The notes below the pieces were generated by a model. That model was not told the DNA's origin, ran no database searches, and saw only the letters and a program-made list of their open reading frames with translations. Of a DNA stretch of 64,000 nucleotides, positions 1 to 64,000 are shown one piece after another (positions within the stretch are counted from its first letter, which is position 1; each line of letters begins with the position of its first letter). The stretch is from assembly GCA_024734495.1 (NCBI GenBank), contig JALMQS010000153.1, forward strand, positions 10,680,299 through 10,744,298. The letters run 5' to 3'. Position numbers and translations under genes: made by a program. The stretch is from Forficula auricularia. Its lineage: Eukaryota > Arthropoda > Insecta > Dermaptera > Forficulidae.

Positions 1-800
1 AATAAATATAATATTTGTCATGATGCACACTTCTTCATAACAAATGTCTTTTCTGAGGTTAAAACATTTAGGAAAAAATTATAATAAAATTTATTATTAT
101 TCTATGACAAAGAAGAAGTAAAATTCTTCTCAAGCTTTTTTTCTCTAGCATCTTTTTACATGTCAATTAAGGATAACAATTCAAAGTTGTTACGTTTTTC
201 TAATACCTACCATCAAGAACTAACTTTATTAACTAATATTACTAATACCATAATAACCATGTAAGCTTAATGAACTAAGATATAATCCTCTTAGTGCTTA
301 GTTGATAAATATACCATTTTAATTAAACTTCTTTAGGGAGAAGATATTTTAATTACTTTTGAATTACACATAATGGAATTGCGAGATTTTTTAGTTATTT
401 TGAAATAATAATAATAAAATTATTGATTTAATAAACACTCGGAATTTTTTTTAAATTTTATTTTTATTAAAAATATGTGCAAGATAAATTCTTGAGATGA
501 AATTAACATTTTGTTTTTAGATCAATTTAGATATTGATAGTAAAAACACATATTACATTTGATCAGAAATTAAAACAAAGAGAAATCAATAAGGTTTTCC
601 TCTATTTGATGCAAATAAACCTCATGATTTCTCCTTATGATTTAACACCTCTGCTACTCATGGCAAAACAAAATCATTCCAAGCAAATGAAAATCGTGTT
701 TCGTTCAGATATACACTTTCAAGAAACTAAGATCGGAATAAACGATAAATCCCAAAGCACATATAATTGAAAAATTGGCCAATCTCTGAAATTAATGAAA
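1..800. other. AT-rich DNA without a recognised gene
   Basis: I see no coding exon, RNA gene or bounded repeat here. The reading frame near 534-770 has no recognisable protein features and no splice context, and I treat it as chance. Confidence 0.5.
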
Positions 801-803
801 TCA

Positions 804-1286
804 TAAAAGGAATCGGAAGGAATTGGATAAATTAAAACACAGAGTTGTTATTAAGTGGGCCCGACGTTTCGTCAATTTATTTTGACTTGCTCAGTGGCTC
901 ATTTTATTACTCTTTGTCAAAAACAGTTTTTCTATAAGACAAAACATCATATTATATTCATCGATCTTTCTATAGCATATTCTTGGCTCACAATAATCTT
1001 GAAAACGACTTTTTTCTCTAACAATTAAGGTATATTTGTATAAAAACGACAACATTTTTTAATTGTTAAAGAGAAAAGTCGTTTCCAAGATTATTATTGT
1101 GAGCCAATAATATGCTAAAGAAAGATTGATGAATATAATATGATGTTTTGTCTTATAGAAAAATTGTTTTTGACAAAGAGTGATAAAATGAGCTACTGAG
1201 GAAGTCAAGATAAATTGACGAAACGTCTGGCCCACTTAATAAAAACTCTGTGTTTTAATTTATCGAATTCCTTGCGATTTCTTTTA
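804..1286. repeat. Long inverted repeat (about 480 bp hairpin)
   Basis: Two arms of roughly 225-230 bp, joined near 1029-1058, are reverse complements with scattered mismatches. For example, CACAATAATCTTGAAAACGA on the left matches the complement of the segment near 1080-1100. Both arms carry the hammerhead-like motif: minus-strand copy 865-894 (core changed to CUGAGCA) and plus-strand copy 1196-1225 (perfect core). No coding capacity. The arm divergence suggests an older insertion. The type is probably a non-autonomous retroelement related to the other motif-bearing palindromes, but that is inference. Confidence 0.8.
1196..1225 (+). other. Hammerhead-like core motif
   Basis: The sequence reads CTGAGGA, one extra A, a perfect 5-bp stem GTCAA/TTGAC around a GATAAA loop, then GAAACG. 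This matches the hammerhead order CUGANGA - stem II - GAAA, apart from the extra base before stem II. Stems I and III were not established. Confidence 0.5.
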
Positions 1287-1289
1287 TTT

Positions 1290-1556
1290 TTGTTAAGGGA
1301 GAATGGTGTAGGTTCTTGGTGAAACATTAAATAAAGTAAAGAAAATTTTTGAAAATTTTTTTTAGAAACTTTTTAAAATTTAAAATATAAAATACTACGT
1401 AGGTTTCACATAAATATTTATGAATTAATTAACTAAGTTCTTATTATTTTTTTATAAATATTTATGTGAAACCTACCTAGTATTTTATATTTTAAATTTA
1501 AAAAAGTTTCTAAAACAAATTTCAAAAATTTTCTTTACTTTATTTAATATCTTCAA
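1290..1556. repeat. Family A hairpin element, copy 1
   Basis: The left end reads GGTGTAGGTTCTTGGTGAAA. It is followed by two arms (about 1322-1425 and 1450-1548) that are reverse complements, including GTGAAACCTAC and CTTTACTTTATT. The same end sequence recurs near 5920, 28990, 33165, 43615, 47925, 53110 and 59065, defining a dispersed family without coding capacity. Confidence 0.75.
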
Positions 1557-2048
1557 AACTTGTTAATAGAGTTGGTTTCATCAAAATCGGTAGAGCCGTT
1601 TTCAAAATAGAACTAAGATACAAATATATAAATAAATATATAAATTTGCTATAAGGTCCATATGTTTGATTCTTTGGGGAATCGAAACAGATGAATTTTG
1701 TTCGAATATTCAATAATAAATTTTATTTGGAATATTTAATGTTAACGTTAGATGAACGCGAAATTTAAAACTTTTGAATGTATATAAAATTTGATTATAT
1801 GACCTATTCGGGGCTCCATCGCTTAAATGGAAAAGGCATTTGCGGGCTTAACGCAGAGGATGCCGGATCATACCCGGCTGGGTCGTATCTTTTTCAACTC
1901 TTGGTTCAGTATCAAAACGAATCAGGTCCCAATCAATTGCACCAAAATAGGGCAGTGACCTGATAAAAAGTTTTAACTTTCGCGTTCATCTAAAGTTAAC
2001 AAAATATATAAATATATATACAATTTTTGCTCGTTTAATAAGATTAGA
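1557..2048 (-). mobile_element. Helitron-like 5' fragment, interrupted by a MITE
   Basis: Read on the minus strand from 2048, the sequence starts TCTAATCTTATTAAACGAGC, almost the same as the start of the element at 41220. It continues, after the inserted 1746-1995 MITE, with a segment near 1556-1680 matching the same element (CTACCGATTTTGATGAAA). A TC start next to a host A is typical of Helitrons. The 3' hairpin end is absent, so this is a fragment. Confidence 0.55.
1746..1995. mobile_element. 250-bp MITE flanked by TTAA
   Basis: TTAA at 1742-1745 and 1996-1999 brackets inverted ends of about 35 bp: GTTAGATGAACGCGAAA on the left against TTTAGATGAACGCGAAA on the right strand. The interior is GC-richer than its surroundings and has a 61-codon frame that I consider non-coding. 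TTAA targets are used by piggyBac-type and some other superfamilies; the superfamily is not assigned. It sits inside a Helitron-like fragment, so it is younger. Confidence 0.7.
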
Positions 2049-2139
2049 TAGATAGATAAACAATTGACCCCATCTATAAATTTTGTTTCTTAATTATCTC
2101 CATAACAACGCTCTCAGGATCAACCCTCTTCGGGGTTTA

Positions 2140-2290
2140 TAAATATGAAAATTCTTTGGGCGCTCCTACAAGTGTTCAAGCTCTCTCGGCTGCATTCTGT
2201 TACGATGATCTTAGATTCATATTATATATAGTATAGACTGTAATTTCTGAAATTAGTTTACAATTTATTTTCAAGAAAAATTAATTTTCT
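2140..2290 (+). repeat. Dispersed repeat, intact counterpart of the Jockey target
   Basis: About 130 bp here (AGTGTTCAAGCTCTCTCGGC through TGTAATTTCTG) is repeated at 3650-3732 plus 4547-4610, where it is split by the Jockey-like insertion. It has no coding content. Its value is that it shows the pre-insertion sequence. Confidence 0.75.
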
Positions 2291-3732
2291 ACTTTCTAAA
2301 TTATTTTGTGATTAGATTCAAATTTTTAACTTTAATGTTTGTATACATATGTATGGTAATATGTGCACGCCAAAATATCAAAAACTAATTATCTGATTGA
2401 GCGTGGCTGCTCTGGCTTTCCATGCGCCCTAGAAGTGTTCCGGAAAGCAGAGGAGAGGAGGACTTTCAATTTTCATCGCCTATAGCACGAGCTAACATAA
2501 TTATAACGAGTTTAGAGATAACATTAGAAGATAGAAGCTTAGATTAGAGTTAGGTGAATTATCTAAATGATTATTTAGAACAAAATGCATGTATAAACTT
2601 TAATTAAATTTATCCGTAAGTTTGGAAAGCCCACTCGCAGGACTAACGAAAAGTTTTGAGTTCACCTGAAAATTTTTATTTTTTTATTTATTCGTATTTA
2701 GAAATGTCTAAAACACATGGAAAAATCATTTTCACAGTTTTTTTGTCAATCTGTCTGGATTAGGGATGGCAATGATATATCGATTATTTTTTTATAACGA
2801 TATATTTCCAAAATGTATCGATATACTCCTTGCGATATACATCGAATATCGATATATGTCTTGCAATATATATCGAAAAATATATAGAAATTTTTTTCAT
2901 TTGCAAATACCAAAAGCAATTTTTTAATTGTACAATATTACACGAAATTTTTTTCACAACATCACAACTATTAAAAAATACTTTGACTAGGTACTCTAAA
3001 CTCAAAAAAATAAAAATTTATGTTATGTATTCTAATAGAGAGGCGAAAAAATACCTTAATACTAGAAAAATAGCGACAAAAAATCGCAGCCATCTGGCTG
3101 GAAAAAGACTATCCAAGCTTTTGTTTTTGGATTCATTTTGTGGAAAGTAGTTTTTTTCATGTTTTTTGTGTTTTTTTAAGTTCATTTTTAAATTTAAAAA
3201 AACGTACTCGACATGACTACTGTTTTTGTTATATAACCTTAGGTGAAATTATCTTTGAATATAAAAAAAAATTGTATTTTAAAGATTAAATTATTTTTAC
3301 TATCATAGGATGTTTTTATTTCTCAATGAGTTACAATTACTGGTTAGTTTTGTCTGTATCTTCGACAGGCAAAACTCGTCTACAATTTACCTGGGCTGGA
3401 ATTTTGAATTCACTAGCTTTTTTATATGATGTTTAGAAATGTCTGAAACTTGAAGAAAAATAATTTTCAAGGATGTTTTTTTCTGTATGCCTGTTTCTGA
3501 ATCCGGGTTAAGATACCTAAAATAACGCAACAATGGGAAGTAGGGTAATGCTTATTTTGGGTATTTTTGAATTTTTGTGCATCAAAGGCTCATATGGTTC
3601 GAAATAAATAAATAAAAAAAATTCTGCATGCTTCAAGTCTCTATGAAAATTCTTCGGACATTCCTTTAAGTGTTCAAGCTCTCTCGGCTGCGTATTGTTA
3701 TGATGATCTTAAATTCATATTACATATAATAT

Positions 3733-4546
3733 TTTTTTTTTTATTAACTCTTAGTGAGTTCAGCAATCTTCCTGAAAAGGCAATAAGCGTTTGTTATGAC
3801 TTATTATTACAGTTATAAAACAATTAAGAATTAAAAACAAAAATAATAATTTTAAATTTACTGACATGTAGAGTATCCCTCCAGTGAGGGATCTCTCTTA
3901 CAAAATCTTATTATATAATATTTCATGGATTTCCTCAGTCTTTACCATCTAAGTCCTGAAGTCAAGTCGGATGGCATCAGGCGTTTCAATCTGCGCACTT
4001 CACTACTGGGCATATTTAGTCTGTTGGCTAACACATTAGGATGCACTAACGCTCTTTTGGTGTATTTTTCACTGAAGCGAAGTATGGCCTCCTTGACACT
4101 TTCCAATGATGAATTATTTTGTTGGAGACGTAATAAGGCGCGTCTGCGATGACACGCAACATTTTGTTTTGGAACCTTTGTATGATGCTAATGTTGGAGA
4201 TACTGGCGGTGCCCCACAGCTGAATTCCGTAAGTCCAGACGGCCTTAAGAATAGACTTGTAAAGTAATATCTTGTTATCCAAAGATAATCTTAATTTACG
4301 GCCAATAAGCCAATACATGTTGCTTAGTTTAAGTCCTAATTGCTTCCGTTTGGTCAATATATGTTTTCTCCAAGTAAGGCGGCGGTCTAAGTGAATGCCG
4401 AGGTATTTGGCATCTTCGGCTTGTGGGAGTTCACAGTTGTTGATTTTCACAGGAGGACATGTTTCTCTACGTAGTGTAAATGTGACGTGCGTTGACTTAC
4501 TTTCATTGGCTTTAATACGCCATACTTTTAACCAATGCTGGATTTA
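3733..4546 (-). mobile_element. 5'-truncated Jockey-like non-LTR retrotransposon
   Basis: The element lies on the minus strand. Its poly(A) tail appears as a T run at 3733-3742 and its truncated 5' end is at 4546. The 12-bp direct repeat TACATATAATAT at 3721-3732 and 4547-4558 is the target-site duplication. It interrupts an older repeat also present at 2140-2290. It encodes the last part of a reverse-transcriptase ORF and a short 3' UTR. Variable-length duplication, 5' truncation and an A tail are hallmarks of target-primed reverse transcription. Confidence 0.92.
3942..4545 (-). pseudogene. Jockey-type reverse transcriptase, C-terminal fragment
   Basis: The minus-strand translation shows the end of a Jockey-clade RT/thumb region. 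In order it has WRIKANESKSTHVTFTLRR, then YLGIHLDRRLTWRKHI, then LLYKSILKAVWTYGIQLWG, then RFQNKMLRVI. A frame change near 4045-4050 leads into HPNVLANRLN and RRLKRLMPSDL, with a stop at 3942-3944. The endonuclease and the catalytic YADD part are missing because of 5' truncation. Together with the frameshift, that makes it a dead copy. Family assignment rests on recognised sequence character, not on a search. Confidence 0.88.
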
Positions 4547-4656
4547 TACATATAATATAGATTGTAATTTCTGTAATTAGTTTAGGATTTATTTTGAAGA
4601 AAATCCTCGGAAACGTCGGTTTCAAAAAATTGTAAAAGGAAAACTTTACCTACTCC

Positions 4657-4815
4657 CGAGGGGTGAACCGCGACCTAATATAGGCTACACCTACTTCCAC
4701 TTTCATTTCCAAGTAGAAGACAATAGATTAATGGGCATTATCTAATGATTTCCAAAATAATTCCACATAATTCCAAAGAGGTCTACACCAAATTTCAATC
4801 GCGGTTCACCCCTCG
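4657..4815. mobile_element. Family G MITE, copy 1 (159 bp)
   Basis: Inverted ends CGAGGGGTGAACCGCGA bound the element, and the 8-bp repeat CCTACTCC flanks it at 4649-4656 and 4816-4823. An 8-bp duplication suggests a hAT-type mobiliser. The interior contains two or three imperfect TTCCAAA-type words. A second copy at 62721-62966 has the same ends. Confidence 0.88.
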
Positions 4816-5025
4816 CCTACTCCTTTATTGAAAATAATTCTTTTATTTATTTCTACCCTGTCTTCCATCCAATCTTTTACTATAAATCTACCACTCTGTC
4901 TCCAAAGAAAAACTTCTAATGTATTATTTTAAATCCCAATTATGTTGCAACTTTATGCACAGCAAGGTTATAATCGACTTTTTTACGTGAATTTAAAATT
5001 AAAAATAAAATTAACATATCGCTTT

Positions 5026-5066
5026 TAACTAGAGCAAAAAATTATCGAGCAATGCTCGGTCCGCTA
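5026..5066 (+). mobile_element. Helitron-like 3' end
   Basis: The hairpin CGAGCAATGCTCG is followed by a short spacer and CTAAG, then T. That is the layout of a Helitron 3' terminus. The element at 41220-42006 has the related hairpin CGAGCATCGCTCG. No matching 5' end was identified nearby. Confidence 0.45.
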
Positions 5067-5904
5067 AGTATTAAATATTATTATTTGAATCTTCTTTCAC
5101 TTTATTCGATCATTTGATATTTTTTTTTTTTTATAATCCATTGTTAATGACCCCGTAACTTTTTCCATCTTATATAAATTGGAATCTGAATTTTATATAA
5201 TCTAAAGATTTGAATAAAAAATTGTATTATAATAAAACGATACCAGGGAATAATAATAAGATTTTCCAATTGATTCATCTTTCCAGCATTCTAATTCTTT
5301 TCAATGCGTATAATTTGTCCAGCTCAGTTGAATATTTTATTCCCATTTGATATAATGGCCATTTCGTTGTTTCTAATTTCAATAGATTTTTCCACCCACT
5401 CTCTGACAGATAGAGGAGTCCGAAAAAGGGGGGAGCGAAGTGAGTGTTGTATGGTGGGATATATTTCGTACCAAACGAAACCAGGTGGAACGGATTAATG
5501 TTAAAATGTAAAAGACAAGTTAGACACATTTTAACATTTGAAAGACATTGTGAATAAAAAGTGTCGATGGCAGGAAAAAAAAAATGGGAACGAGAGAAAA
5601 GAGAATTGCCTATGGTATTCTATAGTGGGAAAACTTTTTTATTTTTCATGAATTAAAAGTAAAAGAAATCAAAAAAAAATCTAAGGAAATCACAAGAGGG
5701 TGTCATCTATTAGATCCGCGATGGAATGGATTATTTGTAATTTATGTCATAGTACAAGATGTCCCCTATCGAGTTTTCTGATGAAATTAATATTTTTATA
5801 ATATAATGTATTAATAAACAAAACTTGATAGGGTCGACATCCAATTTCCCTTCATAGCTATTTTTGATAAAAAATAAAATAAATAAAATTAATTAATTCG
5901 CAAT

Positions 5905-6117
5905 TTTTAAGGATTTAGGTGTCGGTTCTAGGTGAAACATTATAAATAACTTATGAGGAGAATTTTCTAGGTTAAGTTTCACAAAAAGGAAATATATTAA
6001 AACAAATGTATGTTTTTTTGAGTTTGATTAGCTCGATATATATTTCGGGTTACTAGCCCATCTTCAGCAGTTCAAATAAAAAAAAAAAAAAAAAAAAAAA
6101 AAAATTCTCCTCATAAG
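5905..6117. mobile_element. Family A element with a 16-bp target duplication
   Basis: TTAATTAATTCGCAAT occurs at 5889-5904 and 6118-6133 and directly brackets 213 bp. That interval starts with the family A end (GTTCTAGGTGAAACATTA) and closes with AATTCTCCTCATAAG, the inverse of an internal segment near 5947. It carries a minus-strand hammerhead-like motif (6043-6067) and a long A run (about 6079-6103). A long duplication and an A run point to retroposition rather than cut-and-paste. Confidence 0.82.
6043..6067 (-). other. Hammerhead-like core motif
   Basis: The minus strand reads CTGAAGA, one extra T, stem GGG/CCC around CTAGTAA, then GAAATATA. The core is intact apart from the extra base before stem II. 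Confidence 0.5.
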
Positions 6118-7784
6118 TTAATTAATTCGCAATAAAATTATCTACATTTTCATATACATATAACAATAAAGAAAAATATAACCACAAAATACTAATTCGA
6201 AGCTACTTGTTGATACCCTGTCTACCTGGACTTATGCAGGGAAAAAGATGGTAACTCAACTTTGGCATTTTATATACATATTTTACTCTCGATTGATAAT
6301 ATATTTATCAGGATACTCGATAACTAATAAAATTAACAATTTTAATTTTTTTATTAACAATAGCTATGCAAGGAAATTGGATGTCGACCCTATCAAGTTT
6401 TGTTTATTAATACATTATATTATCAAAATATTAATTTCTTTAGGAAACTCGATAGGTGAAGGTCGACCTAAGTCGGGATCTTAGACTACCAGAAGGGTTG
6501 TTTTTACCCACTGGCAAATCGAATCCGAGTGCCAATAACAGCAATCCGTGCCATTTGGCTACCCTATGTGGTGCGAACCCCTCATATAATATCTAAACAC
6601 TCTAAATATTTTACTCAAAGATTTAATTCTTCATTTGTAAAATTTCGCAGTCAGTGATTTTAAATTTAAACACATAGTCATCCCATATAATTTAAACAAA
6701 GGTTGTTGAGTGTTTCCAATTTTAAATTTCTGGAATAGATTTAAATTTTCTTAAAAAATTCTATCTGATCTAATAGATGAGACCCTCTTTGATTTTGTTA
6801 GAACGATGATGAGATTTGTTTAAATCTATTTCTATCGGCAACTTAAAAATTATATAGCATTTTGATTTCGTAAGATGAATTCAATGGAGAAGTGATTAAG
6901 GACACTGCCAAAACCAGGAAGGTGCGACAGGTGCACCAGCACAGCGCCCATCCGATAGATTCGGCCAAAGCCAATTTGGCCTGTAAATCGAGGGTTCTGT
7001 ACCTTTTATAACTTACAAAATATTTGAGATAACAAAATTTTTTCATTTCTCGCTGATAAGGAGAAAATGAGAAAATATTTTCAAATTTTAATTTTAGCCA
7101 TTTTTAAACTTAATTCTACACACAATAGCTCACAACACAACATGGTAAAAATTTCGAAAATAATCATTAGAAATTTAATTCTTTATTTGCTGGAAAAATT
7201 TCCTGGTTTGTGCATATCTATTATATTAAAAAACAATATTTTTATTAATAAATAAGGGAGATATAAGACAAGCTCTTAAATCCAAATCTAGTACATAAAT
7301 CATAAATTGAGTTGAACATTATTTACCCAATGTGTCTCTCTTGCTTAAAGCCTACAGTCAAATCCCTTTTGTTATTTATGTTTTAAAGAATTTAAAGATT
7401 AACTTATAATAAATTTATTTCAATTAAATCACATGAGATTTTCTAAGCATATTGTAGTAGAGTTGTTTCATTAATGTTTATATTATTTATTCTCTGGATA
7501 AATAAATTAATAAATTTAATGTAAGTTCTGTGTTATACCTACTGTCGAATTGTCTCTTTTCTCTATAAATCCTTTGGTGATTTAGACTGGATTTTGTGTT
7601 CTTGGATCTGAGATCATAATATATCATCGTTTTAAACAGAATATTTTGAATATTGTTTCATTAATGAAATATTTATTCCCTTTAATATTTGTCTCTATTT
7701 GAATTGATAACTTTTTCGATTAAAGTTTGCAAATAAAGACAATTTTAAATCACTTTGTACTTTATTTCCATTACTTAGAACAAA

Positions 7785-8460
7785 TAGAAATGGAAGTATA
7801 ATATCTATAGCTTAGTATGGTATCCTTGTTTTTTACTTTACCTACAGGATTAAGTATTGTAATCGTGCATGAAAAAAGTGGTTTTTTTCCTTCTTTCGAT
7901 TAAAAAAATTGAGAGAAACCATGGCATTACACTCTACAAAAAAGCTCTAATAAGTTAACATCGAAAAAATTATATTATTCGAGATAATAATTGTTTTGTC
8001 AAAATGTCTGTTAGTTAGTCTGTCTGGTTGTCTGTCTGTTAGTTAGTTAGTCTGTGCGTTACCAAATTTGTGTGGAGGAGCTAGCTCAAAAACTAGTTTG
8101 AATATCGAAACCAAATTTCACTCGTAGTTTTGGGATTAAGAGCTGATTAGATTTTGGTGCATATCGACCCAAAATTAAGGGGTTGAGGGGGGTTAAAAAT
8201 TAAAAATCTATTCCATTTGAGTAAACTCAACAAAATTTTGTATACATAGTCGTCAGTCAGTGAATGGGATCCCAGAAGTCTAAAAATTCAAAAATTAATC
8301 GCTCAAAATGAGGGGGGGGGGGTGTATCATCAAAAAATGAAAATCTTGTCCATTTACCCCAGAAGAATAAAAATGCAAAAATTTTAGGGGCCAGGTTGTA
8401 TGGTAAAGTCAAGTGGATGGCCACATTAGAACACGTCAGCTTATTTTGAAAAAATTCGAA
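7785..8460 (+). repeat. Family E element, copy 1
   Basis: It shares, in the same order, AGTATTGTAATCGTGCATGA, the GTCTGTTAGTTAGT tract and CATATCGACCC-type words with 18030-18735. It ends with GTATGGTAAAGTCAAGTGG. ACTTTAC near the left end and GTATGGTAAAGT near the right end suggest inverted termini. No transposase was seen, so the superfamily is unknown. Confidence 0.65.
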
Positions 8461-9280
8461 GTAAAATTTTTTGCAGATCTTTACGTTGAGTCGAAATAAG
8501 TGTTTTTTAGAAAATCTAGTTGTGTGGGTGTGTGTTTAAAAATTTTCAGGCTAGACCGCTGAATCGATAATTATGAATTTACTTACATTGACTAAAAAGT
8601 GACGAAGTCTATTTTTATTTAGTGGATTGCCATTTCATCTTATTTAGTTGAGTAGGGCTAGTTGAGCATAGGAGTAAGGTGAACAATCAAAATAGAGTCG
8701 AATCCAATGGTCTTCAAGAAAAATTCGAATTATCAAAATGTTAAGTTTCAATTATCAAGGGGGACATAAATTTTATAAATAGCCCCAAGTAAAAAAGTAA
8801 AAATAATGAAAAGAACAAAAAAAGTCGATCTGTGTCGTAGGACACCGGATAGGAACGAAGTTCCTTATTATAAAAATATTAATTTTAAGTTCTATTCTAG
8901 GTATAAAGAAAAATAATTATTCGGGTATACATTTTTTATTATGATTTTTTTATCGATAAAAAGCAAAGAAACTACTTTATAAAATTATCTTAACACCTTT
9001 ATTTTATTTACAATGATTTATAAAAATATATAATATATAATAATAATAATATACAAAAAGAAACAGGTATTTATATGAATAATAATAATTAAGCCTAATT
9101 ATGTTCTATCATAGAAACTATAGCTTTATGGTAACTAAAATAAGATATATATATTTGTGATTCGATTTTTGCCAAATATCTCGAGAAAACAGCATCGATA
9201 GTAGTAAGTACTAAAATTAATTACAGTTATTAATGGTAATAATAAATTTATTAAAAATGTATATAATTTTCATACCATAC

Positions 9281-9374
9281 CTTGGATCTTTTGTATTTTT
9301 TTCTTTTATTCTTTGTCGATACTCTTGTTGATATTGCCTACTTGTTTTTTTTTTTTTTATATTTTTCTCCGATA
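9281..9374 (-). CDS. Candidate K/R-rich exon, downstream of 9500-9568
   Basis: This 94-nt interval lies on the minus strand between a good acceptor (AATTTCAG) and a donor (AAG/GTATGG). The open frame gives SEKNI, a Lys run, then RQYQQEYRQRIKEKNTKDP. The frame is set by the exon at 9500-9568: its single overhanging G completes a Val codon with the first two bases here. That reading keeps the frame open through a 14-A homopolymer. The two exons carry the same Y-Q-x-x-Y-R-x-R-x-K pattern. I do not recognise the protein. Low-complexity chance remains possible; transcript data would settle it. Confidence 0.4.
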
Positions 9375-9499
9375 CTGAAATTGATTATAAAATCATTAAT
9401 TTCTCGTCTGATGTCTACTAACTTTACAGTCGTATTTAAAATTACACTGCAAAATATTATAATATATATAATATACGGTATATAAATTATATACCGTAC

Positions 9500-9568
9500 C
9501 TTGTTTTTTTTTTTTTTCACGCTCCCGATACCTTTTTTGGTACTCGGCTTTTTTTTCGTATTTCTTTC
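9500..9568 (-). CDS. Candidate K/R-rich exon with a YQKRYRER motif
   Basis: This is a 69-nt interval on the minus strand after a pyrimidine-rich acceptor (TTTTCTTTGAAG) and before GTACGG. It encodes KKYEKKAEYQKRYREREKKK plus a final Gln, with one base carried over to the next exon. The basic pattern repeats in the neighbouring exon 125 bp downstream (9281-9374), so the pair could be a tandem exon duplication. The upstream exon needed to supply one overhanging base was not found. Function unknown; such basic repeats would suit a nucleic-acid-binding or linker region, which is inference only. Confidence 0.4.
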
Positions 9569-10132
9569 CTTCAAAGAAAATAAAATAAAAAAATGTTAAA
9601 ATTAAATCCATGAGTGCTAATCGAGGGAGGGGATGGAGAGGTGGGTACTGAACAAACTTGTTTGGAAATATTTTTGAATTTGAGAAAAAACAGTATATGA
9701 ATTTATACAATGTTTTACTCAGTATATTATATAAATATCTAACTAATAGATACTCTAATAATAAATAAATAAATAATCTTAGATATTTTAATAATAATTC
9801 ATCAAATCCTCGTTGGAAATCAAATTCCAAGGAATTTTTTCTTCTTCTTTAATTTTTATTTCCTTAAATAGAATAAATAAATAATAAAATTCAATTAATT
9901 AAATAAATAAATAAATTATAGGAATTAGTTATGAAATCAATTAGGGATTCACGGGGATTTTACACATACACCCACGATTAATATATAACGCTTACCTTTA
10001 GTAGATTTTTTTTTAATTGATTATTTTCTTCTATTAGCTGGAAATATAATAAATAAATTAGTAGAATTATTGCAATATTCTTTTATTTATTTTCATTTCA
10101 TTTTCATTTATTTATTAATTAAGTAAGCACAC

Positions 10133-10195
10133 CTTTGTTATTTGTTGCTGAATAACGAAATGTTCTGAATGTTCTGTCTCTGAATTCGATGCCAT
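10133..10195 (-). CDS. Candidate first coding exon (21 codons)
   Basis: On the minus strand an ATG in good context (AAAATGG, 10193-10195) opens 21 codons with a Ser/Glu-rich start (MASNSETEHSEHF). The frame runs to the donor-like AAAG/GTGTGC, giving phase 0. It lies just downstream of a GC-rich stretch with a GC box (see 10290-10420). A possible phase-0 continuation at about 9862-9788 (acceptor ATTTAAG, reading KEEEKIPWNLISNEDL before a stop) exists, but neither link is proven. A connection to the basic exons at 9281-9568 needs another exon to correct phase. Confidence 0.33.
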
Positions 10196-10289
10196 TTTAT
10201 TGAATTCTATTATTCTGTCTATTAAATTAATAAAATTTTTAAAGAGGATTATTTCGATAAATAGAAGCAGAGAGGTAGAGGAGGGTAAT

Positions 10290-10420
10290 GAAATAATACC
10301 TGTTGAATCGAAAGATTCAACATCGAACAGCATCGATTCCCGACCAGAGCGCAAGCCAGAGGCCCCGCCCCCAGAGTGGCTGAGTGGATGCGCGCGCATG
10401 AGCATTGGCTCGCTTGTTTT
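10290..10420 (-). promoter_or_regulatory. GC-rich promoter-like patch
   Basis: Within otherwise AT-rich DNA, the minus strand carries GAGCCAATG (CCAAT-like), GCGCGCGC and GGGGGCGGGGCC (GC box) about 150-220 bp upstream of the candidate ATG at 10195. The cluster and spacing suit a promoter or first non-coding exon. This is sequence resemblance only. Confidence 0.3.
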
Positions 10421-10524
10421 TATTTAACGTTACGGACACTTTTCACAGACTAGGGTACCACCCCGAGGCGTCCCATAAGTTCACTTCGTTCCAAAATTAC
10501 ATATGTATTAACATTGCAATAGAT

Positions 10525-11294
10525 TAGTGTTTCTCAATCTGGGTTCAGCGGAACCCCAGGGTTCCACAAAGGGAGGTTGGGGTTCCCCGCGCCTAGAGGT
10601 CAATACAAGATAAAATAGAAAAACAAAAATGGTAGTTAGTAGTATCACCTCTCAAAAAAGTAGTCATGAAAAGAAAAAAAAAGACTAAATTTAGAGTCTA
10701 AGTTTTACTTACCTTATAGTCAAATAAAACCATATTGATACTTAAGAATGCTGGGAACATCAGTATTATTCTCTCAGTGATACCATTTTTGTTGCTCCAA
10801 AGATCCTTAACATTTTTATAATACAACGATTACGTTACATTAATAACAAAATGAAAACATCATTTGAATTGTTTTATTATTATCTTGTTATTAATGATGT
10901 TTGAAATAATATTGCTGCTCAAATACATATATGAGTATATACATTCTACATTGAATATGTAAAAAAAAACCTGTCCGATCCGAAAAGGGACAATGGGTAT
11001 CCCAATGACATTATCAAAAAAATTAAATAATAATATTATTCATGAAAATAAAAATGTTAGGTATTGTAATTTAAAATGCACGTTTTTTGTACCCAATTTT
11101 CTCAAAATATAGCAAATTTTTAAAATGTGGAAACACCCTCATCGGCGGCTGTATGTTATATTTGGAAGCTATAAAAGTAGCATGATGTTGATATTTTGGC
11201 GAAAAATTAAATATCTCATATTTTAGTGCTAGGGGTCAGAAACAAATATAAGTGCTCTAGGGTTCCTCGCTCTACAAAAGGTTGAGAAACAGTG
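10525..11294. mobile_element. Non-autonomous hAT element (770 bp)
   Basis: The ends TAGTGTTTCTCAATCT and AGGTTGAGAAACAGTG are inverted and resemble the common hAT end (CAGTGGTTCTCAA). The 8-bp duplication CAATAGAT is exact, at 10517-10524 and 11295-11302. The interior has no transposase frame. Degraded sequence resembling this end type also occurs near 30590-30630. Confidence 0.88.
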
Positions 11295-11514
11295 CAATAG
11301 ATAATTACATTATAACACACCTAATTATAAAAATGAGGAATAAACATTCCTAGGAAAAATTCCAATTATAAAGAGAGGAAGTGGCCTAGTTCGAATTATA
11401 AAACGTTTATTTTATTTTTTTATTTTATTTAAATATTTAAATGTATTTTTCATACATATATATTACAATATTTACAAATCTTAATACTAAAGTTATAATA
11501 TTTCCCAATAGATA

Positions 11515-12270
11515 TGTTCAACTGTCCCTCTTAAAATATATCCTCACTTGGTTCTTAAATTGAATCAGGCTTGATGCATTTCTCACTTCAGCTGGTAAAG
11601 AATTCCTCAAGTTCTCTAAAATATAATGTATTTCTTGTGCCCTCTCAATAAATATACCGTCTCTAATTCTCGTCTCATGGTCATGGATCTCGTTGTGAAA
11701 TTCAGATAGGCTGGCAGCAGCCTATGATATAATTTAAATACAAAACACATTGTCTGTAAAAATAAGAATTGCTTCACATTCATAAGTCCTAAGCATATAT
11801 TCACTTATTGATATATATCTGTCACATTTTAATATAAATCTCATGCATCTATTTTGTAAGAGTTGCAGCTTATCATCTCCTGAGTGCCTAATATATAATA
11901 TTGTAGGACATTAAGAGAAACTAGGACTAATTATAGTTCTATACACCTTAATTCTAGTGTTCATATTCAAATTATTGCTAGCTCTACCAAAGTATTGTAC
12001 TTTTCTGTCTACATTCTTCAAGAAGTAATGGCTCACTATGATGACTCTTAAAGTTCAAATTCGAGTCAACCACTACTCCGAGGTATTTAAATGAATCCAC
12101 ATATTCTAAATTTACACCATTTAGATAGATTGGACTTAACCCTTCTCCACCCACCCCCAATTGCACTACTTTAGATTTCGTACAATTTATATACAGTTTA
12201 TTCATATTTAGCCAGTCTTCCAACTGCCTAAGGGTTCCATTAATTTCTGACAAGCCCTCTCAACTCTCCC
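11515..12270 (-). pseudogene. Non-LTR reverse transcriptase, C-terminal remnant
   Basis: Minus-strand frames read in order: QLEDWLNMNKLYINCTKSK, then YVDSFKYLGVVVDSNLNF (the conserved K-Y-L-G-V block after the catalytic region), then KLQLLQNRCMRFILKCDRYI, then SLPAEVRNASSLIQFKNQV, closing near 11515-11525. Several shifts and stops interrupt it. It is a 5'-truncated and decayed LINE, different in sequence from the Jockey-like copy at 3733. The clade is uncertain. Confidence 0.8.
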
Positions 12271-12763
12271 CCTCTTGTTAGGAAAAGGATTTCGAGTTAA
12301 CGAGCGTATCAAAATACACAGCCTTTTTTCGATTTACCGAAGTTAACACCTGAAGAGTTCGAATTATTGAGGTTCGAATTTGAGAATCGACTGTATCTCG
12401 AAAAGTATGCACCGTACGCTAATTCATCAAATAGCGGGAAGAAGTGGTCGAGGAAGACAGCGCACTACCGCCAGTGACGACCTCTGGTGACGACTTGTCA
12501 GTCGAGTGAAGAATAAGTGCTTCGCGATGAAAATTGCTTTCAGTTCATATTTCTTCTGTACAACTTAAATATCATCTATTTTCGAACACGTAAGTCTTAA
12601 ACTTTCATAAATCTATTTTATTTATGTTATCTAGAAAGATGATATGTTTTTATTCAAACCTCATTTGTTTCAAATATTTGGGTTAGGAATAGTTAGGCAA
12701 GTCTTGCACAACTAACCCCACGGTTTAAAACAAAAGCAATATATGTTTTTCATTTATTTTAGG

Positions 12764-13332
12764 ATGCGGACATATAAAATAAAGACTACAAGAGGTTCTA
12801 TTTCTAGTATAATTAATTGATAAAGCAATACGAAGGAAGGCAAAAGTGTAAAGTGCAGAAAATTCGGTATCAAACGGATGACATTAACCGATTTATAAGG
12901 AAATTAAAGTTTCCATTAATGGGTTATGCAGCGCCGATGCAAGTATTTTCTTCAGAACAAGAGGATTCTTTAAAAAAATACTTGTTACAAATGACATCAA
13001 TTTTCTATGGGTATTTCTCGAAAGACCTTCGTCGCCTTGCCTACGAGTCTTCTGTTAAATTCGGCATTAAAACTCCAGTCACCTGGACTACAAATAAGAT
13101 TCCTAGAGAGAAACAAAGAGGTTGTCCACTACAAATAAGATGGCCTGGAAACAGTGGCTTATGATGTTTTTAAAACGGAATCCCGAGTTATCTATTTGAA
13201 AGCCAGAACCCACCAGCCTTGGTAGGGCAAAATCATTTAATGCCCAAACCGATAGTTTTTTTTGAAAAATTAGCTGAAGTAATGGATAAATATGGAACTG
13301 TGAATGAAACAGGAGTGTTATTACATGTTTAA
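12764..13332 (+). pseudogene. Broken pogo/Tigger-like transposase (N-terminal half)
   Basis: The first codons from 12764 (MRTYKIKTTRGS) resemble the start of pogo-like/CENP-B-type transposases. After stops near 12818 a second block reads QVFSSEQEDSLKKYLLQ, then SKDLRRLAYESSVKFGIKTP. A frame change then gives MMFLKRNPELSI, KPEPTSLGRAKSFN, and, after another shift, FFEKLAEVMDKYG. These match the helix-turn-helix and linker part of the family in order. The DDE catalytic domain is absent. At least two stops and two shifts mark it as dead. The preceding TTTTAG could be an acceptor site. Confidence 0.82.
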
Positions 13333-13688
13333 TAAACATTCACGTCATTGCATTGACTTAATTTTCTAATTGCTCAATTTACCCATACCCTTGTTAAACT
13401 TACTCTCCCTATGGCGTAGGGTGGGCATGTCTGTGCTTTTTCACTTAATCTAATGTAGCTCTTAAATAGATCCGGATTTAGAATTGTTAAGGCCCTAAGA
13501 TATTTGAGATATGGGGCACTTTATAAGTCCAGATATTATATGTCGGTTCCAAATATGATTTTCGGATACCTAGAGGGTTAAACTGAAATACAATTAAGAA
13601 GTATATAGATAGTGAAATAATAAATCTTTAATTTATTATTACAGTATAACAAAATTGTAGTAAACTGATAAGAACTCGTTATTAAATA

Positions 13689-14412
13689 TTGATGAAGCTC
13701 TATAATACTCTGAGGTATATGAGTCAAACCATTGACTAGGATGTAGTTGTCGGTTGGCACAGGGTACTTCTCCCATAAGAAATGAAAGAATTTTTTTTCT
13801 GTTTTTGGTTCTTATATATTTTTTTTAGGAGTAGACGTTTCGACAAGTATGCCTTGTCATCATCAGCCTATAAAGTAAATACAAAACAAGGAACTTGAAT
13901 ATAAATTTGTCATGAAGAGAAACCATGCAATTAATTGAACATTAACAGTAAAAATAATCAAGAATATAAAGTGATGACTTATTATATGATATATTGAACA
14001 CAAGTAAAATTAATTTATACCTATTTCCGTTTTTTCATCAGTATACAATTTTTACTGTATAGAAATAGGTATAAATTAATTTTACTTATGTTTAATATAT
14101 CATATAATAAGTCATCACTTTATATTCTTGATTATTTTTACTGTTAATGTTCAATTAATATGACCTTGCATGGTTTCTCTTCATGACAAATTTATATTCA
14201 AGTTCCTTGTTTTGTATTTACTTTATAGACTAATGATGACAAGGCATACTTGTCGAAACGTCTACTCCTGAAAAAAATATATAAGAACCAAAAACAGAAA
14301 AAAATTTCTTTCATTTCTTATGGGAGAAGTACCCTGTGGCAACCGACAACTACATCCTAGTCAATGGTTTGACTCATATACCTCAGAGTATTATAGAGCT
14401 TCATCAATATAT
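13689..14412. repeat. 724-bp near-perfect palindrome with paired hammerhead-like motifs
   Basis: Arms of about 345 bp (13689 to about 14032 and 14056 to 14412) are reverse complements with few differences; the loop lies around 14033-14055. Matching words include GGATGTAGTTGTCGGTTG and its complement. Hammerhead-like motifs occur at 13836-13866 (minus) and 14230-14260 (plus, with CTAATGA in place of CTGATGA). Frames reading through it are symmetric artefacts. The high arm identity suggests recent formation or gene conversion between arms. Confidence 0.88.
13836..13866 (-). other. Hammerhead-like core motif
   Basis: The minus strand reads CTGATGA, one extra T, a perfect 6-bp stem GACAAG/CTTGTC, then GAAACGTC. 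It is one of the best examples in the window. The mirror copy at 14230-14260 has lost the G of CTGATGA. Confidence 0.55.
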
Positions 14413-14637
14413 ATCTTTAACTTAAAATCATTTTTATTCATAACAAACTTAAAAATGCAAACTCTGGTAAAAAGAAACACAAATTATTTTAAAAGGCATA
14501 ATTTACAAAAAAAAATGGGTGAATAGTATGAGACGTTCCGGTCGTGCGGCATTGGGACAAATAATGCTGCAGTATATTTAAGTATATATGACAATTTTTT
14601 GGGGGGTCCCTAAGCTATAGCTTGAGTAGCTTATATA

Positions 14638-15003
14638 AGGTGGGCCATTTAACTTTTGGAATTTGAATCGCCTATAAAACAAAACTAATGAATATTTTTT
14701 CAAAATTATGAGTTTATTAGAAAGAAGAAATTGGACATTTTCATTTATGAATAAAACACAAAATCATTATTCGATTTCCAAAAACAGTGCGCAAAAGATC
14801 GATTGTTATGTTGGCTGTGTGGCAATTGGCCTCGTCCTGTTGAATCCAAATGTCACCCATGTCATCCTTTTCAATTTTTGGAAACAAAAATGTTGTTTTT
14901 TATTCATTCTTAAATGAAAATGTCCAAACTCATAATTTTGAAAAAATATTCATTGTTTTTTTTTTATAGCCGATTCAAATTCCAAACGTTAGATGCCCTA
15001 CCC
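14638..15003. mobile_element. Mariner-type deletion derivative (366 bp)
   Basis: TA at 14636-14637 and 15004-15005 flanks inverted ends of over 100 bp (TTTGGAATTTGAATCG followed by TATTTTTTCAAAATTATGAG on both arms, with a 15-nt indel). The middle keeps a piece of transposase on the minus strand. The TA target and the transposase piece both point to the IS630-Tc1-mariner group. Confidence 0.88.
14767..14883 (-). pseudogene. Mariner-like transposase remnant
   Basis: The minus-strand frame reads DDMGDIWIQQDEANCHTAN and continues ITIDLLRTVFGNRIM. This corresponds to the segment around the second catalytic Asp (the QQDgA.cHtA block) of a mariner-like DDE/D transposase, where Gly is usual in place of the Glu after QQD. 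Only about 40 residues remain between the two inverted ends. Confidence 0.82.
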
Positions 15004-15730
15004 TATACGTAAATCCTGGACTGCTCTTAAGCCGGAATTATGAGAGAGATATTTCTTAAGAGACTTTTAGGAAGTAATAAATTATTTATCTATCAAAATA
15101 CATATCAGCTATTTTGACTTATCGTTTAGAAGCTATTATCAATCAAGCGAAATTCTGCTCAACTAGCCCCCTTCTTACCCTACTATAAATAAATCTAATT
15201 AAAAAATAATAATAATTATAAATTTATCCGAAATATTTAGAATTTTAGTTAAAATTATTTGTGACTTTATTAGAAGTTCTAATATTAATTTGAATGATTT
15301 TAACGTTAATTATAATTTTTAATTCACTTAAAAATTTTCAGTTAATTATTATTTTTTTTTTATCATTTCCTGTTCTTAATTTTGATAATAGGAGAAATTT
15401 CCATAATAATTTTTATCGCTCTAGGTTGTGAAAATGTTTTCAGAAATAAAATTTTGATTATTTTCATAAATTGTCATTTTCTTATAGGGTCTTAATAATT
15501 TAACGAAAATTCCTGTTCTCTGGTTTGCAAACCCCCCAAAAAAGATAGCGCTGTGCTCAGATTCCAGTCGAAAGTAAAGCCCTTGTTTGAGGCTGTAACA
15601 GTTCAGCCTCCGTTTCTTGTACACGAATTTTTGTTATTAATCTACAGCTTACAAAAACAAATCTGAATAAATAAATCTATTTTTAATTTAATTAACTTTA
15701 TTATTACTTTTCATTTTTATTTATTTATTT

Positions 15731-15885
15731 GAAACCATACTTATTTATTATTATTATTAATATTTTATTTTATTTATTTATTTGAAACTATAGGTACTTA
15801 TTATTATTATTAATATTTTATTTATTTATTTGAAACTATACTTATTTATTATAATTATTAATATTTTATTTATTTATTTTTAATT
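15731..15885. repeat. Tandem repeat, three units of about 50 bp
   Basis: Three consecutive units of the form GAAACTATACTTATTTATTA followed by TTATTAATATTTTATTTATT. The units differ by small indels. Pure AT-rich tandem DNA, about 0.3 kb before the cuticular exon. Confidence 0.75.
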
Positions 15886-16174
15886 TTAAACCACATAAAG
15901 TACATGAACATCGTTTTTTTTAATATCTTCTTGTTCATGTGTTTACATTGCCTTTTAATTTATTTTAGAATACTTTTATATTGTTAGATTGTTTATAAAA
16001 AGGGCTCAAAGGGAAAGAAACACATGTGCTATGCCTTTTGGTGATATTAAAAAACAAAGCAGCTATTTACTCTAGAATCTGACATTATATTTAAGCTAAT
16101 TCAAATTATATATGATAATTTCATAATGTGTATAAAATCTAAATTAATTTAATTTGTTGGTGTTGTTTTTTCAG

Positions 16175-16441
16175 AGATCTGCCAAATATGAGTTCGGTTA
16201 TGCCGTCCGTGACGGTGTCGGTGGCCAACAGGGTCATTTGGAATCCCGTGAGGGTGAATATGGCCTCGGATTATATTACGTGAATTTGCCAAATAGCGAG
16301 ACGAGTGTGCAATATTTCACCGATGGATTGGGATATCATCCATTGGTGCAGTACAGCAGCCAAGACTCTCCTGGATCGTCAACCAAAACACAATTTGCTC
16401 TAGGAAAGGAGGCTGTTCTTGCATTGAAAAATAATGCACAG
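16175..16441 (+). CDS. RR-type cuticular protein, chitin-binding exon
   Basis: Internal exon of 89 codons between TTTTTTCAG and CAG/GTAAAC, phase 0 at both ends. The encoded block begins AKYEFGYAVRD, continues GHLESREG and YYVNLPNSETSVQYFTDG, and ends GYHPLVQYSS. The order Y-x-F-x-Y, E-x-R-[ED]-G, G-x-Y, L-P, V-x-Y, D-x-x-G-Y is that of the Rebers-Riddiford (chitin_bind_4) domain, which binds chitin in the extracellular cuticle. The residues after it (QFALGKEAVLALKNNA) are a linker. It joins exon 19023-23144 in frame. A signal peptide must come from an upstream exon that I could not place. It does not fit RR-1 or RR-2 exactly, so subtype is left open. Confidence 0.85.
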
Positions 16442-19022
16442 GTAAACATTATTTAACACTTGAAAGGTAGTTCGTTCACAAATGCAAAAGTTCAAGAAGT
16501 CTTCGAAATGGAATATAAGTCATTGAAGGACTTTCACCATCTTGATGAAATACTAATATTTGTTAGAATAATATATTCGTAGTAACTTAAAAAAAATTGA
16601 AATTATTTACCTAGTAATTTTGATAAAAAATAAAAAAAAAACATATTTGGGCGATTATTTTTATTGGAGGGGATATAACAACAGTCACTTGGCAACGATC
16701 CATTCATATAGAGGATATAGTAGTGTGAGACGTACAGTCACGTTAAAAAACATAACTAAAACTTTAGCACGGTTCATATGTATAGAGTGGTTACGAGGCC
16801 AAAACTTTTTGTGTGGATTGTCGAGAAAGAACTACCTTAATATAAATTTAATTAAAAATTCGCTTTTTTTTAAGCAGGTAATGAATTTGTGTTCCATTAT
16901 CTTACTACTATTCAAATAAGTTTTTCCTTTTTCTCATTTATTTATTTAATAAAAATTGAAATTAATATAAGTAACAATATATTTTCTTTTATATCATATC
17001 ATAATATTCATATCAAATATATTTTTTTTTTTTTTTAAACAAAATTAATTTTAAATTTCTCATCCTTAATTCAAATGGAGAAAGAATTAAATTAAAAATT
17101 AACTTCTGATTTCACTCTGCATGGTATTCCAAACTCTTGAGGAAATTAATTAACGAGAGACCTTCCATATGAAGTAGTCCTGTGTAAAGGAATTTCTAGA
17201 TCAGATTTATCGAAACTAAATGTTCTAAAATTTGACTTTTTAAATAAAAAATTTTCATACAAATATGAAGATTTTAAATCAAGAAACTTCGGAATAGAAA
17301 ACAGCCAAGTAAATAGTATTTCCTTTTCGGCAATTATAACCAATTTAATTAATATAATAAGGCGTAATTTGTTCGTGTAGTGGGACATTAAATATGAATC
17401 AAAATTACGCAAGCGTTCAGGAGACGAGACAGCCTATATAGTCTTGTTCCATGTTGATATCATTTTAAAATTATGAACAATAATCAATAATGAAAACTCT
17501 GAAGAAAAAGTGAATCAACAAGTAGCTTTTTCATAGAGATCGGTAGGGAATTATTTGTTCTTTTCAGCTAATAGAGAGTTCCGAAAACGCATTTAGATAT
17601 AAACCCAAATATGGTAATATAAAAAGTTAAATTTTGGCAAGAAAATGTCTTATTTTATTGTGAATGAAAATTTCTATCAGGGAATTTTTTGAACAAAATC
17701 ATTTTAAATCTAAATTGAAGATTAAATTTAACAAAATTTAGTTAAATAATAAGTAAATTTATATTGAACCGAAATCTCCACGACCTTCAAATTGACAAGC
17801 TATTCAAAAAAACCAAACTTTTAAATTAATCTGTTCTTAATATCTCTGAGTGATGTTGTAATCAATGTCAGTAATTTAAAGATGAGAACCGAAATTTCCA
17901 GTATTTACATGCAGATCCGTCTTAAGTCTAGTGGGGACCCATTGCACTTTAGTATATATGGGATCCCTTTAAGAGAAATTTAGGATAGCTATTAACAGAA
18001 ACGAACAACATTATAGTTAGTATAATTTTTACTTTACCATACAGGGTATGGTCAAGTATTGTAATCGTGCATGAAATAAGTGATTTTTTTTCCTTCTTTT
18101 TTTCGAAATATCTCAAAAACGGCTTAAACTATTTTGATTAAAAAAAATTCAGCTAAACCATGGAATTTCGCTCTACAAAAAAGCTCTTATAAGTGAAAAA
18201 TTATATTTTTCGAGATAATAATTGTTTTGTCAAAATGTCTGTTAGTTAGTCTGGTTGTCTGGTGGTCCGTTAGTCTGTGCGTTACCAAATTTTTGTGGAC
18301 GAGCTAGCTCAAAAATCAGTGTGAATATCGACACCAAATTTCACACGTAGTTTTGGTCCAGTGAGATTAAGAGCTGATTAGATTTTGGTGCATATCGGCC
18401 CTAAATTAAGGGGGGTGGAGTTAAAAATTAAAAATCTAGGCCATTTGAGCAAACTCAACCAAATTTTGTATACATAATCAGTGGACCACAGAAGTCTAAA
18501 AATGCAAAAACTAACCGCCCAAAATGGGGGGGGGGGGTTTAGGGTCAAAAAATGAAAATCTTGGCCATTTATCAAACTCAACCAAATTTTGTATACATAA
18601 TCAGTGGGACACCAGAACTATAAAAATGCAAAAACTAACCCCCCTTCCTTACATGATTATAAATAATTTTAAGCCCCAGGTTGTATGGTAAAGTCAAGTG
18701 GATGGCCACATCAGAACACGTCAGCTTATTTATTTTTTTATTTGAAAATTTACAAGCATTTACTAAATCTACTTTCTAGAATAATCAGTGATTGTTGCGA
18801 ACAAAAATTCATTATCGGTTCGACTGCTGTAGTGTTGCAAAGGCTCAGAGGTCTCTAACCCAGCGAGCCAATGCTTAAAGTCACTCTGTAAATACATGTT
18901 TAAATAGATAAATAAATAAATACATTTATATATATATATATTTGTCTATAGTATAAAATATAATTTAACAATTATTCATAAAAAGAGTGGTATAATTATT
19001 CTATTTTTTTTTTTTTTTGCAG
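16442..19022 (+). other. Intron of the cuticular protein gene
   Basis: The 2581-bp intron runs from GTAAAC to a long T tract and TTTTGCAG. It contains AT-rich DNA and a family E element (18030-18735). Frames near 16620-16919 and 17146-17412 have no recognisable protein character. Confidence 0.75.
18030..18735 (+). repeat. Family E element, copy 2 (intronic)
   Basis: Starts near ACTTTACCATACAGGGT and ends with GTTGTATGGTAAAGTCAAG and a shared downstream word (AACACGTCAGCTTATTT). The termini are inverted (ACTTTACCATACA on both strands). It matches 7785-8460 throughout and, in reverse, 50640-51280. It also contains an internal duplicated block (AACTCAACCAAATTTTGTAT occurs twice). Confidence 0.7.
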
Positions 19023-22000
19023 AAATTGTCCTCCGGAGTTGATGTTAAAACTGGAAGAATGTTGGCGGCCGCCGCCGCTGCTGCTGTAGCTGCTGCAAAC
19101 ATACAACTAAATACAACTGAAAAAGCTCCTGAAACTTCAGAGGTCTCGACATCTGCTACAGTCGCGCCGATCTCTTTAGAAGACGAAGCAAATGTGAATA
19201 ATTTTGCATCTCTTGATGATGTTGAATTAAAAGCAGCACCATCGTCACATAAGATAAAATATGGAGTAAAATTGAAATCAGTTATCATTCGTGAGAATGA
19301 AAGTAACAATGAAAAGATACAAATAAGAAGTACAACACCATCGTACACTCCATTAAAACCAATAATCGTGGCTGATTTGGAAAGTGGGGAGACCCCTACA
19401 AGCCCTGAGCCAACTGAAGTAACAAACAATGAATTTACTGAAGAAGTTGAAGAATCGACACCAAAAGCCATTGAAATATCAAGTTCTTATTCAGCACCGG
19501 CCTCCCCAAGTGATCATTTGATAAGCCCACCCCCATCTGCTCCTCCTACAGATCCCACTGTTATTATCACCCCCAGACCTAATCAGCCAATTCTTACTCC
19601 ATCTGTAGTTCAGGCACAAGCCGCTCTAGCGCTTGTACCGCCAACTCAACAAACTGAAAAACAAGAAAAGACAATCAAATACAATACAATCGTTGAAGTT
19701 CATAAATCAATACCAATTGAATTAAATAATTTTCATCTCACAATTGAACATGATCCGTCAAGTAATAAAGCAGAAGATGGATTGAATGGCATTCCAGTTG
19801 AGTACATTCAACAACTCGTAGATGAAGGAGAGAGACAAATCCAGGAACAATTGGAAAAACACAAATCTAATAATAATTTGGATAATAAATCCATATTCTC
19901 ACCACAGGCTATTTCAAATAATAATAATAATAATAATAACTTAAATGAAGACAATGTTCAGAAAATCAATTTAGAAGTTCCAAGTGAACTTTCCCAAGCC
20001 GTTCCTGTTGAATATTCACCATCTACAGGAGATTATGTACGAGTAAATACAATTCAACAAATTGAACAAGCCTATCAATCGAAAGCTAAACAACATTTAT
20101 CCGAACCAATTGAAATTATCAGTCCAGTACGGATTGAACAAATCGAAACACAAAGTCAAAAAGAACAAAAATTATTAAAACAAGAAGAAGAAGATATACA
20201 GGATGTTCAAAAAGTGGAAGAAGAATCACAAAAAATTGAAGTTATTCATAGAATTAATCCCAGTGAAGAGGTTAATGAAGACAAACCAAAACAGAACGAA
20301 GAATACAATCAGCAGCCAATTCAGTTGATTCAACAATTAAACCCTCAACCTCAAGTACACATTCTAGTTCCCCAAGCTCAATATAATTATAATATTGTAG
20401 ATAATAGTGGACCCGAAGCTCTTCCATTAATATCACAACCTAGAGAATTTACTAGCCAACAAGATTCACAAAATTTACAAACAATTGAAGAAAATTCAAA
20501 AGAAACTAATCAGTATCAGTCAATAGATGCCACTCAACCAGCTTTTCAAAATTTACAAACAAGTTATGAAAATACTCAAAATAATGTTCAAGTTTTACAT
20601 CATCAAAAGATACAACAACATCAAAAACAACAAAATCAGCGACAGCTACCTAAAACTAGACAATCCATCAAAATCAACAATAATGAACATTCAAGGCCCA
20701 TTTTAATTGTTGAAGAACAACCACTACCTGAAGATTATACCAAGTTAAAACACAATTATGGCAACCATCAGCCTGTCTATGATAGGCCATATTCAGATGT
20801 CCAGTCACAAAAACAATATGCTCAAGACGTAGCTGAAGAGGAAAAACTTGCACAAACTGCCTTCCAGCAGCAACGACTTATAGCGCAAGATATTGAACTT
20901 CAAATTCAACAACAACAACAACACTTTGATGAACAACAAAACCAAATTCAGGGTTTGTTAGATATACCGCAACAGGTTTCACAAAAGGAACATAAATTTG
21001 AAGAACAACAAAAACAAATTCAAGGTCTATTAGACGTCTCTCAGGCGGGTGAACAAGTGGCTTATGAAAATTTACAAAAAAATGATGGAAATATCCAGAA
21101 TAATCAACAAGTATTTCAGCAACAAATACAACAGAATCAAGAACAACAAAATCAGCGTCAATCAATGGATTCATTTCGTCAGGTTGAACAAGTAGTTTTT
21201 CAAAATTTACAAACAAATGAAGCAAATACCCAAAATAATCTGCAAATTTTAGAACAACAAATACAACAAAACCAAGAACAACAAAACCATCGACAATCAT
21301 TAGATTTTACTAGACCAGTTGAACAAGTGATTTTTCAAAATTCCCAAACAAATGATGGAAATATCCAAAATAATCTGCAAATTTTAGAACAACAAATACA
21401 ACAAAACCATCGACAATCATTAGATTTTACTAGACCAGTTGAACAAGTGATTTTTCAAAATTCCCAAACAAATGATGGAAATATTCAAAATAATCAGCAG
21501 CCCTTACAGCAACGAATACAACAAAATCAAGAACAACAAAACCATCGACAATCATTAGATGTCTCCAGACCAGTTGAACAAGTGATTTTTCAAAATTTCC
21601 AAACATATGATGGAAATATTCAAAATAATCAGCAACCCTTACAACAACAAAAACAACAAAATCAACCACAACAACCAAACCCTACACAATTTCAAACGGC
21701 TCAACAACAACAACAACAACAACAACAACAAAATGATCCCAGAAAAATTATCTCCAGTCAAACTTTGAAGGCAGCTAGAGAAGGTTATCCTAAAGATCCA
21801 AATGAAAAAGTAAAAGAAATAGAAAATAAATATAACGCACAATTAATAGAAGAAATGAAACAAGATCAAGTAAATTTCGCTCGGTTATTGGCGGTAGCTG
21901 ACTTTCAGATTCAAAAAAATGAAGGATTACTCCCTCCTTATGAAATTCAACTTAGTCTAGACCCACCCAATCAACATGTTCAAATAAATCCGTCATCAAT

Positions 22001-23144
22001 TTCGAATCATCAAGAACAAAATCAACAAATTCAATTCATTCAAAACCACCTTAATATTCAACCAGCAGAAGAGAATATCAATACTCAAAGTGTCCAACAA
22101 TCGATAAAGATCCATCCCAATCAAGGTCAGATTAATTTTAATATAAAACCAGTAGAAGAGAATAACCCACCCAATCAACAGATTCAAATAAACCGGCCGT
22201 CAATACAAAATCATCAAGAACAAAATCAACAAATTCAAATAATTCAAAATCAGCTTCATATTCAACCAGTAGAAGAAAATATTAATGCCCCATTTGCTCA
22301 ACAATTGGCTCAACTTCATCCTGATCAAGGCCAAATTAATTTCCAAAGACCTTCTGATTTGCAAGTCAATGATCAAACGCTGGTTAGTGAATCTCATCAT
22401 CCCCCTCAAATATACATTGCTCCTTCAGCTCAAGAATCAAAAATAATTGAAGACAATAATGAAAAAAATTATCAACAAATTGAACAAACAAATCACAATG
22501 CTATTCTGCCGCCCACACAATTAACTAAAATAATTGAAAAACCAGTTCCAGTTGAAGTGACAAAAATAGTAGAACTCGAGAAAGAAGTTAAAGTTCCTCA
22601 TCCCGTTCCAGTTGAAGTGACAAAATTAATTCCCGTAGATCGTCCTGTACCTTACCCTGCACCGTATCCTCATCCAATTGCAATACCCATAGCAGTACCA
22701 CATCCAGTTGAAGTTCCCCACTTTGTTCCTTATCCTCACTTAGTTCCAGTGCCATACAAAGAAATTCATCCCATTTACATCCAATCCAAATCACCGTCGC
22801 AGCTTCAAGAACCACCACCCAGAAAATATCAATTACAGTTTCCACAGAATCATGCACAATCGTTAATGAGGCCATGGTACCACGAAGGAGCGCGTTACGG
22901 AGTGCCAAGTTCGTATTTCCAGCCACCGCCGGTGTCGTCCAAGCATCCTTTCCACCAAGGAGCGCATTTAGGTCCCAGAATTAAAGGCGCCGGGTCTGCG
23001 AATTCTGGCGTGGTTGTTCGTCCACCCCGACATCACAAACCAAAATCCCTGAATATTGAATATGGATTCAAACCACCTCTACGGCCCTCAACTCAAATCC
23101 ACGACGAATCGTTAATGATTCAGGATAGAAGTGATAAGGAATAA
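19023..23144 (+). CDS. RR-type cuticular protein, Gln-rich terminal exon
   Basis: Terminal exon of 1373 codons and a TAA, opened by TTTTGCAG and in frame (phase 0) with exon 16175-16441. It begins KLSSGVDVKTGRM and an Ala run, then an acidic Ser/Thr/Pro stretch. A long Gln/Asn-rich region follows with 40-residue repeats (about residues 675-895 of this exon) and two copies of a roughly 70-residue unit (about 990-1110). Near 1175-1255 comes a Pro-Val segment with PVPVEVTKI, VPYPAPYPHP and VPVPY, typical of insect cuticle and matrix proteins. The C-terminus is basic with PPRHHKPKS. The protein is probably secreted into cuticle, the tail forming an extended matrix anchored by the RR domain; that role is inferred. 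I could not name an orthologue. Confidence 0.85.
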   Translation, partial: KLSSGVDVKTGRMLAAAAAAAVAAANIQLNTTEKAPETSEVSTSATVAPISLEDEANVNNFASLDDVELKAAPSSHKIKYGVKLKSVIIRENESNNEKIQIRSTTPSYTPLKPIIVADLESGETPTSPEPTEVTNNEFTEEVEESTPKAIEISSSYSAPASPSDHLISPPPSAPPTDPTVIITPRPNQPILTPSVVQAQAALALVPPTQQTEKQEKTIKYNTIVEVHKSIPIELNNFHLTIEHDPSSNKAEDGLNGIPVEYIQQLVDEGERQIQEQLEKHKSNNNLDNKSIFSPQAISNNNNNNNNLNEDNVQKINLEVPSELSQAVPVEYSPSTGDYVRVNTIQQIEQAYQSKAKQHLSEPIEIISPVRIEQIETQSQKEQKLLKQEEEDIQDVQKVEEESQKIEVIHRINPSEEVNEDKPKQNEEYNQQPIQLIQQLNPQPQVHILVPQAQYNYNIVDNSGPEALPLISQPREFTSQQDSQNLQTIEENSKETNQYQSIDATQPAFQNLQTSYENTQNNVQVLHHQKIQQHQKQQNQRQLPKTRQSIKINNNEHSRPILIVEEQPLPEDYTKLKHNYGNHQPVYDRPYSDVQSQKQYAQDVAEEEKLAQTAFQQQRLIAQDIELQIQQQQQHFDEQQNQIQGLLDIPQQVSQKEHKFEEQQKQIQGLLDVSQAGEQVAYENLQKNDGNIQNNQQVFQQQIQQNQEQQNQRQSMDSFRQVEQVVFQNLQTNEANTQNNLQILEQQIQQNQEQQNHRQSLDFTRPVEQVIFQNSQTNDGNIQNNLQILEQQIQQNHRQSLDFTRPVEQVIFQNSQTNDGNIQNNQQPLQQRIQQNQEQQNHRQSLDVSRPVEQVIFQNFQTYDGNIQNNQQPLQQQKQQNQPQQPNPTQFQTAQQQQQQQQQQNDPRKIISSQTLKAAREGYPKDPNEKVKEIENKYNAQLIEEMKQDQVNFARLLAVADFQIQKNEGLLPPYEIQLSLDPPNQHVQINPSSISNHQEQNQQIQFIQNHLNIQPAEENINTQSVQQSIKIHPNQGQINFNIKPVEENNPPNQQIQINRPSIQNHQEQNQQIQIIQNQLHIQPVEENINAPFAQQLAQLHPDQGQINFQRPSDLQVNDQTLVSESHHPPQIYIAPSAQESKIIEDNNEKNYQQIEQTNHNAILPPTQLTKIIEKPVPVEVTKIVELEKEVKVPHPVPVEVTKLIPVDRPVPYPAPYPHPIAIPIAVPHPVEVPHFVPYPHLVPVPYKEIHPIYIQSKSPSQLQEPPPRKYQLQFPQNHAQSLMRPWYHEGARYGVPSSYFQPPPVSSKHPFHQGAHLGPRIKGAGSANSGVVVRPPRHHKPKSLNIEYGFKPPLRPSTQIHDESLMIQDRSDKE
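21051..21700 (+). repeat. 120-bp coding repeats in the Gln-rich exon
   Basis: About five units encode variants of PVEQVIFQNSQTNDGNIQNN plus a QQ-rich spacer and NHRQSLDF. Two adjacent units (about 21290-21410 and 21411-21530) are identical over roughly 100 bp with a period of exactly 120 bp, so the last duplication is recent and frame-preserving. A (CAA)n run follows at about 21704-21732. Confidence 0.9.
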
Positions 23145-23700
23145 AGATCAATGAGAGCGTTTATTGAATTCAACAATTGAATGTCAAGATAAAAGCTGTG
23201 AATTCTTCCAATTCTTAGTATGTTCGCTGAACCACTATAATAATATCAAATATTCTATGATATAACCTTAAGAAAAGTGATGTTAGTTTAATGTGTGTGC
23301 AAAGCAACTGTTTAATATTTGTAATTAATGATAATTACTGGTTTTCAGAAGTTCTAAATCAGCTAAACAAATGCATACATTCTCAACTGTTGCATTCGCT
23401 AAACGCACCCATTATCATGAGACTATTATTATTATTTATATATCTCGAAACTAGAATAGTTACCAAAAATCATCGACTTTTAGTTGTAAGCTAAGTGTCG
23501 GTATGATCGATAAAAATATGAATATATTCTATATATTCGATTGTAAATTTATGATTGTATAATATTAATACTAAGAAAAACTCAACAAAAAGTATTATTT
23601 TTAATTTAAATCATTGTATATTGTTATATGAAACAATTCTAAAATTGATGTAAAAAAATAAAAAAATGTGTTAAAATTTACACAAAGTGAACTTTTTTCG
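23145..23700 (+). terminator. Probable 3' UTR and polyadenylation region
   Basis: AT-rich sequence follows the TAA. AATAAA hexamers occur at 23140-23145 (overlapping the stop) and 23657-23662. The latter, followed by GTGTTAAAATTT, is the more likely poly(A) signal. The true cleavage site cannot be read from sequence alone. Confidence 0.45.
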
Positions 23701-26700
23701 GTTACGAGCAGCAAACAGCGCAGTGGGGTGTTCAATGAAATCAATGAAGATTGAATATAAAAGGGAAATTAAAATTCAAAAGAAGCTTTTAGTCAAGTAA
23801 AAAGTTTATGATTTGTTGAAATTCATAAAAAAAAGTAAAAAAAGAGTGTTTGTATCATTAGATGTCACTTGGTTGAATTTGACATCTCTTTATTTTTTAT
23901 GAAATGTAAATGTGAAAAGTGAGATTTGAGTTACGAAATGCATTAAAGATTATATTTCACTTTCCCAAATTTCACTTTTCATTTTTTTTTAAATTGATCT
24001 TATTAAGGATGTAAGATAAAACTGTGCTTAGAATATCAATCATATGTATTATATTTCTTTACTTTCTTAAGCTGTTCTGATTACATCTAAAAAACATGTT
24101 TTCAATTTAGTGTAGCAAAACATAAGTAATTTTGAAGATTGAAAAATAAAGCCATTGATATAAATTTAGAATTTATTAATAAAATGATTGAATAATTACA
24201 AATCAAAGAAAATATTGTTATACATGCTATAAATAGTGATAAATAACTGAACTTTTCACTTGAAAGTCTTATAAAAACTTGTTTTAATCCGAGAAAGAAC
24301 ATATTCTTTTAAATGGAAGTTTTGACCAAATAGATAGCTTTCGAAAAAAAAACTAAAACTAGTCTAAATTTACTTTTGAATGGAGAATTGATAGAAAAGC
24401 AGTCTAAGAATAGTGAAAAGCACAAATTCTGAATTAATTAATTTTTTGAAACATCATATTCATTCTCTTAAAAATCTACTTTTTTGAGGATCTTTCTTTC
24501 TTAGTTTAAAAAGAAAGTGAGCTTGTAATTTTGTCTTTTTTAACAGTGGTTGATTGCCATTAAGATCAACAGAATGTTTGTCTTCTAATCTTTTAAAATC
24601 TTAAATTTTTTTAAAAGTAGTAAACTATTTTAGTAGGTACATATGTTTATTTATAATTATAAAATGAAGCTCTATTTAAACAAGTCGAATAGTATACGTA
24701 ATATTATTATATATTTAATTCACTAGAAATGTATATCACTCTAATATCTCTCGACTATATATTCTAATCTGGAAGCTTCTTTCTGGCTATACCAAGAAAA
24801 TTGATACAACTTTTTAAATGTTCTAAGTTTGTTTGTTTCGGCTTGAAATTCTGAAAATATATGGTATATATATATATTTTTAATACATTCCATTAAAATA
24901 GAAGTGCATTGAGAAGTTGCAACACCCTAAGTTTTAAAACACTCTTGTAATATTGAAAAAAAAGATAGATCATAGGAAGGGGTCACCTCAACGATGAAGG
25001 TAATTGTGAAAACCTGAACGTCTTGAAGGGTTGAATATTCTAAGTCTGTAAAAAGGAAGAAGGGAAAGATTTCTAGTCCCTAAAGCTATGGATCTAAACG
25101 TATTGGTGTTAAAGAAGTTAAATCTTTTAAACTTAAATCTTTAAATAAATAAAATCAATAATCTTTTTTTCGAGATGTTAAATATCTGAATCGAAATTCA
25201 AAATTAAAGCTCAAATAATTGAGAAATAAATATTATATTAAAAAATTGTATTATATATAAAATAAATAAATATTGTAGGAATTTAATCTTACAAAAGAGA
25301 AGTTTTAAACTCTAATAATCTAATAATATACCTCGCAAATGCTGTTCTGTCCACTGTTTATGAAAACCGATAAAATTATTTTGGAAAGCTCTGAGAATCA
25401 AATCAAATAAAAATGGAAATTTGAGATTTTGCTATGCTATTTAAACCCAATAGACATGCATTATAATTTGTGATATTACTGATTTAAATAATAATATTTT
25501 TAGTTAAGAAAACATCTTGAATATAGGTGGCAACTTCACTATGTATTAATTAAGTTAACCAGTATGTTAATTACATAAGGAGGTAGTACTATTTACTATA
25601 ACATAGGTCTACCAATAAGAAACTCCACTGACAATTGCACATAAATCCTAATTAAAAGTACAATTTATATTTATATCTAAGTATACTATATTATCTAAAA
25701 CTGGCCAATAAAGTTTAATAGAATGGTAGACCTCAGGCTATAGTACCTCATCAAAATTGCCATTGATTTTGTAAATATTTTATTATCTCTAGAATAACTG
25801 ATTGATTAAATGATAAATATAATTGTTATATTATTATTAATTAATCTATAAATATTGAAGAAATATATTTTTCTATGCTATATATTAAATAAACATAAGA
25901 ATAATAGGTACTATATATTATGTACTACTATGTTGATATTACTCTTATTTATATTGTACACTTTATAAGAAAACATTTTGTATAAAAATATACCTATAAT
26001 ATTAATATACAGATTTTTATAATAAAATTAACATAAAAAAAAAAATGTTTTTAGCAATTAAAATTTAAATGAAAACTCAAATCTCTTCTAATTTTCTTTT
26101 GAGTTTCAAATTGCACCCAGCCATTCGAGAACAACTTTCATGTGACTAAATCTGCAAATAAACAGGATCATTTGTATCTGTAGCTCTTTTTTAAAATAAC
26201 ATTACTGAGCTTTCTAAACTATCTGTAAAGAAGAGGAAACGATATTTCATTGATTTGTCTTCATGGTCTCAGGATTATTTTTAATTATGTAATACAGACT
26301 AAAGAATGTTAATAACTTTTCTAACAACGTTTGATATTTGTAATTATCGATTAATTAATTAGAATAGCTTTACCTTTTTGAAATTTAAAACTAAGTCTGA
26401 AATTTATAATTATTATTAGAAACGTTGTGTATTTGGATATCTTATCAAAAAATTCAATCTTGAATTGATTCAGAATTATAACATTAGACGATGTTTAAAG
26501 AATTGGATTAAATTGGTTCTTTTTTAAAACTAAGGCTAAGACGTGCAGCTTTTGGATCAGTATGGGAATAACCTGTTCTACTGTATTTTTTCTTCTGATT
26601 TTTGGCTTTACATTTAGTATTTTTATTTTAAAGAAGCTTTTTAAGAATTCAAGCCTATATCTAAAAAAAAATTTTAAATCAAAAAAAGAAAACTATTTGC

Positions 26701-27160
26701 TTTCTTATTAGAAAAGCATAGTTAAAAGGATAGCAAAGAAGTGAGCAAACTGATTAAAACAAACATGCTTGGATTCTACAATTGGCTAATTTATAACATC
26801 GGTTTGTATTAAGAGATGAATGAAGAATTCAGCTAGTTTGCTTTAGCCGCTTTGTTCACTCCTTTGCTCTCTATCACCTTCATCTTTATCATTATTGACT
26901 ATTCGGCCCAAAGGCAGGTTTTAAGTAACCCTTGACTCATGGCAACTCTTCTACTTCTCTAAAAGTTCTACATCAAATAACCTTCGTAATCTGAAGAAAA
27001 TATTCTATTCTTGATCTACTTTCCCTTTTCTTTTCTAATATTAACCTTTCAAAATCCTTAGCTCTCTCATCTGATATCTATTCTCTTCCTCAGTCTCTCC
27101 ACAATATTCTCTTTTCTCTAATTTCAACAAGAACATTCTCATTTGTAATAATATATATAG
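23701..27160. other. Gene-poor AT-rich stretch
   Basis: No exon, RNA gene or bounded repeat was recognised across about 3.4 kb. Short frames are uninformative. It is the longest stretch in the window free of the hairpin families, which fits a flank downstream of the cuticular gene. Confidence 0.5.
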
Positions 27161-27171
27161 ACAGTGGCGTA

Positions 27172-27406
27172 GCCAGAAAATTTTCATGGAAGGGGGGAGG
27201 GGGTCAATCCACAAAGCAAAATATTTAGTAGGAATTTTTTTTTTATTAAAACAAATAGGTACTTCAAGAAATTAAATAAAAACATAATTTTTGATTAAAC
27301 ATATAAAATATATTTAATTATGGTTAGTTTTCCATAAGAAACGGTTCGTCGTGGCCCTTGGGGGAGGGAGGGGCTGCCCCCCCCCCCCCCCGTGGCTACG
27401 CCCTTG
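27172..27406. mobile_element. Family F hAT-like element, copy 1
   Basis: Begins CAGTGGCGTAGCCAG and ends CGTGGCTACGCCCTTG, which are inverted ends. Inside are a G run near the left, AAATAGGTACTTCAAGAAAT, and a C run near the right. The three family F copies share this order. Flanking 8-mers (TATATAGA, TAAATATA) do not match well, so the duplication has decayed. Confidence 0.75.
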
Positions 27407-27409
27407 TAA

Positions 27410-28970
27410 ATATATATTTATTCTTCAACATTCTCTTAAAGCACGACATTTCGAAGGTTCTCATTCTTCTTCTCTTAGCCTCTCTTGTCGTCCAGGTTGA
27501 TACAAATGTCTTCAGTAACATTTTATTTTCTAGAATAATGTTCTTTTCCAAACCAGTATGATTTCAAAGATTTAAAAGTACTTTATTGTGAGTAGTGAGT
27601 ATCTTAAAAACTATATCAAAATACATAAATTATTTAAATTGGAATTTATATTACGAGATTGTTTCCCAAACTATTAAGTATGATAGATCTTTTTAGGTAA
27701 GTACCAAGTGCTTTAAGGGTTTTTTAAAGGCCAATGATAGGATATTTTCAAGTTGATGTCTTCAACAATACAAAAAACATATTACGCGTTTATAATTCAT
27801 GTTGTTTATTATATTTTTTGATTTTATCCACATTAATTTTTCCTTTCTCCTTCAATTGTTCGTTTTATATTCAATTTTCTGATCAAATTGCCACCAGATA
27901 TGCGTAAAATGTCACTTACCCCTTGTCCTCGATATTTTATTTATATTATAATATATTTATTATCATTATTAAATTAAATATTCAAGTGTCTGGTAATGAA
28001 TGTATAATAAAATATGAATTTCTCATATTGAATATCATCATTTCGTGGCCATAATATATATTTTATAAATATTCATTGAAGAAGAATTGGTGAGAAAAAT
28101 AATGAGAATTTCGACAGGAGAGAGAAAAAAATGCTGATAAAGCGGCGAGACATTGGGACTCCATTGACAACGATTACGAAAACCAACTGACAAAGAGACA
28201 GAGAGAGAAAAAAAAAAGGAGAAGTCAAAATGGGGTGTTCTTGAATAAAAATCACTCCATCGAGAAGACAGAAAACAAATTAGGTCAGAGTGAACGTAAA
28301 AGAAAAAAAATCTGATATACACACATATATATCTATATAAATTTGAAAGGTACTTTTCGTTATTTTAAGTTAAAGATAAAAAAGAAAGAAGGGGTGGTTA
28401 ATTCATGTTTTTTGTGGGTGCTCATAAATCAATATCAATTAGAATAAATCAAAACAAGAATTGGATGAAAAAAAAATTTAAAAAGAAGAAGAAAAACAGC
28501 CATTGATTTATAATAGAATAGAATTGAGAAATTCAGTACTGTTGTATTTATCTCTTTCGTTTGTGATTAAATATATTATCTATATTTTATACATTAGGAG
28601 GGAAGATATTTTGAAAAAAAATACAGATCGAAAGTTAAATATTTGCTTAACTAATCCTGAGTTATTTATTAACTAATATCATCAATTTATTATGTACTTT
28701 ATTTGTTGAAACTTTTCTGGTCAGTAGGTTTAACTCTTTTGAGATGAAGCGATTAGAAAATCAGTTAAAAATTTTTTCTTTAAATTCGACTTTTCGATTT
28801 CTGATTATGAAGGCGTTTTCCAGAAATTCAAAATAGATCGAGTCAATTCAGCCTATCGATCTAGTTCATATCGAATTTATGTTACTACTGAGACTTTATA
28901 CAAGTCCATAACCATAAAAATTTTCGGGGAGGGGGGTAGCAAACCACCGAGAGGTTAGGGGAGTATGGAT
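27410..28970. other. No recognised gene
   Basis: AT-rich DNA with a purine-rich tract at 28080-28330. No exon with splice sites or known family was seen. Confidence 0.45.
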
Positions 28971-28977
28971 ATAGTTT

Positions 28978-29170
28978 TTAAGGAATTTGGTGTTGGTACT
29001 TGGTTAAACATTTTTTAAAATTATTGGATAAAAAATACTTGGTAGGTTTCACATTAAGATATAAAAAATAAATTCGTTTTATAAGGTAGGTTTCATATTA
29101 AGATATAAAAAATAAATTCGTTTTATTTTTTATATCTTAATGTGAAATCTACCAAGTATTTTTTATCCGA
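28978..29170. repeat. Family A hairpin, copy 3
   Basis: The end GGTGTTGGTACTTGGTTAAA is followed by ATACTTGGTAGGTTTCAC. A 40-bp unit (GGTAGGTTTCACATTAAG plus an AT tail) is present twice in tandem (about 29040 and 29083) and once inverted (about 29125-29168). Confidence 0.7.
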
Positions 29171-29174
29171 GTAT

Positions 29175-30390
29175 GGATATACTTACTCCTAGGAGTAAGA
29201 GATATGAGCTCCCTTATGCCCATATTGCTTTTTTTTATCAGAGTATTATTTTTATTAAATTTTTATTATACGTTTTATTTATATGCTATAAAATTTCGAT
29301 GTTTACCTTAAGATTTCGGGGATTGGGAGTTTAACCCCTCGCGATACGGCCATGACTTCATATATTATCACTTGAACAAAGATTTACAACTATAAGCCAA
29401 AATTTAAAAAAAAAGCTAGTTAATTTTAACCAATTTTTAATCCCATCATTATACTGGTCCGAAAATTTTCCAGTTCATTTATTTTTTATTATAATTATTA
29501 TTATGAAATAAGAAATGATAAGTTATCTTAATGATATAAAAGAGGGTGTTATGGGACCATTCAAAAGCTAGAATGGCTTTAAAAGTGAGTCGTCTCATGT
29601 ACTAACACATCTAGACCCAGGTGGGTCAAAAAAATGTTAATAAATAAACAGAAAAATCAGTAAAAATTATAACATTTATAATAAATAAATACTATAGAAC
29701 TTTTGGTAAAATTCAAAATATTTAGTTCGTTAAAAATAAGATTGATATGTTATATTAGATAAATATGTGTGTATGTTTATTTGCATCAAGCAGAGGACAA
29801 CCTCCTTGTTTATTTTAAAAAATTTAATTTTGATGATTATAATCGAAGAACATTAAATTGCATAAAATAAGCAGGTGAGAATTTCTTGAAGGATTTTTTA
29901 TAAAAATATTGCTAGAGCGCGTAATCTTATCGAGTAACGGGATTCTTTCAATTTTATTCCTCGCTTCATTTAGTGTCAAGAAATGGTCAAGGCAACTTCG
30001 CAGACTATATACAGCCCATCCAAGGTAAACAACCCTTAATATCTACCCTTATATTTTACTATATGTAAGATTTTTATATATCATATTTTCTTTTCTTACT
30101 CCTTGATGACGAAAATTATATCTTAGAAAAAATTAAACAAATTCGACCCTCCCCCAAAATATTTGTCCAAATAAAATTTAAATACGATTTTTTATTAAGG
30201 AGAAAATTAATTCGTCTAAATTTCAAGTTTGTATATTATAGTTTGTTTAGGAGCAAAAAAGTTCTGACTGACGGACATACTGACACTAAAAGCCTTTTAG
30301 CAACTTGATATAAAACACTTAAAATATAATTTGATTGATTAATCGAAAAAAATTAACTTTTGAAAAATTAACGAAAATTGTAAAAAGAAA
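29175..30390. other. No recognised gene
   Basis: AT-rich DNA. A short piece near 29780-29815 (GCATCAAGCAGAGGACAACC) recurs near 43300 and 61030 in either orientation, so part of it is repeat-derived. Confidence 0.4.
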
Positions 30391-30404
30391 AAATCCTTCG
30401 ATTT

Positions 30405-30630
30405 TGAGCAGAGGTCGTATTACATATTATGAACAAGCAGCGGGGCCCGCCTTTCTTGTAAATAAAGACTTTAAATAAGATATAATTTTGAATTTATTCA
30501 AACAAAATGATCTCTCTAGTTGTGGACCCGGGTTAATTTTCGAATTTTAGCATTGACTCGCGGAACCCATAAAGCGTTTGTGTGGAACCCTACGGTTCCT
30601 CGGAACACAAGTTGAATAACTCTGCTCTAA
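30405..30630. mobile_element. Possible hAT-like remnant
   Basis: GAGCAGAGGTCG on the left and a complementary CTCTGCTC on the right bound a segment with GGCCCGCC and GGTTCCTCGGAACAC. The right end resembles hAT ends of the TTGAGAAC type. No target duplication could be fixed. Confidence 0.4.
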
Positions 30631-30768
30631 ATCTTTTAAATAGGAGAAAAGACTCCAAGCAGACCACTGACGTCACTTCGAAAAATAAACAATTTTATTC
30701 TTTTTTCCGCACCTTTGAATTCATTATTTTCACTTAGTTAGAATATCTAGGTATGTAGGAGCATCAAT

Positions 30769-31040
30769 CAGTTTCGTAGCCAGAAAATTTTCTTGGGGGG
30801 GGGGGGGGGGTCAACCAAAAAGCAAAATATTTAGTGGGAATTTTTTTTTATTAAAACAAATAGGTACTTCAAGAAATTAAAAAAGAACATCATTCTTGAT
30901 TAAACATATGAAATATATGTAATTACGGTTAATTTGCCATAAGAAACGGTTTGTCGTTGGCTTTAGTCATCCTATGAGCCCTTTCCTTGGGGGGTAGGGG
31001 GGGTTCTGACCCCCAAAACGCCCCCGTGGCTACACCCCTG
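30769..31040. mobile_element. Family F hAT-like element, copy 2
   Basis: CAGTTTCGTAGCCAG to CGTGGCTACACCCCTG. The interior matches 27172-27406, including AAATAGGTACTTCAAGAAAT. Flanks GCATCAAT and GTATCAAA agree at 6 of 8 positions, a plausible decayed duplication. Confidence 0.75.
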
Positions 31041-31085
31041 GTATCAAAACGTCATACATGAATTCATGTCAATCAATTGTAATAG

Positions 31086-31220
31086 ACTGGTGAAAAGGGC
31101 AAAGCCTTCGAAACTATAGTCTCGTTATAAATAAATTAAAAATTTATTTTTCCAGCAAAAGACACACTCTTTTATTGTCTCTTTCTATTTATAAAAATTC
31201 TGTTACTCTCGGCAAAAAGA
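31086..31220 (+). repeat. Family K element, copy 1
   Basis: Contains a variant hammerhead-like word (CTGGTGA, then GGGC...GCCTTC, then GAAACTATAG). It also has AAAGACACACTCTTTTATTG and TTACTCTCGGCAAAAAGAAA. The latter parts recur inverted at 54905-55070. Confidence 0.55.
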
Positions 31221-31316
31221 AACTTTCAATTTAATCAATAATATTGTTGTGATATTATTAATTGAACTAAATGAACTTCCGAAATTCACTTATATCGTAT
31301 TATATTCCCAGAATAG

Positions 31317-31668
31317 CAGGGCCATCCTAAATACAGGGCTAAATGGGCTATAACCCCGGTGCGCGCCAGCCTTTTTGGACGGCAATTTTGCTTGTACGCT
31401 CAAATCAGTTTGACGGCTAGTCAGTTTGACGGTTATACTTATAATAAGTTACTTCTATTTTTTGTTTATATCGTTTGTTTTTGTATAGGTTATGTGAATT
31501 TTGTATTTTTCTTTGTTTATTGCTAATATATGACTTTTTCTAGTTCTGTAAAACATTACCTATCATCCCGCAACCACTTCAACCTCCTTGTATATTTTCT
31601 TATGAAAAGGGGCGCATAATTGTTAGTAGTCCATGGGCGCCAAATACTCGTATCTTAGGACGGTCAAG
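31317..31668. mobile_element. TIR element (about 350 bp)
   Basis: The left end CAGGGCCATCCTAAATAC and the complement of the right end (CTTGACCGTCCTAAGATAC) are inverted copies. The sequence AGAATAG follows and precedes the ends (31310-31316 and 31670-31676), consistent with a degraded hAT-type 8-bp duplication. There is no coding content. Confidence 0.55.
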
Positions 31669-31944
31669 TAGAATAGACACACATCCTAATTTATATATTT
31701 AATTCTTTAATTATTTATTTTGTTTCTAATTACTCCACACGAAGTGGGATGTACCTACTTTTTTTTATTATAATTTTACTTTAAATAAGAGATTTGAGAA
31801 AAGACGAACTATAAACACTTACGTCTAATAAAACTATAATTATTATCTAAATACTTAAAAAATACAAATCTTTAAAAAAACAATCAAGAACACTTTTATT
31901 TGAAACCAAACGTTTCGGGAGATTTCTCTCTTTTTCAATGGTAT

Positions 31945-32181
31945 TAGGTAAATTTGTTAAAAAGAAAAATGAAAAAAAAAAGTTGCTTCCTCTAAAATTT
32001 AGAAAGCAACACAACAACAACAGCAATTTTAGAGGAAGCAACTTTTTTCTTTTTTCTTTTTTACAAATTTACCTACGATTGAATAATGTTTAGTTAATCA
32101 AAAAGTGTGGGGCGCAGAAGCATGTACTTTTAGTTAATTTCGACAAAGTGCCCCACGCTTTTTGATTAACTATACATTATT
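31945..32181. repeat. Two adjacent short hairpins
   Basis: First hairpin 31945-32076: arms include GGTAAATTTGTTAAAAAG and GTTGCTTCCTCTAAAATT with a short loop. Second hairpin 32082-32181: AATAATGTTTAGTTAATCAA and its complement, enclosing CCCCACGC-type words. A weak hammerhead-like word lies just upstream at 31885-31916 (minus; GAAACG intact, core degraded). Confidence 0.7.
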
Positions 32182-32439
32182 TTGTACTTTTAAGAATGGT
32201 GTTTTTTATTTTTTTACTTTTTATTCTTAATTATTTTTATAGAATAAAGTTTGGGGAATTTAACAAAATGAAATATATTTATTTTTATTATTTTTATATA
32301 ATTTCATTTAAATTGAGTAGGTAAACAATTATTTTTATAGAGAAATGTTTGTGGAATTTAACAGAATAAAAGTCACATTGATACATAGATAAATTACATA
32401 CAAACAAACAAACATACAGGTGAAACTAATAAAAAAGCG

Positions 32440-33020
32440 TGTTTAAAATAATTTTTAAGAAAAAAATAAAACCGACTTCAAAAAATTAAATGCAACAAAT
32501 AAAATACACTAAAAGGTATAAAATAATTATTATCTTATTTAGTTACAACTAAACGACGAAATATTAACATGAAATTACTTTTTGAAGTCGGTACCAAACA
32601 AACTATACCCATAAGCGAGCATACCCTCCAAACGTACTAAGTAAGATCCGTCGAGTGTGATTCATAAAAGGTATATGTTTGGCACCGACTTCAAAAAGTA
32701 ATTTCATGTTAATATTTCGTCGTTTAGTTGTAACTAAATAAGATAATAATTATTTTATACCTTTTAGTGTATTTTATTTGTTGCATTTAATTTTTTTCAT
32801 AAACAAAGAAGTTAGACCTAAACAAACCTAACAAAAAAGGTCTAATACCTATGAAAAAAATGGGAACAATCGGAAGGTAGACTGAACCCAATGCAATTTT
32901 TTTTTCAAAATCGGTTCACAATTGGCGGAGATATGAGGTAACATAGGCACAAAAAAAAAAATTTCAGTCGAATAGAGAACCTCCTCCTTTATTGAAGTCG
33001 GTTAAAAAAGGGAGAAATTC
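32440..33020. repeat. Family B hairpin element, copy 1
   Basis: A perfect-looking palindrome at 32481-32797 (arms with GTTACAACTAAACGACG and CACTAAAAGGTATAAAATA) is followed by a single-copy part. That part contains AGGTCTAATACCTATGAAAA and ends near AGAACCTCCTCC and TTGAAGTCGGTTAAAAAA. The same parts make up the large compound palindrome at 53206-54545. Confidence 0.78.
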
Positions 33021-33059
33021 TCTCGAAACATTTAGTTTCAAATAAACGTGTCTTTAAAG

Positions 33060-33195
33060 TAAAGAAATTTTTTTTGAACTTTTTTTTAAAAAATTTTAAA
33101 TTAAAAAAAATAAAAAAATAAGTTACAAAAAATTTTCTTTACTTTATTTAATATGTTTCACCAAGAACCTACATCATTCTCTCTTAACAAAAAAA
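33060..33195. repeat. Family A fragment, copy 4
   Basis: AAAGTAAAGAAA and TTTTCTTTACTTTATTTAAT flank an A/T-rich middle. The sequence ends GTTTCACCAAGAACCTAC, the complement of the family A end. Confidence 0.6.
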
Positions 33196-33229
33196 AAAGA
33201 AAAAAAAAAACCAAAAAAAAACGTGTTCT

Positions 33230-34790
33230 TGGTTGTATTTTTAAAGATTTGTATTTTTTAATATTTGATACAATCAATAAATAATTTTTTCTATAAATAC
33301 GTAGTATCTTAATTCAGTTTATTGTATTTTATTTTAATTTTTTTTTCGAAAGCTGATCTTTTTCAAAGTATATAGCATATAGTATATCAGCGATATCCAA
33401 TTGGTGTTTGTTTAGTCAGCCAACCAAGGCTTATTCAGCTATATATCAGCCGAAAGCCAACTAATGGCTCACCACCCCCTGAATCTGAACCCGGTCCACT
33501 TCCTCTAGCCCTTCAAACAACTTCACCATACCACCACCCCCCACGTACCCCACAACCCTTCATCCGGGAAGAGCTAATTCCTGCGGGAATCGCATTGACC
33601 GCTGCCTGCACCGGCCGAGTATTTTTCATTGATGTTTTTGTTGTTTTTGTGGATTCGATTAAAGGCCTCTTTCAATATAGAAGTATTTAAAAGAATAAAA
33701 TAAACTGTTCGTTTTCATTGTGTTTGTGAAACTCTATTCGGAATGTGATTTCAAATAAAATTAAATAAATATATATATTAGAGAGGTCTTTTAACAGAGG
33801 CAAGTACAGATTTAAACTGCCTTGTTTAAGAGACGGGAAATACTTTTAAAAATGTGTGTAAAAGCTTATCCTCCTGACTCGATAAGAACACGTAAAGTAC
33901 CCACTTGTGTTAATTTTTACACTGAAATAAAATTGGAATTTCACGTTTCACGACTATTATTTAATTGTGACCGCGAAATTGCTCGAAACCAATTTAAAAT
34001 TGAACAGATATTTTATCTATATGGTAAAGAGAAATCAATAAGGTTGATCCAAATAATAATGTGTGTGTTTTGTCTGTAACTCTATCTGGGTTTCCGTACT
34101 CTCGATAACTCGAGAAAAGACGTTCTTCAAAGTTCGTTTTGGTTCAAAAATATTGGTATTTTTTTAAACTCTTTAGATTTTCGAATTTTTAGCTTCAAAA
34201 CTTCCATATGATATAAAATTTAGACTTAAAAGTAATTTTAAATTTGAGAAGTTCTCGATTTAATTTTTATATAATAACAACTAGTTCCGCAGATTTTTTT
34301 TTTTGTCTCAAAATAATTTTTGTTTCCGTGAACCACCAAAATCTTATTTAAGATTTAATGCTTAAAAGTTTAATTAAAATGTTTTCAGGGTTTCTCATGA
34401 AGTGTCCTCAAATTTGTGAAATAAAAAATAGAGTATTACTACTATGACGTTTGTTCTGAAGAGATAAAATTCACAATCCCTCCTAAAGCCTCATTTGCGC
34501 AAAATACACGATTTTAAAACATCCAACACTCCTACGCGGTTAAATTAGATACCAAGTGAACACGCATTCGCCAATTCGTTTATCCCTATGACTTCTGGAG
34601 ACTTGTACTCACTTCCCACGCCATCGGTCTTTTCGGCTACATATAATATTCACTCTTTTAAAACCCTCACCCACAGATATAACTCAACTCGGACCCAATC
34701 TCTGAAATTTCTTCCGCTTTCCATCATCCCAGGTTCCACCGCTGACTACAGAGGTTGTACTTAATACAATCTAATATATTTTTACTTTAA
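33230..34790. other. No recognised gene
   Basis: Contains a GC-richer patch at 33400-33620 and an 85-codon frame at 33822-34079. Neither shows a domain, splice context or repeat boundary I can support. Confidence 0.4.
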
Positions 34791-34794
34791 TGAT

Positions 34795-35241
34795 TCTCTA
34801 CACATCTATATAAATAAACATGTACTGTTACGCTTAAGTGATACGTCGAAGGATCTCCAAAAGTTCTTCACCGATTTCTTTGAAGTTTTCACACAACATT
34901 CCATTCAAATACACGAGTGTTTTTTATATAGTGTTTTTATAGATATCACACCTGTGGCATGTAAAAAATATTTTTTTGAGGAAACAACCCCGGCGCCTCT
35001 CTGGGGGTAAAAGCAAACAAACAAGATGGCCGATAATAGCTTTTTGGAAATCTTTCAACTGACAATATTTATTTCTGGTTAAGGGAACACATTACAGTTT
35101 AAAGGGCGCCTCGACTGCATGGTCATTTGCGCGGTTAAGGGAACAATTTTGACAAGTAATATATAATTCATTAACCATAAAACGAGACGCTCCCTGCCAG
35201 GGGCCAGGTATCGCCGGGCCGAAGGCCCGGGCGTCAGCTAG
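34795..35241 (+). mobile_element. Helitron-like non-autonomous element (447 bp)
   Basis: Starts TCTCTACACATCTATATAAA and ends with the hairpin GGGCCGAAGGCCC, then a short spacer and CAGCTAG before a host T. Short TC start, AT-rich head, 3' hairpin, CTAG terminus and lack of inverted ends or duplications are the Helitron pattern. No helicase was seen. The same 3' form recurs at 43222 and, inverted, at 48329. Confidence 0.78.
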
Positions 35242-35249
35242 TTTAAAAT

Positions 35250-36350
35250 AACTTTACTATCTTTTGTTCTTAATACTATTTTTAATAAGTTAATTATAAT
35301 ACGACACTCCTAATTTACACCCACTTTATTATTTCAAACGGATAAAAATCTATAAACGACTAATAACTCATGACATTTGACAAGTACCTACTCCAATTAA
35401 AAAAATCTTTAGTGCCGTTTCGCTAATAAACTTTAACCCAGATGTCAAAACTTTAGATAAAACTAATAGTTTTAACGTCATGAAAAATTTATATAAAAGT
35501 GTGCCTTATTATCAGCAGAAAAAAATAGATATTTACTTAATTAATGTGAAGGCCTGGTTTCGCATTCTTTTGATAAATTATATGTATTGAATCTATTATT
35601 AAAATTTCTATTCTCAATTCAGATTTTGGGGTTTTCAAAGAGTTTATATACTTTTATTTTAATTAGAATATATAAGATGATTTTTCGAAAAGGTATCTTG
35701 TTATTTAGGAATATTCTTTTTCGACATTTCCACAAGAAAATCTCAAAAGGTAAAGTAAACAACAAAAGGAATTAAAATACAATTATCAATCTTAAAATAC
35801 TAATTTTCATTATGAGAGATTGCCTTACTAAGTATTGTATTATTTTAAAAATATTAATGATTTTTTTAAATACTCCAAGATTTTTGGAGGGACCGATGTA
35901 CCCCTGCCAATGCGCGCAATCCTTTTCCAAAGCAATTAATTTATAAAATATTTTATCAAAAATTTTTAATCTATTTTGTTTTAATAAAATTAAAATATAT
36001 GAATATTTCAACCTAAATTTTTTTGATTAATTCTTTATTATTTAATATTAGTTTTTTTATATTAAGCTCACACCATCTGATCGAATTCAGCATCAATACT
36101 ATTTCATTAGTTAGTTATTTTTTATTAATACAAAAATAAATAACCAATAAAAAATGTTTAAAGAATTTATGTTTATTAAATTTTTATTATTTCAATACGA
36201 TATATATCGTGTGGATATTTACCTTCATATATGATTTAAAAAAGTGTATGTAATATTAGAATACATTCTTTATAAAAAGATTATCCTAGCATTATATATA
36301 TATATATATATATAGAGAAAAAAAATGTGATAACCAGTTTGCTTCTATAT
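35250..36350. other. No recognised gene
   Basis: AT-rich. A (TA)n microsatellite lies at about 36293-36315, immediately before the GC-rich repeat at 36357. Confidence 0.5.
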
Positions 36351-36356
36351 ATACTA

Positions 36357-36666
36357 TGTCGGAGGTAGAGTCGACCAGGGTTTAAAGAGGCAGCTGAATT
36401 ATCTGTCACCCAAAACAGCGTTCGAGAATCGCGCCACTTCAGTTGACATTTCAGAGACTAGAGTTGTTCCGAAAAAGCTCGACAGGCTCTCGGAGGGGGG
36501 GGGCGGCTGCCGAGGACAAGGGATTCTCGAGGAGCAGGATTAGTTTGGCAAGGAACGACACGGGGGTCTTGTGTTTGGTGTCAGTGTGCGTGCCGCGGGA
36601 CTTGATGGCCTCTTCTAACCTTGAGATGATTAATTGAATGCTGAGGACTGCCTACAACTACGAAAT
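36357..36666. repeat. 310-bp direct repeat, left copy
   Basis: GC-rich and nearly identical to 38500-38807. The only clear change is a G run of nine here against seven there. The block begins TGTCGGAGGTAGAGTCGACC and ends CTACAACTACGAAAT. Read on the minus strand it is open for about 85 codons (ending VARFSNAVLGDR and a stop), but the G-run difference shifts the frame between copies. Origin unknown. Confidence 0.85.
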
Positions 36667-37775
36667 CAGAAGTGGAATAAAGATCGCCATGCCCATATTC
36701 GGATTCAAGCGAATTGAAATCGGGTGAGGAATTTCCATTTTTTTTCCGCCCCTTTGTTTTCCTTGTTTACCTAAGCAAGTGAATATTAAAAAACAGCAAT
36801 TTTTATAATTTTTACTTGTTTGAATCTGATTTTTCTTCATGATAATGAATAAAATCCTGGTATCTTTTGAAAGTAGAGTAAAGAGATTATTTTTGAGGTT
36901 CTTCTTCGAGGGAAGTTTTGGCCTCGTGGCCGCTCTGTGGGTGTGTTTTTTTTGGCGTGGCTGTCGGCTCGCACTGCTTTTGTGTCCCTTCCGCTGGGGA
37001 TCGTCGCCCGGATGTGTTTTTTTTTTTTTTTATCAAGACTGTTTGCTGGTGTTGTCGCGAAGCAATTGCCTTAAATTAAATAATATTTAAATAATTTTAG
37101 GAAAGCCTGAGTTTGCTTTGACCAATATTGAAAAAAAAAAAAAAAAAAAGAAAAGAGAAAAAGGGAAATTAATGGATTTGTTTGTATTAAGTTTGAAAGT
37201 AAATTCTTTTTTTTTTCTGTTTTTTTTTGTTGGTGGATGAAGGATGGGGAGGTGGTTATGAATGTGAATATCAGGTCAAAGGCGACATAGAAAAGTTTGG
37301 TCATTATTGATAATTGTTCATAATAGTGATTGTCTAATTGTCTAATTGTTGTGGAGGTTTGGCAGTGGTACGTTGGAGAAAGACGTATCAGGTTGAATTG
37401 CACTCGACTCTTTGGGTCTGTTGCCTGACAGTCGTATCTCAGCCGAACTGGATTCCTATTCATATTGAAAGAGTGGCCTGGCTGAGGTGAATTGACTAAT
37501 CTTTAAGTTTAAGACTTTCGAGAGTTATTGACTGCTTTGGATGTCTGCTTCGAGGCGGAGGATCGCGTTTTCAGCCAGTTTGCGAAAGGAGAAAAGTAGA
37601 CATCTGTGCATGAAGTAGATGGAGCTTAGGCCTAGGCGCATGTAATGTAGAGTCAAGCTACAATTTAGAAGCTAAAGTAGATATCAGTGCATGATGCATG
37701 TAATAGATGGAGCCCACCTAGACACCCGCAAACGTCAAATTAAATGACGGTTTAGAAACTCTGTGTGTATGATAT
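36667..37775. other. Spacer between direct repeats, GC-richer than average
   Basis: Mixed sequence with T runs and GC-rich words (36900-37070, 37480-37760). No recognised gene. AGTAGACATCTGTGCATGA and a similar word near 37680 hint at a local duplication before the 107-bp array. Confidence 0.4.
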
Positions 37776-38417
37776 GATGAATGTACGCGGATGCTGTGGT
37801 GTCCTAGTGGCACGTGGTCTGTGTTTTCGGCGTTATGGTGACGCCGTAAATACGACTGCGGTGGTGTCACAGGGCAAGCATTGATGAATGTACGCGGATG
37901 CTGTGGTGTCCTAGTGGCACGTGGTCTGTGTTTTCGGCGTTATGGTGACGCCGTAAATACGACTGCGGTGGTGTCACAGGGCAAGCATTGATGAATGTAC
38001 GCGGATGCTGTGGTGTCCTAGTGGCACGTGGTCTGTGTTTTCGGCGTTATGGTGACGCCGTAAATACGACTGCGGTGGTGTCACAGGGCAAGCATTGATG
38101 AATGTACGCGGATGCTGTGGTGTCCTAGTGGCACGTGGTCTGTGTTTTCGGCGTTATGGTGACGCCGTAAATACGACTGCGGTGGTGTCACAGGGCAAGC
38201 ATTGATGAATGTACGCGGATGCTGTGGTGTCCTAGTGGCACGTGGTCTGTGTTTGCGGCGTTATGGTGACGCCGTAAATACGACTGCGGTGGTGTCACAG
38301 GGCAAGCATTGATGAATGTACGCGGATGCTGTGGTGTCCTAGTGGCACGTGGTCTGTGTTTGCGGCGTTATGGTGACGCCGTAAATACGACTGCGGTGGT
38401 GTCACAGATGGGCAAGC
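37776..38417 (+). repeat. 107-bp tandem array, six units
   Basis: GATGAATGTACGCGGATGCT recurs at 37776, 37883, 37990, 38097, 38204 and 38311, a period of exactly 107 bp. Units are almost identical; the last two share TGTTTGCGGC where the first four have TGTTTTCGGC. Each unit contains the internal inverted pair GGCGTTATGGTGACGCC. The array runs directly into the right copy of the 310-bp repeat. Confidence 0.95.
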
Positions 38418-38499
38418 ATTGGCGTTTTCAGATGGTCAGGAGTGACCGAACGGTAAGGTACTACATCACACGAGGACGTGTGAAAACGTCAGGAGGCCG

Positions 38500-38807
38500 T
38501 GTCGGAGGTAGAGTCGACCAGGGTTTAAAGAGGCAGCTGAATTATCTGTCACCCAAAACAGCGTTCGAGAATCGCGCCACTTCAGTTGACATTTCAGAGA
38601 CTAGAGTTGTTCCGAAAAAGCTCGACAGGCTCTCGGAGGGGGGGCGGCTGCCGAGGACAAGGGATTCTCGAGGAGCAGGATTAGTTTGGCAAGGAACGAC
38701 ACGGGGGTCTTGTGTTTGGTGTCAGTGTGCGTGCCGCGGGACTTGATGGCCTCTTCTAACCTTGAGATGATTAATTGAATGCTGAGGACTGCCTACAACT
38801 ACGAAAT
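38500..38807. repeat. 308-bp direct repeat, right copy
   Basis: Copy of 36357-36666. Here the sequence upstream (38418-38499) continues the GC-rich context, so this may be the more complete copy and the left one a 5'-shortened duplicate. Confidence 0.85.
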
Positions 38808-39093
38808 ATATTTATTTCATTTTTCAACGGCTAGAAACCTCAATTTACAAAATTATAAAATTATATATTAACAATACTCATTACATACACAACAATATAT
38901 TAACAATGCTCATTACATACATCAACAATACTTATTAAATACATCAACACATTACATAATTATACATTAGCATTACATTAGTTATTCATAAATTAGTGTG
39001 AGCTTCTTGAATAAAGCCGCTTCCTTATTGATTTCCAAAGAAAATTCCTGAGGATTAACCAATTTTGGTGCCAACTCATTGTAACAATGACAG

Positions 39094-39193
39094 NNNNNNN
39101 NNNNNNNNNNNNNNNNNNNNNNNNNNNNNNNNNNNNNNNNNNNNNNNNNNNNNNNNNNNNNNNNNNNNNNNNNNNNNNNNNNNNNNNNNNNNN
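39094..39193. other. Assembly gap (100 N)
   Basis: Exactly 100 unresolved bases, a usual placeholder for a gap of unknown size. It is close to the tandem array, so repeat copy number here is uncertain. The flanks share a minus-strand frame that reads ELAPKLVNPQEFSLEINKEA, which I cannot identify. Confidence 0.98.
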
Positions 39194-39293
39194 ATATTTT
39201 TAAAATCCGCAAATCGAACTCAATGCCCATAAACTTCTAAAATGTTAATTGCAGTGATTTTACTTTTACAATAAAACACACACAGACATACCT

Positions 39294-39750
39294 CAGTGGC
39301 GTAGCCAGAAAATTTTCATAGGGGGGGAATAGGGGTCAATCCACAAAGCAAAATATTTAGTGGGAATTTTTTTTATTAAAACAAATAGGTACTTCAATGA
39401 AATTAAAAAAGAACATAGGTAATTCTTGATTAAAACATATATGGTCCCCCTTACTTCTCATTTTATATATCTCACCTAAAAATTAAATTTTTGAACGACT
39501 CAAAAAATGGTGAAGTGATACAAAGGGTCCCTCCCCCTTTTCCCTATCATTTTCGGATTTTACTTTTAAAGAAATTTTAATTTATTCTAATAGTATATTA
39601 TATACAGAGCTCTAATATAATATTTATTTTTATATCTTGTGTGTCTATTCTTTGTCGTTGCCGTTACTCATCTAATGAGCCTTGTGCTTGGGGGTGAGGG
39701 GGGGGGGGGGGGGTTGACCCCAAAAACCCTCCCCCGTGGCTACACCTCTG
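39294..39750. mobile_element. Family F hAT-like element, copy 3
   Basis: CAGTGGCGTAGCCAG to CGTGGCTACACCTCTG. It matches the other copies but carries about 200 bp of extra AT-rich sequence in the middle (about 39440-39660). Flanks ACATACCT and ACATACTC are similar, consistent with a decayed duplication. Confidence 0.75.
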
Positions 39751-40742
39751 CACATACTCATATAAACACGTCTATTAAAGTCAAATAACGTCTGGCTAAA
39801 TTAACTAGTACCTATCATAGGCAAAATAAGTAAATAAATAAATATTTAGTTATTTAATTATAAATAAATAAATATTTAGTTTATTTATGTAGGTAATTGA
39901 CTCGTTCAATCCCTTATAGTTTTTGTTTTATATGGATCTTTTTAAAAATATTTTTCCAAACCTTCATATTTTTAGAGGGCATAAATAAACTATAAAAATG
40001 AATTATTTTAGAGAATATTATTATTATTTTAATTATTCTATTTATTGATTTATTAATATAGGTAATAGCCCGTTCATAGCATTTAGGATTTTACGAGTTT
40101 TTTTAATTAATATTTTTTTATAATTTTATTTTCAATATATTCACAAAATCCTTCTTTAATAGTCTCAATAAGTGTTCTATTTTATTAAACAAATTAATGT
40201 GTGTTCGTTATTTAGATTTATCTTTATTTAGGCTTCTTAAAAAAAATCAATTTCTTTTTGCTATTATTCAATCAAAAATATAATTTTCCAAAAGCGATTC
40301 TCTTCAATCGAAAAGCGAGCTAATTCTAATAAAATTATATTGTTTAATAAATATAACGAAGAAAAAGACTTCTGTGTTTTTCCATTGAAAATTGAGAAAT
40401 CATTTAATTTTAATTTTCGGGTAAATCTAGAAGATAGTATTTATCGCTATAGAAAGGAAAAATATTCCCAGGGAATAGAATTATGCTAGAAAAGCGCTTT
40501 TTCCATTAAATTCAATTTTTTTAATTGAATAATTCGACCAGATGGTGACGTCATGGCGCCTAGTTCAACAAGTTGAGACGTGTTTTTAATCTTGGCCCTC
40601 ATTAACTCCCTATTTGATAATCGGCCACTAGCAAAGTGCGAGCGAGTCAGTTCGAGCTCCAAGCAACATCTCTCCCCATTTGAACCCAAAATTAAGCAAA
40701 TTCTTGTTAAATTTTGAGATAGTTATTTTTTAAAAATAGCTA

Positions 40743-40975
40743 TTTGTTTAGGTTTAAAATAAGACACGTGCAGCTTCAATTTTTCTTTTTATTTATTTCT
40801 CAATTCCCACTAACGTTTCGCCCATTGGTTATGGCCATCTTCAGAGCGGGAATAACCAATGGCCGAAACGTTAGTGGAATTGAAAAATAAATAAAAAGAA
40901 AAATTGAAGCTGCATGTCTCTTAATTTAAACCTAAACAAATAAATTACTACAGCTATATAAAACTCCCTCAATAA
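40743..40975. mobile_element. Palindromic element with hammerhead-like motif
   Basis: Arms of about 90 bp (TTTGTTTAGGTTTAAA through CACTAACGTTTCG and the complement) surround a loop near 40840-40855. AAAAATAGCTAT at 40732-40743 and 40976-40987 is a probable 12-bp target duplication. A minus-strand motif is at 40814-40844. The right arm retains GGCCGAAACG but lacks the CTGAAGA part. Confidence 0.75.
40814..40844 (-). other. Hammerhead-like core motif
   Basis: CTGAAGA, one extra T, a stem formed by GGCCAT and ATGGGC (one mismatch), then GAAACGTT. The opposite arm carries the uncorrupted ATGGCC half. Confidence 0.5.
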
Positions 40976-41219
40976 AAAAATAGCTATATTTGAATTTTTA
41001 AAACTAATTAATCATTTGAAGTTAAATTTTATATTTGGAATCGATGAGAAATATGAAAATTCAAAAGTGAGATACCTTAAGCTATTTAATAATCTATGTA
41101 TGGTTTCTCAAACTTATAATTATATTTGTTGAAATGGATAATGATAATATTTGGATATCATAAATATTTAAAAGATTCTTTCTTAAAACTATTTTATTCT
41201 CTCCTTGTATGGTAATTAA

Positions 41220-42006
41220 TCTACTCTTATTAAACGAGCAAAAATTGTATATTTATTTGTATATATATTTGTATCTTGGATATATTTTGAAAGCGACTCT
41301 ACCGATTTTGATGAAAAAGGGATTTTTGGGGTGACAATTCGATCTGTCACGGTCTCATCTTCGACAAAATTGTTTTTGATGGGTTTTTTTTGTAATCAAA
41401 TTAATTATTCTCAAATAGACAAATCCCATTCTTAGGGTTTTAAAAAGGTTACTCTTTTTCCTTTTGTACCCAGGCAGACAATGGGTTGCCTTAATTCATT
41501 GTTCTAAAAGGCCTTGAAGAAGTATTGTGATTGTGAATTTTAACATATTTTGTTCTCCATAAACGTTAGAAATATTAATAAACGTTTTATAATTGTTTTT
41601 ATAAAGAACTTTATTTATTTAATAGATTAAAAAATAATCAAGAATTTATTTAAAAATATATTTCGCATAAGCAGGTCTCAATTTTCTGAAAAAACAACAC
41701 ATTTTTGATAGGTTTTATTTATTAACAATTGGATGAATAAAAATGAATCATATGGTTGAATCAAAACAGGTGCAGGAGGTGGAGGGGTCCGGGGGTAGGG
41801 CGAGGTTTCGGAGGTGGAGTCAAGCGAGGTGGGGGGGGGGGGGGGTACACTGGGCGAATACTATATATATTTGTATTTTTTTTTAATTTGAAAACGGCTC
41901 TCAATTAAAAATCGACCTTTTTATCAGAATTTTAAATTAAAAATAATATTAAAATAAAGGGTTTAACTGAAGGAAAAAGTTACCGAGCATCGCTCGGTGC
42001 CTCCAG
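41220..42006 (+). mobile_element. Helitron-like element (about 790 bp)
   Basis: Begins TCTACTCTTATTAAACGAGC after a host A. It includes CTACCGATTTTGATGAAA, then a G-rich tract near 41770-41845, and ends with the hairpin ACCGAGCATCGCTCGGT and CTCCAG. This is the fuller version of the fragments at 1557-2048 and 5026-5066. The terminal CCAG in place of CTAG may be a mutation. No coding sequence for a Rep/helicase. Confidence 0.68.
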
Positions 42007-42647
42007 TTACTGTCTATTAATTTAATATGAGACAGGTTATGAAAATAGATATAATATAAAACCTGTATTGTAATTTTTATATTTTGAGATTATCTTTGAT
42101 TTTTAATCTTCCTCTTTCTATTAAAATATATATAAGCCTTATAATTCTATAACTAATTTATCCAAATTTCAGCCAAATTTAGCCAAATTTCAGTGGAAGC
42201 AGTGGCTAATCCAAGCGAGTCTCTCAGCCAACCTCACTTCGCTTCTCTTCCAATGTATGTTTCTATTTGATATTTTCTAAAACTTTCATATAATAATTTT
42301 CATACAAACTTGGAATAAGTTTTAATTTTAATTTGCATGTGTATTGAATTAGGCCTATATGCTTGTTCCCCCATTAATCTAATAGATGTTTAGTACCTAG
42401 TGTTAGTATGAATATTAAGATTGTGATTTCTGCACCCAAGTCGACCTTTGGGTAAATTTATCACCATCTAGATTTGATTATCAATATTTCAGTCGTCGAG
42501 CTTCTTTTCAGAGAATTGTTGATTTTAGCCTTTAATCAATTTATTTAATAAAATAAAATAAAAAATATATCATAGTCAATCGAGAAGTATTTTAAAGAAA
42601 ACTCTTTACCTTGAATTTTAAATATCTTCAACTAAGAAAAGTTCAAA

Positions 42648-43222
42648 TCTATATAGGTATATAAAATTAAGGTTTTGTCTGTACATTGATCCAAATCACG
42701 ACAAATTTTGGTTGCACACGTTTCAAGCAAAGTTATGAACGAAAACACCCTCAACAAAATTCTGTATGTCCGTCTGTATGTAGGTCTGTCTGTCTGTATG
42801 TTTCCGTGGTTTCCGCGAAAAGTTGCTCACGATTCACGTAAAAACGATTGAAGGGATTTTTATGAAATTTCAAATCTGGATCAGATGTCTTCTAACTTAC
42901 GTTTTTAGCTATATAACCTTTTGATATTTTGACCCCAAAAGGCGGTTTGGGGAGGGCGCACGAATGAAAATGATCAAATAAATCCTAAACTATTAACTCT
43001 ACAGGGGGTCTAGGGTGGGTGGGTGGGTGCGGGGGTGTCAGGTGAGGGCCTACAGGCGTGGTGAGGTAGGGGCGGTGGTTGGGAACGGGTGGGGGCGGGG
43101 GTGGGAATGGGATGGGGGGTTCGTGGGTTGGGGGTCTAGGGGGGGGGTTCGTGGGCTGGAGGTCTAGGGGGTGTGCTCCTTGGCTAGCAAGAGAGGCTGC
43201 CGAAGGCGGGCCTTGCAGCTAG
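42648..43222 (+). mobile_element. Helitron-like element (575 bp) with a G-rich tract
   Basis: Starts TCTATATAGGTATATAAAA after a host A. It ends GCCGAAGGC, spacer, CAGCTAG and a host T, the same 3' form as 35241. The interior includes a GTCTGTCTGTCTGTATG tract and, at 43010-43190, a strongly G-rich segment with the quadruplex-type word GGGTGGGTGGGTGGGTG. Confidence 0.75.
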
Positions 43223-43325
43223 TTTTAAATAAAATTAAAATTAAGATTTTGTATGTTAAAAGAAATCAATAGCCCTTAAAAAGAAATCATTGAGGTTGTC
43301 CTCTGCTTGATGCAAATAAACATAT

Positions 43326-43478
43326 CCCTAGTATCACAATGTTTCAAACTATATAGTAACCATATAGAGCCATTATAGTATAAAGTATAACTACATAGTG
43401 TATATATATGGTAGATCTCGAGGATCTATATAGACTCTATATAATTACTATATAGTTTGAAACATTGTGCTACTAGGG
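43326..43478. repeat. Family C hairpin MITE, copy 1
   Basis: Ends CCCTAGTATCACAATG and CATTGTGCTACTAGGG are inverted. Inside, TTTCAAACTATATAGTAA is mirrored. About 153 bp. Other copies at 45476, 52873 and 58945. Confidence 0.82.
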
Positions 43479-43604
43479 ATACACATACATTTAAAATAAA
43501 TACAAAATATAAATCTAGCCAATTGAACCAATAATTATGAAATTTTAAATTTTAGAAGCTTATTATTTTCACTAATTTTACTCAATTGATATATTTTTTT
43601 TAGT

Positions 43605-43880
43605 TTTTAAGGAATTTGGAGTTGGTACTTGGTGAAACATTTTTTAAATTATTGCATAAAAAATACTTGGTAGGTTCACTTTAAGATATTAAAATAAAAC
43701 AAATTTATTTTTGGAGAGACTTTAACTCGATATATATATTTCGGATGGCTAACCTACCTTCAGGAGCAACAGAAAGTAAAAAATGGGTTAGCCACCCGAA
43801 ATATATATATATCGAGTTAAAGTCTTCCAAAAATAAATTCGTTTTATTTTTAATATCTTAATGTAAACTTACCAAGTATT
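43605..43880. repeat. Family A hairpin, copy 5
   Basis: Left end GGAGTTGGTACTTGGTGAAA and ATACTTGGTAGG. Inverted arms contain GACTTTAACTCGATATATAT and its complement around a loop near 43763-43780. A degenerate hammerhead-like word is at 43738-43762 (minus; CTGAAGG then GAAATATA). Confidence 0.72.
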
Positions 43881-44051
43881 ATTTATCTAATATATCAATT
43901 GATAATGTTTCAAGATTTTTATTTAATATTATTGGTTAATTTTTAGTTTATTCTAATACTTTTTTAGTTTTATCATAAATTTTTAATGTAAGGATACCTA
44001 ATATGTATTTACCTAATGTGAGATAAGTAATTTTTTTTATTTTCTTTTTAG

Positions 44052-44125
44052 GAAATTCATGTCTAAATGTCAATTCTTTAGTGAAATTGCTGCTGAAGAA
44101 AAATAAAAAGCGTGACTTCAAGCAG
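44052..44125 (+). other. Candidate non-coding leader exon
   Basis: Seventy-four bases between TTCTTTTTAG and CAG/GTACGC. It precedes the candidate start exon at 44248 by one short intron (44126-44234). Its one open frame does not stay open across the junction, so if real it is 5' UTR. Confidence 0.3.
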
Positions 44126-44247
44126 GTACGCAAATTTAAGAATTGATTTTTTTAGAAAAATCTTTTTTTTATTAATAAGTAGTCATTTAATAATCTAATA
44201 AATTGCAAATCTCATTATTATTAAATTTTTTTAGGAATAATTATCAC

Positions 44248-44311
44248 ATGGAAAGTTCATCTGAATCTCAAGAATTGGATCTGCGAGAAAATATATATCG
44301 ACTCCGAAAAG
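44248..44311 (+). CDS. Candidate first coding exon (21 codons plus 1 nt)
   Basis: After acceptor TTTTTTTAG (exon from 44235), an ATG with context CACATGG opens a Ser/Glu-rich start (MESSSESQELDL) followed by a basic stretch (RENIYRLRK). It ends at the strong donor AAAAG/GTAAAC in phase 1. Codon usage looks real for such a short piece. No downstream partner exon could be matched with confidence. The terminal exon at 55625 needs phase 0, so at least one more exon would be required between. Protein not recognised. Confidence 0.42.
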
Positions 44312-44964
44312 GTAAACGAATTTCCATTTCACTTTTTATTCATTTACACGAAAATAAATGAGAATTTAAGGGGGAGTTTTTTATCTTATTTCATTTAATG
44401 ATAGAAATTTTTAATGACGAAAGTGTTACCCTTTAGGTCAAATAAATTAAAATAAATAAATAATAAAATAATAAAATTGATATTTTAAAACTATAGACGA
44501 GATGATTTATCTTTTATAAGCTCAAGTCGAATCTTATACCCATTAAAACTTGATTAATATTTCTAAAGCTAAATAATAATTTAAGCTTTGATGGAGGTTT
44601 ATGAAATTATTCAATAGGTTTCTAATTATATTTTTTCATGCTATCTCTTCATGAAACTTCTGATTGACGCTTCATTTTCTTCTTAACTACCATAACTTCA
44701 CTTCTGGCCATCAGTGCTTCATAACATGAGTATAAACATTTATTAGCATGGCGTTTATCTTTGATTTTTATTTGGGGAAACAGTTTTTTATTTAAAAAAT
44801 TAGATTCATTAAGACGTTCTTTTCAGGAACCCTCATTTAATCATTTTAATTGTAGGATTTTGAAATATTAATAGTGTTGTTAGCGAGTTCCTATTGTAAA
44901 CTTAACTTAAAAAGTATTAGATTTTCAAAAAAAAGTACTAGAACTAAATATCAGCAAAAAAATG

Positions 44965-45235
44965 TTTAAAGAAATCACGAGAAAATGTGATCTACTAAAT
45001 CAGAGTTGTCATAGATAATTTTCGATAAATGTCAGAATTGTTGTCATTACCTCCATCGGGAATCGTCCCCGAGGAACAAAAATAATAATCCGGACTGAAA
45101 TTGGCTACCATGTGTGGTGGACCCACCATTTAAATTAAAGCGCGAAATATTTATTCATATAAAAAATTTTCTTTACATTTTGGTTTAGCTCAAATTTATT
45201 AAAATGATTTAACATTAATCTTGTCCACACTTAGT
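44965..45235 (-). repeat. Family D element, copy 2 (degraded)
   Basis: Contains GTGATCTACTAAATC, CGGGAATCGTCCCCGAGG (a decayed minus-strand B box region), ATCCGGACTG and GGCTACCATGTGTGGTG (minus-strand A box region). The order matches the other family D copies. Confidence 0.55.
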
Positions 45236-45475
45236 AATTTTAGAAAACGATAATAAATAAAAAATGTGATAGACTTGATTAAATTTTTCTAGATTTAGTA
45301 CAATATTGTACTTGGGCTGGCATCACTAAATATTAATATTTTCAAAATATTCTTTCTTTAAATTTATTTAGACAGTATAATAATTACAAATATAATAAAT
45401 ATATATTGTAAATTTAAATCATTTAAATTCAATCTTATTCGATTTTCTTAAGATATAAATTATTATCGATACCTA

Positions 45476-45557
45476 CCCTAGTAGCACAATAGTAGTTACT
45501 ATATAGTTTGAAACATTGTATAATAGCTATATAGCTTGAAACAGTGTGCTACTAGGG
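45476..45557. repeat. Family C MITE, copy 2 (shortened)
   Basis: CCCTAGTAGCACAAT to GTGTGCTACTAGGG, 82 bp, with the left arm internally deleted. Confidence 0.75.
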
Positions 45558-45559
45558 CA

Positions 45560-47340
45560 TATAATAATAATAAATTCAAAAAAAATATTTTTTAAATTGT
45601 TTTTTCTATAATTTAAATTATTTTAACTTAAATATTAAAATTGATTTTTTTTATTTTTTTATTTAACTTTTATATCACTTGATTCAATAATTAGCTATAG
45701 AATAGTTAAAATTCACAGCTAGGATAGATTTTTCAGCTCCCTTTTCAGCTGCTGAAACAACGAGCAGCTAGTGTGAATAAAGATGGACTTCTTTAACAAG
45801 TAAGAATTAATTAGTACTCGTATTAACATTCGATCGTAGGGTATCAATGGGTTATTTTTTGTTGTTAGGGTTTTCCCCAGCTTCAACGCCTCGCCCTCCG
45901 TGGGATCAATTCACCCGTCAAGGGACACAACAACATTCTAGAGTGTTTTATTCTTAGATTTATTTGATTCAGAAAATGCGCTTAATTAAATTTTTAAAAA
46001 GATTTATATTCAAATCATGAAAAAATTAACACGCGTTTTTTAACTATAGGATAGGGATTAGATTAAAGTATATTTATCGGGAGGTGGGATACGCCATGCC
46101 AACGTGAGAGTATTTGTTTATATGTTAGAATCTGCGTGCTTTCTAATGAACCACTTCATTGGCGGGAACAAATGCGGTGTTGTCCATTTTGGGCCTCTGA
46201 TGGATATTTGTGCCCAGCTCTCAGGTGACCCACTCTAATGTTAATTAGCCCGCGTTGTTAGGAACCAATTACAACTACTAGAATCCGACAGAGAGCTAAA
46301 ATCGATAAGACTCATTTCGTTCTCTCTTTGAATGGATTCTGAGAAAAGTCAACCAATTCGATCTGATTTGAATTGATCGAGGTCCAGGTTCTGTGTTGAA
46401 TGTTCTGTGTTCTGTGTTCCGTAAAGTCGTCGATTGGCGGGGTAAAGTTTCGTCAATTGGCGCAATGGAAGCCTGATATGTTCTCTGTGTCTTTGAGAAT
46501 GGGTTTGAGGTGGCTCTATGGACGCAAACGGACCAGGAAGGTTGTTCCGTGTTTCTTCCAGGATTAGCCTGCCTTGAGGATAGCGGCAGCCTTGAGGCCA
46601 GGGGCACTTTAGTGCATTGTGTTATACTTAAAACTAATTAGGTACTCTAAACTTACTCGGAACAGGCAGGATCTCTTTCAGCTCGCCCTGGTACCATTTG
46701 TCTTCCGTAATCCAAAAAATCAAGTCCACTCTCACTGATATAATTTTCTTCAGGCTCCCGATTATCGATCCGTAGTTAATTTTATATAATAAATGTTAAT
46801 TGATGTAGTGTACGAATATCAAAAATGCTGATTATTATTATTATTATTATTATTATAAATACTATTTATATTTCATTATAAATATCCTCGATTGATTAAT
46901 TTTACAATCAATCAAACTATACCCTTTCGTTTACTCCCTCTTCAGATTTGAAGAAGTAAATGCAAGGTTGCTACTAATAATTGTTCTTGAGATTTTATAG
47001 ATATTAACCAGATACCAAAGGAACCCAGTTCAAAAATGATTCAGGTAGAAATTTCGTGAATCAAATCAAGCTGAGGTAAACAAATTTATTTATTACAAAT
47101 ATTTTAAAATAAATTATTGATTATTTTATTCTAATTTAAATATAAAAGGAGAATGCCGATAGTAGTAGCGAGATTTCTCTTGATTTTCAATAAAAATTTT
47201 AATACTAGTCGTAAATAACCACATTTGTCATTTATATTCAAATTAGGATTAGTCCATGTATTCCATTGCCATTCGATTTGTCAAAAATTGAAGCCCTCAA
47301 AATATTCTAAACAAAATATAAGTAATTATGGTTTGACTGA
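45560..47340. other. No recognised gene
   Basis: Contains a GC-richer patch (46060-46640) with a 103-codon minus-strand frame lacking any recognised domain, and an (ATT)n microsatellite at 46826-46851. Confidence 0.4.
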
Positions 47341-47344
47341 ATGT

Positions 47345-47590
47345 TAAAACTTAGAATCAAGTGACTGCGAAATTTTTTAATGATCAAGATCTGTTCTTTG
47401 AGTGCAAAAATTTTTCTCGAGCTATATCTGAGATGAGATCACACCTCGGTGGAAAACCCAATAGCCGGATTGCATTTTTTTCATTCGAGTTCAATTTCCA
47501 AAGGGGTTAAACAACCTTTCTGACAAATAAAATTAAACCATAACATCTCGGATTTATTAGTTGACCAACTTTCTTGATTTTCTAGAGATT
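47345..47590 (+). repeat. Family D element, copy 3 (degraded)
   Basis: The words TTAGAATCAAGTGACTGCGA, TCTTTGAGTGCAAAA, GCCGGATTGC and CATTCGAGTTCAATTTCC follow the family D order with many changes. Confidence 0.45.
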
Positions 47591-47741
47591 TTTTATTCTA
47601 GCTATATGTAAATAATACAATCATTTAATAACAATCGGAAATACAAATATTAATTTTACAAACGTTTGGACCTTTATCAATGGAAAAAGTCACAAATTTC
47701 AGTTGCTTTAAAAAAGAATAATAATAAAGTTACGTTGAATT

Positions 47742-47960
47742 TTATTTAATAAAGTAAAGGGTGTGTAGTTTCACAGTGAATGAAATAAAACTCAAAGAGG
47801 TTTATACAAACTCAATATATTTCGGATTATTAGTCCATCATCAGGAGTTTACAGGTTGAAACTGTTTTATTTCATTCACTGTGAAACTACACACCCTTTA
47901 CTTTATTAATTAATATCATGTTTCACCTAAAACCTACACCACTTTCTATAAGTAAAATTA
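47742..47960. repeat. Family A hairpin, copy 6, with hammerhead-like motif
   Basis: AATAAAGTAAAGGGTGTGTA and its complement near 47885-47908 form the arms. The single-copy middle holds CTCAATATATTTCGGATTAT and the motif at 47820-47844 (minus: CTGATGA, T, GGA/TCC stem, GAAATATA). The right end reads TTTCACCTAAAACCTACACC. Confidence 0.72.
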
Positions 47961-48328
47961 TTTTTTTATTAAACAATCGCCAATTTCTTCATTTTTAAAT
48001 GGAAAATTCCTCCCAGATTGCCATTTTTCAAATTGATATAAAGAATTGTATAATTTATTAATTAATTATATTTTATATGAAAAAAATATATATTTAGTAC
48101 AGCTATACATTTTCAAACAGCTTCGTTAAAAAAAATAACTCCTGTAGGATAGGCAACCATGAGTGAAGAGGGAAAGAAAGCGCGACCGCGTTCTCGAGAA
48201 GATGAGACTTAACGTAGGGAAATGTGATTCAATTAGGAAGAAATTTTATTTTTGCTTAAATTATTTAGTAAAGAAATGAATTTATTGAAATCAAATGAAA
48301 ATCGATTAGAACTTTTTTTATATAAAGA

Positions 48329-48537
48329 CTAGCTGAGAAGCCAGCCATCGGCGGGCGTCTCCACTGGCCAGGGGCTATGCACTCACCCTGAACCCCACTA
48401 CGCTCCCTTCCCCCCATTCTACCCCCACACCCACCCCGGGTCCCCTGCAGCCCACCCCCGGTTGTTTTATTGATGCTTAAGCTCTAAAATAATTATAAAT
48501 TTTTTTAAATAATGTTCATATCTTGTACTTGAATAGA
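48329..48537 (-). mobile_element. Helitron-like element (about 209 bp)
   Basis: On the minus strand the 3' end reads CTCAGCTAG before a host T, preceded by GCCCGCC and GGCTGGC words that can pair. A G-rich tract (48405-48470 as C-rich on the plus strand) lies upstream. The probable 5' start is TCTATTCAAG at 48537. It resembles 42648-43222 in layout but is shorter. Confidence 0.55.
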
Positions 48538-48539
48538 TA

Positions 48540-49940
48540 TCTATATAGTCATATCTTTATTCTCTCTTTCTGTGCTTAATTCAGAGATTTTGAAAATTAT
48601 CAAGCTAGAATTAATAAAAATTTAAATAGTTTCTTGTATTTGAAATATAAAAATTTTGGCTCCAAGACAAACATTCTTCATGATTTATTTTTATTTTATT
48701 CGATATACGGGAGTTATCTCAGTTACAATTTACACTTTATACAATAAATAATATATACAATTATTAGACATTTAATCGTAGTGTGAGCAATATCTTTAGA
48801 TCTCCCTCACACTAGATGAAAAGAAGTCTAATTGTGTGGAGTTTGCCTCAAGCATCACTCTATTCAGTCCTGTAATTTTTTGAGTAATTAGTATTACATA
48901 TGGGGATAAAACAGGATTCGACAAAGAGACTGTAATACTGAGGCACTTTTAAAATTGATATAATGAAGAATTTTAGAACAATCAATCAGACCATTCAACA
49001 GTTTGCGAAGGAATATCAAGTCATTTTGTAGTCTACTTTTCATGGGTATCGTATCGTATCGTAACTGATAATAATAATAATCTATACCTATAATAATACC
49101 TCCTCCTTCATCTAATAAAAATAATCAATTTAAAAATGAATCTTCATCATCTTGATCGCTAATGATTTTTGTAGTCGTCGCGTCCTCCAAAAAATATCAT
49201 CATTTTGAAATGTATTCGCCAAGAGTACCAAATAATATTGATATTGAATATTTTCCTAAAAGTTTTTGAATTTCTTTCTCTTTTATCTCTACATATCATT
49301 GATTCTCGATTTGTATTTCACTCACTTGATGCACAGAAAATCAAAAGGATATTAACTGTAATAAAATGAAATGAAAATCATACGCTGTTTGGCAATGCAG
49401 ATTTGTCTCTTGTGTAGAGAGAGAGAGAGATAATAAACAGAAACACACAGGAAATAGGACAGTTAGACAGCCGGTGCTGCCGTTGAGGTCCATTTCAAGA
49501 AATTATCCAGCTAATTGCTCTTGGTCGGGGTCATCTTGGCGTTATGTTTACGCTCGTCTGCATCTCTCCTCTGCCTGGATACATCCGTTCGGACATCAAG
49601 TGATCTCCCTGGAAACTCAAACACCCCCAGGGGCGGGCTGCTGCTTGCAAGGGCTTTCAGTCAGCTGACCGTCTTCTTCTTCTCTGTTGAGATTTGTAGA
49701 AATTCAACCTTAATATGGTGAGGAACTTGGACTAAACAAATAACCAGATATATAGAACATCTTCAATTAAATTAAAGTCCTTTGATCTGAGAAACGGTAA
49801 CTAATTGACAACATTCAGGAAATATTATGGTCTATAAGGAAGTAGTAATAAAAGTAGAGATATCTTTGAGAACCTGGAAAATTCTTTCAGGGTAGCACAC
49901 CCATGAGAAAATAAGAACATTTTATTAAAATTTTCTAATT
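48540..49940. other. No recognised gene
   Basis: Mostly AT-rich. A GC-richer patch at 49440-49690 has two overlapping 64-68 codon frames. One is hydrophobic at its start (LLVGVILALCL), but no splice or domain evidence supports a gene. Confidence 0.35.
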
Positions 49941-49962
49941 TCAGTTAAAGAAAACTGTTTAG

Positions 49963-50472
49963 TTGATACAATTTTGATGGCTGTATATGTATATAATTAA
50001 GTAATGGAGAGGGATTCAGCCAATGGGTAGCCTCTGCTGAATAAAAAACTCCCAATTATAGAAAACGTTTCGGCTTTAATTAAATAATGCCATCATCAGT
50101 TCCTAAGAGTTGATGAGTCCTTGAAGACGAGCGCCATATTTGTGTATAAGGTGTCCGAGCATGATGATATTCCTCAATGGTTATAAAGTTGATACAATTT
50201 TGATGGCTGTATATGTATATAATTAAGTAATGGATTTTACTTAATTATATACATATACAGCCATCAAAATTGTATCAACTTTATAACCATTGAGGAATAT
50301 CATCATGCTCGGACACCTTATACACAAATATGGCGCTCGTCTTCAAGGACTCATCAACTCTTAGGAACTGATGATGTCATTATTTAATTAAAGCCGAAAC
50401 GTTTTCTATAATTGGGAGTTTTTTATTCAGCAGAGGCTACCCATTGGCTGAATCCCTCTCCATTACTTAATT
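49963..50472. mobile_element. Penelope-like candidate: 236-bp perfect arms, X-Y-X-X'-Y' layout
   Basis: Flanked by the 14-bp duplication AGAAAACTGTTTAG (49949-49962 and 50473-50486). Arms 49995-50230 and 50237-50472 are each 236 bp, separated by 6 bp, with about one visible difference. A 45-bp block X (starts TTGATACAATTTTGATGG) occurs at 49963-50007 and again at 50189-50233, around the 181-bp block Y. The inverted half carries X' (incomplete), Y' and a 13-bp stub of X'. Both Y arms hold the hammerhead-like motif (50066-50099 minus; 50368-50401 plus). No protein is encoded. Variable-length duplication with tandem and inverted terminal repeats resembles the complex termini of Penelope-like elements; that assignment is inference. 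Confidence 0.85.
50066..50099 (-). other. Hammerhead-like core motif
   Basis: CTGATGA, one extra T, GGC/GCC stem with an AT-rich loop, then GAAACG. In the mirror copy at 50368-50401 (plus) one C-to-T type change breaks the stem (GTC against GCC). Confidence 0.55.
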
Positions 50473-50639
50473 AGAAAACTGTTTAGATAGGCAGCAAGGA
50501 ATCGAACCTAGATCTTTAAGGTAGTTTCTCTTTATGAATTATTTATTTTCTAATTTAATGTTTAAAATTGTTTGTCTCTTAAGAAGAGGCCTTGGAAGGA
50601 AGAGGCCCGGGTTCAAGACTGGATCACTGTAAAAAAAGT

Positions 50640-51280
50640 AACCGGCAATAATCTGACCCCTACGCCAATTTAAAAACACACACAACACACATTTTTTGAT
50701 CCTCCCCTATTTTGGGTGGTTAGTTTTTGTATTTATAGCCTTCTAGTGACCCTCAGATTATGTATACAAAATTTGGTTGAGCTTGGTCCAAGAGCAAGAA
50801 TTTTCATATTTTGACCCTTCCACCCCCTTTTGGGTAGTTTTTCCGGGAATTTTTTTTAAACAAAAGTTGTCAGAAATCATATCCCCTACAACTTTGCTCA
50901 TTATAAAATGGGCCTATCTCCTTGGGAACCAAACCCAAGGGCCAACTTTGCTATCTGGGCATTTGGGATTGATACAGAGGTTTGTCTTTTATTGAATTTT
51001 GACCCTTCCACCCCCCTTTTGGGTAGTTTTTTCCGGGAATTTTTTTAAACAAAAGTTGTCAGAAATCATATCCCCTACAACTTTGCTCATTATAAAATGG
51101 GCCTATCTCCTTGGGAACCAAACCCAAGGGCCAACTTGCTATCTGGGCATTTGGGATTGATACAGAGGTTTTCCTTTTATTGACCTATATAGTAAGTGTA
51201 TGCACAAATCTAGGATCAAGCCAACCCGAATAGCAAGTTGGCACTTGGGTTTTACTCCTTAGGCGATGAGCCCTTATGAC
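50640..51280 (-). repeat. Family E element, copy 3 (inverted, rearranged)
   Basis: The sequence around 50700-50810 (GTGGTTAGTTTTTGTATTTA, ATTATGTATACAAAATTTGG) is the reverse complement of the right part of 18030-18735. The remainder is occupied by a tandem duplication. Confidence 0.6.
50811..51186 (+). repeat. 188-bp tandem duplication
   Basis: TTGACCCTTCCACCCCC starts at 50811 and at 50999. The two units are nearly identical, differing by single-base indels in homopolymers. The event is recent and lies inside a family E copy. Confidence 0.93.
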
Positions 51281-51389
51281 ATGGAATTCAACATATAATA
51301 TGAAACAATTTTCTTGATATATCCTGATGATTTTTTCAATTAGTTATCTAAAATTTATTTCGTTAACTTGAAAAGTTAGCATTTAGGTC

Positions 51390-51497
51390 ATAAAATAAAT
51401 ACAGGCTCTTTTATGAAAACAATCTCAAAACGTATATTAAATATATATATCCAAACATTTTGAGATTGTCTTAATAAAAGTACTGTATTTATTTGAT
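51390..51497. repeat. 108-bp hairpin
   Basis: ATAAAATAAATACAG and AAACAATCTCAAAA on the left are mirrored by TTTTGAGATTGTCTT and CTGTATTTATTT on the right, loop near 51440. Confidence 0.75.
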
Positions 51498-51499
51498 AC

Positions 51500-52870
51500 A
51501 AAAAAACAATAAATAAATTATTTGAAATTAATTGAATATATAGGTATATAAATAAACAATTTTTTAATTGATTTTTCTAACAAAATGTGATGTTTTAATA
51601 AAAAGTAAAACTTAACATTGTTTAAAATAAGAAACATCTATCTGGGCTTTTATAAGAGCGTTAATAAAATCCGAATCCCTCATTTTTCTCAAAGCAAGGG
51701 ATGAAAATATAAAAATGGATTTTTATCCCTCAGGCTATTTCAATTATATCATCTCTTTTGAACTTCGACAACAGTGAAACACATTCTAGTATAAAAAAAC
51801 GAATCTGTGTTGGTGGGAAAAGTAGCAGTGAGAAAAAACGCCTAAGAATAGAGGATGCTCAGACACTTAAGTCAAAAGCCTCGAACAGACAATTTTCGAC
51901 CGAAAGAAATTGACAGAATTCTTTCCCATTGCAGCAGACATCCATATTGCATCCTATCCTATCCACAGAGAGACCTCCGCAGGCTCTCTTTATAGAATTC
52001 TTTCATATCGCGACAAGAGGATAAAATCTTCTGTATATAGTAAGTCAACCAGAGAAAGAAATAGAGATAGTGTTACAAACTCATTTCTTTTTACAAATAA
52101 AAAATTGAAAAATAAATAAGAAAATAAAGAGAAAAAAAATAATAACAAATTGATTTAAGTAAAGAAAATAATCAATTTTAGGTTTCCGTACATAAGTAAA
52201 ATGAAAACTTATTGAAACCAGATGACTGAGGTATCAAATTAATAAAAACAGAACACAACCCAGAATTACTTAGTGCAAATGATTCTTTACAAATCTTAAT
52301 TAAAATAGTACCATAAAAATCCACATCTATTCCTAAAGAGCAAAATTGAATTATCAACTATTACTTTGTTAAATTTTTTTTTCCAAAAATTTAAAATACC
52401 GCAAAGAATAAAATGAGAAGTCCAACTTCAACCCTTTTCCCATAGTTTGCTTATTACTCCAGGCAGGTACATACTTATATAAACGGTCAATATGCTCTTA
52501 ATTGGCATTCATTTGTTGAGTGATTAGCTCACTATATCAATAAAACGAATTTATCTAAATCCAATAATGTATTTGAGCTTTGAAATAACAGATAGAATAA
52601 TATATTTCTAATCAAAGAGTGATGAAATTATAGTTTCTATCAAATAAATTATAAATATACATATTTATATATATATGTACAATGTACAGATGTACACGTT
52701 TATTTCCACCAAGCATAGGAAAACCTCATTGGTTTTTCTTTATCATACTTAATTATGTCGAGCAATAATTGTCCCTACGTCTATCAGAACATTGTAACTC
52801 GTCTAAGAACTAAAAAAGATATAAACAAATCAAACTTGAAGTTAGAGTATGTATTTTTTCTCCGAAGCAA
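51500..52870. other. No recognised gene
   Basis: AT-rich. The 69-codon frame at 51910-52119 has no recognised features. Confidence 0.4.
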
Positions 52871-52872
52871 AA

Positions 52873-52989
52873 AATTAGTAGCACAATGTTTCAAACTATA
52901 TAGTAACTATATAGTGCCTATATAGATTCTAGAAAACTTTATAGGCAATATATAGTTACTAAATAGTTTGAAAAATTGTGCTACTAAGG
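52873..52989. repeat. Family C MITE, copy 3
   Basis: TTAGTAGCACAATG to ATTGTGCTACTAAG with the mirrored TTTCAAACTATATAGTAA. About 117 bp. Confidence 0.8.
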
Positions 52990-53092
52990 TCATATTAAAA
53001 TTTTAATATGGGGATAAAAAATATTTTTTTTCATGAGCTGTGAAGAATCCCTTTAAAGATCCATTTAGGTAAAATTAAGATATTATATGAAG

Positions 53093-53205
53093 CTTTTTTT
53101 GTTAAGGGAGAATGGTGTAGGTTCTTGATAAAGAAAATTTTTGAAAATTTTTTACAAACTTTTTAAAATTTAAAATACTAGGTAGGTTTCACATAAATAT
53201 AATTT
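53093..53205 (+). repeat. Family A fragment, copy 7
   Basis: TTTGTTAAGGGAGAATGGTG, GTAGGTTCTTGAT and ACTAGGTAGGTTTCACATAA in order. It is cut off where family B starts. Confidence 0.7.
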
Positions 53206-54545
53206 TTAAGAAAAAAATAAAACCGACTTCAAAAAATTAAATGCAACAAATAAAAATTTTTAAGAAAAAAATATAAACCGACTTCAAAAAATTAAATGCA
53301 ACAAACAAAATACACTAAAAGGTATAAAATAATTATTATCTTATTTAGTTACAACTAAACGACGAAATATTAACACGAAATTACTTTTTAAAGTCGGTGC
53401 CAAACAAACTATACCTATATGCGAGCGTACCCGCCAAATCGTACTAAGTAAGATCCGTCGAGTGCGATTCATAAAAGGTATAGTTGTTTGGCACCAACTT
53501 CAAAAAGTAATTTCGTGTTAATATTTCGTCGTTTAGTTGTAACTAAATAAGATAATAATTATTTTATACCTTTTAGTGTATTTTTATTTGTTGCATTTAA
53601 TTTTTGAAGTCGGTTTTTATTTTTTCTTAAAAATTTTTATTTTTTTCTCTTTTTATGTTTTTAATAGTGATTATATCATCAGAACTTGACCAAATTAATA
53701 TGACACCATCCCTAAGACACCCCCTTTCGGATAAAAAAAGAACCATCAAAATCGGTTCATAAACAAAGAGGTTAGGTCTAAACTAACCTAATAAAAAAGG
53801 TCTAATACCTATGAAAAAATCGAAAAAAAAATGGGACCAATCGGAAGCTTTTTTTTTTTTTTTTTTTTTTTTGTGCCTATGTTACCTCATATCTCCGCCA
53901 ATTCTCAACCGATTTTGAAAATCTTTTTTGCATTGGGTCCAGTCTAGCTTCCGATTGGTCCCATTTTTTTTCGTATTTTTTTCATAGGTATTAGACCTTT
54001 TTTATTAGGTTTGTTTAGACCTAACCTCTTTGTTTATGAACCGATTTCGATGGTTCTTTTTTTATCCGAAAGGGGGTGTCTTAGGGATGGTGTCATATTA
54101 ATTTGGTCAAGTTCTGATGATATGATCACTATTAATAACATCACTAAAAAGAGAAAAAATAAAAATAATTTTTAAGAAAAAATAAAAACCGACTTCAAAA
54201 AATTAAATGCAACAAATAAAAAATACACTAAAAGGTATAAAATAATTATTATCTTATTTAGTTACAACTAAACGACGAAATATTAACATGAAATTACTTT
54301 TTGAAGTTGGTGCCAAACATATACCTTTTATGAATCGCACTCGACGGATCTTACTTAGTACGTTTGGCGGGTATGCTCGCTTATAGGTATAGTTAGTTTG
54401 GCACCGACTTCAAAAAGTAATTTCATGTTAATATTTCGTCGTTTAGTTGTAACTAAATAAGATAATAATTATTTTATACCTTTTAGTGTATTTTATTTGT
54501 TGCATTTAATTTTTGAAGTCGGTTTTTATTTTTTTCTTAAAAATT
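53206..54545. repeat. Family B compound palindrome (about 1.34 kb)
   Basis: Two hairpins (53260-53625 and 54180-54545; arms with CAACTAAACGACG, stem-end AACCGACTTCAAAAA) flank an inverted pair (53654-53845 against 53947-54155). The inverted-pair arms contain GACACCATCCCTAAGACACC. A T run and about 75 bp of unique sequence form the centre. The left hairpin starts with a short direct duplication of the GACTTCAAAAAATTAAATGC segment. No coding sequence. The single-arm equivalent lies at 32440-33020. Confidence 0.85.
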
Positions 54546-54904
54546 ATTTTTATTATTTATTTATGGAGAATACTTTTAAGACGTGAGTGAGTGAGGGTGT
54601 TTAAAAAAATTAAACTTTTAAGGGGATGCAACAAGGGAAAACTTCTAAAGCCACATTTTAACAAATCTGAAATTAGAAATCTTCTCTTAATCCATAAGAG
54701 AAAATTTGAAAGAAAAAATTGAAGTTATTACAACACTTGGTACGCTCTCTTCAAATTTTTTTTTAATTTTTGTTGACTTTAGACGTAATTTATTTTTAAT
54801 TTATTTATTAAAGGTTTTAATTTTATAAATTTTAGGCTTGATTTAATTTCACAAATTAAGCGAATCGAGTAATTTCAGCTAATTAGCAATATTCATTTCA
54901 TAGA

Positions 54905-55070
54905 TTTACTAGACAGTTTCTGTCACCACTGGTAGACCATCTTCACTAGTACTCATCATATAAATAGAAAGTTTCTTTTTGCCGAGAGTAGCAGAATTAT
55001 TATAAATTACGGGAGGCAATAAAAGAGTGTGTCTTCTGCTGGAAAAATCAATTTTTAATTTATTGAGTAA
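54905..55070 (-). repeat. Family K element, copy 2
   Basis: Reverse complement of the 31130-31215 part: TTTCTTTTTGCCGAGAGTA, AATAAAAGAGTGTGTCTT and AATTTTTAATTTATT. Confidence 0.6.
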
Positions 55071-55624
55071 TGGTTCGAGTCAAAAGTGGTACTTACCTAT
55101 GTTGTAATCTAGAGGGACGTTTAAAAACAAAGTTTGGTCCACTTTGTCTATTTAGTTATATCAAAAACCTAATTGATTATAGGTTTAAGAGATTTGTGGG
55201 TTGGTCCACTCTGCTTTTGAACGCTATGTATATATTTTTAATTTAACTTTAAAATGAGGGTGTATTAAGGCCTCTAAGTACACAGTTTCACATGATCTTT
55301 TTACCTAACGGAATGTCTAAGCCATTGAACATAAATCTATGAAAAAGTTTTACAAATACATTTGTTCTCTTCTTATCAAAGACAAATTGAACGAATTTAA
55401 TATTTCAAGTATTTTGAAAAATATGGGATATTTCCATATCCACTCTATATGCGTGTCCGATTTACACTTGACTGCTTTTTTATAATTTAATATTTTATTT
55501 TCGTTTATTATATAATAGGTCTGTATAAAGCAATTTGAAATTTTAATTAATTTAAATTGGAAAATCTCTTACAAAACTCGGTACCCTGTCCGCAATTTCT
55601 AATGATTTGATATTTTTTTGTCAG

Positions 55625-55750
55625 ATATACTTTGAGCTAAATGCTAAAGGCGCGAAACTTGGAATTGTAACCAAATACCAAGATCGAATGACTGAGCTTC
55701 GAGATTGTTCTATTGAAATTGAACTCGACTACTTACCATCGGCAAATTGA
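55625..55750 (+). CDS. Candidate terminal coding exon (41 codons)
   Basis: After a strong acceptor (TTTTTTTGTCAG) one frame stays open to TGA at 55748-55750. It reads IYFELNAKGAKLGIVTKYQ, then DRMTELRDC and SIEIELDYLPSAN. The composition is protein-like (balanced charged and hydrophobic residues, GC above the flanks), and the other two frames stop within a few codons. It needs a phase-0 donor upstream. I found no sure partner; the start exon at 44248 ends in phase 1. Protein not recognised. Confidence 0.42.
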   Translation: MYFELNAKGAKLGIVTKYQDRMTELRDCSIEIELDYLPSAN

Positions 55751-55875
55751 ACTTTTTAATTGAAAAAGATTTTAAAATTTAATAAAAAATATTTTTTTGT
55801 AAAGAAATGAGTATCTATTTGAGAAAGAAAGATTCAATTTTTCTCAAAACCGACTTGTGATATATAATCAATTAA

Positions 55876-56095
55876 TTTTATGAACATGAATTTAGGCCAT
55901 TTATCAAAGATTTTAATAGATATGTTTATATTGCATGTAGGAGGGTCTTGTCCCCTCGGGAGTCGAACCCAAGCACTAGTCAGACTCTTGAGACCATCAG
56001 CTGCACCGGGTTCGACTCCCGAGGGGACAAGACCCTCTACATGCAATATAAGCATATCTATTAAAATCTTTGATAAATGACCTAAATTCATGTTC
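55876..56095. repeat. Palindrome with tRNA-like B boxes
   Basis: Arms of about 95 bp (TGAACATGAATTTAGG, GAGGGTCTTGTCCCCTCGGG) surround a loop near 55980-56005. The right arm contains GGTTCGACTCCC, a perfect pol III B-box-like word, and the left arm its complement with one change. Possibly an inverted pair of tRNA-derived SINEs. No A box at a usual distance is convincing. Confidence 0.65.
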
Positions 56096-56204
56096 GTAAT
56101 ATCTTTTTTCTTTTTATATTAAAATTCATTATTTAACAGTCTAAATTTTCTGAATAGTGATATCAGGTGGAGAATTCACCACTAAAATTCAAATTGCTGA
56201 TAAT

Positions 56205-57845
56205 TGCAGACTTGAAAGAAATCCCCAAAGGTCTTCTACTAAATCCGAGCTGTCAGTGACAATCATTATCAAATGTCAAAAGTGATATATGTTCACCTCC
56301 TCGGGAATCGAACCCGAGTTCTAAAAATAGCAAACTGGTCTAATTGGCTATTCTGTGAAATGGACCCATCTGGCATATGCTTAAATATTTCACTCAAGAA
56401 AGATTCAATCTTCATTTATAAAACTTAAACTATATGGCATGGTTATGGGTTTAAAGTTAGAATCACTAGACAGCGAAATTTTACAAATGAAGATTTGATC
56501 TTTGAGTGAAATATTTAGCGCGATATATGTGCTAGAAGAGTTCCAGTTCACAGGGTAGTCATATGGTCCGGATTGCTATTTTCGGTGCTCAGGTTCGATT
56601 CCCGACCTCAAAATTATCTATGACAGGGGTGTCCAAACTTTTGGCTTACACGGGCCAAATTTGAAGAAAAAAATATTATAATTGTATTGATATTTGTTAT
56701 TCAAAAAAGTTAGTTTATAATGTAGAAATAAGAACTTTATTAAGTGTTTAGTTAATAATGAGCTTCTAATTTTACTTTTTCGTAAATTTTATACTTGAAA
56801 ATAGCTTCACGTACAAAGAGTGATATTATGTTATGTATTAGTATTTGTATATATTTTTTCCTGGCTAGATAATTAATATAAAATTCTAATTAAGAGACAA
56901 TATTCAATTTTTCTTTCAGATCGGTTTCTATTTAATTGTTGTTCTAGTACATTTAATCAGAAAGTTTGCAAGTAGAAAATTTAAAGCAGGAGTCGAAAAT
57001 AGATCAAAATTATGATTATTTTTTCGGAAATCTTGAAATCTAATCCAGATTCAAAATTTTAAATTAGCACTTTTATTTTTCGAAAACTTCACAGTAGATT
57101 TTCAGATTTCTTATTTTAAAGAAAAAAATATCAGTCCAAATTGTTGTGTGTCTTCCAGTATCGACAAATAAATCTCAATGTTTTTAAGGAATTTTATGAC
57201 TTTATATTGGGCGACGGGTTGGACAGCCCTGGTTTAAATCGAATAGGATTAAAGAAGGATAAGAGGAATGATAATTTATTTTTAAAAGGGTCACGGATAT
57301 ACTAATCCCTGACTATCCATTATCTATTGACATGTAGGAACGTTCAAAGATCTAAAAGACAAGTCCTGACAAGTTTTAGTCGAGGAGAGAAATTATCAAT
57401 TAATTGTGACTGTTCTAGAAAACCCCAATTCTTTGCCTTCTTGTACTAGAATGATATAACTATAGAGTTGGTTAGTGTTTGTTGTAGGATACAAATTACT
57501 GAAATAATAAATATTTCAGAAAATGAAAATATGAGAAGAAGAATATTCGAAACTTCATTATTTTTTTATCTTATTTAGTTGAGCTTATAATTTTCCTTTT
57601 AGTGAATTTCTTGCAAAAAAATTCACGTATTGTACAAATGTACATTCATATTTCGAAAAAGGGAATAAATATATCTCTACAAATAAATGTCAATATTTTA
57701 AGGAAGTTTATGATTTTATGTTGGGCCACACTCATTGCAGTGCTGAGACACATGCGGCCCACGGGCCACGGGTTGACCAGCCCTGATCTATGATTTCTCA
57801 GATTTGATAGGAGTCAACCTCTCGTGATTTCTTTGGAGAACTTAT
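56205..57845. repeat. Family D palindrome, copy 4, split by a hAT element
   Basis: The left arm (56205-56450) and right arm (56455-56633 plus 57786-57845) are inverted. Each holds a tRNA-like head: A-box-like TAGTCATATGG and B-box GGTTCGATTCCC on the plus strand at 56545-56615, and the same on the minus strand at about 56285-56385. The hAT insertion 56634-57785 separates the last part. Confidence 0.75.
56634..57785. mobile_element. hAT element (about 1.15 kb), non-autonomous
   Basis: Left end CAGGGGTGTCCAAACTTTTG and right end GGGCCACGGGTTGACCAGCCCTG-type, written here only in part, are inverted hAT ends. The duplication ATCTATGA is exact (56626-56633, 57786-57793). A second right-type end (GGGTTGGACAGCCCTGG) occurs inside at about 57211-57234, with about 50 bp of matching sequence before it. 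So the 3' part is duplicated or a second insertion. No intact transposase. Confidence 0.85.
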
Positions 57846-57849
57846 CCTT

Positions 57850-58545
57850 TGAAAACCCTATGCATACTATTTCCATGTCCACCATTCACCTGTCCCCGTT
57901 GGACAATTTATTTCGCGAAAGTGAAGGCAATATCATATCATTAACGATTTTTCTAAGAAAGCGTAAGTAATGTCCAGTTGGGCATGTCTCCATAAAAATA
58001 TTAACGTCCGTCTGTCTCTCTCAAGTAAAACGTGTCTGGGGTGAGATGGACCATTCGATTCTTCAATGTCACTCACTTTCAATCATGAAGTGAAAACGAT
58101 CAGCTGGCTTTTCTTTCTATGTCGGTGTCTGTTTCACTCTCTTAATTCATCAATATACAGGTACAGGCTGTATTTTTATGATGGGTTTATAATAAATACC
58201 TGCTAGGACAAGTTAGACACTAATTCATTAGGAATAAATTATGCATTATTTCTCTTATAAATCTACCAGCTGAATGACTTATCGCTTTGCTCAGGGGTTA
58301 GAAATCTTAGTCAAAAAGAGTAAGAATAAGTAAACCAAATTTAATGAAAATTTTTATTCTTTAAAAGAGAAAAAAATATATTTTAAATTGAATTTTTAAA
58401 GTAAAAAAACGCGGAATATAGAATATTTTTTTTTATTAACATTTATTTTAAATTTTTTTCAGACGGACATGAGACAACACCGTGGGATTATTATTATTAT
58501 TTGTATTTCCCATGCATTATGCTATTCAAATAAATAAGATTAAAC
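57850..58545. other. No recognised gene
   Basis: One acceptor-like TTTTTTTCAG near 58461 leads into a 25-codon frame with a hydrophobic middle (MRQHRGIIIIICISHALC). Too short to support as an exon. Confidence 0.35.
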
Positions 58546-58547
58546 AA

Positions 58548-58910
58548 AAATAATTATTAAGCTATTGCATAGCTTTTATCGCGGGCTTTGAGCGCGGCGA
58601 CCGAATCAAGAAATTCCGAAACGAAAATAAACCTAACACCCCCCACTCCGACCGGCACAGCGGTGCGGCGTTGAAAGCCGTGCATCGTCTAACGTCGTTT
58701 CAGTTCGGCAGACTTCGACACGGTGTTTGTGTGCGTGCGACTAGACGTATGCGTGTAGACTGTACGAAGCTCGCACGGATCGAGACGAGCTGTTCCGAAA
58801 TCGGACGAATAAGTAAGCAGCTGTTTGTGAAAAAATATTGCATAAATATTATAATTGCATAAGTTGATAAAAAATGCTATGCAATAGCTTTACCGCGGCA
58901 GTCCCCGAGT
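58548..58910. mobile_element. GC-rich repeat with mirrored GCTATTGCATAGC ends
   Basis: Left AAGCTATTGCATAGCTTTTA and right ATGCTATGCAATAGCTTTAC are inverted around a GC-rich core (GCGCGGCGACCGAATCAAG, CGGCACAGCGGTGCGGCG). Both ends continue into CGCGG. The contrast with the surrounding DNA suggests an inserted element of foreign base composition. The core resembles, from memory, a repeat seen in other insects, which a search should test. The 63-codon frame at 58671-58862 is not convincing. Confidence 0.5.
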
Positions 58911-58931
58911 GCCACACATCTATTTTTATTT

Positions 58932-59155
58932 TTTGTTAAGGGGGCCCTAGGAGAACAATGTTTCAAACTATATAATAACTATATAGTGCCTATATAGTTT
59001 TCGAGAATCTATATAGCCCCTGTAAAGTTACTATATAGTTTGAAACATTGTGGTACTGGGGGAATGTTGTAGGTTCTTGATGAAACATATTTAAATACAG
59101 TAAAGAAAATTTAAAATTTTTTTAATTTATTAAAAATTTTTAAAATTTTCTTTAC
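58932..59155. repeat. Family A copy 8 carrying a family C insertion
   Basis: TTTGTTAAGGGGG is separated from GGAATGTTGTAGGTTCTTGA by the family C hairpin 58945-59061. Elsewhere (1295-1320, 53098-53125) these two words are contiguous as AAGGGAGAATG. The remaining arm pairs AAAGAAAATTT with AAATTTTCTTT. Confidence 0.75.
58945..59061. repeat. Family C MITE, copy 4
   Basis: CCCTAGGAGAACAATG to CATTGTGGTACTGGGG with TTTCAAACTATATAATAA mirrored. It interrupts a family A end. Confidence 0.8.
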
Positions 59156-59174
59156 CCCTGATGGTTATTTAAAC

Positions 59175-59420
59175 TATATTGTATTTTTATGACTATGTGT
59201 TTTAATTTAGAATCACACAAACGAGACATTTTACAAATGAAGATTGTTTGAGAGAAATATTTAGCACGATGTTTAGGTATGTCAGACATTGTCAAGGACT
59301 GGTATTTTTGGCAATTGGGCTCTACTCCCGAAGGAGTGAAAAAGAACTCTTCAGACATGTAATTAAAATTATCCATTCCATCTATTAGATGATAAGTTCT
59401 CTTGATTTCCTCAGAAATTT
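59175..59420 (+). repeat. Family D element, copy 5 (degraded)
   Basis: TTTAGAATCAC, TTTACAAATGAAGATTG, TATTTAGCACGATG, then GGGCTCTACTCCCGAAGG (decayed B box), ATCCATTCCATCTATTAGAT. The order is that of the right arm of other copies. Confidence 0.55.
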
Positions 59421-59424
59421 AAAG

Positions 59425-60170
59425 TCTACTACTATCAACGATTTGAACTCTTCTATAAATAAATATTATAAATAATTGTTCATAAATAAACATTTATTTT
59501 TTAGTGAAAAGCATTAAAAAGAAACTAGTGAATTACTAAATTTCAAAAACATAACGCAATCAAAATCAAGTTTTCTTTTAATTTCGGTTTCCACTTTCTC
59601 ATAGGTCATAGCAATGATCAACGTATCGTGGAAGCAATGGTCATGTTTGGCCATGACCTGGGCTCTCTGGCCCTTGATCTTGAAATCGTCGCGATCCTTC
59701 CTTTTCCGTCACACACACAGACACAAATTACTATCAGTGTCTTTTCCACAAATCGTTCTCTCTCTCTTCTTTCGAAGAGAAAGTAGAACAGACAAGTTTG
59801 TTGGGTGGACTTCACCTGTAGGTAACCGTATGCTACTTTCACACGAGTTCAATGCCACCTGCTGGGATTACTTTTAATTAATTATGATCAAGTTATAATT
59901 TACATCAAAACATTCGCCTTTATAAAAGTGTAAAAAAAAAAATATTTTAGTTTCACTTTCATTTAATTCTGATATCCTTGAAGTTCACAACATTTGACCT
60001 TAAGTAATTTCTCTTCTCTCATAACTCATAAATGACTTTACTTTTTGCCTAGTAGCTGAAAATCACCTTAAGTGGAAAATTATAATAATAATAATCTACT
60101 TATTATAATCGGCTTGCGGGACGACGCCGACGTGATATTTTTTTAATTTTAAAACCCACTAATAGTTCAT
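59425..60170. other. No recognised gene
   Basis: Two overlapping frames on opposite strands (59614-59877) show no domain. Nothing else was identified. Confidence 0.35.
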
Positions 60171-60174
60171 GAAG

Positions 60175-60470
60175 GATGGATAAAATAAGATCTGAAGAAA
60201 TATAGAGAAGGACAAAAACGTTGAATATTAAAATCTACATAAAGAAAAGAAAATGGAACTGGGCTGGTCACATTTTCAGGATGAACGATGGAAGATGGAC
60301 CAAAACGGTAACAGAGTGGTGCCCATTGGACCTCAAAAGGAAGCGGGGAAGACAACCCAAAAGATGGTCTGACGACATCGCGGAAGTGGCTGGCAAGGAC
60401 TGATGCAGAGTGGCAAGACAAAGGAAAGCGTGGACAAATTTGGGATATGCCTATGCCTTAAGGGGCCTGG
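60175..60470 (+). pseudogene. Non-LTR retrotransposon ORF2, extreme 3' end
   Basis: The frame reads KKRKWNWAGHIFRMNDGRWT, then TVTEWCPLDLKRKRGRQPKR, then WSDDIAEVAGKD and, past a stop, RVARQRKAWTNLGYAYALRG. This block (W-x-W-A-G-H-x-x-R, then K-R-x-x-G-R-P, then W-x-D-D) is the conserved C-terminal tail of many insect LINE polyproteins. The stop after GKD and the 5' truncation show decay. The tail of the copy continues in an A-rich sequence to about 60540. Confidence 0.85.
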
Positions 60471-60666
60471 TACAATAAATAATTAACTATGTATATATTA
60501 TGTAATAACCAAAAAAGGCTATAAATAAACAAATAAAATAGTTTATGACAAATCAAATTTATTAAAATCAGGAAATTTAAATTTTTATTTTAAACTGTAT
60601 TAGATGAAGGAGGAGGTATCAGCCAAAGATGGAATCACTGGGTTCAATAAAACACCTTTAATAAAA

Positions 60667-60699
60667 CGTTTCGGCCTGAATTTATTTGGCCATCTTCAG
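60667..60699 (-). other. Hammerhead-like core motif (solo)
   Basis: CTGAAGA, one extra T, perfect 4-bp stem GGCC/GGCC, then GAAACGTTTT. It stands alone, without a palindrome, in a short block (60640-60760) that has counterpart words GAAACGTTTTCTATAAT near 50400. Confidence 0.55.
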
Positions 60700-61433
60700 T
60701 TAATTAGGAGTTATACACAAAAACGCGGTACACATATGTGATCGAACCAAGCCTTGTCAAAAATAAAAAAATAAAAATTTTAGCCTCATGCAAATTTATA
60801 ACGTGCCTGGACCCAAAAGTTTCAGAATGAATGGCTTTCATTCATTGCACAACCATTACGATGTGCGAGCATAGCTCACCAAACGGTCGAAGTGTCGCAT
60901 TCCCTCAGTCTTACATTATTTTTAACTTTTGAAATTCTCTAAATGTGAAAAAAAATTGTATTCGATAATAATTTTTCCTGCTTCTCTGTTTGTCTGAACT
61001 CTAATACTCATAAGGAGAAATCAATGAGGTTATCCTCTGCTTGATACAAATAAATACGTTGAGCACACAGCTTACAATTACAACAAAACGAAATTACCTG
61101 CATCCAAAGGATATTTGAACTTATGCGAAATAACAGATAGAATATTTTAATTAAAAAGACTGGTGATGAAGGTGAAATCTTCAGAAACTATATACATAGT
61201 TTCCAACAAATAAATTATAGGAGTATATATGAATCATCAACTCTGTTATTCTCGAAAACTAAATATTTTCAATCCAATACTCATGATAACTCGAAGACGG
61301 TGTCAACATGTCAAAATTGATTACATTTTGGGTTTTACTAACATTAGAACTTTCAGAAGTAAAATGCTGAAATCCAAAAAAAATTGAATCGTTATATAGA
61401 GAACTTTTTGAATGGCTATAGCTTGTAGTTAAT

Positions 61434-62423
61434 ATGAAAGATAGGGGGGGGTCAGATAGGCTAGGCGGTAGCGTGACAGCGAGCTAACCAGGGGACCCGG
61501 GTTCGAATCCGACTCGAAGCATCCAGCTAAAATCTGACCCCAGGGGCTAGAGACAAATTTAAAAAAAAATATAACTAGTATCGTAATTAGGCTTATGGCT
61601 AGAAAGGCCGAAAAGCCAAAAAAATAAAAAAAAAAAAAAAAAAAAAAAAAATATGAAAGATATTAATTTGCCGATGGTAATAGATTCAAATTTACTAGAA
61701 AATCATAAGATGGTGTCATCTATTAAATCCGATGGAATGGAATATTTTTAATTATATGTCAGAGGGGTTGTTTCTCACCCCCTCGGGAATCGAACCCGAG
61801 TGCCAGTAACAGCAATCCGGGCCATCTGGCTCACCTGCGGGATATGAACCTCTCTGACATATGTAAACGAGTAAAATATTTTACTGAAAGATTGTTATCT
61901 TAATTTGTAAAATTTCGCTATTCTAAATTTAAACATATAGCCATGCCATATAATTTAAATAAAGGTCGTTGAGTGTTTCGAATTTTGAAGAGATTCAAAA
62001 GTCGAATGCCAATGGAATGACTTTTCCTAATTTAATATGAAAGATATTAATTTGCCGATGGTAATAGATTCAAATTTACTATAAAATCATAAGATGGTGT
62101 CATCTATTAAATCCGATGGAATGGAATATTTTTAATTATATGTCAGAGGTGTTGCCATTCGAATTTTGAATCTCTTCAAAATTCGAAACACTCAATGACC
62201 GTTATTTAAATTATATGGCATGGCTATATGTTTAAATTTAGAATCACTATATCTCGAAATTTTACAAATTAAGATAACAATCTTTGAGTAAAATATTTTA
62301 CGCGTTTACATATGTCAGAGAGGTTCGCATCCCGCAGGTGAGCCAGATGGCCCGGATTGCTGTTACTGGCCTAAAACTTTTCCATTCCATCGGATTTAAT
62401 AGATGACACCATCTTATGATTTT
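61434..62423. mobile_element. Family D palindrome, copy 6, X-Y-X-Y'-truncated X' layout
   Basis: Flanked by CTTGTAGTTAAT at 61422-61433 and 62424-62435 (12 bp). Block X (ATTAATTTGCCGATGGTAAT ...) occurs at the left, split by a SINE, and again at 62034-62152. Y spans 61774-62033. From 62153 the sequence returns as Y' and a shortened X'. Y holds a tRNA-like head on the minus strand (61785-61860): A box TAGCC/GAGCCAGATGG and B box GGTTCGATTCCC. The layout repeats that of 49963-50472 although the sequences are unrelated. Confidence 0.82.
61444..61649 (+). mobile_element. tRNA-derived SINE with target duplication
   Basis: A-box-like TAGGCTAGGCGG (61457-61468) and B box GGGTTCGAATCC are properly spaced as in a tRNA-derived pol III promoter. 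The body continues to a 3' part (GGCTTATGGCTAGAAAGG) and a long A tail. AATATGAAAGATA at 61431-61443 is repeated at 61650-61662. The undisturbed sequence exists at 62034-62046, an empty site within the same element. Confidence 0.88.
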
Positions 62424-62720
62424 CTTGTAGTTAATTATTTATGCTATGAAAGTTTGAATTAATAATATTAACCTAAAAGTACCCCAAGTTTCAACCTTCT
62501 ATCTTAAACAGTTCGGGAATACATCGATTTTCCATATATTAGAGTACTGAATTTCAAAAAAGTTTTATTAGTTATTTTTCCTATTTATATTTTATAACGA
62601 ACACTTAGCTACTTTCATCTTCATCAGGACAAATAACATGCAATTAGCATACCACAAATATTTGCTCTAATGAAAATGGGAATATACTAACAGAACATTG
62701 CCGCTAAATATAGAAAAACT

Positions 62721-62966
62721 CGAGGGGTGATCCGCGATTGGAAGTAGGTGTACACCTCTTTGGAATTATTTTGGAAGTACTTGGAAATATTTGGAATTAC
62801 TTGGAAATTTTTGGAATTGCATGGAAATATTTGGAAGTACTTGGAAACATTTCGAAGTACTTGGAAATATTTGAAAGTGCTTGGAAATATTTGGAAGTAC
62901 TTGGAAATATTTGGAAGTACAAGTGGAAGTAGGTGTACAGCATATTAAGTCGCGGTTCACCCCTCG
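62721..62966. mobile_element. Family G MITE, copy 2, with an internal minisatellite
   Basis: Ends CGAGGGGTGATCCGCGA and TCGCGGTTCACCCCTCG are inverted. GAAAAACT (62713-62720, 62967-62974) is an exact 8-bp duplication. The interior (about 62758-62922) is a tandem array of a 17-18 bp unit of the type AAGTACTTGGAAATATTTGG shifted in register, about ten units. It produces repetitive frames on both strands that are not genes. Copy 1 at 4657-4815 has only isolated words of this type. Confidence 0.92.
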
Positions 62967-62989
62967 GAAAAACTTAAGTCTTTTTAGGG

Positions 62990-63510
62990 TTCCGTTTGCA
63001 AAGTAAAATGGGATTCTATTACTGTCGCTACAATGCCTGTATGTATGCCTGTTTGTCTAATAATTGTAGATCGTAAGCTAAATAAAATTAAAACATTAAA
63101 TTTACTAGTTATTTTTATTCATTTTCCCCGAAATCAAAAATTGTAATAGCATATTAATTGAAAGTATTTTGGGAATGGTCGAATTATATGAGGGATTCAA
63201 AATAATAAAAAAAAAAATATTATAAGGTGTGAAGCTGTCACTTCACTTTAAAATTACGATGTGAGGGAGCCTAAGTGATTTTTGTACCTGTCCAATTTCA
63301 ATCAAGTACCCATTTGAATTAAAATTCTGATTTTTTTTTAAATTGTGAACCACAACTAAGAATGAATTTGATATTTCAAGTATTTTTGGAAGATAGAATT
63401 ATTTTATTTTTATTGTCTGTCGATCTCTGACCGGACCGAATTATGGAATTCATTCAATTAGGAACGGAACCCTCGTTATGGGAATCCGAATTGCACTTGA
63501 CCTGCTTATT
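62990..63510. repeat. Element with AGGGTTCCGT ends
   Basis: TTTTTAGGGTTCCGTTTGC on the left and GGAACGGAACCCTCGTTATG with GAATTGCACTTGACC on the right. Inside is a TGCCTGTATGTATGCCTGT tract. The ends are mirrored (GGTTCCGT / ACGGAACC). A decayed right end of the same type (GTGTCCGATTTACACTTGAC) occurs near 55455. No coding content. Confidence 0.6.
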
Positions 63511-64000
63511 TATGTACGGACTAAAGCTTGGATGGCTTCTAGATTTGTGGAAAATAATCACATAATTATAATTTTTTATTTAATAAATTTTTTTTTTGAA
63601 TTAATAGGTTCATACACAACGCTTCAATCATCATGTCTGAGAAGGTACTTACTTATCTTGTTAGGTTAGAGCCTATACAACACCTTTTAATTTAGTTTAA
63701 TCTCTATCTACCTTTTTTAAATTGCATCATTTATAATTTAAGCACATGAATATTGAAAGGAGAAAGAAAGTGATTCGATTTTAAAAAATTGTAAGGGTTA
63801 ATTCTGAGTAATTTTAAAGTCTAATCTCGAAGAATTATTGATTGTCTTAAGTAGAGAAAGCCGGAAACAAAAATGGAATTTTAGTCTTTAAATTTCTTTT
63901 GGATGAGAAACCCGTTCATTCGATTTGTTTCTAATTGGACCATAAAAAGATGTTGAATTTTTACAAATCACGTATTTTTGCAATGGAAGTTTTGGTAGAA
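63511..64000. other. No recognised gene
   Basis: AT-rich sequence to the window end. The short frame 63478-63669 begins inside the preceding repeat and is not supported. Confidence 0.4.

Follow-up and report, generated by a model that had tools for sequence, protein, structure and literature searches.

Probable minimal type I hammerheads with an extra core nucleotide in Penelope-like elements and non-coding repeats of Forficula auricularia

Our results favor, with a probability of about 0.9, the interpretation that a recurrent motif in the window (the whole stretch of 64,000 nucleotides that was analysed) represents minimal type I hammerheads in the pLTRs of Penelope-like elements (PLEs) and in non-coding pLTR derivatives, which would cleave as dimers with the assistance of a protein and whose RNA would be primed at two target ends. 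This interpretation is based on the directly observed structure of the motif, its pairing, genome count and orientation, on the tails and direct repeats that some of the insertions possess, and on elements with both RT and GIY-YIG that carry the motif, L065 displaying the full architecture. PLE minimal type I hammerheads were reportedly described by Cervera and De la Pena in 2014 and by Lunse, Weinberg and Breaker in 2017; the present case is of this known kind, as an unusually large and uniform example with tens of thousands of copies in the genome. What stands out is that almost all counted motifs carry the extra A/U, that the copies are so numerous and that Rfam gives no match. The original prediction of a newly recognised class was not borne out, since passages of two papers (PMC7761336, PMC6155905) already describe minimal type I hammerheads of PLE terminal repeats that lack the usual helix III and may act as dimers.

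Hammerhead motifs in the window

When the sequence of the 64-kb window was re-read, the letters claimed by the original prediction were present at 11/11 sites, but at 43738-43762 the core actually begins at 43763 (minus strand). The core CUGANGA ... GAAA is exact at 8/11 sites, with one core change each at 865, 14230 and 43738. The claim of a single inserted A or U also held (sites 865 and 1196 have A, the remaining nine T), as did that of a usual GAAACG, found in 8/11 with GAAATA at 6043, 43738 and 47820. In RNA order, the motif would consist of stem I, CUGANGA, the extra A/U, the stem II hairpin, GAA, a helix III word, H17 (the putative cleavage base) and stem I, with helix III and its loop apparently replaced by a self-complementary word: ACGU, (AU)n or ACUAUAGU. 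The sites, with their predicted cleavage bases, are as follows.

853..904, minus strand: hammerhead, site 865; stem I strands; insert A; helix III ACGU; predicted cleavage base C at 863; core G8 changed to C
1186..1237, plus strand: hammerhead of the 865 family, site 1196; insert A; predicted cleavage base C at 1227; core exact
6025..6077, minus strand: AU-type hammerhead, site 6043; insert U; helix III (AU)4; C at 6035; poor stem I adjoins a poly-T tract
13824..13876, minus strand: hammerhead, site 13836; stem II of 6 bp; helix III ACGU; C at 13834; stem I pairs only when shifted in register
14220..14272, plus strand: second copy of the 13836 family, site 14230; core CTAATGA, one mutation; C at 14262
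40802..40854, minus strand: hammerhead, site 40814; stem I of 9 bp; insert U; one mismatched pair in stem II; helix III ACGU; U at 40812
43719..43773, minus strand: AU-type hammerhead, site 43738; helix III (AU)5; C at 43729; stem I of 4 bp; A9 and 10.1 mutated
47804..47854, minus strand: hammerhead, site 47820; stem I of 9 bp, two of them G-U pairs; insert U; helix III AUAUAU; U at 47814
50054..50109, minus strand: hammerhead, site 50066; insert U; helix III ACGU; U at 50064; stem I of 4 bp
50358..50413, plus strand: hammerhead, partner of 50066, site 50368; stem II interrupted at 10.2; U at 50403
60655..60709, minus strand: single hammerhead, site 60667; insert U; stem II GGCC/GGCC; helix III ACGU; U at 60665

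These sites had been described as belonging to unrelated palindromic families. Their sequences are indeed unlike, but 6043 and 43738 are related (~70%), and 60667 occurs singly, no inverted partner having been found for it; its family is frequent among 100 genomic places listed.

Occurrence by chance was assessed by searching for CTGANGA, one base, a stem of at least 3 bp and GAAA in the window and in 100 first-order Markov shuffles of it. The exact core with one inserted base was observed 6 times against a shuffle mean of 0.11 (maximum 1), that without an inserted base 0 times against 0.05, and that with two inserted bases once against 0.09, this one being 40814 with its mismatched second stem pair. 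With one core mismatch allowed, the counts were near chance (6 against 2.18, 4 against 2.41 and 1 against 2.37), and only then were 865 and 14230 recovered. The window scan misses 43738 (A9 = G, 10.1 = A) and 50368 (broken stem II).

Pairing, the helix III remnant and the extra base

Three structural features, stem I, the helix III remnant and H17, support the identification as hammerheads, as far as it can be read from sequence. The claim that stem II pairing is kept while the bases change was upheld: 27/32 of the first-four pairs are formed in 8 families against a mean of 18.5, a level seen in 8/40,320 partner-swap permutations, although the stem is broken at 50368. Stem I, absent from the original prediction, pairs in 26/32 against a mean of 15.5 in the window (44/40,320 permutations; 8/40,320 for contiguous runs); it is absent in register at 13836/14230 and poor at 6043. 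At 19 usable of 20 further genome sites, some of which are mutually related, 56/76 of the first-four stem I pairs were formed against a mean of 34.0 (0/20,000 shuffles).

A self-complementary word follows GAA at 11/11 sites; as background, 168 of 1,166 GAAA (14%) have such a word with a non-G next. At all 11 window sites H17 is non-G (C or U) and preceded by U16.1, and the same holds for 16/19 of the extra sites, whereas 3/19 have G at H17 if ACGU is taken as helix III. The minimum free energy fold of the site 865 monomer contains both stem I and stem II. In the energy model, the drawn hammerhead dimer was less stable than the unconstrained two-strand fold at 11/11 sites. Rfam searches of the window and six genomic loci returned no hammerhead family at the gathering score or even at E 10; this is a property of the library and not a structural feature.

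The near-invariance of the extra base was confirmed in the genome (1.06 Gb), where 49,636 copies of the ACGU-type pattern carry an extra A/U (reversed-pattern control 3), 955 have C/G as the extra base (control 0) and 166 lack an extra base (control 6). An extra A/U is thus present in 49,636 of 50,757 counted ACGU-type motifs. Conservation of the core, by contrast, follows from the search pattern, since the genome searches demanded core letters. In 30 strings picked by eye for dissimilarity among 100 motif copies listed, stem II formed 76/90 pairs in the +1 register against 38/90 at +0 and 32/90 at +2. De la Pena and Flores are said to have reported in 2001 a viroid hammerhead with an extra core nucleotide, located after A9 in chrysanthemum chlorotic mottle viroid; that motif likewise has one extra core nucleotide but is of type III, and no shared descent is implied.

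The published PLE minimal hammerheads share with the present ones the terminal-repeat site, a helix III without its usual variable part, thousands of dispersed copies and proposed dimers. The difference, as far as these hammerheads are described in passages of later papers, lies in the A/U after A9 reported here.

Head-to-head palindromes and Penelope-like elements

In the palindromes, two copies meet at their 5' ends, and the 3' ends face outward. The palindromes, direct repeats and tails in the window are listed below; palindromes carry no strand.

792..1296: palindrome I3, 865/1196 family; head-to-head, 3' ends outward; no flank direct repeat >7 bp
13683..14413: palindrome I1; head-to-head; contains 13836 and 14230
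40744..40975: palindrome I17; head-to-head; inverted partner begins in loop II; one-sided tail 40943-40975
40732..40743, plus strand: I17 left direct repeat of 12 bp, candidate target duplication; right copy 40976-40987
43592..43894: palindrome I15; head-to-head; tail at left
43582-43591 and 43895-43904: I15 direct repeat of 10 bp, TCAATTGATA
47739..47940: palindrome I23; head-to-head; arms 47739-47791 and 47864-47916; tail motif right, 47918-47940
49963..50472: palindrome I2, near-perfect, 226-nt unit; head-to-head; left tail 49963-49993 identical to unit start
49949..49962, plus strand: I2 left direct repeat of 14 bp, candidate target duplication; right copy 50473-50486
1305..1327, minus strand: tail motif ATGTTTCACCAAGAACCTACACC; 8 in window with at most 5 substitutions, the others at 5918, 28989, 33153, 43618, 47918, 53114 and 59066

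A 12-16-bp direct repeat at the target-duplication position, with a one-sided tail of 22-47 bp, was found in 10/24 palindromes against 1/552 mismatched flank pairs; the placement rule was fixed after the data had been seen, and without it the counts are 12/24 and 2/552. The other 14/24 palindromes are without a well-placed direct repeat of 12 bp, and the flanks of I3, I1 and I23 have none longer than 9 bp. Among the 100 genomic places listed, pairs within 1,200 bp comprised 21 '-+', 0 '+-' and 8 '--', the last all belonging to a single tandem array; extending the distance to 2,500 bp brought in two '+-'. The 5' truncation point differs between the partners in I15, I17 and I23. A long palindrome would be expected to fold on itself and hide the ribozyme.

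The suggested link to Penelope-like retroelements gained support from autonomous elements of the same genome, with both RT and GIY-YIG, that carry the same +1 motif. RVT_1 and GIY-YIG were identified in 5/5 frames scanned (397-864 aa), the RVT_1 of L073 being below the Pfam cut-off. The +1 hammerhead was present at 12/12 chosen GIY-YIG places and at 10/12 best GIY-YIG places (shuffle mean 0.4), or at 20/22 distinct places for both sets combined. The element L065 has direct pLTRs of 265 bp, an inverted pLTR, a 42-nt tail and a 12-bp direct repeat; a comparison of its pLTR with the window elements revealed no nucleotide similarity at E 1e-5. The window has 225 stop-to-stop frames of at least 55 aa; 30 of them were scanned, and PLE coding sequence was seen in none of these 30. 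The window copies are non-coding, and placement of the hammerhead in a terminal repeat is seen at PLE families elsewhere in the genome.

The proposed mechanism runs as follows. Minimal type I hammerheads probably work as dimers; as the helix III word lacks a loop, it would let one ribozyme pair with another and the two cleave together, probably assisted by the PLE protein. Reverse transcription would start at the 3' end, read by eye as ~60-150 nt downstream, and an alternative start ~30 nt further on would give rise to the tail. If each end of a staggered break in the target received a copy of the RNA, the product would be a palindrome flanked by target duplications, its two 5'-truncated copies meeting at their 5' ends and their 3' ends pointing outward.

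Competing explanations and implications

Comparable insertions are known from Adineta vaga, where Penelope has an inverted pLTR, a 31-bp tail on one of the pLTRs and a 9-bp target site duplication (PMC3846280). Direct pLTRs, an adjacent head-to-head inverted pLTR, the tail, target duplication, palindromic junctions and solo pLTRs are common to that description and the PLE-type insertions here; the word 'hammerhead' is absent from its text, and the window copies are non-coding. The same report explains such palindromes by self-priming on an antisense template instead of priming at both break ends, which we consider somewhat unlikely in the present case: self-priming alone would not yield two 3' ends at both flanks, the partners of I15, I17 and I23 are truncated at differing points as expected of two independent copies, and passages of a 2024 paper (PMC11167929) describe in vitro cleavage and extension of both strands by a purified PLE protein, the tail being marked by two RT starts. 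The same passages indicate that the ribozyme of the anole PLE requires protein for cleavage, that its mutants still insert normally in vitro and that RNA ends were not seen at the cut site; the last two points also count against our favored interpretation. Together with the minimal helix III, the mutants and the protein requirement would fit a motif that now serves only as a hairpin recognised by protein for reverse transcription, catalysis being lost or irrelevant. This is quite improbable, since families with unlike stems jointly retain the catalytic letters, the base that follows helix III, and stem I, which exceeds the needs of a hairpin, with the caution that our searches required the core letters.

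It is also unlikely that the repeats are retrozyme-like replicons, in which the ribozyme frees unit-length linear or circular RNA, circular RNA is the true template and the PLE enzyme is merely borrowed. Metazoan retrozymes, as described in passages of PMC7229834, are tandem type I hammerhead repeats giving circRNAs of ~170-400 nt, with PLEs as candidate helpers, and are likewise short non-coding tandem units. The 50066 family forms an array of a 226-nt unit within this size range (8.0 copies, 99% matches, no indels), and the I2 tail equals the start of its own unit. But this is one array, and seven other loci of the family have mainly unit positions ~118-247 or 118-274 in common, not whole units; I2 ends, by eye, away from the predicted cleavage site; and the ribozyme is of the minimal +1 type, not the canonical type I of those retrozymes, with inverted pairs outnumbering arrays among the 100 listed places. 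Long inverted repeats, direct repeats at part of the flanks, non-coding sequence and high copy number would be shared by fold-back DNA transposons or MITEs with chance hammerhead-like letters at their ends. We regard this origin as very improbable, given the one-sided tail, the 3'-outward orientation tied to the ribozyme strand, the variable central 5' truncation, the 60667 copy without an inverted partner, the same motif in RT and GIY-YIG elements, and pairing kept across families.

Beyond the assignment to PLE minimal hammerheads, we tentatively suggest, at somewhat less than even odds for the whole, that a subclass with a fixed extra A/U after A9 is present in two or three PLE families and in about a dozen other repeat families and is adapted to loopless helix III dimers and protein help, that each palindrome is one event in which a PLE complex copied ribozyme RNA onto both ends of one target break, and that some short units (226-nt) are PLE-dependent retrozymes.

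In conclusion, reading of raw sequence alone revealed a structured RNA unreported by Rfam hammerhead models. The ~50,000 natural copies in one genome would provide material for testing how a hammerhead works when helix III is nearly absent. With the extra base so sharply constrained and the insertions arranged head to head, 3' ends facing outward, two questions become testable: the role of the PLE ribozyme, and whether PLEs prime reverse transcription at both target ends.

Hammerhead parts at the 11 window sites

The original prediction described CUGANGA or a one-base variant, one A or U, a short stem-loop and GAAA at 11 stretches of the window, and all 11 (865, 1196, 6043, 13836, 14230, 40814, 43738, 47820, 50066, 50368 and 60667) do read so, in the orientation claimed. 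A scan of the window for CTGANGA followed by zero, one or two bases, a stem and GAAA gave six exact one-base matches, where 100 shuffles averaged 0.11, none without an insert (mean 0.05) and one with two bases (mean 0.09). With one core mismatch permitted, the counts for zero, one and two inserted bases (4, 6 and 1) were near chance (2.41, 2.18 and 2.37). Five of the 11 sites fall outside the six exact matches: 40814 was scored with two inserted bases because its second stem pair is mismatched, 865 and 14230 carry one core mutation each, and 43738 and 50368, with core or stem damaged, were missed. When all parts of the motif were scanned for, four exact one-base matches and one with two bases (40814) were found, against 0.0 per shuffle in both classes, together with two matches with two core mismatches (0.29 per shuffle).

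Reading outward from the core we found the parts of a type I hammerhead. A self-complementary word follows GAA (ACGU in eight cases and (AU)3 to (AU)5 in the other three), and the next base, the H17 position, is C or U at all 11 sites, which is far above background since such a word plus a base other than G follows 168 of the 1,166 GAAA in the window. The strand after that C or U pairs with the bases preceding CUGANGA (stem I). Taking one site from each of 8 families, the first four positions of stem I were paired in 26 of 32 cases versus 15.5 when partners were exchanged among the families (44 of 40,320 permutations). Contiguous runs, up to 9 bp long at 40814 and 47820, gave 8 of 40,320. The run lengths were 4, 0, 1, 9, 4, 9, 4 and 3, and stem I accordingly fails at 6043 and 13836.

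The stem I signal recurs elsewhere in the genome. Among 20 sites fetched for differing stem II, 19 were usable (L093 was left out) and gave 56 of 76 paired positions versus 34.0 (0 of 20,000 shuffles; 1 of 20,000 without L091), but these sites are not independent since L083/L094, L077/L090 and L085/L091 look like relatives. Earlier genome loci, clustered more coarsely into 8 families, gave 25 of 32 versus 14.0 (3 of 20,000), and four families unlike any window family, taken alone, 14 of 16 versus 7.5 (854 of 20,000). Three of the 19 sites (L077, L078 and L090) have G after ACGU, at the H17 position; by eye, L077 and L090 would fit the rules again if helix III were read as the longer word ACGUGU and stem I were shifted. 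The stem I of the 865/1196 family is present as a perfect 10-bp helix at two genome loci, L070 (485-516, minus strand) and L085, and the copies in the window therefore appear to have decayed.

When 865 and 40814 were folded as unconstrained monomers, stems I and II formed round an open core; 47820 gave the same two stems, with three more pairs inside the core. Two-strand folds were dropped as evidence for dimers, other pairings being more stable than the drawn dimer at all 11 sites. The Rfam search proposed in the original prediction returned no hammerhead family in the window or in six fetched loci; its best sub-threshold matches were to microRNAs, located on palindromes.

The extra base across the genome

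The proposed genome-wide count, run on an assembly of 1,061,512,967 bases in 845 contigs, found CTGANGA-(A/T)-G...CGAAACGT 49,636 times and its reversed-pattern control 3 times. The same pattern with C or G at the extra-base place occurred 955 times (control 0), a figure within which no-insert motifs beginning GG would fall, and the no-insert pattern CTGANGA-G-(not G)...CGAAACGT 166 times (control 6). The extra base, predicted to be invariant, is thus nearly so: of 50,757 counted motifs, which are all of the ACGU type with G-C as the first pair, 49,636 carry an inserted A or U. Many of the C/G-type and no-insert motifs, in the 100 places listed for each, look like A/T-type motifs altered by a point change or a deletion. 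In 30 stem II strings, picked by eye for difference from 100 places listed, positions 2-4 were paired in 76 of 90 cases with one inserted base, 38 with none and 32 with two. The pairs G-C, U-A, A-U and C-G all occur at position 10.2.

An extra U followed by G10.1 makes an AUG near the ORF start reported in passages on the anole Penelope-like element (PLE). A start-codon role is not supported, because frames traced by eye in the window reach a stop after about 12 codons or fewer, and because many families have A as the insert.

Penelope-like elements and head-to-head palindromes

The link to Penelope-like elements made in the original prediction is supported: the hammerhead with one inserted base also lies at elements of this genome that encode reverse transcriptase (RT) and GIY-YIG. 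A search for GIY-YIG (PF01541) gave 3,423 first-look candidates, of which at least 150 matched (150 were scored). The five frames scanned, of 397-864 aa, carry RT and a C-terminal GIY-YIG, with the RVT_1 match of L073 under the cut-off. Locus L063 holds two tandem 858-aa frames separated by about 2,909 nt; the one-base hammerhead lies just upstream of each (helix III word ACUAUAGU). The hammerhead was present in 12 of 12 GIY-YIG places chosen mostly for long frames and, in three sequence families, in 10 of the 12 best-scoring places (it was not found in L051 and L052); as the two sets share L061/L073 and L057/L074, this makes 20 of 22 distinct places, among which L055/L056 and L057/L058 look like duplicates. 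Both scans favoured or required one inserted base, and the unbiased comparison is that of the genome pattern counts. A third PLE-linked motif lies beside the GIY-YIG matches of L055 (2655-2686) and L056 (486-517), with the core CTGTTGA (one mismatch) and the helix III word AGCU. In the window itself, 30 of 225 frames were scanned for PLE coding sequence and no RT with GIY-YIG was found.

The element at L065 has direct terminal repeats of 265 bp, 99.6% alike, plus a head-to-head inverted one bearing a 42-nt tail, and a 12-bp direct repeat at both ends. This arrangement is that described for Penelope in A. vaga in passages of PMC3846280. Its tail agrees with the pair of reverse-transcription starts that passages of PMC11167929 give for the anole PLE.

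Among the 100 places listed, which are the first of the genome and no random sample, neighbours within 1,200 bp were oriented '-+' 21 times, '+-' never and '--' 8 times, all eight in one tandem array; within 2,500 bp two '+-' also occur. The '-+' orientation implies that the ribozyme strand runs outward on both sides, with two copies joined at their 5' ends. Within the copied unit, the motif lies close to the 3' end. The join point differs between window palindromes: the motif lies in both arms of I1 (13836/14230), I2 (50066/50368) and I3 (865/1196), and the join falls inside loop II in I17 (40814), at stem II in I15 (43738) and 3' of the motif in I23 (47820). The last three centres leave the idea of ribozyme-cut 5' ends at palindrome centres unsupported. 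The 50066 family hinted at a conserved module that begins at the ribozyme, an idea that was dropped; in the 60667 family the change is gradual.

Direct repeats were compared in 24 palindromes, 18 fetched and six from the window (L033 was dropped as the same repeat as L032, and I9 omitted for arms that are not simple); 19 genome palindromes had been hand-picked as '-+' pairs from the 100 places. Under a placement rule fixed after the data were seen, a repeat of at least 12 bp that lies at the end of one arm and no more than 60 bp from that of the other occurred in 10 of 24 versus 1 of 552 mismatched flank pairs, and one of at least 10 bp in 12 of 24 versus 15 of 552. Without the rule, repeats of at least 12 bp occurred in 12 of 24 versus 2 of 552, those of L050 and I15 not being at arm ends. 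The ten placed cases have repeats of 12-16 bp and a one-sided tail of 22-47 bp. In the window, I2, I17 and I15 have direct repeats of 14, 12 and 10 bp, and I1, I3 and I23 have none over 9 bp. With up to 5 substitutions allowed, the window holds 8 copies of a tail motif, which adjoins further palindromes (e.g. 1320-1555 and 29026-29168) that we take for 5'-truncated relatives without the ribozyme.

By analogy with passages of published PLE work, insertion would proceed via reverse transcription primed at both ends; the ribozyme may cleave as a dimer (PMC7761336), in a manner that may depend on protein (PMC11167929). According to passages of the latter, the protein of the anole PLE can cut and extend each of the two strands. 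In that system, mutants of the ribozyme retain insertion in vitro and no RNA ends mapped to the cut site; these last two observations speak against catalysis being required. Head-to-head palindromes could also result from self-priming with an antisense strand as template, as passages of PMC3846280 propose, an origin that we consider less likely. For the 50066 family a retrozyme-like RNA template is possible, since 8.0 copies of its 226-nt unit stand in a tandem array and I2 terminates in the first part of the unit it carries. The seven other loci compared mainly share part of the unit.

Other window features and known systems

Other features of the window
37775-38421, six 107-bp units in tandem, 99% alike
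36357-36666, flank of the 107-bp repeat, repeated at 38500-38807 (99.4%)
53228-54586 and 32445-32796, two sets of nested palindromes with up to 97% identity to each other
19017-23144, plus strand, glutamine-rich repetitive frame, 1,375 aa
16148-16453, cuticle-protein frame, insect cuticle protein domain PF00379 (6.5e-6), which points to an arthropod
11987-12259, minus strand, weak RVT_1 match (0.0068)
50808-51183, 189-bp unit present twice in tandem, with relatives near 8200 and 18400

The nested palindromes, in which neither window scan listed a hammerhead, are possibly another inverted family. The 1,375-aa frame had no Pfam match, and a 1,362-aa query from it (19056-23141) found no homologue at E 0.001 among 7,983 candidates scored; it begins 2.5 kb after the cuticle-protein frame, with which it perhaps forms one gene. 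The RVT_1 match is perhaps a decayed retrotransposon fragment. A frame at 4049-4543 (minus strand), which has no Pfam match, resembles it by eye.

Minimal type I hammerheads have already been published from the terminal repeats of PLEs, and palindromic helix III sequences that would permit dimers have been noted in other hammerheads (passages of PMC3088659); the literature passages searched make no mention of an extra base after A9 in PLE motifs. The predicted variant class is therefore of a known kind, and what stands of the claim is a new and very large member of that kind. Its most unusual property is the inserted A or U, carried by 49,636 of 50,757 counted motifs.
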